Of a stretch of DNA of 64,000 nucleotides, positions 1-64,000 are shown one piece after another. The notes beneath the pieces are model-generated. The model searched no databases and was not told the origin of the DNA. It saw only the letters and a list, made by a program, of their open reading frames with translations. How positions within the stretch are numbered: position 1 is the stretch's first letter; each line of letters starts with the position of its first letter. The DNA is taken from NCBI GenBank assembly GCA_038961845.1, contig CP152408.1, forward strand, positions 682,001 to 746,000, written 5' to 3'. This DNA comes from Xylophilus sp. GW821-FHT01B05 (GTDB taxonomy: Bacteria > Pseudomonadota > Gammaproteobacteria > Burkholderiales > Burkholderiaceae_C). The translations under genes were made by a program, and so were the position numbers.

Positions 1-498
1 AAAGTGCGCGCCCAGCACCACACCCAGCGGCACGCCGGCGATGGCGGCGAGCGAGAACGAAGTCATCACCACCCCCATGGCGGCGCCGCGCCGCTCGGCC
101 GGGATCACGTCGCCGACGATGACCAGCACCAGCGAGCCCAGCACGCCGCCGGTGAGGCCCGCAAAGGCGCGCGACAGCAGCATGGCGTGGTAGTTGCTGG
201 CCAGCGCGCAGCCCAGGTTGGACAGCGCAAACAGCGCATACACCACCAGCAGCAGGCGCTTGCGGTCGAAGCGGTCGATGTAGGTGGCGGCAAACAGGCC
301 CGAGATGCCGGCGCACCAGGAATAGGCCGACACCGCCGTGGCAAAGGCGGCGGGCCCGACCGCGAAGGACTGCATGATCTGCGGCCCGAGCGGCATCATG
401 ACCATGAAGTCCATGACGATGGTGAACTGCGTCAGGGCCAGCAGCCAGAGCAGGGCGCGCTCGCGGCGCGGCGGCAGGGTGGGGAGGGGAGCGGTCAT
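1..498 (-). CDS. MFS transporter, N-terminal part (cut by window edge)
   Basis: The reading frame starts with ATG at 498 and stays open to base 1, so only the first 166 residues are visible. They contain about five hydrophobic helices (starting with LLWLLALTQFTIVMDFMVMM) and the loop DRFDRKRLLL, which resembles the MFS signature between helices 2 and 3. This fits a proton-coupled major facilitator of the inner membrane, drug/sugar-efflux type. It lies 94 bp downstream of the arginase gene on the same strand. The substrate cannot be read from this fragment. Confidence 0.8.
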   Translation of the reverse strand, partial: MTAPLPTLPPRRERALLWLLALTQFTIVMDFMVMMPLGPQIMQSFAVGPAAFATAVSAYSWCAGISGLFAATYIDRFDRKRLLLVVYALFALSNLGCALASNYHAMLLSRAFAGLTGGVLGSLVLVIVGDVIPAERRGAAMGVVMTSFSLAAIAGVPLGVVLGAHF

Positions 499-570
499 GG
501 GCGATGGCGGGGAGCAGTCCGCACGCGGGCGGCGGCCCGCGCGGGAAACCCCGCATCCTAGACTTTTCCA

Positions 571-590
571 GCGCGGCTTACTGACCGCGC
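571..590 (-). terminator. Possible hairpin after the arginase gene
   Basis: A 6-bp perfect stem GCGCGG/CCGCGC with an 8-nt loop begins 2 bp after the arginase stop codon. No U-run follows on the minus strand, so it is at best a weak or Rho-assisted terminator. Confidence 0.3.
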
Positions 591-592
591 TG

Positions 593-1504
593 TCAGCGTC
601 CCAGGATAGAGCGCCCGAACAGGCTGGCGACCAATTCCACCGCCACTTCGGCCGTGCGGTTGCGCATGTCGAGCGCGGGGTTGATCTCCACCACGTCGAG
701 CGAGCCCAGGCGGCCGGTGTCGGCAATCATCTCCATGCACAGCTGCATCTCGCGGTAGGTGGGGCCGCCGCGCACGGCGGTGCCCACGCCGGGTGCGTCG
801 GAAGGGTCGAGGCAGTCCAGGTCGAAGCTCACGTGCAGGTGGGTGTTGTCGTCCAGGTCCTGCAGCGCCTCGGTCATGGTGGTGCGCATGCCGTGCTCGT
901 CCAGGTGGCGCATGTCGAACACCTGCAGGCCCCACTGGCGGATAGCCAGTTGCTCGGCCGCGTCCACGCTGCGGATGCCGATGAAGGCGAGCCGGTCGGG
1001 CTGCACCGCTTGCGCCTGGCCGCTCCAGCCGGTGAGCGCGACCGGGCCGTGGCCCAGCAGGCAGGCCACCGGCATGCCGTGCAGGTTGCCCGAGGGGCTG
1101 ACCGCCGGCGTGTTGACGTCGGTATGGGCATCAAGCCACAGCACCCGCAGCGTGCGGCCCTGGCAGCGGCAGTGCTGCGCCACGGCGCTGATCGAGCCTA
1201 TGGCCAGGCAGTGGTCGCCGCCCAGCAGCACCGGGAAATGGTCGGCGCCCAATGCCGCGCCCACCGCGTCATACACCGAGCGGTTCCAGGCCACGACTTC
1301 CTTCAGGTGGCGCAGGCCGGCCTCGGGCGCGGCCCAGGGCGTGGGCGGGCCGGCCAGATTGCCGTGGTCTTGCACCGTCAAGCCCTGGGCCGCGAGTGTC
1401 TCGGCCAGCCCGGCCACGCGCAGCGCGTCCGGCCCCATGCCGGCGCCGCGGGTGCTGGCGCCGATGTCGGTGGGCGCGCCTATGAGCTGGACGGTGGTCG
1501 GCAT
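593..1504 (-). CDS. rocF: Arginase
   Basis: This 303-residue protein has the ureohydrolase fold signatures: GGDH at 95-98, DAHTD at 125-129 and SFDLDCLDP at 226-234. These supply the His and Asp ligands of the binuclear manganese centre. It should hydrolyse L-arginine to ornithine and urea in the cytoplasm, and the length is normal for arginase. Agmatinase or formiminoglutamase are related alternatives, but the N-terminal LIGAPTDIGAS and the EINP motif fit arginase best. The start codon overlaps the stop of the upstream flavoprotein gene by one base (TGATG), so the two are probably translationally coupled. Confidence 0.85.
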   Translation of the reverse strand: MPTTVQLIGAPTDIGASTRGAGMGPDALRVAGLAETLAAQGLTVQDHGNLAGPPTPWAAPEAGLRHLKEVVAWNRSVYDAVGAALGADHFPVLLGGDHCLAIGSISAVAQHCRCQGRTLRVLWLDAHTDVNTPAVSPSGNLHGMPVACLLGHGPVALTGWSGQAQAVQPDRLAFIGIRSVDAAEQLAIRQWGLQVFDMRHLDEHGMRTTMTEALQDLDDNTHLHVSFDLDCLDPSDAPGVGTAVRGGPTYREMQLCMEMIADTGRLGSLDVVEINPALDMRNRTAEVAVELVASLFGRSILGR

Positions 1505-3006
1505 CAGAACCTCGGCAGGTCAGGGTGTTTGAGCTGGCCGCCGCGCACCAGCATCTTTCCGTACTCGGCGCAGCGCTGCAGCGTGGGGATGACCTTGCCC
1601 GGGTTGAGCAGGCCGCGCTCGTCGAAGGCGTGCTTTACGCCCAGCATCTGCGCGCGCTCCTCGGGTGAGAACTGCACGCACATGCTGTTGAGTTTTTCCA
1701 CGCCCACGCCGTGCTCGCCAGTGACGGTGCCGCCCATGGCAACGCTGGTCTCGAGGATGTCGGCGCCAAACAGCTCGCAGCGGTGCAGTTGGTCGGGGTC
1801 GTTGGCGTCGAACAGGATCAGCGGGTGCAGGTTGCCGTCGCCCGCGTGGAACACGTTGGCGCAGCGCAGGCCGTACTTCTTCTCCATGGCCTGGATCGCC
1901 AGCAGGATGTCGGCCAGCCGCGCGCGCGGGATGGTCGAGTCCATGCACATGTAGTCGGGGCTGATGCGGCCGCTGGCGGGGAAGGCGTTCTTGCGGCCGC
2001 TCCAGAAGCGCAGGCGCTCGGCCTCGTTGGCGCTGACCGTGATGGCGGTGGCGCCGCAGCGGCGCAGCACCTCGGACATGCGGCCGATTTCTTCCGCCAC
2101 TTCTTCTGGTGTGCCGTCGGATTCGCACAGCAGAATCGCCTCGGCCGTGAGGTCGTAGCCGGCATGCACGAAGTCTTCCACCGCGGCTGTCATGGGCTTG
2201 TCCATCATCTCCAGCCCGGCCGGGATGATGCCGGCGGCGATCACCGCCGCCACCGCAGCGCCGGCTTTGCGCACGTCGTCGAAGCTGGCCATGATGCAGC
2301 GCGCCAGTTGCGGCTTGGGCACCAGTTTTACGGTCACTTCCGTGGTCACGGCCAGCATGCCTTCGCTGCCGATCAGCACGGCCAGCAGGTCCAGGCCGGC
2401 GGCGTCGAGGGCCTCGCTGCCAAATTCAACGGCCTCGCCCTCGGCCGTGAAGCCGCGCACGCGCAGCACGTTGTGCAGCGTCAGGCCGTATTTCAGGCAG
2501 TGCACGCCGCCAGAATTTTCGGCCACGTTGCCGCCTATGGTGCAGGCGATCTGGCTCGATGGGTCGGGCGCGTAGTACAGGCCGTGGGGCGCGGCGGCCT
2601 CGCTGATCGCCAGGTTGCGCACGCCGCACTGCACGACGGCGGTGCGCGCCAGCGGGTCGATCTTGAGGATGCGGTTGAAGCGCGCCAGCGACAGGGTCAC
2701 GCCCAGCGCGTGCGGCATGGCGCCGCCCGATAGCCCGGTGCCCGCGCCGCGCGCCACCACCGGGATGCCGCGCGCATGGCAGGCCTTGAGCACGGCCTGC
2801 ACCTGGGCCTCGGTCTCGGGTAGCACCACGGCCAGCGGGCGCTCGCGGTAGGCGGTCAGGCCGTCGCATTCGTAGGGCACGGTGTCTTCGGCCGTCCACA
2901 AAATGGCGTCTGAAGGTAAACAGGCCTGTAGCGCATGTACTGCCTGGGCTTGTAGCTCTGCTTTTGATAGCGTTTGGGTGGCCGGCTCGGCCAGGGCGGA
3001 GGTCAT
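1504..3006 (-). CDS. FAD-linked oxidase, glycolate oxidase GlcD-like
   Basis: The protein (500 residues) has an N-terminal PCMH-type FAD-binding domain with RGAGTGLSGGAMP, and a C-terminal FAD-oxidase domain with VFHAGDGNLHPL and GEHGVG. This is the arrangement of GlcD and D-lactate dehydrogenases, which oxidise 2-hydroxyacids such as glycolate. The start at 3006 is preceded by GGAG nine bases away; an in-frame ATG at 3021 has no ribosome binding site. No glcE or glcF follows; instead the gene overlaps arginase. Residues about 12-36 are encoded by a stretch resembling the palindromic element found elsewhere in the window. Confidence 0.8.
   Translation of the reverse strand: MTSALAEPATQTLSKAELQAQAVHALQACLPSDAILWTAEDTVPYECDGLTAYRERPLAVVLPETEAQVQAVLKACHARGIPVVARGAGTGLSGGAMPHALGVTLSLARFNRILKIDPLARTAVVQCGVRNLAISEAAAPHGLYYAPDPSSQIACTIGGNVAENSGGVHCLKYGLTLHNVLRVRGFTAEGEAVEFGSEALDAAGLDLLAVLIGSEGMLAVTTEVTVKLVPKPQLARCIMASFDDVRKAGAAVAAVIAAGIIPAGLEMMDKPMTAAVEDFVHAGYDLTAEAILLCESDGTPEEVAEEIGRMSEVLRRCGATAITVSANEAERLRFWSGRKNAFPASGRISPDYMCMDSTIPRARLADILLAIQAMEKKYGLRCANVFHAGDGNLHPLILFDANDPDQLHRCELFGADILETSVAMGGTVTGEHGVGVEKLNSMCVQFSPEERAQMLGVKHAFDERGLLNPGKVIPTLQRCAEYGKMLVRGGQLKHPDLPRF
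2899..2972. repeat. Possible palindromic element inside the glcD-like gene (divergent copy)
   Basis: On the plus strand the stretch reads like the intergenic copies: AGGCCTGTAGC, then TGCCTGGGCTTGTAGCTCT, then TTTTGATAGC. It lies near the 5' end of the glcD-like gene and is read through without a stop, in reverse orientation relative to the gene. It is the least certain of the eight copies because the left arm is degenerate. Confidence 0.45.
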
Positions 3007-3048
3007 GCGGCGATTCTCCATGGCTTGCCCGGCGCACGGGCGTGAAAT

Positions 3049-3981
3049 TTACGGCGGCGGCGCGTGAGCAGGCTGCGCCACCCGGCCAAAGCTGAACACG
3101 CCTTCGGCCGCGAGCCGGGCGGTTTCGGCCCGCACCAGGTCGGTCACCACGGCGATGGCCGAGCTTTGCGCCCGCTCTATGCGCGTGGCCAGCACCAGCA
3201 TGCGGTGCAGTTGCACGCCGGAGATCTCCGACAGCCGCGCGTGGCCGGCGCGCTGCTCCTTGAACACCGACACCGGCATGATCGTGGCCCAGCGGCCTTG
3301 CAGCACCAGCTCGCGGATGGCGTCGACCGAATCGATCTCGGCCTCGACCTTGATGCGCGCGCCCAGCGGCGCCAGCGTGCGCTCGACGATGCCGCGGTGC
3401 AGCCCGGTCATCAGCAGCGGCAAGGAGGCCAGCGCCGACAGCGGCACCACCGGCGGCATCTTGCGCGCCGCCGGCGTGATGAGCGCGAACGGCTCGGCCA
3501 GCAGCGGCTGCAGCGCAAAGACGCGGTGCGGCTCGGGGTTGGTGACCACGGCCATGTCCACCAGCCCGCGCTCCAGGCCTTCCAGCAACTGCGGCGTGAA
3601 GGCCTCGCGCACCACCAGCCGCACGCCGGCCAGGCTGCGGTGGCAGCGCTCGAATATGCCCGGCAGCAGCACCCGCGTGAGCGTGGGCGACACGCCCAGC
3701 ACCACGGTTGATTCGCCGGCCGCGCCGCCGTCGCCCAGTTGCTGCTTCACGCGCGCGGCCTCGGCCAGCATGCGCCGGGCCGATTCATAGAGCGTGGCGC
3801 CGTCCTGCGTCAGCCGCACGCCGCGCGCGCCGCGCAGCAGCAGTTGCACGCCCAGCTCGGCCTCCAGGTCGCGCAGTTGGCGCGTCAGCGCAGGCTGGGC
3901 GATGGAGACGGCTGCCGCCGCCGCCGTGAAGCTGCCGGCATCGGCAATGGCAACGAAGTAGCGCAGGGTGCGGAGGTTCAT
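3049..3981 (-). CDS. LysR-family transcriptional regulator
   Basis: The protein has 310 residues. An N-terminal winged helix-turn-helix begins MNLRTLRYFVAIADAGSFT, and a periplasmic-binding-protein-like effector domain follows. The ATG at 3981 matches the usual LysR N-terminus. It is divergently transcribed from the dehydrogenase/Bug/cupin operon, the classic arrangement for a LysR regulator and its target, so I infer it controls that operon. The inducer is unknown, probably a hydroxyacid handled by those genes. Confidence 0.85.
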   Translation of the reverse strand: MNLRTLRYFVAIADAGSFTAAAAAVSIAQPALTRQLRDLEAELGVQLLLRGARGVRLTQDGATLYESARRMLAEAARVKQQLGDGGAAGESTVVLGVSPTLTRVLLPGIFERCHRSLAGVRLVVREAFTPQLLEGLERGLVDMAVVTNPEPHRVFALQPLLAEPFALITPAARKMPPVVPLSALASLPLLMTGLHRGIVERTLAPLGARIKVEAEIDSVDAIRELVLQGRWATIMPVSVFKEQRAGHARLSEISGVQLHRMLVLATRIERAQSSAIAVVTDLVRAETARLAAEGVFSFGRVAQPAHAPPP

Positions 3982-4023
3982 GGACTGCCGGCTGGAGCGA
4001 TAGCGCAATGATATGGCTCGGCG

Positions 4024-4038
4024 CCAATTCGGCATTGG
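4024..4038. promoter_or_regulatory. Candidate LysR operator
   Basis: CCAAT-N5-ATTGG is a perfect dyad in the 149-bp divergent region between the LysR gene and the dehydrogenase operon. Size and location suit a LysR recognition site; this is inference from position and symmetry only. Confidence 0.4.
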
Positions 4039-4130
4039 ACCGGCGCGCAGCGCGTTCCTAGACTTTGCGCTTCAGCCCGAACAACGGAGACCAGCGCAGC
4101 GACGCCACGGGGCGGCCGCCAGCGCACGCC

Positions 4131-5216
4131 ATGACGACAGATCGCAACACCCTGTGGATTGCCGGCGACCGGCTGCAGCGCTTCACCGCCGCCGCGCTGA
4201 CCCAGGTCGGCCTGCCGCCGCAGGATGCGGCCAAGGTCGCCGCGCTGATGGTCGAGGCCGACCTGCAGGGCTCTGACGGCCACGGCATCATCCGGCTGCC
4301 GCAGTACGTGCAGCGCATACAGGCCGGGGGCATCAACGTGCGCCCGGACATCCGCGTGGTGCAGGAGCGCGCCGCCATGGCGGTGGTGGATGGCGACAAC
4401 GGCATGGGCCACCTGGTGGTGTCGCGCGCGGTGGAACTGGCCATTGAGAAGGCACGCGGCGCCGGCGTGGCCTGGGTCGGCACCCGCGCCAGCAACCATG
4501 CCGGACCGGCATCGCTCTACGCGCGCATGCCGGTGGCGCACGACATGATCGGCCTGTACTTTGCGGTCGGCAATGCCAACCACATGCCGCCTTGGGGCGG
4601 CATGGAGATGCTGCTGTCGACCAACCCGATCGCCGCCGGCATCCCGGCCGGGGACGAGCCGGCGGTGGTGCTGGACATGGCCACCACGGTGGCCGCCTAC
4701 GGCAAGGTCAAGGCCAAGGCCAAGCGCGGCGAGGCCATGCCCGAGGGCTGGATGATCGACCGCCAGGGCCGCCCGCTGACCGATCCCACGCGCGCCCACG
4801 AAGGCTTCCTGCTGCCCATCGGCGGGCACAAGGGCTACGGCCTGGCGCTGATCGTCGGCCTGCTCGCCGGCACCCTGCAGGGCGCGGCCATGGGGCGCGA
4901 GGTGGTCGACTTCAATGCCGACCACGTGACCCCGACCAACACCGGCCAGGCGATCCTGGTGATCGACCTGGCCGCCTTTGGCGGCGCCGGGCCGTTCAAG
5001 GCCGCAGTCGATGCACTGGTGCGCGACATCCGCAGCAGCGAGCGCCTGCCCGGCGTCGAGCGCATCTGGCTGCCGGGCGAGCAGAGCCACGGGCGCAGGG
5101 CTGCGTATGCGCAGTCCGGCGTGCCGGTGGCGGCCGCGTTGGTCCAGGACCTGGACCAACTGGCGGCGCGCATCGGCATTGCGCCGCTGCGCCAGGCAGA
5201 GCCTTTCCCCCCATAA
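4131..5216 (+). CDS. Malate/L-lactate dehydrogenase family oxidoreductase (Ldh2)
   Basis: A 361-residue protein of the Ldh2 family, which is not homologous to classical LDH/MDH. These NAD(P)-dependent enzymes act on malate, sulfolactate, ureidoglycolate or related 2-hydroxyacids. SDGHGIIRLPQYVQ carries the usual catalytic His region, and a C-terminal GGHKGYGLALIVGLLAG motif is clear. The ATG at 4131 gives the normal family N-terminus. It is the first gene of an operon with a Bug receptor and a cupin. The substrate cannot be decided from sequence. Confidence 0.8.
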   Translation: MTTDRNTLWIAGDRLQRFTAAALTQVGLPPQDAAKVAALMVEADLQGSDGHGIIRLPQYVQRIQAGGINVRPDIRVVQERAAMAVVDGDNGMGHLVVSRAVELAIEKARGAGVAWVGTRASNHAGPASLYARMPVAHDMIGLYFAVGNANHMPPWGGMEMLLSTNPIAAGIPAGDEPAVVLDMATTVAAYGKVKAKAKRGEAMPEGWMIDRQGRPLTDPTRAHEGFLLPIGGHKGYGLALIVGLLAGTLQGAAMGREVVDFNADHVTPTNTGQAILVIDLAAFGGAGPFKAAVDALVRDIRSSERLPGVERIWLPGEQSHGRRAAYAQSGVPVAAALVQDLDQLAARIGIAPLRQAEPFPP

Positions 5217-5229
5217 AAAGGAGACATCC

Positions 5230-6207
5230 ATGACTGTCGTGAAAAGCCTGCTGGCAGCGGCCGGCCTGTGCGGCGCGCTGCTGTCTGCCGTGGCGCAGCC
5301 CGCTGCGGCCTATCCCAGCAAACCGATACGCGTCGTCATACCGCTGGCTGCCGGCAGCGCGGTGGACAACGGCGCGCGGGTGCTGCTGCAGCGCATGGGC
5401 ACCGAGCTGGGCCAGGCCTTTGTGCTGGAGAACATCCCGGGCTCGGCCGGCCTGATCGGTGCCGAGCGGGTGGCCAAGGCGGCGCCTGACGGCTACACCA
5501 TCGGCGGCTTCAACGACAGCGTGCTGACCATGGTGCCGCACATCTACCCCAAGGCCGGCTGGGATGCGCTGACCGACTTCACGCCGATCTCGCTGGTCGG
5601 CACCATCGAGTGGGGCCTGGTGGTCCGGCCCGACGCGCCCTACCGCACGGTGGAGGACTTCATTCAGGCCGTGAAGGCGGCGCCCGGGCGCATGAACTAC
5701 GGCTCGGGTGGCAACGGCAGCCCGCAGCACCTGGCGATGGCCATGTTCGCCACGCGCGCCGGCATCACGCTGACGCACGTGCCCTACAAGGGCGCGACGC
5801 CGGCCGCCATTGCCGTGGCCGGGGGCGAGGTGGACGCCGCCTTCCAGGGCCTGGGCACCGTGACCTCGCTGATCCAGGGCGGCAAGCTGCGCCTGCTGGC
5901 CGTGTCTACGCCGCAGCGCCTGCCGCAGTACCCGAACGTGCCCACCGTGGCCGAGTCCGGCCTGCCGGATTTCTTCTTCAACTCGTGGTTCGCCCTGGTC
6001 GCGCCCAAGGCTACGCCACGCCCGGTCATCGACCGCCTGAGCGCGGCTATGCGCAAGTCGCTGGACGACCCCGACACCCGCAAGCAGCTGGTGGCCCAGG
6101 GCATGACCATACGCGGCAGCTCGCCCGAGGAATTCGGCCTGGCGCTGCACGACCTGTACGAGCTCTATCGCAAGGTGATCCAGGCCAACAACATCAAACC
6201 GGAGTGA
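5230..6207 (+). CDS. Tripartite tricarboxylate transporter receptor (Bug family)
   Basis: This is a 325-residue periplasmic solute-binding protein with a cleavable signal peptide ending near AQPAAA and the family start YPSKPIRVVIPLAAGSAVDN. The mid-protein motif NYGSGGNGSPQHLAMAMF is typical. Bug proteins bind carboxylates and pass them to a TctAB-type permease or act in signalling. No tctA or tctB is nearby. An AAAAGGAG ribosome binding site precedes the start, and the spacing to the dehydrogenase gene is 13 bp. The ligand is probably the hydroxyacid oxidised by the upstream enzyme. Confidence 0.85.
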   Translation: MTVVKSLLAAAGLCGALLSAVAQPAAAYPSKPIRVVIPLAAGSAVDNGARVLLQRMGTELGQAFVLENIPGSAGLIGAERVAKAAPDGYTIGGFNDSVLTMVPHIYPKAGWDALTDFTPISLVGTIEWGLVVRPDAPYRTVEDFIQAVKAAPGRMNYGSGGNGSPQHLAMAMFATRAGITLTHVPYKGATPAAIAVAGGEVDAAFQGLGTVTSLIQGGKLRLLAVSTPQRLPQYPNVPTVAESGLPDFFFNSWFALVAPKATPRPVIDRLSAAMRKSLDDPDTRKQLVAQGMTIRGSSPEEFGLALHDLYELYRKVIQANNIKPE

Positions 6208-6213
6208 CACCAC

Positions 6214-6612
6214 GTGCCAGAAGCCACCATCCTGCATCCCGCCGACCTCAAGGCCTACGAGCGCGGCGGCGGCGCGCGCACCATCCCGCTGGTGTCCGCG
6301 CGCCTGGGCGCCACCAGTTTCATCAACGGCATCACCGAGTTCGGCCCGGCGGCGCAGATTCCCTGGCATTTCCACAACTGCGAAGAAAGCGTGATGCTGC
6401 TGGAGGGCGAGGCCGTGTTCGACATCGGCGACCAGCACCACCGCCTGGTGCCGCAAGACACCACCTTCATCCCGGCCGGCGTGCCGCACCGCTTTCGCAA
6501 CCTGTCGGATACGCGGGGGATGAAGATTCTCTGGATCTACGGGCGGGTGGATGCCACGCGCACCTTGCTTGAGTCAGGCGAGACACGGGCCGTGTCCGCT
6601 GAACACATCTGA
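6214..6612 (+). CDS. Cupin-domain protein
   Basis: A 132-residue single-domain cupin. Motif 1 is WHFHNCEESVMLLEGEAVF, giving the His/Glu metal ligands, and motif 2 is PAGVPHRFRN. It starts with GTG; GGAG lies nine bases upstream and overlaps the end of the Bug gene, suggesting coupled translation. Small cupins of this type may be isomerases, dioxygenases or sensors. The context suggests a role in the catabolic pathway of the operon, but the reaction is unknown. Confidence 0.7.
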   Translation: MPEATILHPADLKAYERGGGARTIPLVSARLGATSFINGITEFGPAAQIPWHFHNCEESVMLLEGEAVFDIGDQHHRLVPQDTTFIPAGVPHRFRNLSDTRGMKILWIYGRVDATRTLLESGETRAVSAEHI

Positions 6613-6615
6613 GCC

Positions 6616-7518
6616 TCAGCTCAGGCTGCGCCGCAGCCACTCCGCAAAGGCCGCGCATTCCCAGCGATCCATGGCGCCGGTGCGCCAGCACAGGTAGTGG
6701 CCGTGCGGGCTGGGCACGCTGCGGTCGGATAGGCGCTCCAACTGGCCGTTGTCCAGCCAGGGCGCGCCGAGCTTCAGGCGCACCAGCGCTACGCCCAGGC
6801 CTTGCGCGGCGGCGTCGCACATCAGGCCTATGTCGTTGAAGGACGAGCCGTCCATCGGCTCGGGCCAGTCCACCGCGTGCGCGGCAAACCAGGTGCGCCA
6901 GGGCTCCAGCGGCGAGCGCAGCAGCGTGGCGCGCTGCAGGTTATCAATGCTGTCGAAGGGGCCGTGCTCGCGCAGATAGGCGGGCGATGCTAGCGGCGTG
7001 ACCACGTCGGCGGCCAGCAGGGTGTGCTCGACATCGGCATAGCGGCCGGTGCCAAAGCGCACCATCAGGTCGGCTTCTTCTGCCACCACGTCCAGCAAGG
7101 GGATGCTCACCTGCAGCGCCAGGTCGATCTCGGGGTAGGCCTCGGTGAACTGGCGCAGGCGCGGGATCAGGATGGCGCGGGCGAAGGTCGGCGTGACGGC
7201 CACGCGCAGCTTGCGCCGGCCCGATGCCGCCTGCGCGCTGGGGAAGCGCGACAGCACCACCAGGCCTTCGCGCACATGGGCCAGGTATTCGCTGCCGTCG
7301 GTGGTGAGTGAGAAGTCGGCGCGGCCAAACAGCTTGGTGCCCAGCAACTGCTCCAGCTGGCGCACACGGTGGCTGACGGCGCTGGGCGTGACGCACAGCT
7401 CTTCGGCGGCCAGCGTGACGTTGCGCAGCCGGGCCAGCGCTTCAAAAGTCAGCAGGCACTGGATGGGTGGAATCCGCTTGGCCCCCACACCCGACAGCGC
7501 CGCTGTCTCGCCCGCCAT
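6616..7518 (-). CDS. LysR-family transcriptional regulator, GcvA-like
   Basis: The protein has 300 residues. Its helix-turn-helix region LLTFEALARLRNVTLAAEEL and the following ...SAVSHRVRQLEQLLG are of the GcvA/AmpR branch of LysR regulators. The start chosen is ATG at 7518, two bases after the stop of purU, which it follows on the same strand; a longer frame would run into purU. It converges with the cupin gene with only 3 bp between stops. The target is unknown; it is not divergent to any gene. Confidence 0.8.
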   Translation of the reverse strand: MAGETAALSGVGAKRIPPIQCLLTFEALARLRNVTLAAEELCVTPSAVSHRVRQLEQLLGTKLFGRADFSLTTDGSEYLAHVREGLVVLSRFPSAQAASGRRKLRVAVTPTFARAILIPRLRQFTEAYPEIDLALQVSIPLLDVVAEEADLMVRFGTGRYADVEHTLLAADVVTPLASPAYLREHGPFDSIDNLQRATLLRSPLEPWRTWFAAHAVDWPEPMDGSSFNDIGLMCDAAAQGLGVALVRLKLGAPWLDNGQLERLSDRSVPSPHGHYLCWRTGAMDRWECAAFAEWLRRSLS

Positions 7519-7520
7519 GG

Positions 7521-8375
7521 CTATTTGAAGATGACGGTCTTGTGGCCGTCCAGCAGCACGCGGTGTTCGCTGTGCCATTTCACGGCGCGGGCCAGCACCT
7601 GGCTCTCGGTGTCGCGGCCCATGGCGGTCAGGTCTTCCACCGTCTTGCTGTGGTCCACGCGGGCCACGTCCTGCTCGATGATCGGGCCTTCGTCCAGGGC
7701 CGCAGTCACGTAGTGGGCGGTGGCGCCGATCAGCTTCACGCCGCGGTCGTGTGCCTGGTAGTAGGGCTTGGCGCCCTTGAAGCTGGGCAAGAAGCTGTGG
7801 TGGATGTTGATGGCCCGGCCTTCAAGCTTGCGGCACAGGTCATCGGACAGCACCTGCATGTAGCGCGCCAGCACCACCAGCTCGGCGCCTTCGGCCTGGA
7901 TGATTTCGTACTGCCGGGCTTCTGCCTGGGGCTTGGTGGCAGCGGTCACCGGGACGTGGTGGAAGGGCACGTTGTAGCTGGCCGCGAGTTGGTAGAAGTC
8001 GCGGTGGTTGCTGATGATGGCGCGGATGTCCAGCGCCAGCAGGCCGGTCTTCCAGCGGAACAGCAGGTCGTTCAGGCAATGGCCCTCGCGGCTGACCATC
8101 AGCACGGTTTTCATGGGCTCGGACTGCAGGTGCAGGCCCCATTGCATCTGGTGCGCTTCGGCGAAGCTGCGCAGCTCTTCGCGCAGGGCAGCGGTCTCGC
8201 GGTCGCTGCTGAACTGCACCCGCATGAAGAACAGGCTGGTGGCGCGGTCGTTGTACTGGGCCGCATCTTCGATGTTGCTGCCGCGCTCGAACAAGAAGCC
8301 GGAAACCGCATGCACGATGCCCGGGCGGTCCGGGCAGGAAAGGGTCAGGGTGTAGACGTTGGTGACGTTGGTCAT
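7521..8375 (-). CDS. purU: Formyltetrahydrofolate deformylase
   Basis: A 284-residue enzyme that hydrolyses 10-formyl-THF to THF and formate, balancing one-carbon pools. It has an N-terminal ACT domain (residues about 7-85, beginning YTLTLSCPDRPGIVHAVSGF). The C-terminal formyltransferase-like domain has INIHHSFLPSFKGAKPYYQ and ALDEGPII, which carry the catalytic Asn/His/Asp set. The length matches the family. The ATG at 8375 was chosen because the ACT domain starts directly after it. Confidence 0.93.
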   Translation of the reverse strand: MTNVTNVYTLTLSCPDRPGIVHAVSGFLFERGSNIEDAAQYNDRATSLFFMRVQFSSDRETAALREELRSFAEAHQMQWGLHLQSEPMKTVLMVSREGHCLNDLLFRWKTGLLALDIRAIISNHRDFYQLAASYNVPFHHVPVTAATKPQAEARQYEIIQAEGAELVVLARYMQVLSDDLCRKLEGRAINIHHSFLPSFKGAKPYYQAHDRGVKLIGATAHYVTAALDEGPIIEQDVARVDHSKTVEDLTAMGRDTESQVLARAVKWHSEHRVLLDGHKTVIFK

Positions 8376-8397
8376 AGCCGCAGGATTGTCGCAGCAC

Positions 8398-9201
8398 TCA
8401 CGGCGCCTGGCGTTTGAGCAGTTGCGCGCAGTGGTCCACCGGTGCCATCGCTGGGGTGGCCCAGATGGCGTCGAAGCGCGCATCGCCCGGCGCGTTGTCG
8501 GTTGCGCCGGCCACCATGGCCACGCTGCGCACGGCCAGTGCGCTGGGCAGGTGCTGCGGCACGCCCAGGGCGCGGTCCACATGACCGGAGCCGGCCCACA
8601 GCACCACGGTGCGCCCGGCGCTGGCGGATTCGGCCACCACATGCGCCATGCTGCGGTCGCGCGCGATCTGCACCCGCGTCATGGCCGGGATCTGGCGCTC
8701 GGGCAATAGCCGGCAGTGGCCTTCGCGGATGGCTTCTTCCTGCGCCTGGCGTGCCGCCGGGGCCAATTGGGCGTCCAGCGACACATCGGCCATGGCCGCG
8801 CGCATTTGCGTGGCGGGCAGGTTGGCTCCGACCACCGGCACACCAGCCCGTACCGCTGCGCGTATGGCCGGTGCATAGCGCTGCCAGGGCCAGGCGCGCT
8901 CGTCCCAGGCCAGTGCGCTGCGGATCGCCGCATCGTCCGCGTCACGCGGCACGGCCACCGTATTGGTGCCCTGCGGCGCCATCTCCAGTGCCAGCGCGGC
9001 CAACTGGCCGTGCGCCGCCAGCGCCTCGACCTGCTCCGTCACGCGCTCGGGCTGGCCGGGGGCGTCGTGGGTTTCGCCGATCAGCAGCACCTTGGACATG
9101 GGCGCCGGCGCTCCCGCAGCAGCGCAGCCGGCCAGCAGCAGGGCGAACACGGCAGGCGCACTGTGGCGCAAGACCTGGAGAAAGGCGGATGAAGCGGACA
9201 T
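8398..9201 (-). CDS. ChaN-like (haem-binding uptake, Tiki superfamily) lipoprotein
   Basis: A protein of 267 residues. The signal peptide ends in the lipobox LLAGC, so it is probably a lipoprotein. The mature part has the ChaN/Tiki motif LLIGETHD followed by ALEM, and a C-terminal segment TVVLWAGSGHVDRALGVP typical of the family. Characterised ChaN binds haem and is linked to iron uptake; related Tiki proteins are metalloproteases. ATG at 9201 has AGGA eight bases upstream; ATG at 9210 is the alternative. No haem uptake genes are adjacent. Confidence 0.7.
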   Translation of the reverse strand: MSASSAFLQVLRHSAPAVFALLLAGCAAAGAPAPMSKVLLIGETHDAPGQPERVTEQVEALAAHGQLAALALEMAPQGTNTVAVPRDADDAAIRSALAWDERAWPWQRYAPAIRAAVRAGVPVVGANLPATQMRAAMADVSLDAQLAPAARQAQEEAIREGHCRLLPERQIPAMTRVQIARDRSMAHVVAESASAGRTVVLWAGSGHVDRALGVPQHLPSALAVRSVAMVAGATDNAPGDARFDAIWATPAMAPVDHCAQLLKRQAP

Positions 9202-9247
9202 GGCCGCCATCCTATGCCGGCCGCCGTAGTCACGGTGGCCGCAGAAA

Positions 9248-9275
9248 GCAAAACGCCACGGCGAACCGTGGCGTT
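9248..9275 (-). terminator. Intrinsic terminator with UUCG loop after the DUF3567 gene
   Basis: Minus-strand reading gives a perfect 10-bp stem AACGCCACGG/CCGTGGCGTT closed by a TTCG tetraloop and followed by TTGCTTTC. It lies 21 bp after the DUF3567 stop codon. This is the clearest Rho-independent terminator in the window. Confidence 0.75.
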
Positions 9276-9296
9276 GCAGGGGTGGCGCGGGTGCTT

Positions 9297-9578
9297 CTAG
9301 TGCACCAGCACCGGGTTCTGGGCCAGGCCAGCGTAGCTGTCCAGCGTGTCTTCTACTTCTTCCTGGGTGGGCGTGTTGCGCTGCCAGTCGAGGATGATCT
9401 GCTGGAACATCTCGGCCCATGAGCCGTCGAGGTACACCTCCTTGCCTGAGCGCTTGTCGACGATCTCGAAGCCGTGGCGTGCGAGCTGCGGCACGTCGGA
9501 GGCGGTCGTTTCGTCGTCTTCTGCGTCCGGAACCATATGGACCACCACGAAGGAGTCGGAGTCATAAAGCATTTGCAT
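9297..9578 (-). CDS. DUF3567 protein
   Basis: A 93-residue acidic cytoplasmic protein beginning MQMLYDSDSFVVVHMV, a start shared by the DUF3567 family of betaproteobacteria. It has no transmembrane segment or signal. Family function is unknown. The gene stands alone with its own terminator; the 151 bp upstream (9579-9729) hold its presumed promoter and no other gene. Confidence 0.8.
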   Translation of the reverse strand: MQMLYDSDSFVVVHMVPDAEDDETTASDVPQLARHGFEIVDKRSGKEVYLDGSWAEMFQQIILDWQRNTPTQEEVEDTLDSYAGLAQNPVLVH

Positions 9579-9729
9579 GGCGGTGTTCCTTTCTATCGGA
9601 GGTGTCTGGTAGATAGCAACCTTGGTGCCAGTTTCAAGTGTAGTGGCGGAACTTCAAAGACCTTTTTTATGCTTTACGCGCCAGCGGCCCTGTCGGATGA
9701 CACTCTTGGCGGTCTTTATCGACGAGACG

Positions 9730-10776
9730 TTACGGCGGCGCCATGCTGCGCAACTGCTGGTCGACGTAGTCGCCGTTCTGCTGGGTGATGCGCATGCGCA
9801 CCGGCAAAAAGCCCAGCGAAGGCGCAAACCAGACCTGCACCCGCGTGTCGTAGTCCTTGCGCGGGGCGCGCTCCAGGCGCACGGTGGCCAGCGGGCCGAC
9901 CGGCAACTGCAGCTCTTCGTGCCCGGCGACGGTGAACAGCCAGTCTTCGGCGTCGCGCGTGCCCACGGTTTGCACGCTGATGCTGGCGCCCTCGGGGTAG
10001 CGCGCCGGGTCGCCGGCCAGCAGCGCGCCCAACTGCACGAACACGCTCAGCCGGTCTTGCGCGCCCGGGGCCAGCGTGGCCTGGGGCGCGTTCGAGCTGA
10101 ACACGATGCGGCCCTGGTCGTAGTCGAAGTGCGCGGCCTGCTCCGCGCTGCGTGGTTTGTCGCCAAAACGCAACGGTTGCAGGCCTTGGGGCCCAAGCCG
10201 GCCGGTGCTGGTCTGGGTGCGCGAGCCAACCAGGAAGGCGCTCACCTCCATCAGCAGCTTGTAGTCCTGCCCGTCCTGCTGCCAGTGCAGTTCTGACTTG
10301 GCGTGCCAGGTGAAGCCTTTGGCAAAGCCTTCGGCGTCATAGAACATGTTGACCGGCGCCGGCAGGCCCACGGGCGGTGGCGGCGGCGCGGGCGGCGGTG
10401 GCGCTGGTGCAGGTGGCTCGGCCGGTGGTTCGGGCGCTGCAGGCGGCGAGGGCGGCGCGACCGGCCCGATCACCGCGCCAGCTATTGAATCTGTAGCTAT
10501 AGGCCCAGGCGTGTCCTGGGCTTGGGCCATATTTTTATCAGATTCTGGCAGCGGCACCGAGGCCGGCTTGGACGCCGGGCGCGGGCGGGGCTTGGGGGGC
10601 GCGGCAGGGGGCGGCGCAGGCGGCGCGGGCGGCAGCACCATGCGCGCCTCGAAGGGCGTGGATTTTTCCTCGTCCGGCGCATCCGGCAGGCCCGGCGGCA
10701 GCCAGTGCAGTGCCACCAGGTGCACCAGCAGCACGGCGGCGGTAAGGGCGACCAGCGGCCGGGTCGGGATGCCCAT
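9730..10776 (-). CDS. DUF3108 protein with proline-rich TonB-like linker
   Basis: A 348-residue protein: one N-terminal membrane anchor (residues about 8-28), a long Pro/Ala-rich linker (about 45-140) interrupted by a non-proline stretch at 77-99, then a C-terminal DUF3108 domain beginning near VNMFYDAEGFAKG. The overall plan resembles a TonB-like periplasm-spanning protein, but the C-terminal domain is not TonB. DUF3108 proteins are envelope proteins of unknown role. The linker interruption is encoded by a palindromic element seen elsewhere between genes. Confidence 0.75.
   Translation of the reverse strand: MGIPTRPLVALTAAVLLVHLVALHWLPPGLPDAPDEEKSTPFEARMVLPPAPPAPPPAAPPKPRPRPASKPASVPLPESDKNMAQAQDTPGPIATDSIAGAVIGPVAPPSPPAAPEPPAEPPAPAPPPPAPPPPPVGLPAPVNMFYDAEGFAKGFTWHAKSELHWQQDGQDYKLLMEVSAFLVGSRTQTSTGRLGPQGLQPLRFGDKPRSAEQAAHFDYDQGRIVFSSNAPQATLAPGAQDRLSVFVQLGALLAGDPARYPEGASISVQTVGTRDAEDWLFTVAGHEELQLPVGPLATVRLERAPRKDYDTRVQVWFAPSLGFLPVRMRITQQNGDYVDQQLRSMAPP
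10481..10546. repeat. Palindromic element inside the DUF3108 gene
   Basis: Plus-strand features are TAGCTATAGGCCCAGG, a short spacer GTGT, CCTGGGCTTGGGCC and ATATTTTTAT. These match, in reverse, the intergenic copies at 41888 and 61711. On the coding strand it is in forward orientation, contains no stop codon, and encodes residues about 77-99, replacing the surrounding proline-rich composition. Confidence 0.75.
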
Positions 10777-10791
10777 TGCTTGGTCCTGCCC

Positions 10792-11643
10792 TCAGGCGCC
10801 CGCAAAGCCCAGGTCGCGCGACAGCTGCTGCGCCGCCGCGTGCAGCGGCGCCTCTACTGCGCCGCCCCACTGCGGGTCGAAGGTGGCGGCCGAGCCCAGC
10901 GTGACCATGCCCAGCGCGATGTGGCCGTCGGCATCGAACACCGGCGCGCAAAAGCCGACGATGCCAGGCAGCAGGGTATCGACCACGCGCGCCGTGCCGC
11001 GCTCGCGCACCTCGGCAAACAGGCGCGCCGCATCGGCGGCGGTGGCCGGCACGTCGGTACGGCCCAGCTTGCGGGCGTGGGCGATCTCGTCTTTCAGCAG
11101 CGGCGCAATCGCCTCGGGCGGCAGCCAGGCGGCAAAGCAGCGGCCGGTGGCCGAGGACAGCAGCGGCATGACGTCACCCAGGCGCAGGTTGGCGGTGACC
11201 GATTGCGGGGATTCTTCCCAGTGCACGATGGTCGGGCCGCGGTTGCCCCAGACGGCAATCGCCAGCGTGTGGCCGATGGCTTCCATCAGCGCCGGGATGC
11301 GCTCGCGCGCCAGGCGCACCGGGTCCAGCCGCGACAGCGCCGCCAGCCCCAGCCGCAGCGCGGCCGGGCCCAGGTCGTAGCGCGAGGTGCGCAGGTCTTG
11401 CGCCACCAGGCCCAGGCGCTGGAAGCTCACCAGGTAGCGGTGTGCCTTGGCTGCGCTCATGCCGGCTTCAGCGGCAGCGTCGCGCAGCATCAGCGGGCCG
11501 CGTGCGCGCGCCAGCGCATCCAGCAGCGCAAAGCCGACTTCCACTGACTGGATGCCTGCGCGCGCTTTGCCGGAATCGTCGTCGGGCTCGTCGCCGACGC
11601 TATGGTTAAAGGGTTCGCCCGGGGCTTCCAGCCCCTGCTGCAT
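10792..11643 (-). CDS. IclR-family transcriptional regulator
   Basis: A 283-residue regulator with an N-terminal winged helix (GIQSVEVGFALLDALARARG, then AAEAGMSAAKAHRYLVSFQR) and a C-terminal IclR effector domain with GRCFAAWLP and a HIALGMVTLG core. It is divergent from the FAH-family/Bug gene pair, which it most likely controls. An upstream GTG at 11649 is an alternative start with GGGGA five bases away. Confidence 0.85.
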   Translation of the reverse strand: MQQGLEAPGEPFNHSVGDEPDDDSGKARAGIQSVEVGFALLDALARARGPLMLRDAAAEAGMSAAKAHRYLVSFQRLGLVAQDLRTSRYDLGPAALRLGLAALSRLDPVRLARERIPALMEAIGHTLAIAVWGNRGPTIVHWEESPQSVTANLRLGDVMPLLSSATGRCFAAWLPPEAIAPLLKDEIAHARKLGRTDVPATAADAARLFAEVRERGTARVVDTLLPGIVGFCAPVFDADGHIALGMVTLGSAATFDPQWGGAVEAPLHAAAQQLSRDLGFAGA

Positions 11644-11671
11644 TGCCACTAGAATCCCCGATCATTTCTTT

Positions 11672-11691
11672 TAGTTAAACCAGTTTAACTA
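11672..11691. promoter_or_regulatory. Candidate IclR operator
   Basis: A 20-bp sequence with 9-bp perfect arms, TAGTTAAAC-CA-GTTTAACTA, in the AT-rich 100-bp divergent region between the IclR gene and the FAH-family gene. Symmetry, size and position fit an IclR-type operator controlling both promoters. Confidence 0.6.
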
Positions 11692-11743
11692 TACGTAATC
11701 GGACCGTGGTCCGAAACTGCCCACCACACGGGGACTCCGCTCA

Positions 11744-12769
11744 ATGAAACTCGCCACCTACAAGGACGGCTCGCGTGACGGCCAACTGGTCGTCGTCTCC
11801 CGCGATTTGGCTACGGCCCATTATGCGACCGGCACTGCGACCCGCATGCAGCAGGTGCTGGACGACTGGAGCTTCCTGTCGTCCCAGTTGCAGGACCTGT
11901 ATGACGACCTGAACGCGGGCCGCGCGCGGCATGCCTTCCCGTTCGATCCGGCGCAGTGCATGGCGCCGCTGCCGCGCGCCTACCAGTGGGCCGACGGCTC
12001 GGCCTACCTGAACCATGTGGAGCTGGTGCGCAAGGCGCGCAACTCCGAGGTGCCGGCCAGCTTCTACGAAGACCCGTTGATGTACCAGGGCGGCAGCGAT
12101 GATTTCATTGGCCCGCGCGACGACGTGCTGGTGCCCTCCGAAGACTTCGGTATCGACTTCGAAGCCGAGATCGCCGTGATCACCGGCGACGTGCCCATGG
12201 GCTGCACGCCCGAGCAGGCGCTGGACGGCATCCGCCTGGTGATGATTGCCAACGATGTCAGCCTGCGCAACCTGATCCCGGCTGAGCTGGCCAAGGGCTT
12301 TGGCTTCTTCCAGAGTAAGCCGGCGACGGCCTTCAGCCCGGTGGCGGTGACGCTGGACGAGCTGGGCGACGCCTGGGACCACGGCCGCCTGAACCTGGTG
12401 TTGCAAAGCACCTGGAACGGCCGCAAGGTCGGCATGTGCGACGCCGGGCCGGACATGACCTTCCACTTCGGCCAGCTGATTGCCCACATCGGCAAGACGC
12501 GCAATGTCCGCGCCGGCAGCATCGTCGGCTCGGGCACGGTCAGCAACAAGGGCGTCGAGAAAGACGGCCGTACCGACTGGCCCAAGGGCTACAGCTGCAT
12601 CGCCGAGAAGCGCTGCATCGAAACCATCCAGGACGGCGCGCCCAAGACCGCCTTCATGAAGTTTGGAGACACCATCCGCATCGAGATGAAGAACCGCAAC
12701 GGGCAGAGCATCTTTGGTGCGATTGACCAAAAAATTGCCCCGCCGGGCAAGGCCATCGCCACGGTCTGA
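11744..12769 (+). CDS. Fumarylacetoacetate hydrolase family protein
   Basis: A 341-residue enzyme of the FAH superfamily. It has an N-terminal FAH_N-like region and a catalytic domain with DFEAEIAVITGDVP (acidic metal ligands), MIANDVSLRN, SIVGSGTVSNKG and GDTIRIEM. FAH-family enzymes cleave C-C bonds or hydrolyse/decarboxylate oxo-acids at the end of aromatic-ring degradation. True fumarylacetoacetase is longer, so the exact substrate is open. It is followed 59 bp later by a Bug receptor and preceded by a divergent IclR gene, suggesting an inducible aromatic-acid pathway. Confidence 0.85.
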   Translation: MKLATYKDGSRDGQLVVVSRDLATAHYATGTATRMQQVLDDWSFLSSQLQDLYDDLNAGRARHAFPFDPAQCMAPLPRAYQWADGSAYLNHVELVRKARNSEVPASFYEDPLMYQGGSDDFIGPRDDVLVPSEDFGIDFEAEIAVITGDVPMGCTPEQALDGIRLVMIANDVSLRNLIPAELAKGFGFFQSKPATAFSPVAVTLDELGDAWDHGRLNLVLQSTWNGRKVGMCDAGPDMTFHFGQLIAHIGKTRNVRAGSIVGSGTVSNKGVEKDGRTDWPKGYSCIAEKRCIETIQDGAPKTAFMKFGDTIRIEMKNRNGQSIFGAIDQKIAPPGKAIATV

Positions 12770-12828
12770 GCATCCGGGCCAGGGTTCCCGCGATAACCCC
12801 GCACACAACACTAAAAGGAGACATTCGC

Positions 12829-13791
12829 ATGCATCGCAGAACCGTTCTTGGCGCGCTCGGCGCCGCCGCTGTGGCCAGCCCAGCGTTTGCCCAGTCATCC
12901 GACGCCGTGATCCGCTGGGTCGTGCCCTATCCGGCGGGCGGCGGCACCGACGTGCTGGCGCGCACCGTGGCCGAGGCCATGCGCGGCACGCTCGGCCAGC
13001 AACTGGTGATCGACAACCGCCCGGGCGCCTCCACCAACATCGGCGCGCAGGCTGTGGCCACGGCGCGGCCCGATGGCCTGACCATCATGTCGGCCGACAA
13101 CGCCTTGCTGGCCTACAACGAGCACCTGTTCCACAAGCTGCCCTTCAACCCGGACAGCAGCTTCAGCTACGTCGGCGGCATCAGCCGTTTCCCGCTGGCG
13201 CTAGTGGTGACGCCGGGCTTCGAGGTGAAGACGCTGAAGGACTTCATCGCCTATGCCAAGGCCAATCCGGGCAAGCTCAACTACGCCTCGCCCGGCAATG
13301 GCTCGCCGCACCACCTGGCGATGGAAATGTTCAAGAGCCGCACCGGCACCTTCATCACCCACATTCCCTACCGTGGCGCTGCGCCGGCCATGGCCGACGT
13401 AATGGGCGGGCAGGTGCCCTGCATGTTCCTGGACCTGGCCGCCGGCCTGCCGGTGATCCAGTCGGGCAAGGTGCGCGCGCTGGCGATTGGCTCGGCCCGC
13501 CGTGCCGCGTTGCTGCCCGACGTGCCAACCCTGGCCGAGGCCGGTGTGCCCAATTCAGAGGTGTTCGCCTTCCAGGGCATCCTCGGCCCGGCGGGCCTGC
13601 CGCAGCCGATGGTGCAGCGACTCAACGGCGCGCTGAACCAGGCACTGGCCAGCGCCGCCGTGCAAAAGCGCATGGCTGATTTCGGCATGGAGGCGATGCC
13701 CGGTACGCCCGAGCAGTTCCACACTTTCGCGCGGGCTGAAGCCCATCGCTGGGGCCCGATCATCCAGGCCACGGGCGTGAAGTTGGATTAA
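12829..13791 (+). CDS. Tripartite tricarboxylate transporter receptor (Bug family)
   Basis: A 320-residue periplasmic binding protein with a twin-arginine-like signal peptide (MHRRTVLGALGAAAVASPAFA) and the family motifs RWVVPYPAGGGTDVLART and NYASPGNGSPHHLAMEMF. It has an AAAAGGAGA ribosome binding site. It is the second orphan Bug gene of the window, co-directional with the FAH-family gene and probably in the same transcript. The ligand is probably an aromatic or dicarboxylic acid, by context only. Confidence 0.85.
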   Translation: MHRRTVLGALGAAAVASPAFAQSSDAVIRWVVPYPAGGGTDVLARTVAEAMRGTLGQQLVIDNRPGASTNIGAQAVATARPDGLTIMSADNALLAYNEHLFHKLPFNPDSSFSYVGGISRFPLALVVTPGFEVKTLKDFIAYAKANPGKLNYASPGNGSPHHLAMEMFKSRTGTFITHIPYRGAAPAMADVMGGQVPCMFLDLAAGLPVIQSGKVRALAIGSARRAALLPDVPTLAEAGVPNSEVFAFQGILGPAGLPQPMVQRLNGALNQALASAAVQKRMADFGMEAMPGTPEQFHTFARAEAHRWGPIIQATGVKLD

Positions 13792-13810
13792 TCACAGCCT
13801 ATAACGGCAC

Positions 13811-13924
13811 AGAAGGCCGCGGAGCAGGCCATGCGCGAACCGCCGCGGAACTGGCTTTGCCAGGCCGCTGGCGGTGCCCCCTTGAGGGGGGAGGCGAAGA
13901 CGCGAAGCGCGTAGCCTGGGGGGG
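13811..13924 (-). repeat. 3'-end hairpin element, copy 1
   Basis: Minus-strand reading: CCCCCAGGCTACGCGCTTCGCG, then a CCCCCT/AGGGGG hairpin, then a GCCAAAGCCAG-type hairpin and a GGCCTGCTCCGCGGCC block. It begins about 11 bp after the stop codon of the MORN/YwqK-like gene and occupies nearly all of the 144-bp gap to the convergent Bug gene. Confidence 0.8.
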
Positions 13925-13935
13925 AGCCAAGCTCT

Positions 13936-15096
13936 CTAGCGTGTGTATACCTTGCGCGAGCCGTCCTCGAACAGCTCGTCGTCGCGCAGCAGGTCGCCCT
14001 CGGCGTCCCAGGTGCGCTCGCGGCTGATGCGGCCGCGGCTGTCGAAGATCGACTCGGACTTGAGCTTGCCCTGCATGTCGTAGCGCCGGTGCGTGCCGGT
14101 GGGCACCGGGGCGTAGCGGCCGGTGTCGATGTAGCGGCCCTCGGCGGCCAGCACGCCGTTGTCGTAGAACTCGCGCGTCTCCAGCAGGCGCGTGGACCCG
14201 GACATGGTGTACTGCGCCTTGCTGCGCGGCTGGCCATTGAGGTAGTAGGTTGACTCGCTGCTGAGTTCGCCCTGGGTCCACAGCCGCTCGCGCGTAAGTG
14301 AGCCGTTGGCGGCGAATTCCTGCTCGCGCTCGCGCACCGCCTTGCCGTTGTTGATGGCCCATAGCACCTCGCGGCGCTTGGCGCCGTTGGGGCCAAAGCT
14401 GCGCTCCACGCGGCTGGTGAGGGTGACCTCTTCCTGCTGCGCGGGCAGGCCGTTGTCCTGGAAGGTTTCGTAGCGCAGGCGCTTGCCCGCGACATAGGTG
14501 CCGCGCGCGCGCACCGTGCCGTTCTCGGCCACGAAGGCCACGGTTGAGGTGCGTAGCGGGAAGCCGCAGAGCTTGGCGTCATCGACCACCGGTGCCAGCA
14601 CCGGGCGCTCGGCGCAGCGCAGGCTGCGCAGTTCGCCGCGCGAGGTGAATTCGGCATAGGCCAGCTCGCCCAGGGGCCCATAGAAGCTGGCCCGCTGTAG
14701 TTGGCCGTCGGCGTAGAAGGTGCGCGCCAGGCCGACCTGGCGGCCGTCGTCGTAGCCGGCGTCGCGCACCAGTTGGCCGTTGGCCGCGAACTCCTGGCTG
14801 CGGCCCTGCATGTTGCCGCGCTCGTTGACGCTGTACTCGCGCGACAGCTTGCCTTCGGTGTAGTAGCGCACCGCGCCCATGAACTTGCCGTTCTGCAGTT
14901 CTTGCTCGCGCACCAGATGGCCGCCGTCACGGCAGCGCATGGTGCCGCTCTTGCCTTGGGTGGTGTGGCCATTGGCCGGGTTCACGGACTCGCCGTTGAG
15001 TTCGCACTCCTGCACCGCCCAGGCGGTGCCAGCCGTCAGCGCCGCCAAAACGATCACCATGCGACAACCCGTGCGAGCGCCGGAACGAAGGCTCAT
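13936..15096 (-). CDS. Exported MORN-repeat (YwqK-like) protein
   Basis: A 386-residue protein with a signal peptide (basic MSLRSGARTGCR, hydrophobic VIVLAALTAGTAWA). It is followed by about ten tandem repeats of the type Y-x-x-G-x-L-x-x-E, for example YYTEGKLSREYSVNERGNMQ. These match the MORN_2 repeats of proteins annotated as YwqK-family antitoxins. The signal peptide argues for an envelope role and no toxin is adjacent, so the antitoxin label should not be taken literally. The ATG at 15096 has GGAG nine bases upstream. Confidence 0.65.
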   Translation of the reverse strand: MSLRSGARTGCRMVIVLAALTAGTAWAVQECELNGESVNPANGHTTQGKSGTMRCRDGGHLVREQELQNGKFMGAVRYYTEGKLSREYSVNERGNMQGRSQEFAANGQLVRDAGYDDGRQVGLARTFYADGQLQRASFYGPLGELAYAEFTSRGELRSLRCAERPVLAPVVDDAKLCGFPLRTSTVAFVAENGTVRARGTYVAGKRLRYETFQDNGLPAQQEEVTLTSRVERSFGPNGAKRREVLWAINNGKAVREREQEFAANGSLTRERLWTQGELSSESTYYLNGQPRSKAQYTMSGSTRLLETREFYDNGVLAAEGRYIDTGRYAPVPTGTHRRYDMQGKLKSESIFDSRGRISRERTWDAEGDLLRDDELFEDGSRKVYTR

Positions 15097-15241
15097 TAAC
15101 CACATCTCCCCGGCGCTTGACTCTCTGGAACGTACTGCAAGGCCATGGCGGCCAAGCTTAGCAGCGGGCCTATCCCTTACCGGGGCAGCAGGGTTATCGT
15201 TACATCGCGAGACATTTTGCTGCAACACCCATAATGCGGCC

Positions 15242-15604
15242 ATGCATCGCCTGCGCACCTCCGCCGTCCTCGCCCGCCTTGTGCTGGTGTGGTTTCTGCT
15301 GGCGGTGGGTGCGGCCGTGGCGTCGCCGCTGATGCAGCCGCAAAGCCTGGAGCTGATCTGCTCGGGCGTGGGCCAGTTGAAGCTGCTGGTCAAGCACGCC
15401 GATGGCAGCAGCAACAGCGCGCAGCAGGGCCACACGCTGGACTGCCCGCTCTGTGCCAGCGTGGGCGCGCCGCCGCCAGTGCTGGCGCAGGCCGCCACGG
15501 TGCCGCACCCGCTGGCCTACGCACTGCAGCCGGTGCCTGCGGCCCACATCGCCGCGCGCACTGCGGCACCGCTGCCCGCGCGCGGGCCGCCGCTGTTCCT
15601 CTGA
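15242..15604 (+). CDS. DUF2946 protein, first gene of a probable copper operon
   Basis: A 120-residue secreted or anchored protein. It has an N-terminal hydrophobic segment (LARLVLVWFLLAVGAAVASP), a short SLELICSGVGQLKLL motif and a CPLC pair near residue 61-64, as in DUF2946. The family is often found beside TonB receptors and copper chaperones, as here. The role is unknown; Cys/His residues suggest metal contact. It starts the co-directional run DUF2946-YcnI-TonB receptor-PCuAC. Confidence 0.7.
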   Translation: MHRLRTSAVLARLVLVWFLLAVGAAVASPLMQPQSLELICSGVGQLKLLVKHADGSSNSAQQGHTLDCPLCASVGAPPPVLAQAATVPHPLAYALQPVPAAHIAARTAAPLPARGPPLFL

Positions 15605-15663
15605 AGCCTGACTGACCCGCCCGCCGTTCGCGGCGGACTCTTTCTTTTTCTTCCGGAGGGAAC

Positions 15664-16233
15664 ATGCCGTTCCACATTCTTCGTGCGCCCCTTCTCGCAC
15701 GTACCACCCTGGCCGTGCTGGCCAGCCTTTGCAGCGTCGCGCAGGCGCACATCGTGCTCGACCAGAAGTCCGCCCCCGCCGGCAGCTACTACAAGGCCGT
15801 GCTGCGCGTGGGCCATGGCTGCGATGGTGCCGCGACCACGGCCATCACCGTGCGCATGCCGCCCGGCGTGCAGGCCGCGCACCCGCAGCCCAAGCCGGGC
15901 TGGACGCTGGATATTCGCCGCGCAGCCGAGGGCGGCGAGGTGTCTGACATCACCTGGCGCGGCGGCCAGCTGCCCGACGCCTGGTACGACGAATTCGCGC
16001 TGCAGGTAAAGCTGCCCAATACGCCGGGGCCGCTCTGGTTCAAGGTGCTGCAGCAGTGCGGCGACACCAGCACCGACTGGGCCGAGGTGCCCGCCACCGG
16101 CACGGTGACGCGCGGCCTGCGCCGCCCCGCCGCGCTGCTGGAAGTGCAGCCGGCCGCAGGCGCCGCAGCGGCCATGCCGGACATGCCCGGCATGGCGGCC
16201 GAGCCCGCCGCCGCGCACCAGCACCACCACTGA
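15664..16233 (+). CDS. YcnI-like (DUF1775) copper-binding protein
   Basis: A 189-residue exported protein. The predicted signal cleavage after AQA leaves His29 as the mature N-terminus (HIVLDQKSAPAG), the hallmark of YcnI/DUF1775 proteins that bind Cu(II) through the N-terminal amine/His. The WRGGQLPDAWYDEF motif is typical. The C-terminus is Met/His rich (MPDMPGM and HQHHH), suggesting extra metal binding. GGAGGG precedes the start. It lies in the probable copper operon. Confidence 0.85.
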   Translation: MPFHILRAPLLARTTLAVLASLCSVAQAHIVLDQKSAPAGSYYKAVLRVGHGCDGAATTAITVRMPPGVQAAHPQPKPGWTLDIRRAAEGGEVSDITWRGGQLPDAWYDEFALQVKLPNTPGPLWFKVLQQCGDTSTDWAEVPATGTVTRGLRRPAALLEVQPAAGAAAAMPDMPGMAAEPAAAHQHHH

Positions 16234-16243
16234 AAGGGCCGCC

Positions 16244-18346
16244 ATGCGTATCCCTTTCATGTTGCTGCCGCTGGCGGCGGCAGTGGCGCAGCTTGCGCCT
16301 GCCACGGCCGGCGCGCAGGCCACGCTGGGTACCGTCACGGTGCGCGACGTGGCCGACCCGGCCGCCACCGTGCCCTCAATCGAGCAGGCGCGCGCGGCGG
16401 CGCGGCGCGTGCCGGGCGGCACCGACATCGTCGATGTCGAGCGCGTGCGCGAGGGCCGGGTCTCCACCCTGCAGGATGTGCTGGCGCTGTCGCCCGGCGT
16501 GGTGGCGCAGCCGCGCTTTGGTTCGGAGGAAACCCGGCTGTCCATTCGCGGCTCGGCGCTGCAGCGCACCTTTCACCTGCGCGGCATCAAGCTGATGCAG
16601 GACGGCATCCCGATCACGCTCACCGATGGCAGCGGCGACTTCCAGGCGCTGGAGCCGCTGGCCGCGCGCTATGTGCGCGTGGAGCGCGGCGCCAACGCGC
16701 TGCAGTACGGCGGCTCGACCCTGGGCGGTGCCATCAACTACGTATCGCCCACCGGCTATGACACGCCGGGGCTCGAAGTGCGCGGCGAGGCTGGCAGCTA
16801 TGGCTACCGGCGCGAGCATGTGCAGGGCGGCTTCGTGCGCGGCGCCGGGCCGGACGGCGGCCCCGCCGTGGGCGCGGTGGATGGCTTTGCCAGCTTCTCG
16901 GGCTACCAGCAGCAGGGCTACCGCGCGCATGCGCGCCAGGAGGCCTGGCGCTTCAACGGCAACATCGGCTACCGCCTGAGCGATGACGTGGAAACCCGGC
17001 TCTACCTGGGCCTGGCGCGCAGCCGCTCGGAGTTGCCCGGCAACCTCACGCGCGCCGAGTACCAGGCCAACCCGCGCCAGGCGGCGGCTGGCAACGTGGC
17101 GCTGGACCAGCAGCGCAACATCGAGGTCGCGCGCATCGCCAGCCTGACCACCATCGCGCTGGGCCAGGACCGGGTCGAGCTGAACGCCTTCTGGTCGCAC
17201 AAGCACCTGTTCCACCCGATCTTCCAGGTGCTGGACCAGGGCAGCGACGACCTGGGCGTGGGCGCGCGCTGGGTGCGCGAGGGCACGCTGGCCGGCCGGC
17301 GCAACCGCTTCGTCGCGGGTGCGCAGCTGGGCTATGGCGTGCTGGACGACGACCGCTTTGTGAACCTGGGCGGCAGCCCCGGCGCGCGCACCAACCAGCT
17401 GCACCAGACCGCCGCCAGCGCCGAGCTGTACGTGCAGAACGACTGGTACCTGCGGCCCGACCTGGCGCTGATCACCGGCTTGCAGGCAGCGCGTGGCACG
17501 CGCCGCAACGCAGACCGCTTCATTGCGGCGGGCGAGGGCGACGAGAGCTTCTCGCGCGGCTACTCGGGCTTCAGCCCGCGCCTGGGCGTGCTGTGGGATG
17601 TCGTGCCCAAGGCCGCCGGCGCGGTGCGCGGCGACTTCGCGCAGCTCTTTGCCAATCTCTCGCGCAGCTTCGAGCCGCCGTCCTTCGGTGAACTCACCGG
17701 TGGCCTGCGGCCCAATCTGCTGAACGCGCAGCGCGCCACTACGCTCGAAGTGGGCAGCCGCGGCGCGCGCGGCGCGCTGGACTGGGACCTGGCGCTGTAC
17801 CGCGCTGCGGTGCGCGACGAAATGCTGCAGACGCAGGTGCTGGTCGCCGGCAACAGCAGCGTGGCCGCGCCGCAAACCGCCAACGTGCCGCGCACCGTGC
17901 ACCAGGGTATCGAAGCCGGCGTGGGCTGGCAGCCGACCCGGCAATGGGAATGGCGCAGCACCTGGACGCTGAACGACTTCCGCTTTGATGGCGACCCGAG
18001 CTTCGGCAACAACCGGCTGCCCGGCGTGCCGCGCCAACTGCTGCGCTCCGAGCTGCTGTGGCGCGCGGCACCTGGTGGCGTCTACGCCGGGCCGGTGCTG
18101 ACCGTGGCCGGCCGCACCGATGCCGACATGGCCAACACCACCAGCGCCGAGGGCTATGCGCTGCTTGGCCTGAAGACCGGCGGCCCGCTGGGCAAGAATG
18201 CCTCGTGGTTCGTCGAGGCCCGCAACCTGGCCGACCGCCGGCACATCGCCAGCGTCAACGTGGTGCGCAGCGCCACTGCCGCCACGGCGCTTTACCTGCC
18301 GGGCGACGGCCGCTCCGTCTACGCCGGGCTGCAATGGAAACTTTGA
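16244..18346 (+). CDS. TonB-dependent outer-membrane receptor (probable copper or metal complex)
   Basis: A 700-residue receptor: signal peptide, a possible TonB box LGTVTVRD, a plug domain (about 45-155, with LSIRGSALQRTFHLRGIKLM and VERGANALQYGGSTLGGAIN), then a beta-barrel to the C-terminus ending YAGLQWKL. The plug resembles FecA-type receptors. Position between YcnI and PCuAC genes suggests a copper substrate (OprC/NosA-like role), but ferric siderophore uptake cannot be excluded. It starts 10 bp after the YcnI-like gene. Confidence 0.85.
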   Translation: MRIPFMLLPLAAAVAQLAPATAGAQATLGTVTVRDVADPAATVPSIEQARAAARRVPGGTDIVDVERVREGRVSTLQDVLALSPGVVAQPRFGSEETRLSIRGSALQRTFHLRGIKLMQDGIPITLTDGSGDFQALEPLAARYVRVERGANALQYGGSTLGGAINYVSPTGYDTPGLEVRGEAGSYGYRREHVQGGFVRGAGPDGGPAVGAVDGFASFSGYQQQGYRAHARQEAWRFNGNIGYRLSDDVETRLYLGLARSRSELPGNLTRAEYQANPRQAAAGNVALDQQRNIEVARIASLTTIALGQDRVELNAFWSHKHLFHPIFQVLDQGSDDLGVGARWVREGTLAGRRNRFVAGAQLGYGVLDDDRFVNLGGSPGARTNQLHQTAASAELYVQNDWYLRPDLALITGLQAARGTRRNADRFIAAGEGDESFSRGYSGFSPRLGVLWDVVPKAAGAVRGDFAQLFANLSRSFEPPSFGELTGGLRPNLLNAQRATTLEVGSRGARGALDWDLALYRAAVRDEMLQTQVLVAGNSSVAAPQTANVPRTVHQGIEAGVGWQPTRQWEWRSTWTLNDFRFDGDPSFGNNRLPGVPRQLLRSELLWRAAPGGVYAGPVLTVAGRTDADMANTTSAEGYALLGLKTGGPLGKNASWFVEARNLADRRHIASVNVVRSATAATALYLPGDGRSVYAGLQWKL

Positions 18347-18372
18347 AACCACCACCATCCAAGGACACTGCA

Positions 18373-18873
18373 ATGCACACGAAGAAACTGACGACATGGC
18401 TGGCCGCCGCGGCCTGCGCCTTTGGCCTGTTGGGCGCGGCCCAGGCCCAGGACGTGAAAGTGGAGGGCGCCTGGGTGCGCGCCAGCGTGCCGGGCCAGAG
18501 CGGCACCGGCGGCTTCATGACGCTGACCGCGCCGGTGGCGCTGCGCCTGGTGGGCGTGGCCACGCCGGTGGCTGCCACCGCCGAGGTGCACGAGATGCGC
18601 ATGGACGGCGAGGTCATGCGCATGCGCGCCCTCGACGGCCTGGACCTGCCCGCCGGCACGCCGGTGCAGCTCAAGCCCGGCGGCTACCACCTCATGCTCA
18701 CGGGCCTGCGCCAGGCGCTGGCCAAGGGCACGACCGTGCCGCTCACGCTGCTGCTGCGCGACGCGCAGGGCGTGGAGCGCCAGCAGGCCCTGACGCTGCC
18801 GGTGGCCACCGTTGCGCCGGGCGCCGCCGCAGCGCCAAAAGACGCCGCAGACCACTCGCACCACGGGCACTGA
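18373..18873 (+). CDS. PCuAC periplasmic copper chaperone
   Basis: A 166-residue exported protein with the exact Cu(I) site pattern H-x10-M-x21-H-x-M: His73, Met84, His106 and Met108. PCuAC proteins deliver copper to cytochrome oxidase or act in copper handling. The C-terminal tail (HSHHGH) adds potential ligands. A signal peptide ends at AAQAQ. It is the last gene of the DUF2946-YcnI-receptor run, 26 bp after the receptor. Confidence 0.92.
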   Translation: MHTKKLTTWLAAAACAFGLLGAAQAQDVKVEGAWVRASVPGQSGTGGFMTLTAPVALRLVGVATPVAATAEVHEMRMDGEVMRMRALDGLDLPAGTPVQLKPGGYHLMLTGLRQALAKGTTVPLTLLLRDAQGVERQQALTLPVATVAPGAAAAPKDAADHSHHGH

Positions 18874-18954
18874 ACGCACGCCGTTGGAGTAAGCTGACCG
18901 CCGATGCCCCGCGCCCTCGCACGGGGCACGCGGTTCATCTTTTCTGGAGCGGTC

Positions 18955-19857
18955 ATGAGCGATTCCCCGCCTTTCGGTTTCGGCAATTTCGTGCCCGGGT
19001 TCGACTTCCTGCAAACGCTGGTGCAGTCCGCCGCCAAGGGCGCGGCGCCGCAGGCGAGCCAGGGGCCGGACTGGTCGAGCTGGATCGCGCCGACCATCAA
19101 GGTCGAAGACCTGGACAAGCGCATCAACGAGCTGAAGACCGTGCAGTTCTGGCTGGAGCAGAACGCCCGCGCGCTGGCCGCCACCATCCAGGCGTTGGAG
19201 GTGCAGAAGATGTCGCTGGCCACGCTGCGCAGCATGAATGTGCAGATGGGTGATTTGGCCGCGGCCTTCAACTTCCCAGGCGCGGCACCGGCTGCAACTG
19301 CTGCGCCGGCCGCAGCGCCCGCCGGCCCCTACGACGACATGTACACCGCGCGCCCAGCCGCCGTCGAGGCGCCAGCGCCCGAGCCCGCTGCGCCACCAGC
19401 CGCAGAAGAGGCGCCGGCCGCAGCAAAGCCCGGCACGGCCGACCCGCTGCAGTGGTGGAACGCGCTCACCGACCAGTTCCAGCAGATCGCCGCGAGCGCC
19501 ATGCAGGACGCCGCGCGCCAGGCCAAGGACGCGCCCCTTGCGCAGATGGCTGACGCCACGCGTCAAGCTTTCGATGTGGCAGGGCGCATGGCTGCGGATG
19601 CTATGAAAACCGCAGCTGATAGCCAAGGTGCAGCAAGGGCTGAAGCCAAAAAACCCTCTAAAAAAACCAGCGCCGCGCCTGCGGCCAAAGCCGCCGCCAA
19701 GCCGGCGCGCCCGGCCGCCTCCAAGGGCTGGGCCGCCGCCGCCGCGCCCCGCGCGGCGGCACCACCGCCCGCAACCGCTGCGCCGGCCAAGCGCCCGCGT
19801 GCATCCACTGCTGCGGCAGCGCCGGCTTCGCCCACGCGCCGTGGCCGCAGCCGATGA
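18955..19857 (+). CDS. phaM: PhaM-type PHB granule/DNA-binding protein
   Basis: A 300-residue protein whose first 110 residues are strongly PhaM-like: FGNFVPGFDFLQTL, then SWIAPTIKVEDLDKRINELK and TVQFWLEQNARALAATIQAL. PhaM activates PHB synthase and attaches granules to the nucleoid through an Ala/Lys/Pro-rich C-terminal tail, which is present here and ends SPTRRGRSR. GGAG precedes ATG 18955. Residues about 215-234 are encoded by a palindromic element. It overlaps the FIST gene by 4 bp (ATGA). Confidence 0.8.
   Translation: MSDSPPFGFGNFVPGFDFLQTLVQSAAKGAAPQASQGPDWSSWIAPTIKVEDLDKRINELKTVQFWLEQNARALAATIQALEVQKMSLATLRSMNVQMGDLAAAFNFPGAAPAATAAPAAAPAGPYDDMYTARPAAVEAPAPEPAAPPAAEEAPAAAKPGTADPLQWWNALTDQFQQIAASAMQDAARQAKDAPLAQMADATRQAFDVAGRMAADAMKTAADSQGAARAEAKKPSKKTSAAPAAKAAAKPARPAASKGWAAAAAPRAAAPPPATAAPAKRPRASTAAAAPASPTRRGRSR
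19599..19656. repeat. Palindromic element inside phaM
   Basis: The sequence CTATGAAAACCGCAGCTGATAGCC, interrupted here after GAAAACC for comparison, aligns with the reverse complement of the intergenic copy at 61711. It continues AAGGTGCAGCAAGGGCTGAA and ends GCCAAAAAA. It is read in frame as part of the flexible C-terminal tail of PhaM, in reverse orientation relative to the recG copy. Confidence 0.7.
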
Positions 19858-21131
19858 AACTCTTTCCCTACGCCCACGCCACCCACCCGCAATGGCGCAT
19901 GGCCGCTGGCCTGGTGCTGGCGCAGCTGCGCGCGCAGATGGCGCTGCCCGACCACGCGGCGGCGCCCACGCTGGGCATCGTCTACATCACCGACCACTAC
20001 GTGGACGAGGCCGAGGCCATCCTCGAAGCCCTGGGCGCCGAGCTGCCCGAGATCACCGACTGGGCCGGCACCGTGGGCATAGGCGTGGCGGCCAACAACG
20101 CCGAGTATTTCGACGAGCCCGCGCTGGCCGTGATGCTGTGCGATCTGCCGCCCGAGCACTACCGCATCTTCTCCGGCGTGGCACCACTTGGCTCGCTCGC
20201 CACCGGCAGCTTCCAGGCGCATACCGCGCTGCTGCATGCCGACGCGCAAATGCCCGACCTGACCGAGCTGGTGGCCGAACTGGCCGAGCGCACCAACACC
20301 GGCTACCTGTTCGGCGGGCTGGCCGCCAGCCGGCGCGGCAGCGTGCAGTTTGCGGTCGGTGGCAACGGCAACATCCGCGGGCAGGGCGCGGCCAGCGGCG
20401 TGTTCCAGGGCGGCCTGAGCGGCGTGGCCTTTGGCGAAGGCATCGGCCTGGTGTCGCGCGTGACCCAGGGCTGCCAGCCAGTCGGGGCGGCGCACCAGAT
20501 CACCGGCGCCGAAGACAACGTGATCACTGCGCTGGATGGCGAGCCCGCGCTGGATGTGCTGCTGCGCGAGCTGGGCGTGTCGCTCGACGATTCACAAGAG
20601 GCGCTGGCTGCGGTGCGCACCACGCTGGTCGGCCTGCAGTCGGCCGAGGACGGCGCGGCCAGTGACCTGGTCGGGCGCACTGGCCACTTCGGCGTCGATA
20701 CGCGGGTGCGCCACATCATCGGGCTCGACCCGGCGCGCCACGGCGTGGCCGTGGCCGAGCGCGTGGCGCCCGGCATGCGCATGGCCTTCTGCCGGCGCAA
20801 CGCCCAGGCGGCGCGGGCCGACCTGGTGCGCATCTGCGCCGAGATCCGCGAAGAACTGGAACCCGAGGAAATGCCGCTGGCCACCGCCGCCGCGCTGGCC
20901 GCACCCGAGGCCGAATCGGCACCGCACCCGGCGCGCCGCATTGCCGGCGCCATCTACATCAGCTGCGCCGGCCGTGGCGGCCCGCACTTTGGCGGCCCGA
21001 GCGCAGAGCTGCAGATCGTGCGCCATGCGCTGGGCGACGTGCCGCTGATCGGCTTCTTTGCCGGCGGCGAGATCGCGCGCCACCACGTGTATGGCTACAC
21101 GGGGGTGTTGACGGTGTTTGTGGGCGAATAG
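19854..21131 (+). CDS. FIST-domain sensory protein
   Basis: A 425-residue protein with an N-terminal FIST_N domain (about 30-230, with GYLFGGLAASRRG) and a FIST_C domain (about 240-400, with ISCAGRGGPHFG and PLIGFFAGGEIA). FIST domains are thought to bind small ligands, perhaps amino acids, and usually feed signal-transduction proteins. Here the domain stands alone. Its ATG overlaps the phaM stop, so the two are probably coupled; a functional link to PHB metabolism is inference. Confidence 0.8.
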   Translation: MKLFPYAHATHPQWRMAAGLVLAQLRAQMALPDHAAAPTLGIVYITDHYVDEAEAILEALGAELPEITDWAGTVGIGVAANNAEYFDEPALAVMLCDLPPEHYRIFSGVAPLGSLATGSFQAHTALLHADAQMPDLTELVAELAERTNTGYLFGGLAASRRGSVQFAVGGNGNIRGQGAASGVFQGGLSGVAFGEGIGLVSRVTQGCQPVGAAHQITGAEDNVITALDGEPALDVLLRELGVSLDDSQEALAAVRTTLVGLQSAEDGAASDLVGRTGHFGVDTRVRHIIGLDPARHGVAVAERVAPGMRMAFCRRNAQAARADLVRICAEIREELEPEEMPLATAAALAAPEAESAPHPARRIAGAIYISCAGRGGPHFGGPSAELQIVRHALGDVPLIGFFAGGEIARHHVYGYTGVLTVFVGE

Positions 21132-21146
21132 CCGGCTGCTGTCGGT

Positions 21147-21206
21147 TTACTACAAAATGTATAGCTATAAGCCGGCGTGTACATTGGGCTAGAGCCACTT
21201 TTGACC
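21147..21206. repeat. Palindromic element, intergenic (degenerate arms)
   Basis: Between the convergent FIST and dioxygenase genes. TGTATAGCTATAAGCC and TTGGGCTAGAGCCACTTTTG match the outer parts of the family in reverse orientation; the central CCAGG arms have decayed. Confidence 0.65.
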
Positions 21207-21211
21207 AATAT

Positions 21212-22129
21212 TCACATCTTCCCGTAGGTGGAATCAAAGCGCTGCTGCAGATAGGCCTGCGCCGTCACCGGCGCATAGCGCGGCGCCTCGCCCGCCGGCA
21301 CGCAGGACGGGATGGCCTGCACCAGCGCATCCGGGTTCGGGTCAAGGAAGAAGGCGATCGAATAGCGCTCGTGCGGCGGCCGCGCCACGCGGTGCGGGGT
21401 CGACACATAGACATCATTGGTCCAGCGCATCAGGCAGTCGCCGATGTTGCAGATGAAGGCGCCGGGCAGCGTGGGCGCGTCCAGCCACTGGCCGTCGCGG
21501 CGGCGCACCTGCAGGCCGGCCACGCCATCCGTCGCCAGCAAGGTCACGTTGCCGTAATCGGTATGCGTGCCGGCGCCGGCCTGGCCGGGCGGCGCGCCGT
21601 CCAGCAGCGTGGGGTAGCGCAGCAGGCGCAGCGTGGCCTGCGGGCGATCGACCTTGTCGGCGAAGAAATCCTCGGCCAGGCCCAGGTCACTGGCAAAGGC
21701 CGTGTGCAGGCGCTGGCCCACGGACAGCACCGCGTCGAAGTAAGCCTGCAGGCGCGTGCTCCAGCCCTCGATCGGCGGCCAGATATTGGGCGGCCGCGTG
21801 GCGCCGTCGGTCCAGATCAGGTTGAAGGCCTCTTTCAGATCGGCGGCGGTCTTCTCGTCCAGCGCCTCCACGCCCAGGCCCACATAGCCACGGTTGTGGC
21901 CGTGCCGGGCAATGGCCAGTTCGCGCTTGGCCTCGGCCGGCAGCGCAAAGACTTCGTGCGCGGCGGCAAAGGTGTCGGCCACCAGTGCGGCGGGCACGCC
22001 GTGGCCGGTGATCAGGAAGAAGCCGGTGCCGCGGCAGGCGGCGCCAATCTGGGCCGCCACCTGTTGCCGCGCGGCGGCGTCAGGGGAGGCGAGGGCGGTG
22101 ATGTCGATGACGGGGATGTCGTGCTGCAT
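21212..22129 (-). CDS. Isopenicillin-N-synthase-like 2-oxoglutarate/Fe(II) dioxygenase
   Basis: A 305-residue cytoplasmic oxygenase with N-terminal DIOX_N (IPVIDITALASPDAAARQQV) and C-terminal 2OG-Fe(II) domain. Fe ligands are visible as HTD in GAGTHTDYGNVTLL and the distal His in YVSTPHRV. RYS is the 2-oxoglutarate-binding R-x-S. The substrate is unknown. It is the last gene downstream of an ABC permease in a minus-strand cluster; 21 bp separate them. Confidence 0.82.
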   Translation of the reverse strand: MQHDIPVIDITALASPDAAARQQVAAQIGAACRGTGFFLITGHGVPAALVADTFAAAHEVFALPAEAKRELAIARHGHNRGYVGLGVEALDEKTAADLKEAFNLIWTDGATRPPNIWPPIEGWSTRLQAYFDAVLSVGQRLHTAFASDLGLAEDFFADKVDRPQATLRLLRYPTLLDGAPPGQAGAGTHTDYGNVTLLATDGVAGLQVRRRDGQWLDAPTLPGAFICNIGDCLMRWTNDVYVSTPHRVARPPHERYSIAFFLDPNPDALVQAIPSCVPAGEAPRYAPVTAQAYLQQRFDSTYGKM

Positions 22130-22150
22130 GGGCGCGATTGTCCCTCTGCC

Positions 22151-22960
22151 TCAGTCGCCCACCTCGGACTCATGCCAGTGTTGCAGCAGGCGCCGGCCGA
22201 TGCCGCTCACCACCAGGAAGAACAGAAAACCCAGCAGCGTGGCCGCGATCACCTCGGCGAACAGCAGGGCGGTGTACATGCGGCCCTGCGCGAACACGAT
22301 CTGCACGCCCAGCCCGCCCTGCGCATTGCCCGAGCCGATGATGAATTCGCCCACGATGGCGCCGATCACCGATAGCCCGGCAGAGATACGCAGCCCGGCC
22401 AGGATGCTGGGCAGGGCGCTGGGCAGGCGCAGCTTCCAGAAGGTGGTGACGCGGCTCTTGCTGTGCAGCGCGAACAGCTCCACCAGCGTGCGCGAGGTAG
22501 AGCGCAGCCCCAGCAGCGTGTTGTTGACGATGGGGAACAGCGACATGATGAAGCTGATGATCACCACCGACAGTTCGTTGTAGCCAAACCAGAGCACGAT
22601 CAGCGGCGCGATGGCCACCACCGGCACCGTCTGCAGCAACACCGCGTACGGGTAGATGCTGCGCTCCAGCAGCCTGGACTGGCTCAGCACTGCCGCCAGC
22701 GCGATGCCGCAGACGATGGCCAGCAGGTAGCCCAGCGTTGCTTCCTTGAGCGTGGCCAGCGTTGCCAGCAGCAGCGTGCCGGCGTTCTCGGCCACGGCCG
22801 CGCCAACCTCTTGTGGGCCGGGCAGCAGGTAGCCCTTGCCGGCATATACCGTGGCCGACAGCAGCCACCAGGCGGCGATGCCCAGCAGGGCCACCACCAG
22901 CACCGGCAGCGCGGCCAGGGCGCTGTCGCGCAGGCGTGAAGAGGGTGTGGAGCTGCTCAT
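22151..22960 (-). CDS. ABC transporter permease (nitrate/sulfonate/taurine type)
   Basis: A 269-residue inner-membrane protein with about six hydrophobic helices and the BPD_transp_1 EAA-like loop LRLPSALPSILAGLRISAGL. It belongs to the SsuC/TauC group. Its ATG overlaps the stop of the ATPase gene (ATGA), indicating a tightly coupled operon. Confidence 0.88.
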   Translation of the reverse strand: MSSSTPSSRLRDSALAALPVLVVALLGIAAWWLLSATVYAGKGYLLPGPQEVGAAVAENAGTLLLATLATLKEATLGYLLAIVCGIALAAVLSQSRLLERSIYPYAVLLQTVPVVAIAPLIVLWFGYNELSVVIISFIMSLFPIVNNTLLGLRSTSRTLVELFALHSKSRVTTFWKLRLPSALPSILAGLRISAGLSVIGAIVGEFIIGSGNAQGGLGVQIVFAQGRMYTALLFAEVIAATLLGFLFFLVVSGIGRRLLQHWHESEVGD

Positions 22961-23736
22961 GCCGTGGCCTCTGCGGTTGCTTTGCGCCGCAGCGCGGCGG
23001 TGACGCGGCCGGTCAGCTCTGCAAACTCCGGCGTGGCGCGCAGCTCGGGCGCACGCGGGAAGGCGAAGGGCACGTCCACCACCTCGACGATGCGCCCCGG
23101 CCGTGCCGACATCACCACGATACGGGTCGACAGGAAGGCTGCCTCGTGCACGTTGTGCGTGACCATGGCGCCGGTGAAGCCCGACTGCTGCCAGAGCGCG
23201 GACAGCTCTTCCTGCAGCACCTCGCGCGTGAGTTCGTCGACGGCGGCCAGTGGCTCGTCGAGCAGCAGCAGCGCCGGCCGCAGTGCCAGCGCGCGGGCCA
23301 GCGACAGCCGCATGCGCATGCCGCCCGAGAGCTGGTGCGGGTAGCTGGCCTCAAAGCCCGTCAGGCCGACCAGTTGCAGCGCTTCGCGTGCGCGCGCCGT
23401 GCAGTCGGCGCCGCGATAGCCCTCCAGCTCCATCAGCAGCTCGGCATTGCGCAGCACCGTGCGCCAGGGCAGCAGCGCGGCTTCCTGGAACACGAAGCCG
23501 GTGGCGCTATCGCGCGGCCGTTCGACCGTGCCGCTGCTGGGCTCGACCAGCCCCGCGAGGATGCGCAGCAGGGTCGATTTGCCGCAGCCCGAGGGCCCGA
23601 CGATGGTGACGAACTCGCCTGCCGCAAGCGTAAGGTCGGTCGGCGCCAGCGCCTGCAAGCCGGTGGCATAGGTCTTGGAGACGCCGCGCAGCGCAACGCT
23701 GGCGCCGCGTGCTGTAGGGCTGCTCACGGCGCACAT
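22957..23736 (-). CDS. ABC transporter ATP-binding protein (SsuB/TauB type)
   Basis: A 259-residue ATPase with Walker A GPSGCGKST, a Q-loop in FVFQEAALLPW, signature LSGGMRMR, Walker B ALLLLDEPLAAVD and an H-loop MVTHNVHEAA. It energises import through the adjacent permease. Start 23736 is taken; a GTG at 23727 overlaps the binding-protein stop and has AGGA eight bases upstream, so it is a credible alternative. Confidence 0.88.
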   Translation of the reverse strand: MCAVSSPTARGASVALRGVSKTYATGLQALAPTDLTLAAGEFVTIVGPSGCGKSTLLRILAGLVEPSSGTVERPRDSATGFVFQEAALLPWRTVLRNAELLMELEGYRGADCTARAREALQLVGLTGFEASYPHQLSGGMRMRLSLARALALRPALLLLDEPLAAVDELTREVLQEELSALWQQSGFTGAMVTHNVHEAAFLSTRIVVMSARPGRIVEVVDVPFAFPRAPELRATPEFAELTGRVTAALRRKATAEATA

Positions 23737-24677
23737 CCTGGGACCAGGCTGCGGTCATAGGCCTGCTTCTCGTCGAAGCCGGCAGGCAGAAAGCCCACGC
23801 TCTTCAACTGGCCGGCCAGCTCCTTCCAGCGCGCATCCTGCATGCAGCCGATCCGGCCCAGGTCGTGCGAGATCAGGTTCTCGATCATGTCCTTGTTGGC
23901 TGCGTCGTAGATGGCGGGCGAGATCTGCTTGTTCATGCCGGTCAGCAGCGGCTTCAGGCCACCGGGGTTGCGCACATAGTTGCTCCAGCCCTTCTGCACT
24001 GCGGCGATGGCGGCCTTCACCAAGGCCGGGTTCTTCTTGATCATCTCGTCCGTGGTGAACAGCACGTTGTACGGCCGGTAGCCGAGCGAGGCCACGGTGA
24101 TCTGCTGCACGTCGATGCCGGCCTCGGCCATGCGCGCGGGCAGGTAGAGCGAGTAGCCCTGCTGCACCATCTTTGGATCATTGCGGAACAGGCTCAGGTC
24201 GCCGCTCACCGGCAGCTCGCGCACATTGGCCAGCTTGTACTGCTTCTTGGTCCATTCCCAGTAGGCGCTGCCGATGTTGACGGCAAAGCTGCGGCCCTGC
24301 AGGTCGGCGATGCCCTTCACGGCCGGGTCGCGGTGGTAAATGAAAGCGTAGGGCACATAGTCCAGGTGCGCGAACACGGCCTTGACTGGCGCGCCGCGCA
24401 GGCGCGCCAGCAGCACATCGTCGGCATTGCCGATGCCGAACTCGGCCTGGCCCGAGGCCACCTGCGGAATGGTCTGGATCTTGGGGCCGCCCTGCAGCAC
24501 CGAGATCTTCAGGCCCGCGTCCTTGCCAAGCTGGTCTTCCTGCGCCTGCCAGTAGCCGGCCTGGTCGGGCTGCGCGAACCAGTTGGTGAGGATGCGCACT
24601 GGCTTGGCGTCCTGGGCAAAGACCGAGGTGGACAGGGCTGCGAGCAGCGCAAGGGCGAGACGCCGGGTGGTGGTCAT
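23724..24677 (-). CDS. ABC transporter substrate-binding protein (NMT1/SsuA-like)
   Basis: A 317-residue periplasmic protein with a signal peptide MTTTRRLALALLAALSTSVF and an NMT1-type fold: RILTNWFAQPDQAGYW near the N-terminus, GQAEFGIGNADDVLLARLRG in the middle. NMT1 proteins bind thiamine precursors, sulfonates, nitrate or aromatic acids. Neighbouring arylsulfotransferase-like and dioxygenase genes suggest an organic sulfur or aromatic ligand, not established. The ATG at 24677 gives the signal peptide; the longer frame upstream looks non-coding. Confidence 0.85.
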   Translation of the reverse strand: MTTTRRLALALLAALSTSVFAQDAKPVRILTNWFAQPDQAGYWQAQEDQLGKDAGLKISVLQGGPKIQTIPQVASGQAEFGIGNADDVLLARLRGAPVKAVFAHLDYVPYAFIYHRDPAVKGIADLQGRSFAVNIGSAYWEWTKKQYKLANVRELPVSGDLSLFRNDPKMVQQGYSLYLPARMAEAGIDVQQITVASLGYRPYNVLFTTDEMIKKNPALVKAAIAAVQKGWSNYVRNPGGLKPLLTGMNKQISPAIYDAANKDMIENLISHDLGRIGCMQDARWKELAGQLKSVGFLPAGFDEKQAYDRSLVPGCAP

Positions 24678-24756
24678 GGAGTAGGTTCTTTCAAAAATCG
24701 TGCCGTATGAGTCGTCCCAGGCGCTCAGCGCCACCTGCAGCGCCGACAGCCCAAGG

Positions 24757-24842
24757 CGCAGAAGGCCGTGGAACAGGCCACGCCGCTGGATGTGTCCCCT
24801 GCAAGGGGGTTGGCGAAGACGCGCAGCGCGTAGCCTGGGGGT
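24757..24842 (-). repeat. 3'-end hairpin element, copy 2
   Basis: Starts about 9 bp after the stop of the arylsulfotransferase-like gene. Minus-strand reading is CCCCCAGGCTACGCGC, then CCCCCTTGCAGGGG. The central GCCGG hairpin seen in other copies is deleted here. It fills much of the 173-bp gap before the binding-protein gene; the remaining gap (24678-24756) probably holds the ribosome binding site and promoter of that gene. Confidence 0.8.
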
Positions 24843-24850
24843 GTTTCACT

Positions 24851-25966
24851 TCAGCGCGCGAGCCAGGGCAACTGGTGGTCGAAGTAGCGGAAGGTCTGGA
24901 ACACGCTGTTGAGGCGGCCGGGGCCGGTCTTGCGCGCGGCCGCGTCGGGGTATTCGTCAAACCAGGGAATCACGTACTCCCACACCACCTCGCCGGCGGG
25001 TGTCACCTCGAACAGCCGGCCCGTGGCAGATTCCGTGATGTGGGTGTTGCCGTTGGGCAGGCGCTGGGCATTGCCCATGAAGGCGGTGTAGAAGGAATTG
25101 ACCATCTCGTCGGCATAGGACCACACGACTTCGTTCGTAGCCGGGTCGATCTCAACCACGCGCGAGAAGGCCACATGGCTGCCGCTGCGGAAGTTGCCGT
25201 TGTCGAAGGCCAGGATGCGGCCGTTGTCCAGCGGCACCGGGGCGTGCTGGTGCGACACCACGCTGGGCGGTATGTGCAGGCGCACGCTGCCGCTGGCCTT
25301 GTCCACACCGATGATGCCGCTGGTGGTGCGCAGGCTCATCAGCACCGTGCCGTCGGCCATCACGCCCAGCCCGTTGACCAGCGGCCAGTGGTAGCGGCCA
25401 AAGCCGGGGTGGATGGGGAAGTCCTCCGGCGCCAGGTGCTCCCAGGCCTTCCACTCCCAAACCAGTTCCCCGGCGCGGTTCACCTCGCGGATCACGTCGC
25501 CGACCATCGTCTCGCCGTCGCCATGCGCGGTGCCGCCGGGCACGCGGGCGGCAAAGCCCTCTGGCACGGGTGCGCAGGCGGCGTACAGCAGGTTGCCGTT
25601 GGGCAGCCACTGGGCGTCGTGGTGGTGGGACGGGTCCTCGTAGTGCCAGACCACCTCGCCTGCGGGCGTGACCTCGGAGAAATCGCCGCCGTGCCACATC
25701 GACCAGGCCGGGTAGCGGTCGGGCGAATCGGCGTGGTTGCCGTTGTAGCCCAGGTTGCCGTTGGGCAGGATCACGGCGTGGCGGCCGGCGCGCAGCGGCA
25801 TCTTCCACTCGTGCGCCACGGCGCCGTGGATGTCCACCAGGTAGACCTGGCCGCGCGCGGTCTGCGGTGCGATCAGGGTGTAGCCGCCGGCCGACAGCGC
25901 CGGGTCATGGGCGATCAGCCCCACGCCGCGGCGGCGGATGGTGATCTGGTCGACGGTGCTGGGCAT
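24851..25966 (-). CDS. Arylsulfotransferase (ASST)-like protein
   Basis: A 371-residue beta-propeller protein with recurring VTPAGEVVW-type blades, HHHDAQWLPNGN and RLPNGNTHITESATGRLFEV. These are typical of the ASST families. PAPS-independent ASST transfers sulfate between phenols, but many members are uncharacterised and this one lacks an obvious signal peptide. The ATG at 25966 is preceded by AAGGA. It heads a minus-strand cluster with the ABC transporter and dioxygenase; the divergent LysR gene probably regulates it. Confidence 0.7.
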   Translation of the reverse strand: MPSTVDQITIRRRGVGLIAHDPALSAGGYTLIAPQTARGQVYLVDIHGAVAHEWKMPLRAGRHAVILPNGNLGYNGNHADSPDRYPAWSMWHGGDFSEVTPAGEVVWHYEDPSHHHDAQWLPNGNLLYAACAPVPEGFAARVPGGTAHGDGETMVGDVIREVNRAGELVWEWKAWEHLAPEDFPIHPGFGRYHWPLVNGLGVMADGTVLMSLRTTSGIIGVDKASGSVRLHIPPSVVSHQHAPVPLDNGRILAFDNGNFRSGSHVAFSRVVEIDPATNEVVWSYADEMVNSFYTAFMGNAQRLPNGNTHITESATGRLFEVTPAGEVVWEYVIPWFDEYPDAAARKTGPGRLNSVFQTFRYFDHQLPWLAR

Positions 25967-26028
25967 GCGGGGTCCTTCCAAAAGGGGCGCCGCAGCGGTG
26001 TTCCGGCGGCAATGCCCGCACTCTAGGC

Positions 26029-26047
26029 ATTCCGGTCTGTCCGGAAT
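26029..26047. promoter_or_regulatory. Candidate operator between ASST-like and LysR genes
   Basis: ATTCCGG-TCTGT-CCGGAAT is a perfect 7-5-7 inverted repeat in the 129-bp divergent region. It is a good candidate LysR binding site; identification is by symmetry and location. Confidence 0.5.
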
Positions 26048-26095
26048 ATCTGTTTGTTTCTGATGGCATGTATAGAAAAAGCTTACAGTGCCCGC

Positions 26096-27055
26096 ATGCC
26101 CCTGCTGTCCCAATCCCTGCGCTGCTTCGACGAGGTGGCACGCCGTGGCTCGCTGCGCAAGGCGGCAGAGACCCTGCACCTGACCGCTGCCGCCGTGCAC
26201 CAGCAGGTGCTCAACCTGGAGGAGCAGGTGGGCACGCCGCTGTTTGACCGGCTGGCCAAGGGCATGCAGCTCACCGCGGCCGGGGAAATCATGGTGGCCT
26301 CGGTGCGGCGCAGCCAACGCGACCTGGACCACGCGCTGTCGCAGGTGGAAGACCTGCGCTCCTTGCGGCGCGGCCATATCCACCTTGCCGTCTCGCCCTC
26401 GTCGGCAGAGCACTTGATCCCGCAGGCCATGCAGGCGGCCATGCAGCGCTACCCGGGCGTGACCTACAGCGTGCGCTCGGGCAGCGGCGAGCAGATCCTC
26501 AAGTGGGTGGCCGCGGGCGAGGCCGACATCGGCTTCTGCCTACGCCGCCGCCCGCCGCCGGGCGTGGAAGAAGGGCGCGCCTGGCCACAGCAACTGGGCC
26601 TGGTGACGGCGCCCGGGCATCCGCTGGCCGTGCCCACCGGCAAACCGCTGCGCCTGCGCGATTGCCTGGAGCAGCCGCTGATCCTCATGGCGCAGGGCAC
26701 CGAGCTGCGCGCCATGATCGACCAGATCGACGCGCGCGAGCACCGCAAGGCGCGTCCGCTGGTGGAGACAAGCTCGGTGGCCATGGTGTGCCGGCTGGTG
26801 GCCAGCGGCATGGGCGTCGGGTTTCTGATCCCCGAGAACGTCGCCGAGGACGTGGCCGCAGGGCGCCTGGCCTGGCGCCCGCTGGCCGACACGGGGGCGC
26901 GCTCGCACAGCTGCCTGTTCCAGCGCACCGGCCAGGCCACCTCGGTGGCCATGGGCATGTTCCTGCAGTACCTGGAGATGGAGCTTGCGGCGATCCGTGC
27001 CCGCCTGGGCGATACCGAATCCACGCCCCTTGCACTGGATGCATTTGCGACTTGA
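26096..27055 (+). CDS. LysR-family transcriptional regulator
   Basis: A 319-residue regulator: helix-turn-helix RCFDEVARRGSLRKAAETLH followed by LTAAAVHQQVLNLEEQVGTP, then the effector domain. It has the CysB/Cbl-like or NodD-like length. It is divergent from the ASST-like/ABC/dioxygenase cluster and is its likely regulator. The ATG at 26096 gives the canonical N-terminus. Confidence 0.85.
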   Translation: MPLLSQSLRCFDEVARRGSLRKAAETLHLTAAAVHQQVLNLEEQVGTPLFDRLAKGMQLTAAGEIMVASVRRSQRDLDHALSQVEDLRSLRRGHIHLAVSPSSAEHLIPQAMQAAMQRYPGVTYSVRSGSGEQILKWVAAGEADIGFCLRRRPPPGVEEGRAWPQQLGLVTAPGHPLAVPTGKPLRLRDCLEQPLILMAQGTELRAMIDQIDAREHRKARPLVETSSVAMVCRLVASGMGVGFLIPENVAEDVAAGRLAWRPLADTGARSHSCLFQRTGQATSVAMGMFLQYLEMELAAIRARLGDTESTPLALDAFAT

Positions 27056-27102
27056 AGGAACACCTCCAGGCCTGGCGTCGCTGCGCCAGGGGCGCACCCG
27101 TA

Positions 27103-28407
27103 TCAGGCCGCAGCGGTAGCAATGCGCGGCGCCGCGCGCTCCATGCCGGTGAAGGCGAAGTCTACCTCCGGCGCCAGCCCGCTCACGATGCGCGCGATCG
27201 ACTTGCCCGAGCCGCAGGCGTGCGTCCAGCCCAGCGTGCCGTGGCCGGTGTTGAGGAATAGATTGTTCAGCTTGGTGCGGCCGATCAGCGGCACGTTGCT
27301 CGGCGTGGCAGGCCGCAGGCCGGCCCAGAACTGCGCCTGCGACGCATCGCCCGCGCCGGGGAACAACTGCTCCACGCGGCGCACGATGGCCTCGCAGCGC
27401 ACCGCGTTCAGGTTGCGGTCGTAGCCGTTGAGTTCGGCCGTGCCGGCAATGCGCAGGCGGTCGCCCTCGGGCGTGGTCAGGCGCGAGAACACCAGCTTGA
27501 ACTCGTCATCGGTCAGCGACACCTGGTGCGCGCGCGATGCGTCCAGCACCGGCATGGTCACCGAGTAGCCCTTGGCCGGGTAGATCGGCAGGCGGATGCC
27601 CAGCGGCGCCGCCAGCAGCGGGCTGAACGAGCCCATCGCTAGCACAAAGACATCGCCCTTGATGCGTTGGAAGCGGCCTTCGGCGTCGGTCACTTCGACG
27701 TGGTCGATGCGGCCACCCACCTCGCGCAGCGCGGTGATGTTGTGGCCCATGCGGAACTGCACGCCGGCGTCGGCTGCGCGCTGCGCCAGTGCGCGGGCGA
27801 ACTGGTTGGCATCGCCGGATTCGTCTTCTGCGGTGAAGGTGGCGCCGGTCAGTTGCGGGCGGATATGGGCCAGGGCAGGCTCAATGGCCAGCGCCTCGTC
27901 GGCCGAGATCACGCGGCGGTCGCAGCCCAGCGCGCGCATCTGCTGGGCCGGGCCTTCGGCGCCGTCGAATTCCTTCTGGCTGGTATAGAAATGCAGGATG
28001 CCCTGCGTGCGCTGGGCATATTCCAGGCCCAGGTCGGCGCGCAGTTGCTGCAGGGTTTCGCGGCTGTAAGTGCCCAGGCTGACGATCTGCTCGATGTTGT
28101 GGCGGGTGCGTGCCGGCGTGCATTCCCGCAAAAACTGCAGGCCCCAGAGCCACTGGCGCATGTCGGCGCGGATGCGAAACAGCAGCGGCGCGTCTTCGCG
28201 CGCCAGCCATTGCAGCACCTTGAGCGGCGCGGATGGATTGGCCCAGGGCTCGGCGTGGCTGACCGAGATCTGGCCGCCGTTGGCAAAGCTGGTTTCGGCA
28301 GCCGGCGTGGCCTGGCGGTCGATCACCGTGACCTCGTGGCCGAGCTGTTGCAGGTAATGGGCGGAGGTGATGCCGAGAAGGCCGGAGCCGAGGACGATGG
28401 CGCGCAT
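27103..28407 (-). CDS. dadA: D-amino acid dehydrogenase, small subunit type
   Basis: A 434-residue FAD flavoprotein of the DAO family. The dinucleotide-binding start is MRAIVLGSGLLGITSAHYL, followed by the acidic end VIDRQATPAAETSFANGGQ. The C-terminal TGHGTLGWTHACGSGK is typical of DadA. It oxidatively deaminates D-amino acids to oxo-acids at the membrane. The leader carries a tandem glycine riboswitch, which suggests that glycine itself (or a glycine-linked amino acid) may be a physiological substrate or signal. AAGGA lies seven bases before the ATG. Confidence 0.88.
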   Translation of the reverse strand: MRAIVLGSGLLGITSAHYLQQLGHEVTVIDRQATPAAETSFANGGQISVSHAEPWANPSAPLKVLQWLAREDAPLLFRIRADMRQWLWGLQFLRECTPARTRHNIEQIVSLGTYSRETLQQLRADLGLEYAQRTQGILHFYTSQKEFDGAEGPAQQMRALGCDRRVISADEALAIEPALAHIRPQLTGATFTAEDESGDANQFARALAQRAADAGVQFRMGHNITALREVGGRIDHVEVTDAEGRFQRIKGDVFVLAMGSFSPLLAAPLGIRLPIYPAKGYSVTMPVLDASRAHQVSLTDDEFKLVFSRLTTPEGDRLRIAGTAELNGYDRNLNAVRCEAIVRRVEQLFPGAGDASQAQFWAGLRPATPSNVPLIGRTKLNNLFLNTGHGTLGWTHACGSGKSIARIVSGLAPEVDFAFTGMERAAPRIATAAA

Positions 28408-28498
28408 GGCGAAATCCTTTCAGGGTTTCTGCAATGGGTGCGCGCGCAAGGTTGCGGGAATAGATGAAGCAACCGGACGCACGCATCCCGTTGCCGCT

Positions 28499-28726
28499 CC
28501 CCCTGTCCTTGGTACCTGAGAGATTCACCCTGCAACGGTTGCGGGGCTTGCTCCTTCGGTGCGTGGCGGGCGGCCACCATGAGGCATGGGGCGCGCTGCA
28601 ACGTCTCTCCAGACGGCGTTTGACTGATGTTGCAGTACCAGGCCGTTTATGGGACGGCCCACCTGAGCGTTCATGGGAGTTTGCGCCTTCGGTGGAATGG
28701 CGTGGCCGCCATTCACTCTCCTGCAG
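28499..28726 (-). promoter_or_regulatory. Tandem glycine riboswitch upstream of dadA
   Basis: Two glycine aptamers lie in series on the minus strand. Aptamer 1 (about 28726-28625) has GGAGAGTGAATGG, CACCGAAGGCGCAAACTCC and GAACGCTCAGGT. Aptamer 2 (about 28615-28499) has TGGAGAGACG, CACCGAAGGAGCAAGCCCC, TCTCTCAGGTACC and AAGGACAGGGGG. These are the conserved glycine-riboswitch boxes. The remaining leader (28408-28498) has an imperfect GCAAC/GTTGC hairpin but no U-run, so control may be at translation. Confidence 0.9.
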
Positions 28727-28740
28727 GGGCCGATTCTACG

Positions 28741-28773
28741 GTGCCGGCAGCCGGGCTGCCAAGCCGCCGGCAC
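28741..28773. terminator. GC-rich inverted repeat between riboswitch and YXWGXW gene
   Basis: GTGCCGGCAGC pairs with GCCGCCGGCAC (one mismatch). It starts 7 bp after the stop of the YXWGXW gene and precedes the riboswitch. No U-run follows, so termination is only possible. Confidence 0.35.
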
Positions 28774-28780
28774 ATGGGGC

Positions 28781-29164
28781 TTAGCGGCGATACGGGTCGT
28801 TCGGACGGCGGTCGTAGCGGTTGGGCACGCCGTCGCCATCACGGTCCCAGCCGCCGCGCTGCATCTCCCAGCGGTTGCCGCGCTGGACCCAGGCGGGTTG
28901 GCGGTAGTGGTAGCCACGGCGTTCCTGCATCCAGACGCCTCGCACCCAGACATGGCGGCCGCCGCGCCATTCCCAGTGGCCCGGAGCCCAGACCATACCG
29001 CGGCGCGGTGGCGGCATCCTCTCGGCACGCGGCGGCGGCGGCGCGACCTGCACATAGACCTGGGCCTGTGCGGCGGTGGGCAGCACGGCTGCGCCCAGCG
29101 ACAGCACGGCAAGTGATGCCGCGATGGCGGCCTGGACAATGCGATGGTTCTTCTTGGCAGTCAT
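28781..29164 (-). CDS. Small exported YXWGXW-repeat-like protein
   Basis: A 127-residue protein with a signal peptide (MTAKKNHRIVQ, then AAIAASLAVLSLGAAV, cleavage near AQAQ). The mature region is rich in Trp, Arg and Tyr: APGHWEWRGGRHVWVRGVWM resembles the YXWGXW repeat of envelope proteins in proteobacteria. The tail DRDGDGVPNRYDRRPNDPYRR could bind calcium (DxDxDG). Function unknown. The start at 29164 was chosen for the signal peptide; GGAG precedes it. Confidence 0.7.
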   Translation of the reverse strand: MTAKKNHRIVQAAIAASLAVLSLGAAVLPTAAQAQVYVQVAPPPPRAERMPPPRRGMVWAPGHWEWRGGRHVWVRGVWMQERRGYHYRQPAWVQRGNRWEMQRGGWDRDGDGVPNRYDRRPNDPYRR

Positions 29165-29264
29165 GGGACTCTCCTTGTCGTGATTCGAGGCTTCATCCTC
29201 ACCAGCCCATGTCAAGACTTTGTAGGCCATGCGCTAAATATTGTGTGCTGGTGTGACTGAGACT

Positions 29265-29996
29265 TTAACGTCGCATCGCCGTGAAGGCCGCCAGCTCCCA
29301 GCGCCGTGCGGCCAGCAGCAGTGTGTAGCCCTCGCGGGCCTCGTCGGCGAGCTTCTGGTCGGCCTGGTGCTGCTGGGCGAAATCCTGCGCCAGGCGCTGC
29401 ATGCGCTCGAAGAAGACCGGCGCCAGGGCGCGGCTGATGTTGCCGTGCACCAGCAGCAGGCCTTCGCCCGGGCCGTCGAAGCCGCCGCCAAAATAGTCGA
29501 GCACCGCGTGTTCGCGGAAATAGTCCATCACCGGGCCGTGCGGGCGCCAGTGGAAGGTCTTGGAGAGCCTGAGCCGGTAGCGGTTGCCCGGCCGCAGGTC
29601 GATGATGCCGATGCGGTCGAGCTGCACCAGCGCGCGGATGGCCTCGGCCTCGGTCACGCGGTAGGCGGCCACCACCTGCTCCAGCGTCCATTGGCTCAAT
29701 ACATGGATCGCCATCAGCAAAAGCGTGCGGTCGGCGACGACGGCACGCTCTTGCTCCAGTGTCAGGTGATCGGTCAGCGGCTGGGCATCGGCCACGCGGC
29801 GTGCCAGCTCGGCAAAGTCCAGCCGCAGGGCGCGGCAGATCGCGTCGATGCGCGACAGCGGCATGTCGCCCTTGGCGAGCATGCGCTTGACGCTGGATTC
29901 GGCCATGCCCAATGACTGCGCCAGATCGGCGTAGGTCATGTGGGCGGCCTTGAGTTCCTTCTTCAGCGCGGTAACGAGATCAGCGGTGGTGCTCAT
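29265..29996 (-). CDS. XRE-type helix-turn-helix regulator
   Basis: A 243-residue protein. The N-terminal 60 residues form a Cro/CI-type helix-turn-helix (TYADLAQSLGMAESSVKRML). The rest is a helical C-terminal domain without recognised enzyme motifs. It is a cytoplasmic DNA-binding regulator of unknown target. The gap to the upstream DUF4148 gene is 37 bp, so the two may share a transcript. Confidence 0.75.
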   Translation of the reverse strand: MSTTADLVTALKKELKAAHMTYADLAQSLGMAESSVKRMLAKGDMPLSRIDAICRALRLDFAELARRVADAQPLTDHLTLEQERAVVADRTLLLMAIHVLSQWTLEQVVAAYRVTEAEAIRALVQLDRIGIIDLRPGNRYRLRLSKTFHWRPHGPVMDYFREHAVLDYFGGGFDGPGEGLLLVHGNISRALAPVFFERMQRLAQDFAQQHQADQKLADEAREGYTLLLAARRWELAAFTAMRR

Positions 29997-30033
29997 GCCG
30001 CCGATTGTGTCGCGACCCGAAGGCCGTCCTGGC

Positions 30034-30423
30034 TTAGCCGCCGCGTTCGTCTTGCGACAGCAGCGTGCCGTCGTGCATGGCGGCCAGCACCTGGGCCCGG
30101 ACCTCGGCGCGGGTCAGGGCCGAGGGGGCGCTGTGGATCTCCGGCACGCCGTAGGTGTCGCTGACGTCCAGCTCGCCAGCGGCGCGGGCGCGTTGCAGCT
30201 CGGCCACTACCTGGGCGCGGGTCAGGTTCGAGGCGGGGGCCTGGATGGCGGGCTGGCCATAGGCGTCGCCAGTTTCCAGCTCGCCTGCGGCACGGGCGCG
30301 CTGCAGTTCTGCAACCACGCTGGCGCGCGTCACGGGGGCTGCGGCCACGGCGTCCTGGGCGAAGGCAGTCTGGCCAGCGGCCAGGGCGATGAGGGAAGCG
30401 GCGATAAGGGTACGGGTGTTCAT
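30034..30423 (-). CDS. DUF4148-like secreted repeat protein
   Basis: A 129-residue protein: signal peptide (MNTRTLIAASLIALAAGQTAFA), then three imperfect repeats with the pattern LTRAQVVAELQRARAAGEL. This pattern is typical of DUF4148 proteins of Burkholderiales. Function unknown, periplasmic. The 253 bp upstream to the divergent MFS-acyltransferase gene (30424-30676) hold no gene; I see no clear operator there. Confidence 0.75.
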   Translation of the reverse strand: MNTRTLIAASLIALAAGQTAFAQDAVAAAPVTRASVVAELQRARAAGELETGDAYGQPAIQAPASNLTRAQVVAELQRARAAGELDVSDTYGVPEIHSAPSALTRAEVRAQVLAAMHDGTLLSQDERGG

Positions 30424-30676
30424 GGCAGTGTCTTTCAAGAACGGTTCAACGAGTGGGCCGTGTCGGGCGGGATGCCTTGGCGGTCCGTTTTCGCCGAGGG
30501 CTCGAAAGCGATGCGGCGATGTATGAACTGTAGAAGTCGCAGGGCAATAGATAAACAGCGTGCCGGGCGACGCTTCGTTGCCGATTCCGCAACAACGCCC
30601 CGGTGCGCAAACGGCCTTCCTGCACAATCCGCCGCACGCGCGGACGCGACCGTGTCCCGCTGCCCTGGAGCCCTGC

Positions 30677-32623
30677 ATGCCCGACACGCTTCCCCCGCCC
30701 GCCGAGCCGTCGGCGCACCCGAACCAGTTCGCCTTGCTGCAGCAGCGCCGCTTCGCGCCCTTCTTCTGGACCCAGTTCGCCGGTGCCGCGAACGACAACC
30801 TGTTCAAGTTCGCGTTCACGGTGCTGGTGACCTACCAGTTGAGCGTGGCCTGGATGCCGCCGTCCATGGCGGGCCTGGTGATCGGGGCGCTGTTCATCCT
30901 GCCCTTTCTGCTGTTCTCGGCCACCTCGGGCCAGCTTACGGACAAGTACGACAAGACGCGCATGATCCGCTTCGTCAAGAACCTGGAGATCGGCATCATG
31001 CTGCTCGCCGCCGCCGGGTTCCTGCTGGGCAATGTGGTCGTGCTGCTGGCCTGCACCTTTCTGATGGGCCTGCATTCCACGCTGTTTGGCCCGGTGAAGT
31101 TCGCCTACCTGCCGCAGGTGCTGAACGAGCGCGAGCTGACCGGTGGCACCGGCATGGTGGAGATGGGGACCTTCATCGCCATCCTGCTCGGCAACGTGGC
31201 CGGCGGCCTGCTGGTGGCGGTGCCGCAGGTCGGCCATGCCTGGGTGGCCGGCAGCTGCGTGGCGCTGGCGCTGGTCGGGCGCGCAGTGGCGCAGGCGATT
31301 CCACCGGCACCAGCCACCGATCCTCAGCTGAAGATCAACTGGAACCCGTTCACCGAAACCTGGCGCAACCTGCAGCTCGCGCGCAGCAGCCCGGTGGTGT
31401 TCCGCTCGCTGCTGGGCATCAGCTGGATGTGGTTCTTTGGCGCGGTGTTTTTGAGCCAGTTCCCGAGCTTTGCCAAAGAGGTGCTGCACGGCGATGAGCA
31501 CGTGGCCTCGCTGCTGCTGGTGGTGTTTTCCATTGGCATTGGCGTGGGCTCGCTGTTGTGCGAAGTGCTGTCACGCAGCCAGGTGGAGATCGGCCTGGTG
31601 CCGGTGGGCACCATAGGCATGAGCGTGTTTGCGGTGGACCTGTACTTTGCCTCGCGTGGCCTGCCGGCGGTTGCGGAGAGGGGGGTGGGCGACTTTCTTG
31701 CGCGGCCCGCGCACTGGCGCGTGATGGCCGACCTGGCGCTGCTGAGCCTGTTCGCCGGCCTGTACAGCGTGCCCATGTATGCGCTGATCCAACTGCGCAG
31801 CCGGCCAACGCATCGCGCGCGCATCATCGCCGCCAACAACATCCTCAATGCGCTGTTCATGATCGCAAGCTCAGTCATCGCCGGTGGCCTGCTGGCCGCG
31901 GGCTTCAGCGTGCCGCAGATCTTCTTGTTCACCGGGCTGGCCAATGCGCTGGTGGCGGCCTATATCTTTCTGCTGGTGCCCGAGTACCTGCTGCGCTTCA
32001 TTGCCTGGGTGGCCACGCGCTTTGTCTACCGCTTTCGCATTCGCGGCGAAGCGCAGATCCCGCAGGAAGGGCCGGCGGTGCTGGTGTGCAACCACGTGAG
32101 CTTTGTCGATCCGGTGCTGATGATGGCCGCCAGCCCGCGCCCGATCCGCTTCGTGATGGACCACCGCATCTTCGCCACGCCGGTGCTGGGCGGCTTGTTC
32201 CGGCTGGCCAAGGCGATCCCGATCGCGCCGCAGAAAGAAGACGCCGCCATCTACGCGGCGGCCTTCGAGCGTGTGGCGCAGGTGCTGCGCGAGGGCGAAC
32301 TGGTGGCGATCTTCCCGGAGGGCAGCATCACCCAGGACGGTGAACTGCAGCCTTTCAAGGCCGGCATCATGAAGATCCTGGAGCAGGCCAAGGCCGATGG
32401 CCTGCAGGTGCCGGTGGTGCCGATGGCGCTCAGCAACCTGTGGGGCTCGTTCTTTAGCCGCATCGAGCTGCGCGGCGACAAGCGCGTGGCCATGGTGAAA
32501 CCGTTCCGCCGCGGTTTCTTCAACCGCGTGGGGCTGGATGTGGGCGCGCCGGTGCCGGCGGCCCAGGTCACGCCGGACGGCCTGCACAGCCGCGTCTCCG
32601 GGCTGCTGGCCGCAGTGGCCTGA
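30677..32623 (+). CDS. MFS transporter fused to PlsC-type acyltransferase
   Basis: A 648-residue fusion. Residues 1-430 form an LplT-like major-facilitator domain (FFWTQFAGAANDNLFKFAF, FGPVKFAYLPQVL). Residues about 440-640 form a 1-acylglycerol-phosphate acyltransferase domain with NHVSFVDPVL (HX4D) and FPEGSITQDG. Similar fusions flip lysophospholipids across the inner membrane and re-acylate them, without the acyl-ACP synthetase domain of Aas. ATG at 30677 has GGAG six bases upstream. It converges with the M20 deacylase gene (19 bp between stops). Confidence 0.85.
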   Translation: MPDTLPPPAEPSAHPNQFALLQQRRFAPFFWTQFAGAANDNLFKFAFTVLVTYQLSVAWMPPSMAGLVIGALFILPFLLFSATSGQLTDKYDKTRMIRFVKNLEIGIMLLAAAGFLLGNVVVLLACTFLMGLHSTLFGPVKFAYLPQVLNERELTGGTGMVEMGTFIAILLGNVAGGLLVAVPQVGHAWVAGSCVALALVGRAVAQAIPPAPATDPQLKINWNPFTETWRNLQLARSSPVVFRSLLGISWMWFFGAVFLSQFPSFAKEVLHGDEHVASLLLVVFSIGIGVGSLLCEVLSRSQVEIGLVPVGTIGMSVFAVDLYFASRGLPAVAERGVGDFLARPAHWRVMADLALLSLFAGLYSVPMYALIQLRSRPTHRARIIAANNILNALFMIASSVIAGGLLAAGFSVPQIFLFTGLANALVAAYIFLLVPEYLLRFIAWVATRFVYRFRIRGEAQIPQEGPAVLVCNHVSFVDPVLMMAASPRPIRFVMDHRIFATPVLGGLFRLAKAIPIAPQKEDAAIYAAAFERVAQVLREGELVAIFPEGSITQDGELQPFKAGIMKILEQAKADGLQVPVVPMALSNLWGSFFSRIELRGDKRVAMVKPFRRGFFNRVGLDVGAPVPAAQVTPDGLHSRVSGLLAAVA

Positions 32624-32642
32624 TAGAAGTCGCCGGAGTGGT

Positions 32643-33863
32643 TCACAGGCCCGCCAACTGGTCGATGAAGTCCTCGCAGCGTGCGAGCTGGTCCAGTGTG
32701 ATGAATTCGTCGGGCTTGTGCGCCTGCTCGATCGCGCCCGGCCCGCAGACCAGCGTCGGGATGCCCGCATGCTGGAACCAACTGGCTTCGGTGCCGAAGC
32801 CGACGTAGCCCGGCTCGCCGTCCTGGCGCCCGGCGCGGCGCATGCGCCCGAGCAGCCAGGCGACGCCCGCGGCGGCATCGCTGCCGGGGCCGGCCTCGAA
32901 CGCGGGCAGCGCCGATTCAGTATCGAAGCGGATGTCGCCGTCCGGCCAGCGGCTGCGCATGCGCGGCAGCACCTGCTGTAACGCAAAGGCGCGCACCTGC
33001 TCTTCCAGCGCGGCGGCGTCGGTCCAGGGCAGGTGGCGAAACTCGAAGTCGAAACTGCAGTGCTCGGGCACGGTGTTGGCGCTCAATCCACCCGCGATGG
33101 TGGTCGTCTGCACCGTGGTGTGCGGGATGGCGTAGCCCGCATGCCGTGCCTCTTGCTGCGCCAGCCGGTCGCCCAGCTGGCGCACGTAGGCGACGATCTC
33201 CGCTGCGTATTCGATCGCATTGACGCCGTCCAGCGCCAGCGACGAATGCGCGGCCCGGCCGCGCACCTGGCAGCGCACGTGGCGTCGCCCCTTGTGCCCC
33301 ACCACGGCGCGCAGTTCGGTCGGCTCGCCGATCACGCAGCCCTGCGGCGCCAGGCCCCGGTCGCGCAGATCAGCCACCAACTGGCGCACGCCCAGCATGG
33401 ACGTTTCCTCGTCAAAGGTCAGCGCCAGGTGCACCGGCATGGCCAGGTCGGCCGCCAACAGCCGCGGCACCGCCGCCAGGCAGGCGCCGATGAACCCTTT
33501 CATGTCGACCGTGCCGCGGCCGTAGAGCCGGCCCGCGCGCTCCACCGCCTCGAAGGGCGCCGACTGCCAGGCCTGGCCGTCCACCGGTACGGTGTCGGTG
33601 TGGCCGGACAGCACCAGTCCGCCCGGTGCACGAGGCCCCAGGCTCGCGAACAGGTTGGCCTTCCGGCCGCTGGCATCGAGCCCCAGGTGCGACTCGATGC
33701 CGAACGCGTCCAGGTAATCGCGCACCCAGTGGACCAGTGGCAGGTTGGAATGGCGCGACACGGTGTCGAACGCGACCAGGCGCGACACGATGTCCAGGCA
33801 GGTGGCGCCGGGGCGGCGTGGTGTCGTCGCGGCGGCGGGGCAGAGCGGGGCTTGGGGGTGCAT
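32643..33863 (-). CDS. M20 peptidase, acetylornithine deacetylase-like
   Basis: A 406-residue zinc amidohydrolase of the ArgE/DapE branch. Metal motifs are SGHTDTVPVDG, GRGTVDMKGF and LTFDEETSMLG, with GEPTE and a dimerisation domain in the middle. ArgE removes the acetyl group from N-acetylornithine. Because the gene is divergent to a LysR gene and near an amino-acid ABC operon, a catabolic N-acyl-amino-acid deacylase is an alternative. Confidence 0.82.
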   Translation of the reverse strand: MHPQAPLCPAAATTPRRPGATCLDIVSRLVAFDTVSRHSNLPLVHWVRDYLDAFGIESHLGLDASGRKANLFASLGPRAPGGLVLSGHTDTVPVDGQAWQSAPFEAVERAGRLYGRGTVDMKGFIGACLAAVPRLLAADLAMPVHLALTFDEETSMLGVRQLVADLRDRGLAPQGCVIGEPTELRAVVGHKGRRHVRCQVRGRAAHSSLALDGVNAIEYAAEIVAYVRQLGDRLAQQEARHAGYAIPHTTVQTTTIAGGLSANTVPEHCSFDFEFRHLPWTDAAALEEQVRAFALQQVLPRMRSRWPDGDIRFDTESALPAFEAGPGSDAAAGVAWLLGRMRRAGRQDGEPGYVGFGTEASWFQHAGIPTLVCGPGAIEQAHKPDEFITLDQLARCEDFIDQLAGL

Positions 33864-33935
33864 GGCAGGGTTGGCCGACGGACGGCAGGCCCGGGGAAGC
33901 GACAGGGAGGCACATTATTCGAAGCGCGCCCGCGC

Positions 33936-33949
33936 AGGTCGAGCGACCT
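33936..33949. promoter_or_regulatory. Candidate operator between argE-like and LysR genes
   Basis: AGGTCG-AG-CGACCT is a perfect 6-2-6 palindrome in the 153-bp divergent region. It is short, so the assignment is tentative. Confidence 0.3.
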
Positions 33950-34016
33950 TATTTCCGCCCCACATTCCGTTTCGGCATGGCGCGAGCCGGCCTCAAAATA
34001 ATTGCCCGCTCCTGCC

Positions 34017-34955
34017 ATGCCCACGCACCTACCTTCCACCACCGCGCTGCGGGTCTTCGAGTCCGCCGCCCGCCACGGCAGCTGCACTCTCGCGGCCGAG
34101 GAGCTGTATCTGACCCAGAGCGCCGTCAGCAAGAAGCTGCGCAGCCTCGAGGAGATCCTGGGCGCCGCGCTTTTTGTGCGCATCAACCGCGGCCTGGTGC
34201 TGACCGAGGCCGGGCGCTGTTACCTCGACGCGATCCGTCCCATCCTGGGCCAGTTGGCCGAGGCGTCGGCGCGTGTGGCCGAGCTGCGCAGCCGGCCACT
34301 GCAGCAGACGCTGGTGCTGCGGCTGCTGCCGATCCTGGGCGACCGCTGGCTGCTGCCGCGGTTTGCCTCGTTCGCGGCGCAGCACCCGGACATCGAGGTG
34401 CAGTTCACCAGCCTGGTGCCCGGTGACGAGCAGGCCCCGATTCGCTCCGACGGCGAGTTTCGCTACGGCGCGGGCGGCTGGCCGCACTGGCAGGCGGACT
34501 ACCTCTTCGGCCGCGAGATGGTGGCCGTACTCGCCCCGGCGCTGCTGCGCACCATGCCGCGCTTCGAGCGGGTGGAGGACGCCTGGCAACTACCACTGCT
34601 GCTGCACTTCCAGGTGCCGCACGCCTGGACCGAATGGCACACGGCGTTCGGGCTGCAGGCGCCCGCGCCGACGCGCACCACCCGGTACGAGTTCTATTCG
34701 ACGCTGCTGCGCGCAGCCGTCTCCGGCATGGGGCTGGCGCTGGTGCCGCGCGCGCTGGTGCAAGACGAGCTGGCCTCGGGCGTACTCGTGGAGCCCTTCC
34801 CGAGCGAGTTCCACAGCCGTCAGGGTTACTACTTCGCGGTGCAGGAGCAGCGCGAGCCCTCGCCCGCCCTGGCCGCCTTCCGCGTCTGGCTGCAATTGCA
34901 GGCCGAGGCGCCACCGCCCGCTCCATCGGCGCAGCCGCAGCCGCTTGCGACCTGA
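34017..34955 (+). CDS. LysR-family transcriptional regulator, GcvA-like
   Basis: A 312-residue regulator. The helix-turn-helix is RVFESAARHGSCTLAAEELY followed by LTQSAVSKKLRSLEEILG, and a GcvA-type effector domain follows. It sits between the divergent argE-like gene and the downstream co-directional amino-acid ABC operon, and probably controls one or both. The ATG at 34017 was chosen over a TTG at 34002. Confidence 0.85.
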   Translation: MPTHLPSTTALRVFESAARHGSCTLAAEELYLTQSAVSKKLRSLEEILGAALFVRINRGLVLTEAGRCYLDAIRPILGQLAEASARVAELRSRPLQQTLVLRLLPILGDRWLLPRFASFAAQHPDIEVQFTSLVPGDEQAPIRSDGEFRYGAGGWPHWQADYLFGREMVAVLAPALLRTMPRFERVEDAWQLPLLLHFQVPHAWTEWHTAFGLQAPAPTRTTRYEFYSTLLRAAVSGMGLALVPRALVQDELASGVLVEPFPSEFHSRQGYYFAVQEQREPSPALAAFRVWLQLQAEAPPPAPSAQPQPLAT

Positions 34956-35076
34956 GCCGGCCCGCCGTCGGCAACTGCCATTCCGTTTAGGACTGGCAGC
35001 GGGACGTTTATTCGCTTGAGGAGGCCTGGGGCCGGCGCGGACACTGCAGTCGTCACAGTTCTTTCACATCCATCCC

Positions 35077-35874
35077 ATGACGCTCCACCACTCCCCCCGA
35101 CGTTCCGGCGTGTCGCGCCGCCTTCTGCTGGCCTGCGCCCTGGCCACGACCGGCCTGGCCGCCCAGGCTGACGTGCTGGCCGACGTCCAGAAGGCCCGGT
35201 CGATCAAGATCGCCATCCCCACGGACTTCGTGCCCTACGGTTTCGTCGGGGCAGACCTGCAGCCCCAGGGCCTGGACGTGGACATCGCCAAGTACGTCGC
35301 GGCCAAGATGGGTGTGAAGGTGGAGCTGGTGCCCGTGACCGTCTCCAACCGCATCCCGTACCTGCAGACCGGCAAGGCGCATCTGGTGGTGTCCGCGCTC
35401 GGCAAGAACCCCGACCGCGAGAAGGTGATCGACTTCAGCTCTGCCTACGCGCCCTTCTACATCGGCGTGTTCGGTCCCAAGACCATCGCCATCAAGAGCC
35501 CGGCCGACCTCGCCGGCAAGACCGTTGCGGTCACCCGCGGCACCACGGACGACGTGGAACTGACCAAAGTGGCCCCGGCGGGCGTGGAGATCCGCCGCTT
35601 CGAAGGCAACGACGCCACCATCGCGGCCTACGTCTCCGGCCAGACCCAGTTGCTGGCGACCGGCCAGCCCGCAGCGGAGGCCGTGGCCTCGCGCGCGCCG
35701 GTAGAGATCAAGTTCCCGCTGCGCATGTCGCCCTGCTACATCGGCCTGCCCAAGGGCGAGGATGCGCTGCGCACCAAGGTGAACGAGATCCTGGCCGAAG
35801 GCCGCAAGAACGGCGACCTGGACAAGCTCTCGCGGAAGTGGCTGCACCAGCCCATGGGTGACATGCCGCTCTGA
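35077..35874 (+). CDS. Polar amino-acid ABC transporter, substrate-binding protein
   Basis: A 265-residue periplasmic binding protein (SBP_bac_3). Signal peptide MTLHHSPRRSGVSRRLLLACA is followed by family motifs PYGFVGADLQPQGLDVDIAK and KNPDREKVIDFSSAYAPF. The family binds glutamate, glutamine, arginine or related polar amino acids. It heads a four-gene operon. The 121 bp upstream (34956-35076) hold no gene; the ribosome binding site is weak. Confidence 0.88.
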   Translation: MTLHHSPRRSGVSRRLLLACALATTGLAAQADVLADVQKARSIKIAIPTDFVPYGFVGADLQPQGLDVDIAKYVAAKMGVKVELVPVTVSNRIPYLQTGKAHLVVSALGKNPDREKVIDFSSAYAPFYIGVFGPKTIAIKSPADLAGKTVAVTRGTTDDVELTKVAPAGVEIRRFEGNDATIAAYVSGQTQLLATGQPAAEAVASRAPVEIKFPLRMSPCYIGLPKGEDALRTKVNEILAEGRKNGDLDKLSRKWLHQPMGDMPL

Positions 35875-35896
35875 GCCCGCGCACCGCTCGCCTGCC

Positions 35897-36559
35897 ATGC
35901 GCTTCGTACTCGACTTCGCCGCCGTCCTGGCGCAGTGGCCGCTGCTGCTGAGTGGACTGGTCTGGACCTGCTGGCTCACGTTGCTCACGCTGACCTTGGG
36001 GTTGGTGCTGGGCGCGGCCTGCGCCTGGGCCCGCAGCAGCGGCCCGCAGGCGCTGGCCGCCGCCGTGGGCATCTACGTGGAGCTGGTGCGCAACACGCCC
36101 TTCATCGTGCAGCTCTTCTTTGTCTTCTTCGGGCTGCCGGCGCTGGGCGTGAAGCTCTCGCCCGCCACGGCCTCCACCATCGCGCTGGTGTTGAACCTGG
36201 GCGCCTACGCCACGGAGATCATCCGCGCGGGCATCGAGGCCACGCCGCGCGGCCAGGTCGAAGCGGCGCAGAGCCTGGCGCTGGGCCCCGTGCAGATCTT
36301 CCTGCGGGTGGTGCTGCCGCCCGCGCTGGCCCGCGTCTGGCCGGCGCTCACGGGCCAGGTCATCATCGTGATGCTGGGCTCGGCCGTGTGCAGCGCCATC
36401 TCGACCGAGGAACTGAGCTACGCCGCCAACCTGATCCAGAGCCGCAACTTCCGCGCGTTCGAGTCATATGCGCTGGTCGCCGTGCTCTACCTGCTGCTGG
36501 CCATGGGCTTGCGCCGTCTGCTCGACTGGGCCGGGCCGCGCTTCATCTTCGCAAGGTAG
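35897..36559 (+). CDS. Polar amino-acid ABC transporter, permease 1
   Basis: A 220-residue inner-membrane protein of the HisM/GltJ type with about five helices. The EAA loop is visible as IEATPRGQVEAAQSLALGP, and VELVRNTPFIVQLFFVFFG is the family N-terminal motif. It follows the binding-protein gene by 22 bp and precedes permease 2 by 7 bp. Together the two permeases form the heterodimeric channel. Confidence 0.88.
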   Translation: MRFVLDFAAVLAQWPLLLSGLVWTCWLTLLTLTLGLVLGAACAWARSSGPQALAAAVGIYVELVRNTPFIVQLFFVFFGLPALGVKLSPATASTIALVLNLGAYATEIIRAGIEATPRGQVEAAQSLALGPVQIFLRVVLPPALARVWPALTGQVIIVMLGSAVCSAISTEELSYAANLIQSRNFRAFESYALVAVLYLLLAMGLRRLLDWAGPRFIFAR

Positions 36560-36566
36560 GCCCGCC

Positions 36567-37220
36567 ATGGTTGAGTTCACACTCTGGGACATTGCCGGGC
36601 ACCTGCTGCGCGCCGCGCGCTGGACCGTCGTGCTGTCGCTGATCGCGTTCGCGGGCGGCGGCATCGTCGGGGGGCTGTTGCTGCTGGTTCGGCTGCGCGG
36701 CGGGCGCGTGGCACGCGCGCTGCTGGCTGGCTACGTGCAGGTGTTTCAGGGCACACCCCTGCTGCTGCAGCTGTTCCTTGCATATTTCGGCGCCGGCCTG
36801 TTCGGCCTCGAGATATCGCCCTGGACGGCCGCCACCTTCGCGCTGACCGGCTACGCCAGCGCCTTCCTGACCGAGATCTGGCGCGGCTGCGTCGAGGCGG
36901 TGCCCCGCGGCCAGTGGGAAGCCTCTTCCAGCCTGGCGCTGAGCTTTGGCGAACAGCTGCGCCACGTGGTGCTGCCGCAGGCGCGGCGCATCGCGGTCGC
37001 ACCCACGGTTGGCTTCCTGGTGCAGTTGGTCAAGGGCACGGCGCTCGCGTCGGTGATCGGCTTCGTGGAAGTCACCAAGACCGCCAGCATGATCTCCAAC
37101 GCCTCCCTGCGCCCGCTGGTGGTGTTCGGTTGTGCGGCGGTGCTGTACTTCCTGCTCTGCTACCCCATCAGCCTCTACGCCAAGTACATCGAACGGAGCC
37201 TCCGTGTCCGCACTGCCTGA
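36567..37220 (+). CDS. Polar amino-acid ABC transporter, permease 2
   Basis: A 217-residue inner-membrane protein (HisQ/GltK type) with YVQVFQGTPLLLQLFLAYFG and the EAA loop VEAVPRGQWEASSSLALSFG. It pairs with permease 1. Its last 17 bases overlap the start of the ATPase gene. Confidence 0.88.
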   Translation: MVEFTLWDIAGHLLRAARWTVVLSLIAFAGGGIVGGLLLLVRLRGGRVARALLAGYVQVFQGTPLLLQLFLAYFGAGLFGLEISPWTAATFALTGYASAFLTEIWRGCVEAVPRGQWEASSSLALSFGEQLRHVVLPQARRIAVAPTVGFLVQLVKGTALASVIGFVEVTKTASMISNASLRPLVVFGCAAVLYFLLCYPISLYAKYIERSLRVRTA

Positions 37221-38010
37221 AACCATTACGGCCCTTACCGCCCCTACCGCAGCGGTCGCGGCAACCCCGGCGTCCGCCCCCATCGTGTGCATCACCGGCC
37301 TGCGCAAGTCCTACGGCACGAACGAGGTGCTCAAGGGCATTGACCTGGACGTTGCACGTGGCGAGGTGATCGCCATCATCGGCAAGAGCGGCTCGGGCAA
37401 GAGCACGCTGCTGCGCTGCATCAACGGGCTGGAGTCCTTCCAGGGCGGCGCGCTCACCGTGGACGGCAAGCCGCTGATCCACGGTAGCGCGACGGCCATG
37501 CGCGCGCTGCGCCAGCGCGTGGGCATGATCTTCCAGAGCTTCAACCTGTTCCCGCACCTGTCCGTGGGCCGCAACGTGATGCTGGCGCCCACGCTGGTGA
37601 AGAAAACCCCGCAAGCGGATGCGACCGCGCACGCCCGAGGGCTGCTGGAGCGCGTGGGGCTGGGCGAGAAGTTCGACGCCCGGCCCGACCAGCTTTCGGG
37701 CGGCCAGCAGCAGCGTGTGGCGATTGCCCGCGCGCTCGCGATGGAGCCGGCGGTGCTGCTGTGCGATGAGATCACCTCCGCGCTCGACCCTGAGCTGGTG
37801 GGCGAGGTGCTGCGGGTGGTGGAGTCGCTGGCACTCGAAGGCATGACGCTGCTGATGGTCACGCACGAGATGAGCTTTGCCCGCAAGGTGGCCGACCGGA
37901 TCATCTTCATGCACCAGGGCCGGGTGCACGAGGCCGGCTCGCCAGCGGAGTTGCTTGGCAACCCGCAGACGGCGGAGCTGCGGCAGTTCCTGTTCTCGGT
38001 CGCGGGCTGA
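37204..38010 (+). CDS. Polar amino-acid ABC transporter, ATP-binding protein
   Basis: A 268-residue ATPase (GlnQ/HisP type). Walker A is GKSGSGKST, Q-loop MIFQSFNLFPH, signature LSGGQQQR, Walker B AVLLCDEITSALD, H-loop MVTHEMSFA. It starts with GTG at 37204, with GGAG five bases upstream, inside the end of permease 2. About 28 Ala/Thr/Pro-rich residues precede the ABC domain. Confidence 0.9.
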   Translation: MSALPETITALTAPTAAVAATPASAPIVCITGLRKSYGTNEVLKGIDLDVARGEVIAIIGKSGSGKSTLLRCINGLESFQGGALTVDGKPLIHGSATAMRALRQRVGMIFQSFNLFPHLSVGRNVMLAPTLVKKTPQADATAHARGLLERVGLGEKFDARPDQLSGGQQQRVAIARALAMEPAVLLCDEITSALDPELVGEVLRVVESLALEGMTLLMVTHEMSFARKVADRIIFMHQGRVHEAGSPAELLGNPQTAELRQFLFSVAG

Positions 38011-38026
38011 GCCGCCGCTGCGTGCC

Positions 38027-38986
38027 TTACTCGATCGTCGCGCCCGATTCCTGCACGATGCTGCGCCACTTCTGGTAGTCGGTATTGAGCAGGTGCGAGA
38101 ACTGATCGGGCGTCATTGCCTGTGGCTCGGCGCCCTGGGCGTGGATGGCGGCTTGCACGTCGGGCATGGCGAGCAGGCGGTTCACCTCGGTGTTCATGGT
38201 GGTGACGATGTCCTTGGGCGTGCCGGCCGGCATGAACAGGCCATACCAGGTGCTGACGTCAAAGTCCTTGAAGCCTGATTCGGCCACCGTGGGCACGTCT
38301 GGCAGGGCGGTGCTGCGGCGTGCCGAGGTCACGGCCAGCGGGCGCAGCTTGCCGCCCTTGATCTGACCCATGGCCGAAGGCACCGAGGACACCATCAGGT
38401 CCACATTGCCTGCCAGCACGTCCATCATGGCCGGGTTGGAGCCCTTGTAGGGCACGTGGCGGATCTTGATGCCGGCCGCGTTCTTGAAGATCTCGCCGGC
38501 CAGGTGGATGGTCGTGCCATTGCCGGGCGAGCCATAGGTGATGGTGTCAGGCGCGGCGCGCGCGGCGGCCACCACGTCGGCCAGCGTCTTGAAGCGCGAG
38601 TTGGCGGCGGTGACGATGATCACCGGCGTGTAGGCCACATGGGCCACGGCCACCAGGTTCTTGGTCGGGTCGTAGCTCAGGTTCTTGTAGAGCCAGGGCG
38701 CGACAACCATGTTGTCTTTCTGGCCCATCACCATGTCGTAGCCGGTGGGCGCTGCCTTGGTGGCTTCCGCGATGCCGATGGTGCCGCCGGCGCCGCCGCG
38801 GTTGTCGGGGATGACCGTCCACTTGCTCACCTCGGTGAGCTTGTTGGCGACCAGGCGCGACAGGATGTCGGTGCCGCCGCCGGGCGGGAAGGGCACGATC
38901 AGCCGGATCGGCTTGGTGGGATAGGTCTGGGCCTGCGCGGCCAGGGTAAAGGCGAGGGCCGCGAGGGCCAGCATCTTGCGGATCAT
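38027..38986 (-). CDS. Tripartite tricarboxylate transporter receptor (Bug family)
   Basis: A 319-residue periplasmic binding protein with signal peptide MIRKMLALAALAFTLAAQAQ and motifs YPTKPIRLIVPFPPGGGTDI and TYGSPGNGTTIHLAGEIFKN. It is the third orphan Bug gene of the window and converges with the amino-acid ABC operon (16 bp). Ligand unknown. The ATG at 38986 is preceded by a GGAGA ribosome binding site. Confidence 0.85.
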   Translation of the reverse strand: MIRKMLALAALAFTLAAQAQTYPTKPIRLIVPFPPGGGTDILSRLVANKLTEVSKWTVIPDNRGGAGGTIGIAEATKAAPTGYDMVMGQKDNMVVAPWLYKNLSYDPTKNLVAVAHVAYTPVIIVTAANSRFKTLADVVAAARAAPDTITYGSPGNGTTIHLAGEIFKNAAGIKIRHVPYKGSNPAMMDVLAGNVDLMVSSVPSAMGQIKGGKLRPLAVTSARRSTALPDVPTVAESGFKDFDVSTWYGLFMPAGTPKDIVTTMNTEVNRLLAMPDVQAAIHAQGAEPQAMTPDQFSHLLNTDYQKWRSIVQESGATIE

Positions 38987-39089
38987 GGAGTGTCTCCTGG
39001 GGGGATTCTGCGGGCACTGCCGGCCCGGGCGGAACGCGAGCCGGCGAGTGTGCCGCAAAAAGGGCGGGGCCCGCCATCGCGAAAAGCGA

Positions 39090-39821
39090 TCAGGCGAGCG
39101 AAGGCTGGCGGCGCGGGCGTGACCGGCCTGCGGCCTGGCGGTGCAGCACGGTGGCCAGCAGGCCCAGCAGCACCCCGGCGATCACGTCCCACACCACGTG
39201 CTGGCGGGTGGCCAGCGTGGAATGGATGATGGCCAGGCACCAGAGGCCGTTGATCCATTGCAGCATGGCCGGGCTGCGGGTGACCGACAACTGGCCCGCA
39301 ATCACCCATGCCGAAAACACCGCAAAAGCCACGTGCAGCGAGGGGCAGGCGTTGCCCGAGACGTCCGCGCTTTTCAAGAACTGCAGGGCCGGGTGCCGCG
39401 CCCAGTTGACGTCGGGCACGGGCACCTCGGTTGGAAAGACGATGTAGCAGGCGAATGCGACCAGGCTCATGGCCAGGGCCACAAGGCCATAGGCGCCCAG
39501 TTCACGGCGGTCGCGTGCCAGGCCCGGCGCCAGTGCCACGTACACCCACAGCGACACGTAGGCCGCGAAGGTCTCGGGCATGAAGGGGATCTGCTGGTCC
39601 AGCCAGGTCAGCGGCATGACCGTGACCGGGCCGACCGGATGGCGCATGACCCAGAAGTAACCATAGAAGAAGACCGCCACCCCCAAAGGCGTTGCCAGGG
39701 CTTTGAAGAGCCACAGCGTTGTAAGGCAGGTCTTGATGTCGCGCTGCCAAGGTGGCGAGCTTTGCACGTAATGTCTTTCTTGCCGGGTGGCGCCGGCAGT
39801 CGCTAAGGGCAGGCGCAGCAT
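39090..39821 (-). CDS. PAP2-family membrane phosphatase/phosphotransferase
   Basis: A 243-residue membrane protein with about six helices. The C-terminal PAP2 motifs are NACPSLHVAFAVFSAWV and TLATRQHVVWDVIAGVLLG, whose His residues catalyse phosphoester transfer. It resembles the inositol-phosphorylceramide-synthase-like branch, so the substrate is probably a lipid phosphate. The start is uncertain: ATG 39821 or GTG 39767, neither with a strong ribosome binding site. Confidence 0.7.
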   Translation of the reverse strand: MLRLPLATAGATRQERHYVQSSPPWQRDIKTCLTTLWLFKALATPLGVAVFFYGYFWVMRHPVGPVTVMPLTWLDQQIPFMPETFAAYVSLWVYVALAPGLARDRRELGAYGLVALAMSLVAFACYIVFPTEVPVPDVNWARHPALQFLKSADVSGNACPSLHVAFAVFSAWVIAGQLSVTRSPAMLQWINGLWCLAIIHSTLATRQHVVWDVIAGVLLGLLATVLHRQAAGRSRPRRQPSLA

Positions 39822-39893
39822 AGCGTGCCCATTTGGCGCCGCAGGCAGAGAGGCCCCGCAGAATGCCGATTTTGAATCGCGAATGCCAGCGGT

Positions 39894-39914
39894 AAGTATC
39901 AATTAAAGATACTT
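39894..39914. promoter_or_regulatory. AT-rich inverted repeat upstream of the DUF2145 remnant
   Basis: AAGTATC-N7-GATACTT, perfect 7-bp arms, lies in an unusually AT-rich stretch (about 39880-39960) between divergent genes. It could be an operator or a remnant; no function can be assigned. Confidence 0.35.
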
Positions 39915-40065
39915 TGGGTTGTGCATATGTGTGGGGTTTAGAGATTTGAGTCTTTCCTGCGGACTTGGCTGCAACATCCGACCACCTCAACCGCAGGAGC
40001 TTTTCCATGCAAGCCCCCCGTCCCGTCACGGCCTCTGGCGCCTCCAAAACGCTTGTCACTGGGCC

Positions 40066-40446
40066 GTGCTGCGGTCGCGTGAGCGCACGCTGGAGTTGCA
40101 CGAGCCGCGCTACAGCATGGTCAGCTACGCCTGGGGCCGGCAGTACCAGCAGTCCAACCAGTGGGTGCTGGAGACCATGGCCGAGGCGATGGAGCCCGCC
40201 ACCATCCACAGCCGCGAGCAGGCGCAGGCCTGGCTGCGCTTCAAAGGCTACGCACCGACGGTGCTGCGCGTGGGGCCGCTCACCCGCCTGGGCGGACGCA
40301 TGACGCGCACCAATATCGCCTTCGACGACCATCCCACGCAGGACCGTCTTGCCGACCGCATTGCCACCGTCACCGTCGATTCGGCCTTTGCCTGGATGGC
40401 AGCCAGCGGTTTGGGCGGGGCGCTGGTGCGGCTGGAGTTGCGGTGA
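40066..40446 (+). pseudogene. Truncated DUF2145-like gene
   Basis: From about 40066 the frame encodes a conserved-looking segment (RYSMVSYAWGRQYQQSNQWV and LRVGPLTRLGGRMTRTNIAF) that I recognise as the C-terminal part of DUF2145 proteins, which are about twice as long and exported. The N-terminal half with its signal peptide is missing. A good AGGAG/ATG start exists at 40007 but in another frame; one extra C in the C6 tract at 40014-40019 would join the two. The stop overlaps the GTG start of the downstream flavin oxidase. The family call is from memory of the motif, so confidence is moderate. Confidence 0.55.
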
Positions 40447-41888
40447 GCGGGCGCGCCTTGCCCCGCAGCATCTCGCGCCGCAGCCTGCTGGGCGCGGCAC
40501 TGGCTGGAGCGGGTTTGGCTGTCGTTGCGCCGCGGGCACTGTGCAGTCCTGCGCAGGATGGTGCCGCGCTACAGGTGGGCAATATCACCGGCCTGCATAC
40601 GGTGAAGGTGGCGCGCATCGAAACACCGCGCAGCACAGCGGATGTGCGGCGCGCACTGCTGCACTGGCCGGGGCGCATTGCTGTTGGCGGGGGGCGCTAC
40701 AGCATGGGCGGCCAGACAGCGGTGGCCGGCGGGCTGCACCTGGACATGCGCGGGATGAACCAGTTGGTCTGGCTGCGCCCGCAGGAGCAAACCGTGCGGG
40801 TGCAGGCCGGCATGCGCTGGCGCGACCTGCTGGACCACATCGACGGCCACGGCCTGGCGGTGCGCACCATGCAGAGCTATTCCAACTTCACCGTGGGTGG
40901 CGCGGTCTCGGTCAACGCGCATGGGCGCTACATGGGCCACGGCCCGGTCGGGCATTCGGTGCGCGCGCTGCAGTTGGTGCTGGCCAATGGCTGCGTGGTG
41001 GAGGCGAGCCGGCAGCGCCACCCGGCGCTGTTCAGTGCTGCGCTGGGCGGCTATGGCGGCGTGGGCGTGGTCACCGAGGTCGAGCTGCAACTGGACCGCA
41101 ACAGCCTGCTGGAGCGCCACATCGCCGAGATGCCGCTGGCCGACTATCCCGCGTGGTTTGCGCGCAGCGTGCGGCCGGACCCCGCTTGCGTGCTGCACAA
41201 CGCCGATCTGCTGCCGCCGCATTTCGACCGGGCCACGGCCATCAGTTGGCGCACCACGCAGCGGCAGGCCACCTCGACAGAGCGGCTGATCCCGCGCGGC
41301 CGCAGCTACCCGCTGGAGCGCGCCGCCATCTGGGCCGCCACGCTGCCGGGCGGTGACGCGCTGCAGCGCGAGGTATTGCGCCCGGCATTGCAGCGCCGGC
41401 CTGCGGTGGTCTGGCGCAACCACCAGGCCAGCCTGGACCTGCGCATGCTGGAGCCGGCAGACCGCCGCAGCGCGACCTATGCGCTGCAGGAGTACTTTGT
41501 GCCCGTGCCGCAATTGCTGCCATTTGCGGCACAGATGGCGCACGTGCTGCAGGCGCATGGCGCGCAGGTGCTCAACGTGTCCATCCGGCACTCGCCGGCC
41601 GATGCCGACGGGCTGCTGGCGTGGGCGCGCGAAGAGGTGTTCTCGCTGGTGATCTACTACCGGCAGGGCACTGGTGCGCAGGCGCAGGACGCGGTCGGGG
41701 TGTGGACACGGGCGCTGATCGATGCCGCACTGGCCTGCGGCGGCAGCTACTACCTGCCCTACCAACTGCATGCCACGCGTGCGCAGTTCGAGGCGGCCTA
41801 CCCGCAGGCCGACGCCTTTCGCGCGGTGAAGCGCGAGCTAGACCCGCAGGGGCGGCTGAGCAATACGCTGTGGGATCGGTATATTTGA
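40443..41888 (+). CDS. FAD-binding oxidoreductase with Tat signal (aldonolactone-oxidase-like)
   Basis: A 481-residue secreted flavoprotein. It begins with a twin-arginine signal (SRRSLLGAALAGAGLAVVAP), followed by a PCMH-type FAD domain with GGRYSMGGQT and SNFTVGGAVSVNAHGRYMGH. The C-terminal end DPQGRLSNTLWDRY is typical of D-arabinono-1,4-lactone oxidase-like enzymes. It oxidises a sugar lactone or related substrate in the periplasm; the exact substrate is unknown. GTG start overlaps the upstream stop codon (GTGA), indicating translational coupling. Confidence 0.75.
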   Translation: MSGRALPRSISRRSLLGAALAGAGLAVVAPRALCSPAQDGAALQVGNITGLHTVKVARIETPRSTADVRRALLHWPGRIAVGGGRYSMGGQTAVAGGLHLDMRGMNQLVWLRPQEQTVRVQAGMRWRDLLDHIDGHGLAVRTMQSYSNFTVGGAVSVNAHGRYMGHGPVGHSVRALQLVLANGCVVEASRQRHPALFSAALGGYGGVGVVTEVELQLDRNSLLERHIAEMPLADYPAWFARSVRPDPACVLHNADLLPPHFDRATAISWRTTQRQATSTERLIPRGRSYPLERAAIWAATLPGGDALQREVLRPALQRRPAVVWRNHQASLDLRMLEPADRRSATYALQEYFVPVPQLLPFAAQMAHVLQAHGAQVLNVSIRHSPADADGLLAWAREEVFSLVIYYRQGTGAQAQDAVGVWTRALIDAALACGGSYYLPYQLHATRAQFEAAYPQADAFRAVKRELDPQGRLSNTLWDRYI

Positions 41889-41944
41889 ACAAAATAGGCC
41901 TCTAGCCCAGGTGTGGCCTGGGCTATTAGCTATCAAAAAAGTAG
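41888..41944. repeat. Palindromic element, intergenic (well-preserved copy)
   Basis: AATAGGCCTCT, then perfect arms AGCCCAGG-TGTGG-CCTGGGCT (41904-41924), then ATTAGCTATCAAAAAA. It begins at the stop codon of the flavin oxidase gene and ends shortly before the ribosome binding site of the zinc-ribbon gene. Confidence 0.85.
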
Positions 41945-41963
41945 TACACAAGAAGGAGTGCAT

Positions 41964-43043
41964 ATGGGCAAGGCATTGCGGCTTTCCGAGAAGTGGTTCA
42001 ACCGGGGCTTGTGGTTGGTGGCGCTGGTGTTTGCCAGCTTCCTGATCGGGCTGGGCGGCACGCTGGTGGGCGACCTGCCGCAGGTGGAGCAGCGGCACAC
42101 GCTGGAGGACTTCATGGACCCGGCCGCCACCGCCCGGCAGCGTGCGGCGCAGGACGCCGCGCAACTGGCGCAGCGCCAGGCCCAGGACGCGCTGGAGCAG
42201 GCGCGGCTGCAGCAGAAGGTGGCGCAGTCTGATTCGCAGGCCGCGCGCGAGACCTTCGACAACTGGCTGGCCACGCGCAGCGTCACGCAGCGCTCCGAGC
42301 AAGACGCCGAGCTGCTGGCCCGCACCCGCGCGCTCGATGGCCTGCGCGTGCGCGAGCGCGTGGCCGAACAACAAGTGCAGACCCAGCAGCAGAAGGCGCT
42401 CGATGCACGCCAGGCCGAGGCCCGCGCGCGGGATGGCCTGGGAGCCTTGCAGGCCGATGCCTTGACGCAGCTCAATACCGAACTGCGGCGCGTGGAGCTG
42501 CGTGTGTTCCTCTACCGCCTGGCGCTTACGCTGCCACTGCTGGTCGTGGCCGGCTGGCTGTTCGCCAAGAAGCGCAAAAGCACCTGGTGGCCTTTTGTCT
42601 GGGGCTTCATCTTCTTTGCGCTGTTTGCCTTCTTTGTCGAACTGGTGCCCTATCTGCCCAGCTACGGCGGCTATGTGCGCTACCTGGTCGGCATCGTGGT
42701 CACGGTATTGGTCGGGCGTCAGGCCGTGGTGGCCTTGCAGCGCTACCGCGAGCGCCAATTGCTGGCCGAGCAGCAGCCCGACACCGTGCGTCGTGAAGAG
42801 CTGAGCTACGACACCGCACTGGGCCGCCTGGCCAAGGGCGTGTGCCCGGGCTGTGAGCGGCCGGTGGACCTGAAGGCGCCCGGCATCGACTTCTGCCCGC
42901 ATTGCGGCATCTGCCTGTACGACCACTGCGGCCGCTGCGATGCGCGCAAGAGCGCCTTCTCCAAGTTCTGCCATGCCTGCGGCGCGCAGGGGCGGCTGTT
43001 GCCAGCGGAGGTGACGGCGCCTGCTACTTCTCTACCGAGCTAG
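41964..43043 (+). CDS. Membrane coiled-coil protein with C-terminal zinc ribbons
   Basis: A 359-residue protein of unknown function. Order: one N-terminal membrane segment (about 15-35), a charged Gln/Ala-rich coiled coil (about 45-175), two or three membrane segments (about 180-250), then a cytoplasmic-type tail with Cys pairs CPGC, CPHCG, CGRCD and CHACG (about 293-345), which fit double zinc ribbons. AAGGAG lies five bases before ATG 41964. No neighbour suggests a role. Confidence 0.7.
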   Translation: MGKALRLSEKWFNRGLWLVALVFASFLIGLGGTLVGDLPQVEQRHTLEDFMDPAATARQRAAQDAAQLAQRQAQDALEQARLQQKVAQSDSQAARETFDNWLATRSVTQRSEQDAELLARTRALDGLRVRERVAEQQVQTQQQKALDARQAEARARDGLGALQADALTQLNTELRRVELRVFLYRLALTLPLLVVAGWLFAKKRKSTWWPFVWGFIFFALFAFFVELVPYLPSYGGYVRYLVGIVVTVLVGRQAVVALQRYRERQLLAEQQPDTVRREELSYDTALGRLAKGVCPGCERPVDLKAPGIDFCPHCGICLYDHCGRCDARKSAFSKFCHACGAQGRLLPAEVTAPATSLPS

Positions 43044-43087
43044 CGCGGGGGGGCGTTTCTAGGCAGTCAGCATGACCGCGTTCGGAA

Positions 43088-43114
43088 TTCCACGTGCCCC
43101 ATGGGGCGGTGGAA
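43088..43114. other. Strong hairpin upstream of the semialdehyde dehydrogenase gene
   Basis: TTCCACGTGCCCC pairs with GGGGCGGTGGAA around a 2-nt loop, with one bulge. It lies 45 bp after the zinc-ribbon gene. No U-run follows. It may be a terminator or a leader structure. Apart from it I see nothing notable in 43044-43261. Confidence 0.4.
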
Positions 43115-43261
43115 AGCACGCTAGGATGGGTATGCGCCGCACAGCAGGCCGGCCCAAGCGCCGCGTCTGCTTGTTGCCGAATGCAACTCTGCGGGGCTTC
43201 CCCCGGCAGCCGTTCCAGGCAAGGCGCGCAACCGTCCCCATCCAAGCTCCAAGGACCCGAC

Positions 43262-44707
43262 ATGACCACCCCCAGCTATACCGACACCCGACTCTTGATC
43301 GACGGTGTCTGGTGTGACGCCGCCAGCGGCAAGACGATTGATGTCGTCAACCCCGCCACCGGCAAGACCATCGGCAAGGTTGCCCACGCAGGCATCCCGG
43401 ACCTGGACCGCGCACTGGCATCGGCACAGCGCGGCTTCGAGGCCTGGCGCCGCATTCCGGCCAACGAACGCGCAACCACCATGCGCAAGGCCGCCGCGCT
43501 GCTGCGCGAGCGTGCCGCCGACATCGCCCGTCTGCTGACGCAGGAGCAGGGCAAGCCCTTCGTCGAAGCCCGCGGCGAGGTCCTGGCCGGCGCCGACATC
43601 ATCGAATGGTTTGCCGACGAAGGCCGCCGCGTCTACGGCCGTATCGTGCCCTCGCGCAACCTGTCGGCGCAGCAACTGGTGCTGAAGGAGCCTCTGGGCC
43701 CGGTGGCGGCCTTCACGCCGTGGAACTTCCCGGTCAACCAGATCGTGCGCAAGCTGGGCGCGGCGCTGGCCAGCGGCTGCTCGTTCCTGGTGAAGGCGCC
43801 TGAGGAAACACCGGCCTCGCCGGCTGCGCTGCTGCAAACCTTTGTCGATGCGGGCGTGCCCGCCGGCACCGTCGGCCTGGTGTTTGGTGACCCGGCTGAA
43901 ATCTCGGCCTACCTGATCCCGCACCCGATCATCCGCAAGGTGACCTTCACCGGCTCCACGCCGGTGGGCAAGCAGCTGGCGGCGCTGGCCGGCCTGCACA
44001 TGAAGCGCGCCACCATGGAACTGGGCGGCCACGCGCCGGTCATCGTCGCGGCAGATGCCGATGTGGCGCTGGCGGTAAAGGCCGCGGGCGGTGCCAAGTT
44101 CCGCAATGCGGGCCAGGTCTGCATCTCGCCCACGCGCTTCCTGGTGCACAACAGCCTGCGCAAGGAATTTGCCGAGGCGCTCGTCAAGCACGCCGAAAGC
44201 CTCAAGCTCGGCGATGGCCTGACCGAGGGCACGACCCTGGGCCCGCTGGCCAACGCCCGCCGCATCACCGCCATGGCCAAGGTGCTGGAAGACGCCCGCG
44301 CCAAGGGCGCCACGGTGGCCACTGGCGGCGAGCGAGTGGGCACGGACGGCAACTTCTTCGCCCCCACCGTGCTGACGGACGTGTCGCTCGACGCCGACGT
44401 GTTCAACAACGAGCCCTTCGGTCCGGTGGCCGCGATCCGTGGTTTCGACAGCTTGGAAGAGGCCATTGCCGAATCCAACCGCCTGCCCTTCGGCCTGGCC
44501 GGCTATGCGTTCACGCAATCCATCAAGAACGCACACCTGCTGTCGCAGCAGGTGGAAGTGGGCATGCTGTGGATCAACCAGCCCGCTGCGCCCACGCCGG
44601 AAATGCCTTTTGGCGGCGTGAAGGATTCGGGCTATGGCTCCGAAGGCGGCCCCGAAGCCATGGAGGCCTACCTGATCACCAAGGCTGTCTCCATCATGGC
44701 CGTGTAG
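43262..44707 (+). CDS. NAD(P)-dependent succinate-semialdehyde dehydrogenase-like aldehyde dehydrogenase
   Basis: A 481-residue aldehyde dehydrogenase. [20 protein letters not shown] and the Rossmann [11 protein letters not shown] motif are present. The catalytic Glu is in [11 protein letters not shown] and the catalytic Cys in [12 protein letters not shown]. The group includes GabD and 2-oxoglutarate semialdehyde dehydrogenases; it would oxidise succinic or related semialdehydes to the acid. It is monocistronic, bounded by hairpins on both sides. The ATG at 43262 gives the normal length. Confidence 0.85.
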
Positions 44708-44713
44708 CCGACA

Positions 44714-44754
44714 GTCGCTGCGCGACGGCTAGCGGCAGATACCTGCCGCTAGCC
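44714..44754 (+). terminator. Double hairpin after the aldehyde dehydrogenase gene
   Basis: GTCGC-TGC-GCGAC (44714-44726) is immediately followed by a perfect 12-bp stem GGCTAGCGGCAG-ATAC-CTGCCGCTAGCC (44727-44754). It starts 6 bp after the stop. No U-run is present, but the stem is strong and position fits a terminator. Confidence 0.55.
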
Positions 44755-44887
44755 CGGCTGGGTGACGTCATTTGCTGCAGGACGCGCCTTTGTCTGACGA
44801 GGCCGGGCCGCTCTTGCCCTCAACATGCAGGCTCGCACGCGGCCGTCCGGCCGCACTTCATTCACCTACCCGTCTGAGGGAGCCCGC

Positions 44888-45274
44888 ATGAGCATTTTCG
44901 GCAGCATTCTTTCCAAGATCTTCCCTTCCGCCCAAGCCGCGACCCCACCCGCATCGACTGCGGCCCCTGCCGCGCCAGCCGATGCTCCGGCGGCAGCCCC
45001 CGCACCCGCCGCGCTGGCACCGGTGGACGTGGAAGCCGTGCTGAACGGCCTGGCGCAGCAGAACCCCGAAAAGCTGAACTGGCGCACCTCCATCGTCGAT
45101 CTGATGAAGCTGCTCGGCCTGGACAGCAGCTTTGCAGCCCGCAAGCAACTGGCGCAGGAACTGAACTACAGCGGTGACACCAACGACTCTGCGTCCATGA
45201 ACATCTGGCTGCAAAAGCAGGTGATGCAGAAGCTGGCGGCCAATGGCGGCAAGGTGCCGGACGATTTGAAGTAA
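44888..45274 (+). CDS. DUF3597 protein
   Basis: A 128-residue protein: short N-terminal MSIFGSILSKIF, an Ala/Pro linker (about 15-48), then a compact C-terminal domain with LNWRTSIVDLMKLLGLDSSF and KQLAQELNYSGDTNDSASMN. This is the DUF3597 domain, often annotated as LysM-associated or starvation-related, without established function. GGGAG precedes the ATG. Confidence 0.75.
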   Translation: MSIFGSILSKIFPSAQAATPPASTAAPAAPADAPAAAPAPAALAPVDVEAVLNGLAQQNPEKLNWRTSIVDLMKLLGLDSSFAARKQLAQELNYSGDTNDSASMNIWLQKQVMQKLAANGGKVPDDLK

Positions 45275-45294
45275 GGCGCGCGCCGTGCTGGCTG

Positions 45295-46461
45295 CTACGA
45301 GCGGCCGGCCAGCTCCTGGCACAACGTGGCCAGCGGCATGGCCTGTACCTCGTGGCCAAGCGGGAAGGGCGCATCACCGGGGTAGACCACCAGCTTGCGC
45401 GCAGGCGACAGGTCTTCGCAAGCCGAATGAAAGCCGCGCTCTACCTTGGGCGTCAGGCTGCGTTTGACCTCGATGGCCCACAGCTCGCCATCGGGCCAGG
45501 CCAGCAGCAGATCGATCTCCGCGCCGCCGCTGGTGCGGTAGAAATAGCCCTGCACACCCTCCGGCGCGCAGGCCAGCAGGTTCTCGACCACGAAGCCTTC
45601 CCAACTGGCACCCACGACCGGGTGGGACAGCAGCGTCTCCCGGGTTTCGATGTCCAGCAGCGCATGCACCAGCCCGCTGTCGCGCACGTAGACCTTGGGC
45701 GACTTGACCAGGCGTTTGCCCAAGTTGGCATGCCAGGGCGGCAGGCGGCGTACCAGCAGCAGTTCGCACAGCAGGTCGATGTAGCTGTGCGCGGTCTTGG
45801 CATCCACGCCCAGGTTGCGCGCCAGTTGCGCCACGTTGAGCAGGCCGCTCTGGTGGTGCGCCAGCATGGTCCAGAAGCGGCGCAGTGTCTGGGCGGCGAT
45901 GCGTGGGCCGAACTGCGGGATATCGCGCTCCAGGTAGGTGCGGATGAAGTTTTGGCGCCAGCGCAGGCTGCGGGCGTCGCTGCTGGCCGTCAGGCTGTCG
46001 GGAAAGCCGCCGCGCAGCCACAGGGCGTCGGCCAGCGCGGTGCCGGTCTCCAGCAGGCTAAGCGGTCCCAACTCCAGGTAGGCGATGCGGCCGGCCAGCG
46101 TTTCGCCGGATTGCTGCAATAGGTCCAGCGAGGCCGAGCCCAGTAGCAGGTACTGGCCGGCGCGGCGCCCGGCGCGCCGGGCCTGGTCGATCATCCCGCG
46201 CAGTACCGGAAACAGACCAGGCGCGCGGTGCACTTCATCCAGGATGACCAGCTTGTCCAGGTGGTCTGCCAAGTACAGCTCGGGCTGGGCCAGTTTGGCG
46301 CGGTCGCGCTCGGACTCCAGGTCCAGGTACAGGCTGGGCAGTGCTGCGGCCGTCTCCAGTGCCAGCGTTGTCTTGCCGGCCTGGCGTGGGCCCAGCAGTG
46401 CCACGGCAGGGGAATGCTGTAGTTCTTCCGCCAGTCGCGTCTGGAGTTGCCTATGAAACAT
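45295..46461 (-). CDS. AAA ATPase with DUF4143 domain
   Basis: A 388-residue protein. The AAA_14 domain has Walker A LLGPRQAGKTTLA and Walker B LVILDEVHRAPG; the C-terminal DUF4143 domain includes GASWEGFVVENLLA and the nuclease-like EIDLLL...WAIEVK segment. Such ATPases are widespread, mobile accessory genes of unknown function, suspected in defence or toxin-antitoxin contexts. It is downstream of the ubiB-like gene. Its start codon lies within an 11-bp inverted repeat. Confidence 0.82.
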   Translation of the reverse strand: MFHRQLQTRLAEELQHSPAVALLGPRQAGKTTLALETAAALPSLYLDLESERDRAKLAQPELYLADHLDKLVILDEVHRAPGLFPVLRGMIDQARRAGRRAGQYLLLGSASLDLLQQSGETLAGRIAYLELGPLSLLETGTALADALWLRGGFPDSLTASSDARSLRWRQNFIRTYLERDIPQFGPRIAAQTLRRFWTMLAHHQSGLLNVAQLARNLGVDAKTAHSYIDLLCELLLVRRLPPWHANLGKRLVKSPKVYVRDSGLVHALLDIETRETLLSHPVVGASWEGFVVENLLACAPEGVQGYFYRTSGGAEIDLLLAWPDGELWAIEVKRSLTPKVERGFHSACEDLSPARKLVVYPGDAPFPLGHEVQAMPLATLCQELAGRS

Positions 46462-46502
46462 CCTTGCAATTGTGGAGTTTCATTCCGTAATTTGCAAGGA
46501 TG
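46459..46502. promoter_or_regulatory. Inverted repeat containing the start codon of the AAA/DUF4143 gene
   Basis: CATCCTTGCAA at 46459-46469 and its exact complement TTGCAAGGATG at 46492-46502 are separated by 22 bp. Minus-strand ATG is at 46461-46459, so the start codon is inside one arm. It could be a repressor site or an RNA hairpin that hides the start. Confidence 0.5.
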
Positions 46503-46511
46503 CTTGTCGGC

Positions 46512-48170
46512 TCACTCGCGCGCCGGCCGCCGCAGCGTGACGACCAGGGCTGCAATGCTGGCACAGGTAGCCAGCAGGCCCAGCGCCGGGAACAACGGGA
46601 TGCCGAACCACACCGGCCCCATGGCCATCAGGCGCGGCGCCAGCCCCAGGATGAAGGCGCCGGCCACCACGGCCAGCGCCAACCGGGTGGCGGCGCGCTC
46701 CAGAGCGCTGGCCAGCCGGTCGAGCTGGCGCACCTCTATGTCGGCCGCCACGCGGCCTTGCCGCAATCGGTACATGAGCAGGCGCAGCGTTTGCGGTGCG
46801 TCGGCGGCCAGGTCGTACAGGCCGGCCAGCGCCGATGCGCGCTGGCGCAGCAGGCGCTTGGGTGAATAGCGCCGCTGCAGGTGCTCGCGCACCAGCGGCT
46901 CGGCCGCGCGGGCCACGTCAAAGTCAGGGTCCAGCAGGTGCAGCACGCCATCGGCGGTGATGATGGCCTTGAACAGCAGGGCCAGGTCGGCCGGCAGCAC
47001 GATGCCGCTGTCACGCGCCAAGGCCATCACGTCCTGCAGCGCCTGCGTGATCGACAGCGCCTGCTTGCCGTGCTGCGCGACGAACTTCTCCACCGAGGCA
47101 TCCAGCCGTGCCAGGTCCGGGCTGCTGCCGCCCGACCATTCGAGCAACACCATGGTCAGCCCGTCAGATTGGCCCTCTACCAGCGCGCGCAGCAGGTCCA
47201 CGACCTGGTCGCGCCGGCGTGCGGAGAGCCGGCCGACCAGGCCAAAGTCGAGGAAGCCCACGCGGTTGCCCGCCAGCGCGACCAGGTTGCCGGGGTGTGG
47301 GTCACCGTGGAACAGGCCGTCGCGCAGCACCATCTGCAGGAAGGCGTGCGCGCCGCGCTGCGCCAGCAATGGGCCGTCCAGCGCGGGGTAGTCCTTCACA
47401 CTGCCAGCCTGCGTGCCCGGCAGGTAGTCCTGCACCAGCAGGCGCTCGCTGCTCCATTCCCAGGCGATGCGCGGGACCACGACCTCGTCCTGCGCGGCGA
47501 AGTGCGCGGCCACGGCTTCGCCGTTGTGGCCCTCGCGGGTGAAGTCCAGCTCGTCGCGTATCGCCGCCGCCGCTTGCCGGGCCACTTCACGCGGCTGGTA
47601 GTGGGCCAGCGCCGGCCAGTTGTCTTCCAGCAGCGCGGCCAGGTGTGACAGCAGGCGCAGGTCGGCCTCGATGCGCGCGCGCAGACCGGGGCGCTGCACC
47701 TTGACGACCACATCGCGGCCTTCGGGCGTATCGTCGGCAAGCCGCGCGCGATAGACCTGCGCCATGGAGGCCGAGGCCAGCGGCTCGCGTTCGAAGTGCT
47801 TGAACACGGTGTCTACCGGCGCACCCAGGTCTTCGTTGATTTGTACGGCAATCGCGTCCCAGGGCACGGGCGTGGCCTGGCTGTGCAGCTTCTCCAGCTC
47901 CTGAGTCCACTCGGGGCCCAGCAGGTCGGCGCGGGTGGCCAGGATCTGTCCAAGCTTGACGAAGGTCGGGCCCAGTTGCTCGATGGCCTGGCGTACGCGC
48001 TGTGGGCGGCTGGCGTCATCGGCCGTGGCTGCGACGGTGGTAGCGAGCGGCGCCAGGCGGCGCAGGCCCAGGGCTTCGACCAGATCGGCGAGACCGAAGC
48101 GCAGCAGCACGCCCACGATCTCCTGCAGGCGGGCCCGGTCTCGCACGGCGACAACAGCGGTTTGCAGCAT
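46512..48170 (-). CDS. ABC1/UbiB-family atypical kinase
   Basis: A 552-residue protein. Hallmarks are the KxGQ motif (TFVKLGQILATRADLL), the Ala-rich nucleotide loop (SASMAQVYRARL), catalytic FHGDPHPGNLV and the DFG-like FLDFGLVGRL. Two C-terminal membrane helices follow (about 495-550). UbiB/Coq8 proteins are ATPases needed for ubiquinone biosynthesis or lipid traffic. No other ubi gene adjoins, and the sequence is a divergent paralogue type, so I do not use ubiB as symbol. ATG 48170 follows a GGGGG stretch. Confidence 0.85.
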   Translation of the reverse strand: MLQTAVVAVRDRARLQEIVGVLLRFGLADLVEALGLRRLAPLATTVAATADDASRPQRVRQAIEQLGPTFVKLGQILATRADLLGPEWTQELEKLHSQATPVPWDAIAVQINEDLGAPVDTVFKHFEREPLASASMAQVYRARLADDTPEGRDVVVKVQRPGLRARIEADLRLLSHLAALLEDNWPALAHYQPREVARQAAAAIRDELDFTREGHNGEAVAAHFAAQDEVVVPRIAWEWSSERLLVQDYLPGTQAGSVKDYPALDGPLLAQRGAHAFLQMVLRDGLFHGDPHPGNLVALAGNRVGFLDFGLVGRLSARRRDQVVDLLRALVEGQSDGLTMVLLEWSGGSSPDLARLDASVEKFVAQHGKQALSITQALQDVMALARDSGIVLPADLALLFKAIITADGVLHLLDPDFDVARAAEPLVREHLQRRYSPKRLLRQRASALAGLYDLAADAPQTLRLLMYRLRQGRVAADIEVRQLDRLASALERAATRLALAVVAGAFILGLAPRLMAMGPVWFGIPLFPALGLLATCASIAALVVTLRRPARE

Positions 48171-48235
48171 CAGGCCCCCTCCTTGCCTTGTCGATGGCGA
48201 CGGGACCATTCTGGCAGGCGCTGTGCGCGGCGGTG

Positions 48236-50735
<2,500 letters not shown>

Positions 50736-50831
50736 GTGAAATCAGGAAGGCGTGTGCCGGAGGCGCACAGCGGCGTTGGCACAAAAAATGAAAGAAAGGA
50801 CGCGGGGCGAAACCCGCCATTATCCGGCCAC

Positions 50832-52058
50832 TCAAGGCGCCGGCTGTGCCGGGGGTGACGCGCGGCCCGACAGGGGCAGCAGCATCAGCACGGTACGGTT
50901 CAGATCTTCAACGACCAGCAGGCGGCCCTGGCGGTCGATGGTGATGCCGGTGGGCTTGCCCATGGGCCGCACGCCGGGCTTGGCGTCCCAGCCGGACAGC
51001 AGCGGCACGACGGGGCGGGTTGGCAGGCCCTTGGCGTCGAGTGCAATGCTCACCACGCGATGCCCGGCCGGCCGATAGCCGTGCCAGGCCACCAGCAGTT
51101 GACCGGCGTAGGGGCTGGCGGCGGGGCCGACCAGCATTTGCAGTGGCGCGGCATGGGCCGGCCAGAGCCGGAGCGGGGCTTCGGTGCTTTTGCAGTCGTA
51201 GCGTTTCTCGTAGCCGCGCGCGGGGCGGCGGTCGGCCACGCAGTAGGGCCAGCCGTAGTGGCGGCCGGGTTGCAAGAGGTTGAGTTCTTCGGCTGGCTGG
51301 TCCTGGTCGGTGTAGTCGATCGAGTTTTCACCCTGCAGCACGGTGCCGTTCGCCAGCACGGTCAGCGCGACGGAATTGCGCAGGCCGGTGGCAAAGGGCT
51401 TGAAGCTTTGCAGGCTGAACTGCGGGCCGCCCAGCACGGCTTCATAGACTGCGGCGCGGGGCTTGTCGCCGGCCAGTTCGGGGCAGGGCGCGGGCTGCTG
51501 CTGTTGGTCGTTGCGGCAGGCATCGCTGAAGGAGCCGACGTTGACATACAGGCGCCCGCCGGGGCCAAAGGCCAGCTCTTTGAGCGGGTGAGCGCCGTCG
51601 TCGGGCAGGTGGTCGATGAGCGCTTCGCGCTGCAGCGGCTGGCCGGCGGAGGGCAGCGGCGTGCGCCAGACACTGCCGGCCTCGCCGATGTAGACCTTGC
51701 CGTCCGGCCCCAGCGCCAGGCCCAGCGGGCGGTCGAGCTGCTCGGCCAGCACGGTGATGGTGGCGCGGCGTGGGGCCGGGCCGCTGCTGGGCAATGCCAT
51801 CTCCAGCAGCCGGCCACGGCGCGGCTCCCACGAGCCCATGTCGACGATCCAGTAGCGGCCTGGCGCCACCTCCAGGATGCGGCGCGGAAAGCGCAGGCCC
51901 TGGGCCTCGTCGGCCACCAAGGCCACGCAGGTGCCGGGCGGGCTGCTGATGTCCACGCGGGCGTAGTCGCCGCACAGGCCTTGCGGTGTGTAGCCGCGCG
52001 CCTGGGCGGCGGCGGGCAGCAGGCTGGCGATGACCCAGAGCAGGGCGCGGAACGACAT
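50832..52058 (-). CDS. PQQ-dependent sugar dehydrogenase-like protein (GSDH/sorbosone family)
   Basis: A 408-residue secreted beta-propeller with signal peptide MSFRALLWVIASLLPAAAQA. Blade motifs are LDRPLGLALGPDGKVYIGEA, KELAFGPGGRLYVNVGSFSD and EELNLLQPGRHYGWPYC. The fold binds PQQ and oxidises sugars in the periplasm in characterised members; activity here is not shown. AAGGAGG lies six bases before ATG 52058. It lies between tgt and queA, starting 11 bp after the queA stop. Confidence 0.78.
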   Translation of the reverse strand: MSFRALLWVIASLLPAAAQARGYTPQGLCGDYARVDISSPPGTCVALVADEAQGLRFPRRILEVAPGRYWIVDMGSWEPRRGRLLEMALPSSGPAPRRATITVLAEQLDRPLGLALGPDGKVYIGEAGSVWRTPLPSAGQPLQREALIDHLPDDGAHPLKELAFGPGGRLYVNVGSFSDACRNDQQQQPAPCPELAGDKPRAAVYEAVLGGPQFSLQSFKPFATGLRNSVALTVLANGTVLQGENSIDYTDQDQPAEELNLLQPGRHYGWPYCVADRRPARGYEKRYDCKSTEAPLRLWPAHAAPLQMLVGPAASPYAGQLLVAWHGYRPAGHRVVSIALDAKGLPTRPVVPLLSGWDAKPGVRPMGKPTGITIDRQGRLLVVEDLNRTVLMLLPLSGRASPPAQPAP

Positions 52059-52069
52059 GCCGGCCTCCT

Positions 52070-53140
52070 TCAATCCGTGGGCTGCGCGCGTTCCAGCAGC
52101 ATCGCATCCCCATAGCTGAAGAAGCGGTAGCCCTGGGCAATCGCATGGCGGTACAGCGCCATCACGTGCTCATAGCCGGCAAAGGCGCTGACCAGCATCA
52201 TCAGCGTGGACTTGGGCAGGTGGAAGTTGGTGAGCAGCACATCGACCACGCGGAAATTGAAGCCCGGGGTGATGAAGATGTCGGTATCGCCCGCCGCCTC
52301 GCCGCTGCGCGCCCAGGATTCGAGCGTACGCACGGTGGTCGTGCCCACGGCCACCACGCGGCCGCCGCGGGCGCGGGTGTCGGCAATGGCTTGTTGCGTG
52401 GCGGGTGGTACCTCGTAGCGCTCGTGGTGCATGGTGTGGTCGGCAATGCGCTCGACCTTCACCGGCTGGAAGGTGCCGGCGCCCACGTGCAGGGTGACGC
52501 TGGCGCGCTGCACGCCGTGTGCGTCCAGGGCGGCCAGCACGGCTTCATCAAAGTGCAGTGCGGCGGTGGGCGCGGCCACGGCGCCGGGCGCGCGGGCAAA
52601 CACGGTCTGGTAGCGCTGCGCATCCTCGGCCGAGTCGGCATGCGTGATGTAGGGCGGCAGCGGCACATGGCCGTGGCGCTCCATCAGGTCGTAAGGCGTC
52701 TCGCCGGGCAGGCCCTCGAAGCGGAACAGGAACAGCGGCCCTTCCTCGCGCGGCCAGCGGCCCAGCAGCGTGGCGCTAAAGCCGCCCACCATGCGCAGCG
52801 TGGCGCCGGGCAGCGGCTTTTTGCTGACCTTCATGTGGCAGACCACCTGGTCGCCCTGCAGCACGCGCTCCACCAGCAGCTCGACCTTGCCGCCGCTGGA
52901 CTTCTCGCCAAACAGGCGTGCTTTGACGACCTTGGTGTCGTTGAACACCAGCAGGTCGCCCGCGCGCAGCAGGCCCGGCAGTTCACGAAAGATGCGGTCG
53001 ACGGGCGGGGCGCCGGTGCCGTCGAGCAGGCGCGAGGCGCTGCGTTCGGTGGCGGGGTGTTGGGCGATCAGCGCCTCGGGTAGGGCGAAGTCGAAATCGG
53101 CGACGCTGAAGTCGCGCGCGGGCGTGAAGAGTTCGGTCAT
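52070..53140 (-). CDS. queA: S-adenosylmethionine:tRNA ribosyltransferase-isomerase
   Basis: A 356-residue enzyme of queuosine biosynthesis that adds the epoxy-cyclopentane moiety from SAM to preQ1-tRNA. Family motifs are [47 protein letters not shown] and [22 protein letters not shown] 53140 is the normal start. It is divergent from recG (90 bp apart) and shares the strand with tgt, from which it is separated by two unrelated-looking genes. Confidence 0.95.
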
Positions 53141-53230
53141 GGCGCTTGAGGACGGGACGCGTCCGTACCAAGGAGAGATAAGTGCAGGGCGAAGGCGGGG
53201 CGGGCCCCGCGGCAAGGGCAGAATTCTCCC

Positions 53231-55408
<2,178 letters not shown>

Positions 55409-55414
55409 GTCATG

Positions 55415-55477
55415 TTTAAGGAAAAAGTGGCTGAAACCCAGGTGGTACCTGGGCTATTAGCTCTACTTTTTGTAGCT
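55415..55477. repeat. Palindromic element, between recG and oxyR
   Basis: GGAAAAAGTGGCTGAA, then ACCCAGG-TGGTA-CCTGGGCT, then ATTAGCTCTACTTTTTGTAG. It begins 6 bp after the recG stop. The 3' side of the gap (55478-55518) carries the oxyR leader. Confidence 0.8.
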
Positions 55478-55518
55478 GCCACGCACGCAGGCGCGCGCTG
55501 CAGGACAATCGCCCCACC

Positions 55519-56475
55519 ATGACCCTCACCGAACTCAAGTACATCGTCGCCGTGGCCCGCGAGAAGCACTTCGGCAAAGCGGCCGAAGCCTGCTATGTCT
55601 CGCAGCCCACGCTGTCGGTGGCGATCAAGAAGCTCGAAGAGGAGCTGGAGGTCAAGCTGTTCGAGCGCAGCGCCAACGAAGTGGCCGTCACCCCGCTCGG
55701 CGAAGAGATCGTGCGCCAGGCGCAAAGCGTGCTCGAGCAGGCCGCCGGCATCAAGGAAATCGCCAAGCGCGGCAAAGACCCGCTGGCCGGCGCGTTGACC
55801 CTGGGCGTGATCTACACCATCGGCCCCTACCTGCTGCCGGACCTGGTGCGCCAGTCCATCCACCGCACGCCGCAGATGCCGCTCATGCTGCAAGAGAACT
55901 TCACCGTCAAGCTGCTGGAGATGCTGCGCACCGGCGAGATCGACTGCGCCATCATGGCCGAGCCCTTCCCCGACACCGGCCTGGCCATGGCCGCGCTGTA
56001 CGACGAGCCCTTCTTCGCCGCCGTGCCCAGCACCCACCCGCTGGCCGCGCGCAAGGAAGTCACGGCCGAAGAGATGAAGAGCGAGACCATGCTGCTGCTC
56101 GGCACCGGCCACTGCTTTCGCGACCACGTGCTGGAGGTCTGCCCGGAATTCGCGCGCTTCTCCAGCAACGCCGAAGGCATACGCAAGAGCTTCGAGGGCT
56201 CCTCGCTGGAAACCATCAAGCACATGGTCGCCGCCGGCATGGGCGTGACCCTGGTGCCGCGCCTGTCGGTACCCAAGGGCGCGCTCGACCCCAAAGGCCG
56301 CCGCCGCAAGGCCGACGACGAGCCGCACGTGCACTACATCCCCTTCGCCGGCACCCCGCCCATGCGCCGCGTCGTGCTGGCCTGGCGCCGCAGCTTCACC
56401 CGCTACGAGGCGATCGCGGCGCTGCGCAATTCGATCTATGCGTGCGAGCTGCCGGGGGTGGTGCGGCTGTCGTAG
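55519..56475 (+). CDS. oxyR: Peroxide-responsive LysR regulator OxyR
   Basis: A 318-residue LysR regulator. The helix-turn-helix is YIVAVAREKHFGKAAEACYV. The redox cysteines are Cys199 in GTGHCFRDHVLEVC and Cys208, the same numbers as in E. coli OxyR, where they form the H2O2-sensing disulfide. It is expected to activate peroxide defence genes; dps lies 1.1 kb downstream on the same strand. Confidence 0.93.
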   Translation: MTLTELKYIVAVAREKHFGKAAEACYVSQPTLSVAIKKLEEELEVKLFERSANEVAVTPLGEEIVRQAQSVLEQAAGIKEIAKRGKDPLAGALTLGVIYTIGPYLLPDLVRQSIHRTPQMPLMLQENFTVKLLEMLRTGEIDCAIMAEPFPDTGLAMAALYDEPFFAAVPSTHPLAARKEVTAEEMKSETMLLLGTGHCFRDHVLEVCPEFARFSSNAEGIRKSFEGSSLETIKHMVAAGMGVTLVPRLSVPKGALDPKGRRRKADDEPHVHYIPFAGTPPMRRVVLAWRRSFTRYEAIAALRNSIYACELPGVVRLS

Positions 56476-56584
56476 CGAGTTCGTCTCGCCTTCCATCTGA
56501 AAAAGTCTGGCGCCTGTCGGACGGCTTGAGTTTGAAACATTTGTTCACATAGGATGCGGCCCCTGAATACGGGATGGAGCCGCA

Positions 56585-57475
56585 ATGACCTATGTAAAAA
56601 AATCAATGGCCAGTGTGATCGCACTGGCAATCCTGGCCGTGCCCCCTCATGCCTGGGCGCAGACCGAATCGGCCGAGCCCGCCGCTGTCGCGGCCATGCC
56701 GGCGCCGTCTGTGGATGAGGCTGTTCCGCAGGCCGCCGCTCCCTCCACCTTGGCGACAGCAGAGCCTGCGGCGCCGGAGACGGCCCCAGCGGCCGCTGGG
56801 GCCGTTCCCGCCGCACCTGAGCCCGAGGTTGTGGCCCTTGTCTCTCCGCGCATCAAGGTGACGTACTCCCGCGCCGACGGCAATGGGAAGGTCACCAAGG
56901 AAGAGATGGACATGCTGCGGGTCGTGCGCCCCAAGGAAACTCAGGCCGAGATCGGGAAGCAGGTCGTGCTTAACGTCGCCCTGGTGCTGCTGACCGGAGG
57001 CGCGGCCCTGAACGCCACAGGCTTCAGCAAGGAGGACCTCATGGGGGTGGACCCCGAAGGCGCCGTTGACACGGAGCGGCTCAAGAATCCGGGGCTGGTG
57101 CAGTTGCCGACCGTTCTGGAGCAACGTGTCACCGACTGGCTGGCTAGCCAGGACAAGACACGTGATCTGCAATGGAGCAAGGGCATGGTGGTCCACTCCG
57201 CAACATGGCGGCTGGTGTATGAGGCCTTGGATGGCAGCAGCGACGCCTACAAGCTGCAGTTCGTCGCGGGTGTCCACAAGGTCCGGGAGAACCCCTCGCT
57301 CTTCAGTGGCAGCGCGCGCAGTGCAAAAACATGCACCTATACCAGTGCGCCGCGGCCTATGAACGAGTGGAAAGAGGCTGACTACCAGGCCGTGGCCAAC
57401 GAGGCTCCGCTGGCGGCTGACTATTGCGCCAAGGAGTTCATGGCGCAGTTGCCCACCATGCTGGAACTGCAGTAG
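56585..57475 (+). CDS. Hypothetical secreted protein with Ala/Pro linker
   Basis: A 296-residue protein I do not recognise. It has a signal peptide (MTYVKKSMASVIALAILAV, cleavage near AWAQ), a low-complexity Ala/Pro/Glu linker (about 28-83), then a globular domain from IKVTYSRADGNGKVTKEEMD, which includes one hydrophobic segment (VVLNVALVLLTGGAALNATG) and paired Cys near the C-terminus. GGAG precedes the ATG. It lies between oxyR and dps but has no clear relation to oxidative stress. Confidence 0.65.
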   Translation: MTYVKKSMASVIALAILAVPPHAWAQTESAEPAAVAAMPAPSVDEAVPQAAAPSTLATAEPAAPETAPAAAGAVPAAPEPEVVALVSPRIKVTYSRADGNGKVTKEEMDMLRVVRPKETQAEIGKQVVLNVALVLLTGGAALNATGFSKEDLMGVDPEGAVDTERLKNPGLVQLPTVLEQRVTDWLASQDKTRDLQWSKGMVVHSATWRLVYEALDGSSDAYKLQFVAGVHKVRENPSLFSGSARSAKTCTYTSAPRPMNEWKEADYQAVANEAPLAADYCAKEFMAQLPTMLELQ

Positions 57476-57583
57476 CACCTGCCCGCCCCAATCCCCGCGA
57501 TAGATTCACGCTGTTGCGCCGCGTCATCCCGCACGGTTACAGTGGTTGGCACATTTTCTTTGTATCAACCGAGCGGAGCTGAC

Positions 57584-58186
57584 ATGGCCAAGACCAGTAC
57601 CAAGACCAACAAGAGCAAATCCCCGATCACCGCAGCCCCGGCCGCTTCGGCCGGCAAGGTGCCGGCCAAGGGCGCGGCGCGGGTGGCGCCGTCTTCGGGT
57701 AGCAAGGGGGCGCCGCTGATCAACATCGGCATTGGCGAGCGCGACCGCGCAGCCATTGCCGAGGGCCTGTCGCGCGTGCTGGCTGATACCTACACGCTCT
57801 ACCTCACCACGCACAACTTCCACTGGAACGTGACCGGGCCGCACTTCAACTCGCTGCACGCCATGTTCATGACCCAGTACACCGAGCTGTGGGGCTCGAC
57901 CGACGTGATCGCCGAGCGCATCCGTGCGCTGGGCCATTACGCGCCGGGTTCGTATGCCGAGTTCAGCAAGATCGCCACCGTGGCCGACGTGCCGCAGAGC
58001 CCGCCCAAGGCGATGGAGATGGTGCGCATCCTGGTCAAGGGCCATGAAACCGTGTCGCGCATCGCGCGTGAATTCATCCCCGTGGCCGAAGAAGCCGGCG
58101 ACGACCCGACCGCCGACATGCTGACCGCGCGCTGCACAGTGCATGACCAGACCGCCTGGATGCTGCGCTCGCTGCTGGAAGAGTAA
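57584..58186 (+). CDS. dps: Dps-type DNA-binding ferritin
   Basis: A 200-residue mini-ferritin. The Lys/Ser/Ala-rich N-terminal tail (1-58) can bind DNA. The ferritin domain carries the ferroxidase ligands in [20 protein letters not shown] and downstream acidic residues. Dps stores iron with H2O2 as oxidant and compacts DNA in stress. ATG 57584 is preceded by CGGAG. Proximity to oxyR suggests peroxide induction, though no OxyR site could be assigned in the 108-bp leader. Confidence 0.92.
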
Positions 58187-58267
58187 GGTTTTTGTTGGCG
58201 CCAGCCTGTTTGGATGCTTGACGGGTGGCTCGGGGCACAATCGCGGGTCGTTTTCAATTCTTGCACC

Positions 58268-58290
58268 CGGGGCCCGCGCCCCGTCTTCTC
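58268..58290 (+). terminator. Terminator-like hairpin before ubiA
   Basis: CGGGGC-CCGC-GCCCCG followed by TCTTCTC, 81 bp after the dps stop and 5 bp before the ubiA ATG. It may end the dps transcript or structure the ubiA leader. Confidence 0.35.
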
Positions 58291-58295
58291 CCCCC

Positions 58296-59249
58296 ATGAC
58301 CGCAATCGTGCCGCAGCGCAGCCGCCTCGGCCTCTACCTTGACCTGATCCGCTGGGACCGGCCTGCCGGCTGGCTGCTGCTGCTGTGGCCCACGCTGTCG
58401 GCGCTGTGGATGGCCAAGCGCGGCTTCCCGGGCTGGCATTTGCTGACCGTGTTCGTGCTGGGCACCTTCCTCATGCGCAGCGCGGGCTGCTGCATCAATG
58501 ACGTGGCCGACCAGGAGTTCGACCGCCACGTCAAACGCACGGCGCAGCGCCCGGTCACCAGCGGCGCGGTGTCGGTGCGCGAGGCGCTGGTGCTGGCGGC
58601 GGTACTGGTGCTGGCGGCCTTCGGGCTGGTGCTGACCACCAATGCGCCGACGGTGGTGTGGTCTTTTGCGGCGCTGGCAATCACGCTGGTCTATCCCTAT
58701 GCCAAGCGCCACGTGGCCATGCCGCAGGCGGTGCTGGGCGTGGCCTTCAGCGCCGGCATCCCGATGGCGTTCACGGCGATCCAGGGCAGTGAATCGTGGT
58801 TGTTCACCGCCATTCCGGGCGACGACGGCATGTTGCTGGCAGCACTTGAAGGCAGCGTGCCGGCGCTGGGCTGGTGGCTGGTGCTGGGCAACTTGTTCTG
58901 GGTGCTGGCCTACGACACCGAATACGCCATGGTCGACCGCGACGACGACCTGCGGATCGGCATCCGCACCTCGGCCATCACCCTGGGCCGCTTCGATGTG
59001 CCGGCCATCGTGCTGTTCTACCTGCTGTTTTTGGGCATCTGGACGGTGGCGCTGCAGCCCTATGCGCTGGGGCCGATGTTCCATGCGGCCATTGGGATCG
59101 CGCTGGTGCAGGTGTTCTGGCACTGGAGCCTGATCCGCCGCCGCACGCGCGAGGGCTGCTTTCATGCGTTCCGCGTGAACCACTGGCTGGGGCTGACGGT
59201 GTTTGCGGGGATTGCGGCCGGCTTTGCATTGCAGAAGTCGGCGGCTTAG
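58296..59249 (+). CDS. ubiA: 4-hydroxybenzoate octaprenyltransferase
   Basis: A 317-residue polytopic membrane prenyltransferase of ubiquinone biosynthesis. The two Asp-rich motifs are visible: [19 protein letters not shown] (NDxxDxxxD) and [14 protein letters not shown]. About eight or nine hydrophobic helices are present. ATG 58296 gives the conserved start [20 protein letters not shown]. It converges with pyrB (46 bp). Confidence 0.93.
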
Positions 59250-59295
59250 CGCCGACTTTTGCTCAGCCAGCTCCGTTCTCCCTGAAGCGGGGTTC

Positions 59296-60588
59296 TCAGT
59301 CCAAGCCATCAAAGACGGCGTCATCCGGCCCGATGTGCGAGGGCGAACGCCAACCCGCATCGCGCATCGAGCGCGCCACCTGCTTCTCTACCCCCAGCAG
59401 CACCGCGAACAGCGCCATGCGCACGGGAATGCCGTTGTCGGTCTGGCGGAAGATGGCCAGGCGCGGGTCGTGGTTGAGGTCGGTGCTCAGGTCGTTGGCG
59501 CCGGGGCGGCCGTCGCGCGGCAGCGGGTGCATCAGGATGGTGTCGGGCTTGCAGACCGCGTCCACCAGCGCCTTGCGCACCTGGAACTCGGGCGTGTAGC
59601 CCTCGATCTCTTCGCCGGCAAAGCGCTCTTTCTGGATGCGCGTGGCGTAAACCACATCGGCGCCGCGCAGGCCTTCTTCCAATGACTGGGTCTGCTCGAT
59701 CACATGGCCCTGGCGCGCCACCAGCTCCAGCAGGTAGTCGGGCATTTCCAGCGAGGGCGGCGCCACCAGTGTGAACTTGAGCCCGCGGTACAGCGCCAGC
59801 AGCCGGATCAGCGAATGCACGGTGCGGCCGTATTTCAGGTCGCCGACGATGGCCACGTGCGCGCCATCCACCAGCTTGCCCAGGCGCGAGAACTCGCGCT
59901 GGATGGTGTACAGATCCAGGATGGCCTGGCTCGGGTGCTCGCCCGGGCCGTCGCCGGCGTTGATCACCGGGATGTTGGTGGCGCGCGCAAATTCGGCGAC
60001 CGAGCCTTGCTCTGGGTGGCGCACCACCAGCGCATCGACATAGCCGCTCATGACGCGGCTGGTGTCGTAGATCGACTCGCCCTTGGCCATGGACGAGAAG
60101 GTGAAGCCCGTGGTGTCGCAAACCGTGCCGCCCAGGCGGCAGAAGGCCGCGCCAAAGCTCACGCGGGTGCGCGTGCTGGCCTCGAAGAACAGGCTGCCCA
60201 GCACCGCGCCCTCCAGCACGCGCGACACCTTCTGGCGCCGGGCAATGGGCTGCATGACGTCGGCCACATGAAACAGGTCTTCCAGGCTGTCGCGGTCAAA
60301 CTGCGCCACCGACAGCAGGTGCGGCCGGCCTTCGGCCGAGATGCGCTGGGCCAGCGAGCGCCCGTCCGCGCCGCTGGCCGAGCCGGCCGCGCCGCGCGCC
60401 TCGTGCACCAGGATTTCGGAGACGAACTTCTCGACCATCTCCGGCATGGCGCGCGACTCGTTCGAGTCGGCCGGCAGCAGCCAGGTGTCGAGTGCGCGGC
60501 GCCGCACGCCCAGGCGGTCAGAGAAGGCGTCGCGGGTGAGGTTGAGGCGACGCATGGCGTCGCGCAGAAAGTCTTGTTGGCTGCTCAT
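59296..60588 (-). CDS. pyrB: Aspartate carbamoyltransferase with N-terminal HTH-like extension
   Basis: A 430-residue enzyme, longer than the usual approximately 310 of PyrB. The first 60 residues resemble an XRE-type helix-turn-helix (LNLTRDAFSDRLGVRRRALD). Residues about 95-400 are the ATCase catalytic domains, with the carbamoyl-phosphate motif FFEASTRTRVSFGAAF and HPLPRDGRPGANDL. It makes carbamoyl-aspartate in pyrimidine synthesis. No pyrI is adjacent. ATG 60588 was chosen; a palindrome lies 45 bp upstream. Confidence 0.88.
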   Translation of the reverse strand: MSSQQDFLRDAMRRLNLTRDAFSDRLGVRRRALDTWLLPADSNESRAMPEMVEKFVSEILVHEARGAAGSASGADGRSLAQRISAEGRPHLLSVAQFDRDSLEDLFHVADVMQPIARRQKVSRVLEGAVLGSLFFEASTRTRVSFGAAFCRLGGTVCDTTGFTFSSMAKGESIYDTSRVMSGYVDALVVRHPEQGSVAEFARATNIPVINAGDGPGEHPSQAILDLYTIQREFSRLGKLVDGAHVAIVGDLKYGRTVHSLIRLLALYRGLKFTLVAPPSLEMPDYLLELVARQGHVIEQTQSLEEGLRGADVVYATRIQKERFAGEEIEGYTPEFQVRKALVDAVCKPDTILMHPLPRDGRPGANDLSTDLNHDPRLAIFRQTDNGIPVRMALFAVLLGVEKQVARSMRDAGWRSPSHIGPDDAVFDGLD

Positions 60589-60632
60589 GGCGGCGAAATA
60601 TACGCCATGAGTTTTGGTTTTGCGCCTGAATT

Positions 60633-60645
60633 TACGCAGTGCGTA
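60633..60645. promoter_or_regulatory. Palindrome upstream of pyrB
   Basis: TACGCA-G-TGCGTA is a perfect 13-bp palindrome 45 bp before the pyrB start codon. It could be an operator, possibly for the HTH-like extension of PyrB itself; this is inference. Confidence 0.4.
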
Positions 60646-60689
60646 CATTTTGGGGCGCTCAATCGATGCGCCTTAGGCCGTGTCAGGAA

Positions 60690-60774
60690 CACCGCGGAAC
60701 CGGCTTTGCCGGGCCGCTGGTGTTGCCCCCTGCAAGGGGGTTGGCGAAGACACGTAGTGCGTAGCCTGGGGGTG
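60690..60774 (-). repeat. 3'-end hairpin element, copy 3
   Basis: Begins 3-5 bp after the proC stop codon. Minus-strand reading is CCCCCAGGCTACGCACTACG, then CCCCCTTGCAGGGGG, then CCGGCAAAGCCGG. It separates proC from pyrB. Confidence 0.85.
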
Positions 60775-60777
60775 TGC

Positions 60778-61626
60778 CTAGATCTTCCCGAACTCGTCGC
60801 CGAGTTCTGCTGCGCGCGCGCGTGCTGCTTCCATCGCCCCGACAAACGCCGCCTTCACCCCCGCCGCCTCCAGCGCCGTCAGCGCCGCATAGGTGGTGCC
60901 GCCCTTGGAGGTGACGCGCTCGCGCAGCACGGCCGGCGGCTCGCTCGACTGGGCGGCCAGCGTGGTGGCGCCGCCAAAGGTGGCAATGGCCAGTTGCTGC
61001 GCCTGCGCGGCCGACAGGCCCATGCCGGTGCCGGCTTGCACCATGGCCTCGATGAAATAAAACACATAGGCCGGGCCCGAGCCCGACAGCGCGGTGACCG
61101 CGTCCAACTGCGCTTCTGCGTCCAGCCACAGCACCTGGCCGGTGGGGGCCAGCACTTCATCCACCAGGGCGTGGTCGGCGGCGGTGACGGCGCTGCGTGC
61201 AAACAGGCCGGTCATGCCCTGGCCCACCAGCGCGGGCGTGTTGGGCATGGCGCGCACGATGCGCTGGCTGCCCAGCCAGCCGGCGATGCTGTCGCTGCGG
61301 ATGCCGGCGGCCACGCTCAGGTGCAGCGCCTGGGCGGCAAAGGGCGCCACGGCCTGCGCCGCTTCGCGGAAGACCTGCGGTTTCACCGCCCAGACCACCA
61401 GCGCGCAGTCGCTCAGGGACGCATCGGCGGTGGCCTGCGCGCTGACGCCGTGCTGCGCCAGCAGTTGCGCGCGGGTGGCCTCGAACGGTTCGACCACGCG
61501 GATGCGCGCCGCCGGCAAGCCCTGGCGCAGCAGCCCGCCGATCAGCGCGCTGGCCATGTTGCCGCCGCCGATGAAGGCGATGGATTGGTCGTGGAGGGCA
61601 GCGCTGGATGCGGTGGCAGTCGTCAT
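60778..61626 (-). CDS. proC: Pyrroline-5-carboxylate reductase
   Basis: A 282-residue NAD(P)H-dependent reductase that makes proline from pyrroline-5-carboxylate. The nucleotide-binding site is IAFIGGGNMASALIGGLL, and the C-terminal domain has the family signature region DAVTALSGSGPAYVFYFIEA and RERVTSKGGTTYAAL. ATG 61626 follows the usual start. Normal length. Confidence 0.95.
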   Translation of the reverse strand: MTTATASSAALHDQSIAFIGGGNMASALIGGLLRQGLPAARIRVVEPFEATRAQLLAQHGVSAQATADASLSDCALVVWAVKPQVFREAAQAVAPFAAQALHLSVAAGIRSDSIAGWLGSQRIVRAMPNTPALVGQGMTGLFARSAVTAADHALVDEVLAPTGQVLWLDAEAQLDAVTALSGSGPAYVFYFIEAMVQAGTGMGLSAAQAQQLAIATFGGATTLAAQSSEPPAVLRERVTSKGGTTYAALTALEAAGVKAAFVGAMEAARARAAELGDEFGKI

Positions 61627-61710
61627 GGTGCAGGGGCCTGTGGCAATGAAGAAGAGCAGGGCGGGCATTGTCGCGCGCCCGCGCCACGGCCTTTGCCGCC
61701 ATCAACGGAA

Positions 61711-61772
61711 ATTTAAAGAAAAAGTGGCTCTAGCCCAGGTGCAGCCTGGGCTATTAGCTATGGTTTTTGAAT
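61711..61772. repeat. Palindromic element, intergenic (best-preserved copy)
   Basis: GAAAAAGTGGCTCT, then perfect arms AGCCCAGG-TGCAG-CCTGGGCT, then ATTAGCTATGGTTTTTGAA. It lies in the 308-bp gap between proC and glpK, next to a copy of the second repeat family. The first part of the gap (61627-61710) presumably holds the proC promoter; nothing else is evident. Confidence 0.85.
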
Positions 61773-61825
61773 GAGCCTTGAGTATCCACGGTGCGGGGCG
61801 CGCCCCGCAGCGCACGAAGCCGACG

Positions 61826-61934
61826 GGCCGCGGAGCAGGCCACGCGCAGACATCCGCGGAACCGGCTCTGCCGGGCCGCTGGATGTGCCCCCTGCAAGGG
61901 GGTTGGCGAAGACACGAAGTGCGAAGCCTGGGGG
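61826..61934 (-). repeat. 3'-end hairpin element, copy 4
   Basis: Directly abuts the glpK stop codon (the G-run ends at 61934 and the stop occupies 61935-61937). Minus-strand reading is CCCCCAGGCTTCGCACTTCG, CCCCCTTGCAGGGGG, CCGGCAGAGCCGG and GGCCTGCTCCGCGGCCC. It is the longest copy. Confidence 0.85.
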
Positions 61935-63428
61935 TCAGCCCAAAGTCGCCTGGCGCACGGCATGCTCCCAGTGCTGCATGCGTTCCTGCGCCAGGGCCGG
62001 TGCCAGCTTTGGCTCGAAGCGCTTCTCCGCCCGCCACAGCTCGGACAGCTCGGCCGTACTGCCAAACACGCCACTGGACAGCCCCGCCAGGTAGGCCGCG
62101 CCCAGCGCCGTGGTTTCCACCACGGCGGGCCGCACCACGGGCACGCCCAGCAGGTCGGCCTGGAACTGCATCAGCAGGTCATTCACGCAGGCGCCGCCGT
62201 CCACGCGCAGCTCGCGCACGGCGGGCACGCCGGCTGCGGCGGCGTCGCGTGCCATGGCCTGCAGCAGGGCGGCGCTCTGGAAGGCGATGCTCTCCAGCGC
62301 GGCGCGGGCGATGTGGGCCATGGTGCTGCCGCGCGTCAGGCCGGTAATGGTGCCGCGCGCATCGGGCTGCCAGTAGGGCGCGCCCAGGCCGGTAAAGGCC
62401 GGCACCAGCATCACGCCGCCGGCGTCGGGCACGCTCTCGGCCAGGGCTTGCACCTCGGCGCTGCCCTTGATGGCTTTCAGGCCGTCGCGCAGCCACTGCA
62501 CCACGGCGCCGCCCACGAACACGCTGCCTTCCAGGGCAAATTCCGGCTGGGCCGTGGGCTGGGCGGCGCTGGTGGTGACCAGGCCGTTCTGCGAGGTCTG
62601 GAACACCGTGCCGGTGTGCATCAGCATGAAGCAGCCGGTGCCATAGGTGTTCTTGGCCATGCCGGGCGTGAAGCAGGCCTGGCCAAAGGTGGCGGACTGC
62701 TGGTCGCCGGCCACGCCGCCGATCGGGATGGCGTGGCCCAGCAGGTCGGTGCGCACCTCGCCAAAATGCGCGCTGGAGGGCAGCACCTCGGGCATCAGCG
62801 CACGCGGGATGTCGAGCGCGGCCAGCAGTTCGTCGTCCCAGGCGTTGCGATGCACGTCGAACAGCATGGTGCGCGAGGCATTGCTTACGTCCGTCACATG
62901 CCGCGCGCCGCCGGTGAGCTGCCAGATCAGCCAGCTGTCCACCGTGCCAAAGGCCAGATCGCCGCGCGCCGCCTGCTCGCGTGCGCCGGGCACCTGGTCC
63001 AGGATCCACTTGAGCTTGGTGCCAGAGAAGTAGGCATCTATGCGCAGCCCGGTGCGGGCCTGGATCTTCGGCTCCCAGCCGGCCTCGCGCAGGCGCGCGC
63101 ATTCGGGCTCGGCGCGGCGGTCTTGCCAGACGATGGCGCGGTGGATCGGCTGGCCCGTGCGGCGGTTCCACACCACCGTGGTTTCGCGTTGGTTGGTGAT
63201 GCCGATGGAGCGAATCGCTGCCGCACCAATGCCGGCCTGCTGCAGCGCCTCGCGCGCGGTGTCGAGCTGGGTCTGCCAGATCTGCGCCGGCTCGTGCTCC
63301 ACCCAGCCGGGCTGCGGGTAGTGCTGCGGCAGCTCGCGCTGCGCCTGGGCGACGATGCGGCCGTGCTCGTCGAACACGATGCTGCGCGAGCTGGAGGTGC
63401 CTTGGTCAAGGGCAAGCAGGTAGGTCAT
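61935..63428 (-). CDS. glpK: Glycerol kinase
   Basis: A 497-residue FGGY kinase phosphorylating glycerol to sn-glycerol-3-phosphate. The phosphate loop is [16 protein letters not shown], the glycerol-binding segments include [13 protein letters not shown] and [16 protein letters not shown], and the FGGY signature region [17 protein letters not shown] and [13 protein letters not shown] are clear. ATG 63428 is used. It follows the glpR-like gene (63 bp), a normal glycerol operon order. Confidence 0.95.
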
Positions 63429-63491
63429 GGTGAGAGTGAGTGTGCCCAAAGGGGCCGCGCGCGGCGGCGGGAATTTCCCGGTGGCGCGGGG

Positions 63492-64000
63492 TCAAGTCAG
63501 AGCGCTGTCCCAACGTACTTGGGCGTCAGCCAGCAAGGCAGGGAATGGATCAGGCGGCACCACGTCGGTAAACAGCCGGTCGATCTGCGACAGCTTGGCC
63601 AGCTCCACCATCGCCGGGCGGTTGAACTTGCTGCCGTCGGCTGCCAGCCAGACCTCGCGTGCCTGGCGGATGATGGTTTGCGCCACCTTGACCTCGCGGT
63701 AGTCAAAGTCGCGCAGCGTGCCGTCGGCCTCGATGCTGGAGATGCCGATCAGCGCAATGTCGACGCGGAACTGGCGGATGAAATCCACCGCCGCCTCGCC
63801 AATGATGCCCAGGTCGCGCGCCCGCACCGCGCCGCCGGCGACGATCACCTCGCAGCCCGGGTTGGCGCTGAGGATGGTGGCCACGTTCAGGTTGTTGGTG
63901 ATCACGCGCAGCCCGGTGTGCTGCAGCAGCGCCTTGGCAATGGCCTCGGTGGTGGTGCCGATGTTGAGGATCAGCGAGCAGTCGTTGGGCACCTGCGCCG
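63492..64000 (-). CDS. glpR: DeoR-family regulator, GlpR-like (5' end cut by window edge)
   Basis: The C-terminal 168 residues or so of a DeoR regulator; the N-terminal helix-turn-helix lies beyond base 64000. The sugar-phosphate sensor domain is visible: LILNIGTTTEAIAKALLQ, VIVAGGAVRARDLGIIG and VWLAADGSKFNRPAMVELAK. Being directly upstream of glpK, it is most likely the glycerol-3-phosphate-responsive repressor GlpR. Confidence 0.85.
   Translation of the reverse strand, partial: AQVPNDCSLILNIGTTTEAIAKALLQHTGLRVITNNLNVATILSANPGCEVIVAGGAVRARDLGIIGEAAVDFIRQFRVDIALIGISSIEADGTLRDFDYREVKVAQTIIRQAREVWLAADGSKFNRPAMVELAKLSQIDRLFTDVVPPDPFPALLADAQVRWDSALT

Follow-up and report, generated by a model that had tools for sequence, protein, structure and literature searches.

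The 64-kb stretch of Xylophilus DNA analyzed here, called the window, raises the question of how a palindromic repeat came to lie both between genes and, with the frame left open, inside them. The original prediction claimed eight copies of one dispersed family and likened them to Rickettsia palindromic elements, which are palindromic and occur in open frame inside genes. Are these copies real, do they form one family, and by what route could they have entered coding sequence?

Copies of the palindromic unit in the window

With at most 3 mismatches allowed, the stem motif AGCCCAGG-N5-CCTGGGCT matched the window 8 times against 0.91 expected, and 0 of 100 shuffles reached 8. One of these matches, at 25747, was scored by neither of the models described below, and the copy at 21147 is absent from the set. 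A covariance model (CM, model R1) built from 30 genome copies recovered 7 of the 8 earlier-noted copies at E ≤1e-4, missing the one at 19599. An arms profile, made from the two arms alone with the stem omitted, found at ≥18 bits precisely the eight earlier-noted copies in the window (Table 1), with scores ranging from 26 to 74 bits, and gave no match of ≥16 bits when 1.246 Mb of the genome was searched in reversed form. A chance origin is ruled out by the shuffled and reversed controls, and all eight copies are real. Genome-wide, the stem motif with up to 2 mismatches was found at 314 places and at none in the reversed control. The results support the claim of one dispersed family that occurs between genes and, in either orientation, in open frame within them.

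Table 1. Copies of the unit in the window; sense and antisense refer to the window ORFs.
Feature	Position	Strand	Arms profile (bits)	CM (bits)	Stem mismatches
Copy within 505-aa ORF 1504-3021 (-), antisense to gene	2906..2974	+	28.1	35.2	2
Copy in DUF3108 gene 9730-10776 (-), sense	10478..10546	-	53.2	51.2	1
Weak copy, stem AGCCCTTG / CCTTGGCT, in ORF 18904-19857 (+), antisense	19597..19665	-	26.1	no match (R1)	3
Intergenic copy between convergent genes, stem AGCCCAAT / CGCCGGCT	21146..21214	-	73.2	45.2	hybrid stem
Exact-stem copy, intergenic	41880..41948	+	73.5	81.4	0
Copy within recG (53231-55408 +), sense	53820..53888	+	38.2	35.6	2
Intergenic copy directly 3' of recG stop	55411..55479	+	53.9	51.3	1
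Intergenic copy at old junction	61708..61776	+	65.5	69.3	0

Architecture and placement in the genome

The unit has a fixed length of 65-68 nt. A T-box, an A-box and GCCTCT make up one side, a 21-nt hairpin (8+5+8) the middle, and TAGCTATCnATTTnrTAG the other side. The information content is 0.86 bits at each of 65 positions, intermediate scores are scarce between the background and full copies, and the GC content of the 92 copies kept is 0.35-0.52. A DDE-type MITE is unsupported, because no terminal inverted repeat was seen and the best score for a target duplication was 2.96 against shuffled maxima of 2.51-3.95. The GTAG/CGTC tag is absent from the hairpin foot in 91 copies, in which RTAG occupies columns 61-64 and the stem ends at column 44. 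A minority of copies form inverted doublets; of the 7 pairs that face outward in 1.244 Mb, 6 have a fixed span of 104 nt.

The copy number in this genome extrapolates to 430-590, mostly directly after stop codons. Convergent gaps hold 34 of 73 copies although they account for 16% of intergenic bases, and divergent gaps hold 4 of 73 although they account for 22%. Siting after stop codons and scarcity in divergent gaps would suit hairpins selected by the host at mRNA 3' ends, as terminators or stabilizers with no mobile history. We consider this explanation very improbable, because the consensus has no T-run directly after the hairpin, the arms are fixed, copies lie within genes, places are empty in relatives, and the family is linked to a gene for a REP-associated tyrosine transposase (RAYT).

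Orientation is biased in this genome: 115 of 150 scored matches are co-oriented with replication (permutation p 0.003), as are 60 of 92 copies in an even sample (p 0.005) and 83 of 136 arm matches (p 0.013), and genes are balanced by replication direction (601:574). The bias falls with score, from 27:10 at 65-90 bits through 16:9 at 50-65 bits to 17:13 at 30-50 bits. Replication-directed orientation is unsupported as a general trait, since no bias was found in genomes G104 (54 listed of 82 matches, p 0.44) and G126 (96 listed of 125 matches, p 0.51), for both of which the origin position is not known.

Copies inside genes and stem dialects

Genes with in-frame copies include some that resemble recG, addA/recB, dnaX and truB, and the frames open within copies are those most often stop-free in the element itself. 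The recG copy at 53820 covers a variable linker together with conserved coding sequence and is not a full-length insertion. Its right half encodes conserved residues that are present in palindrome-free orthologues too, an outcome that counts against the original prediction, by its own criterion, for this copy. Orthologues of truB and recG without a clear element have nearly equal lengths, indicating that neither copy is a clean insertion; in both genes the element overlays native coding sequence, and no 22-residue insert has been gained. The DUF3108 copy (10478) lies within a variable Pro/Ala linker, where the nearest homologue has a similar peptide. In the dnaX-like gene, G004 has the same length at the element position without the element. 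A clean 69-nt insertion at the dnaX-like element was considered and rejected, because that indel sits elsewhere in the linker. The DUF3108 and dnaX-like linkers are highly variable, which makes an insertion hard to judge. Further in-gene places are common to the genus.

At 19597, a second gene calling favoured an overlapping ORF on the opposite strand.

The place after the recG stop (55411) measures 11 bp in G005 and 34 bp in G001; in G004 it is occupied by another repeat. At the junction at 61708, G004, G003, G001 and G006 each have an element with the stem type of that genome, and no element was detected in G002 and G005. Selfish insertions that add an in-frame peptide, in the style of Rickettsia palindromic elements, could account for the in-frame copies within genes and for the intergenic places empty in relatives. 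The near-equal truB and recG lengths, the genus-wide occurrence of other in-gene places and the RAYT link, however, make this already weakened explanation improbable.

Of 150 genomes of the bacterial family, 35 share this architecture, in which the arms are conserved and the stem is specific to the lineage; the stem of the family-wide unit covaries. Three stem dialects were found within Xylophilus. Eleven orthologous places were compared between dialect groups. At 7 of them each species has its own stem, always in identical orientation and in some cases within the same gene; in the remaining 4 the stem is unclear or contrary. The species-own stems at the same orthologous places suggest that the repeats were rewritten in place and not merely copied.

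Ectopic gene conversion among hundreds of copies could homogenize the hairpin in each genome and would make selection for protein binding unnecessary. The agreement of stem with species at the 7 old places is consistent with it, and the enrichment of the loop TGCAG in this genome (10 of 78, where the columns predict 1.2), which is also the loop at junction 61708, would be a sign of shared templates. However, the other old places compared have loops that differ from TGCAG, and the variable arm columns are 73% and 79% identical in two species pairs, with copy-specific arm letters retained, which argues against simple recent overwriting of whole hairpin blocks. We regard gene conversion as possible, if unlikely. 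Hypermutable loops were set aside: G000 and G004 keep 14 of 35 letters, but G001 and G003 keep 39 of 60, near the neutral level.

The uptake sequences of Neisseriaceae have species dialects as well. A genome converging on an uptake-sequence-like motif, through biased recombination of incoming DNA, would show dialects and coding-sequence copies without length change, and the copies in recG-, addA/recB-, dnaX- and truB-like genes would also fit. Known uptake motifs, however, are far shorter than 65 positions. The information spread over that length, the few intermediate scores and the RAYT link render this explanation very doubtful.

The RAYT gene and comparison with known systems

A Pfam PF01797 search had suggested that this genome has no RAYT. 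This was a false negative: an alignment search detected a diverged RAYT, and the same kind of search gave a match in all 36 genomes searched. The NCBIfam model REP_Tyr_transpos matched 4 of 4 RAYTs tested, 1 of them above the curated cut-off. In 7 of 11 element-rich genomes the RAYT stop codon is overlapped by a co-oriented element; the one in this genome is weak (16 bits). No element was found at the RAYT stop of the element-rich G001 and G003 (-14 and -11 bits) or, at 12 bits, of G090, G133 and G141; in G016 an element lies near the RAYT start. A single ancestral copy, passed down to several genera, could account for the element at RAYT. RAYT was also present in 20 of 20 genomes without a model-detected element, among them G002 and G005, whose RAYTs lack the tyrosine, and thus there is no strict tie between RAYT and elements.

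The catalytic tyrosine is missing from RAYT in 7 of 7 Xylophilus genomes, in which the frame is intact; across the 38 RAYTs read it is present in 24 and absent in 14. The dN/dS of the Xylophilus RAYT is 0.19-0.42 (0.33, 0.19 and 0.20 in three pairs), and two pairs of tyrosine-keeping RAYTs gave 0.26 and 0.28. At the level of substitution ratios, the tyrosine-less Xylophilus RAYT is shown to be held under purifying selection. Taken with the species-own stems, the missing tyrosine points to stems that appear to have changed in concert in the absence of active transposition.

Our preferred reading, to which we give a probability of about 0.56, is a REP-like family of the Xylophilus/Acidovorax family that is linked to a chromosomal RAYT and whose stems have been rewritten in place. 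The units would have spread earlier as single-stranded hairpins via an active RAYT, and would have survived mainly behind stop codons and, within genes, where the frame remains open. The present-day Xylophilus RAYT would be a putative hairpin-binding protein, and the stems may have been rewritten through its shifting preference or through gene conversion between copies. A narrower proposal, tentative and rather unlikely, is that a RAYT without its catalytic residues acts as a hairpin-binding chromosomal protein whose preference is tracked by hundreds of target hairpins, giving dialects without transposition. To our knowledge, why RAYTs persist and how REPs act for or against their hosts are open questions. 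A RAYT that looks catalytically dead yet is kept, with presumed targets that are species-specific at fixed places, could separate binding from transposition. The Xylophilus repeats also make a clear example of dispersed bacterial repeats evolving in concert, in part within coding sequence.

No description of this repeat unit was found in the open-licence PMC papers, and PMC2755013, in its excerpts, is unrelated to the unit. The family is best filed beside REP elements and RAYT, as a new variant; this system, and not the Rickettsia palindromic elements of the original prediction, is the closest known one. In excerpts of PMC2817692, PMC3686654, PMC8266576 and PMC3733652, the shared traits are high-copy hairpins sited close to stop codons and between convergent genes, inverted doublets (REPIN, BIME), orthologous RAYTs that adjoin different REP classes, in-gene copies, e.g., in truB, recB and repair genes, and, for part of the element-rich genomes, a unit adjoining the RAYT gene. 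Compared with REP/RAYT as excerpted there, the Xylophilus unit lacks the GTAG/CGTC tag, is fixed at 65-68 nt and has long AT-rich arms; it also shows stem dialects at orthologous dispersed places, and its RAYT lacks the catalytic tyrosine.

Rickettsia palindromic elements, also cited in the excerpted PMC3733652, share the palindrome and the in-gene open frame, a likeness of form. They differ in host group, in the RAYT link of our family and in the absence of a 22-residue gain in its truB and recG copies. The BRE of Betaproteobacteria, according to excerpts of PMC3110155, is a dispersed repeat that also occurs in Comamonadaceae, with some copies inside genes; in Bordetella it is 75-91 bp long, has 69% GC and is often tandem. 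The AT-rich Xylophilus unit is set apart from it by this excerpted description. In the TIRYT/TIRtron of PMC3733652, again as excerpted, a RAYT-type gene adjoins a terminal repeat, and HUH and the tyrosine are conserved in all that were aligned there, whereas the Xylophilus RAYT has lost both. A TGTCCCC adjoins the RAYT of this genome and, on the opposite strand, fits GGGGWSAS.

Copy number, anatomy and placement of the element

All eight copies named in the original prediction are present in the window, where the literal stem pattern matched 8 times against 0.91 expected. With up to 2 mismatches, this pattern was found at 314 places in the 5.83 Mb genome, and its reversed form at 0. R1, a covariance model trained on 30 genome copies with exact stems, recovered 7 of the 8 window copies and matched 150 of the 150 candidates scored in the whole genome (out of 6932 candidates). 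In a sample composed of the window and 59 evenly spaced 20 kb stretches of the same genome (1.244 Mb), R1 gave 116 matches at E ≤0.5; 92 copies were kept at a cut-off of E ≤0.01, both E-values being rough, and 91 of these 92 are exactly 65 nt long. A second profile covering both arms and omitting the stem (the arms profile) was trained on 76 of the 92 copies. It gave 127 matches of at least 20 bits in 1.246 Mb, to which inverted doublets contribute both halves, and 0 such matches in the reversed control of the same 1.246 Mb. By extrapolation, the whole genome holds about 430 (R1) to 590 (arms profile) copies.

Column statistics over 91 copies rise steeply near column 0 and drop near column 68, and the flanks are ordinary-looking genome sequence; neither a target duplication nor a terminal inverted repeat stood above shuffles. 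Inverted doublets with a fixed span of 104 nt, in which the right arm of the element lies at both ends facing outward, occur 6 times in the 1.244 Mb sample.

Locations of inverted doublets, the transposase gene and other features
Feature	Location	Remark
Inverted doublet, 104 nt	L205:6917-7020	sampled stretch
Inverted doublet, 104 nt	L209:7049-7152	sampled stretch
Inverted doublet, 104 nt	L210:6790-6893	sampled stretch
Inverted doublet, 104 nt	L188:13532-13635	sampled stretch
Inverted doublet, 104 nt	L236:16396-16499	sampled stretch
Inverted doublet, 104 nt	L232:22-125	sampled stretch
Own RAYT	4687021-4687704	ten-RAYT alignment search
GC-rich repeat, ~90 bp	window 60683-60773	copy within the 20-kb query
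GC-rich repeat, ~90 bp	window 61854-61940	
GC-rich repeat, ~90 bp	window 24761-24847	
GC-rich repeat, ~90 bp	window 13815-13935	
Adjacent pair of glycine riboswitch aptamers	window 28493-28733 (-)	RF00504
Burkholderia sRNA Bcj11 match	window 31365-31486 (+)	RF02835

Genes were predicted by our own uncurated gene caller (90.5% coding). Among the 92 kept copies, 58 are intergenic, 15 lie across a gene end and 19 are inside called ORFs, some of which are short and doubtful. The 73 copies outside ORFs are distributed over convergent gaps (34 copies; 16% of intergenic bases), tandem gaps (35; 62%) and divergent gaps (4; 22%), and most have a stop codon within about 20 bp. Element orientation followed replication direction in 115 of 150 scored copies of the own genome, which gene strand does not explain; this bias was not seen in two other genomes checked.

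Copies inside genes

Judged from translations read by eye, the copy-bearing genes resemble dnaX, an addA/recB-type helicase, truB, lpd, cysN and recG; truB is also backed by a search, recG by orthologues and the DUF3108 gene by a protein search. The frames used by copies inside genes are those in which the element is most often open: of 76 strong copies, 32 are open in same-strand frame 0, 31 in same-strand frame 2 and 46 in opposite-strand frame 0, compared with 1 to 6 for the remaining three frames.

Comparison of orthologues among the seven Xylophilus genomes (G000, the own genome, to G006) shows that an element inside a gene can lie over native sequence. The truB gene has a perfect element in G004 and a weak trace (8.5-8.9 bits) in G003 and G001, while G002 (Xylophilus rhododendri) has no element, and the gene is equally long in these four; G006 appears, judged by eye, to have its own stem type there. 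In the solved TruB chains 1r3f and 1k8w, this stretch is 4 residues shorter, not 22. The dnaX-like gene of G004 lacks the element at equal length. The right half of the recG copy encodes a motif common to element-free orthologues, and G002 and G005 (Xylophilus sp. GOD-11R) are 15-16 nt shorter there, not 65. The DUF3108 linker is highly variable, blurring insertion versus overlay.

Stem dialects in Xylophilus and the family-wide unit

At E ≤1e-4, R1 matched at least 150 times in G004, 19 in G003, 12 in G006 and 6 in G001, with no match in G002 or G005; being tuned to the own-genome stem, it undercounts other stem types. With the arms profile, stretches of G000, G004, G003, G001 and G006 showed densities of 62 to 108 per Mb, and no copy was seen in a 20 kb stretch of G002 and one of G005. 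The closest stem was AGCCCAGG/CCTGGGCT for 14/19 copies of G000 and 11/13 of G004, AGCCGGCG/CGCCGGCT for 19/22 of G003 and 16/19 of G001, and TGCGCAGG/CCTGCGCA for 2/3 of G006, in which four further copies were seen. The own genome additionally carries AGCCCTTG/CAAGGGCT stems and hybrids.

Orientation was identical at every orthologous place where both species of a pair have an element of at least 12 bits. In the small set of 11 orthologous places compared across stem groups, 7 carry the lineage's own stem. The junction of the window copy at 61708 reads CCCAGG in G000/G004, GCCGGC in G003/G001 and GCGCAGG in G006, and the arms profile found no element there in G002 or G005. Own-lineage stems also occur in a 359-aa gene, the dnaX-like gene and the addA-like gene (in which the G001 copy is weak), at two G003/G004 places and at one G003/G006 place. 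The pattern is absent at 4 of the 11 places: recG, where G001 has a weak element whose stem is other than the GCCGGC type; 21146, where one half of the hybrid stem in the own genome is CGCCGGCT; L209:7087; and L347:14242. At many places only one species has the element; the place after recG holds 11 bp in G005, 34 bp in G001 and a different repeat in G004.

A free-spacing pattern (CTCTAGC, a gap of 14 to 28, then AGCTATCNATTT) matched in 22 of 250 family genomes, and its reversed control in none of the 250. All matches listed span 40 nt in total, whereas the stems vary, e.g., AGCGCTTG/CAAGCGCT. In 30 of these copies, in which the search pattern had fixed three stem columns beforehand, stem columns were paired in 71% of cells versus 23-40% in slid versions, and both-sided stem changes numbered 24 cells versus 11 in shuffles. 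R2, a model built from these copies, was run under strict filtering, scoring 34 candidates in each genome, and matched in 35/150 genomes and 31/141 genera.

The RAYT and known systems

A PF01797 search for the REP-associated tyrosine transposase (RAYT) had matches in 11 of the 16 element-rich genomes tested and none in the own genome. Three short ORFs (162-182 aa) were set aside, and 11 RAYT loci were read. In 7 of the 11 (G004, G044, G077, G104, G125, G126 and G021), the stop codon of the RAYT is overlapped by a same-orientation element scoring 15 to 49 bits; a local stem is recognisable at least in G004 and G125. G016 has an element near the RAYT start, and G090, G133 and G141 have none at the RAYT at a 12-bit threshold. 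A search with an alignment of ten RAYTs matched 36/36 genomes, 29 with a single match; in 20 of these 36, no element had been detected by the models, which undercount other stems. Weak elements were found at the RAYT stop in the own genome (16 bits) and in G010 and G028 (14 bits), and none in G001 and G003 (-14 and -11 bits). Counted by eye, GCTAT and an AT-rich stretch lead into TGTCCC behind the RAYT in at least 10 of 38 loci, of which two belong to element-negative genomes. The NCBIfam model REP_Tyr_transpos matched 4/4 tested RAYTs, 1 over the curated cut-off.

The tyrosine is absent in all 7 Xylophilus RAYTs, none of which retains both histidines; it is kept in 24 of the 38 RAYTs read. 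RAYT dN/dS was 0.33 (G000/G004), 0.19 (G001/G003), 0.20 (G002/G005), 0.42 (G000/G006) and 0.34 (G000/G001), and 0.26 and 0.28 in two tyrosine-bearing pairs, a third such pair being saturated. This distribution suggests a single tyrosine loss before the genus split; if so, the dialect changes would be later than the loss.

A literature search found no description of this 65-68 nt unit. According to PMC3733652, REPs lie near stops, in convergent gaps and inside genes including truB and recB, RAYTs are flanked by GGGGWSAS repeats, and all RAYTs aligned there keep the tyrosine and HUH. PMC3686654 and PMC8266576 describe orthologous RAYTs adjoining different REP classes and TnpAREP groups co-evolving with their REPs, respectively; PMC2817692 and PMC6006769 were also consulted. 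No report of RAYTs without the tyrosine was found in the literature examined.

Two other kinds of feature lie in the window. A GC-rich repeat of ~90 bp, a possible BRE (Hot et al. 2011), had dozens of further matches in Xylophilus relatives when a 20-kb query was used; those listed are mostly in G001, G003 and G004, with a few in G002, G005 and G006. Rfam matches comprise the riboswitch aptamer pair and Bcj11, the latter within a predicted gene.
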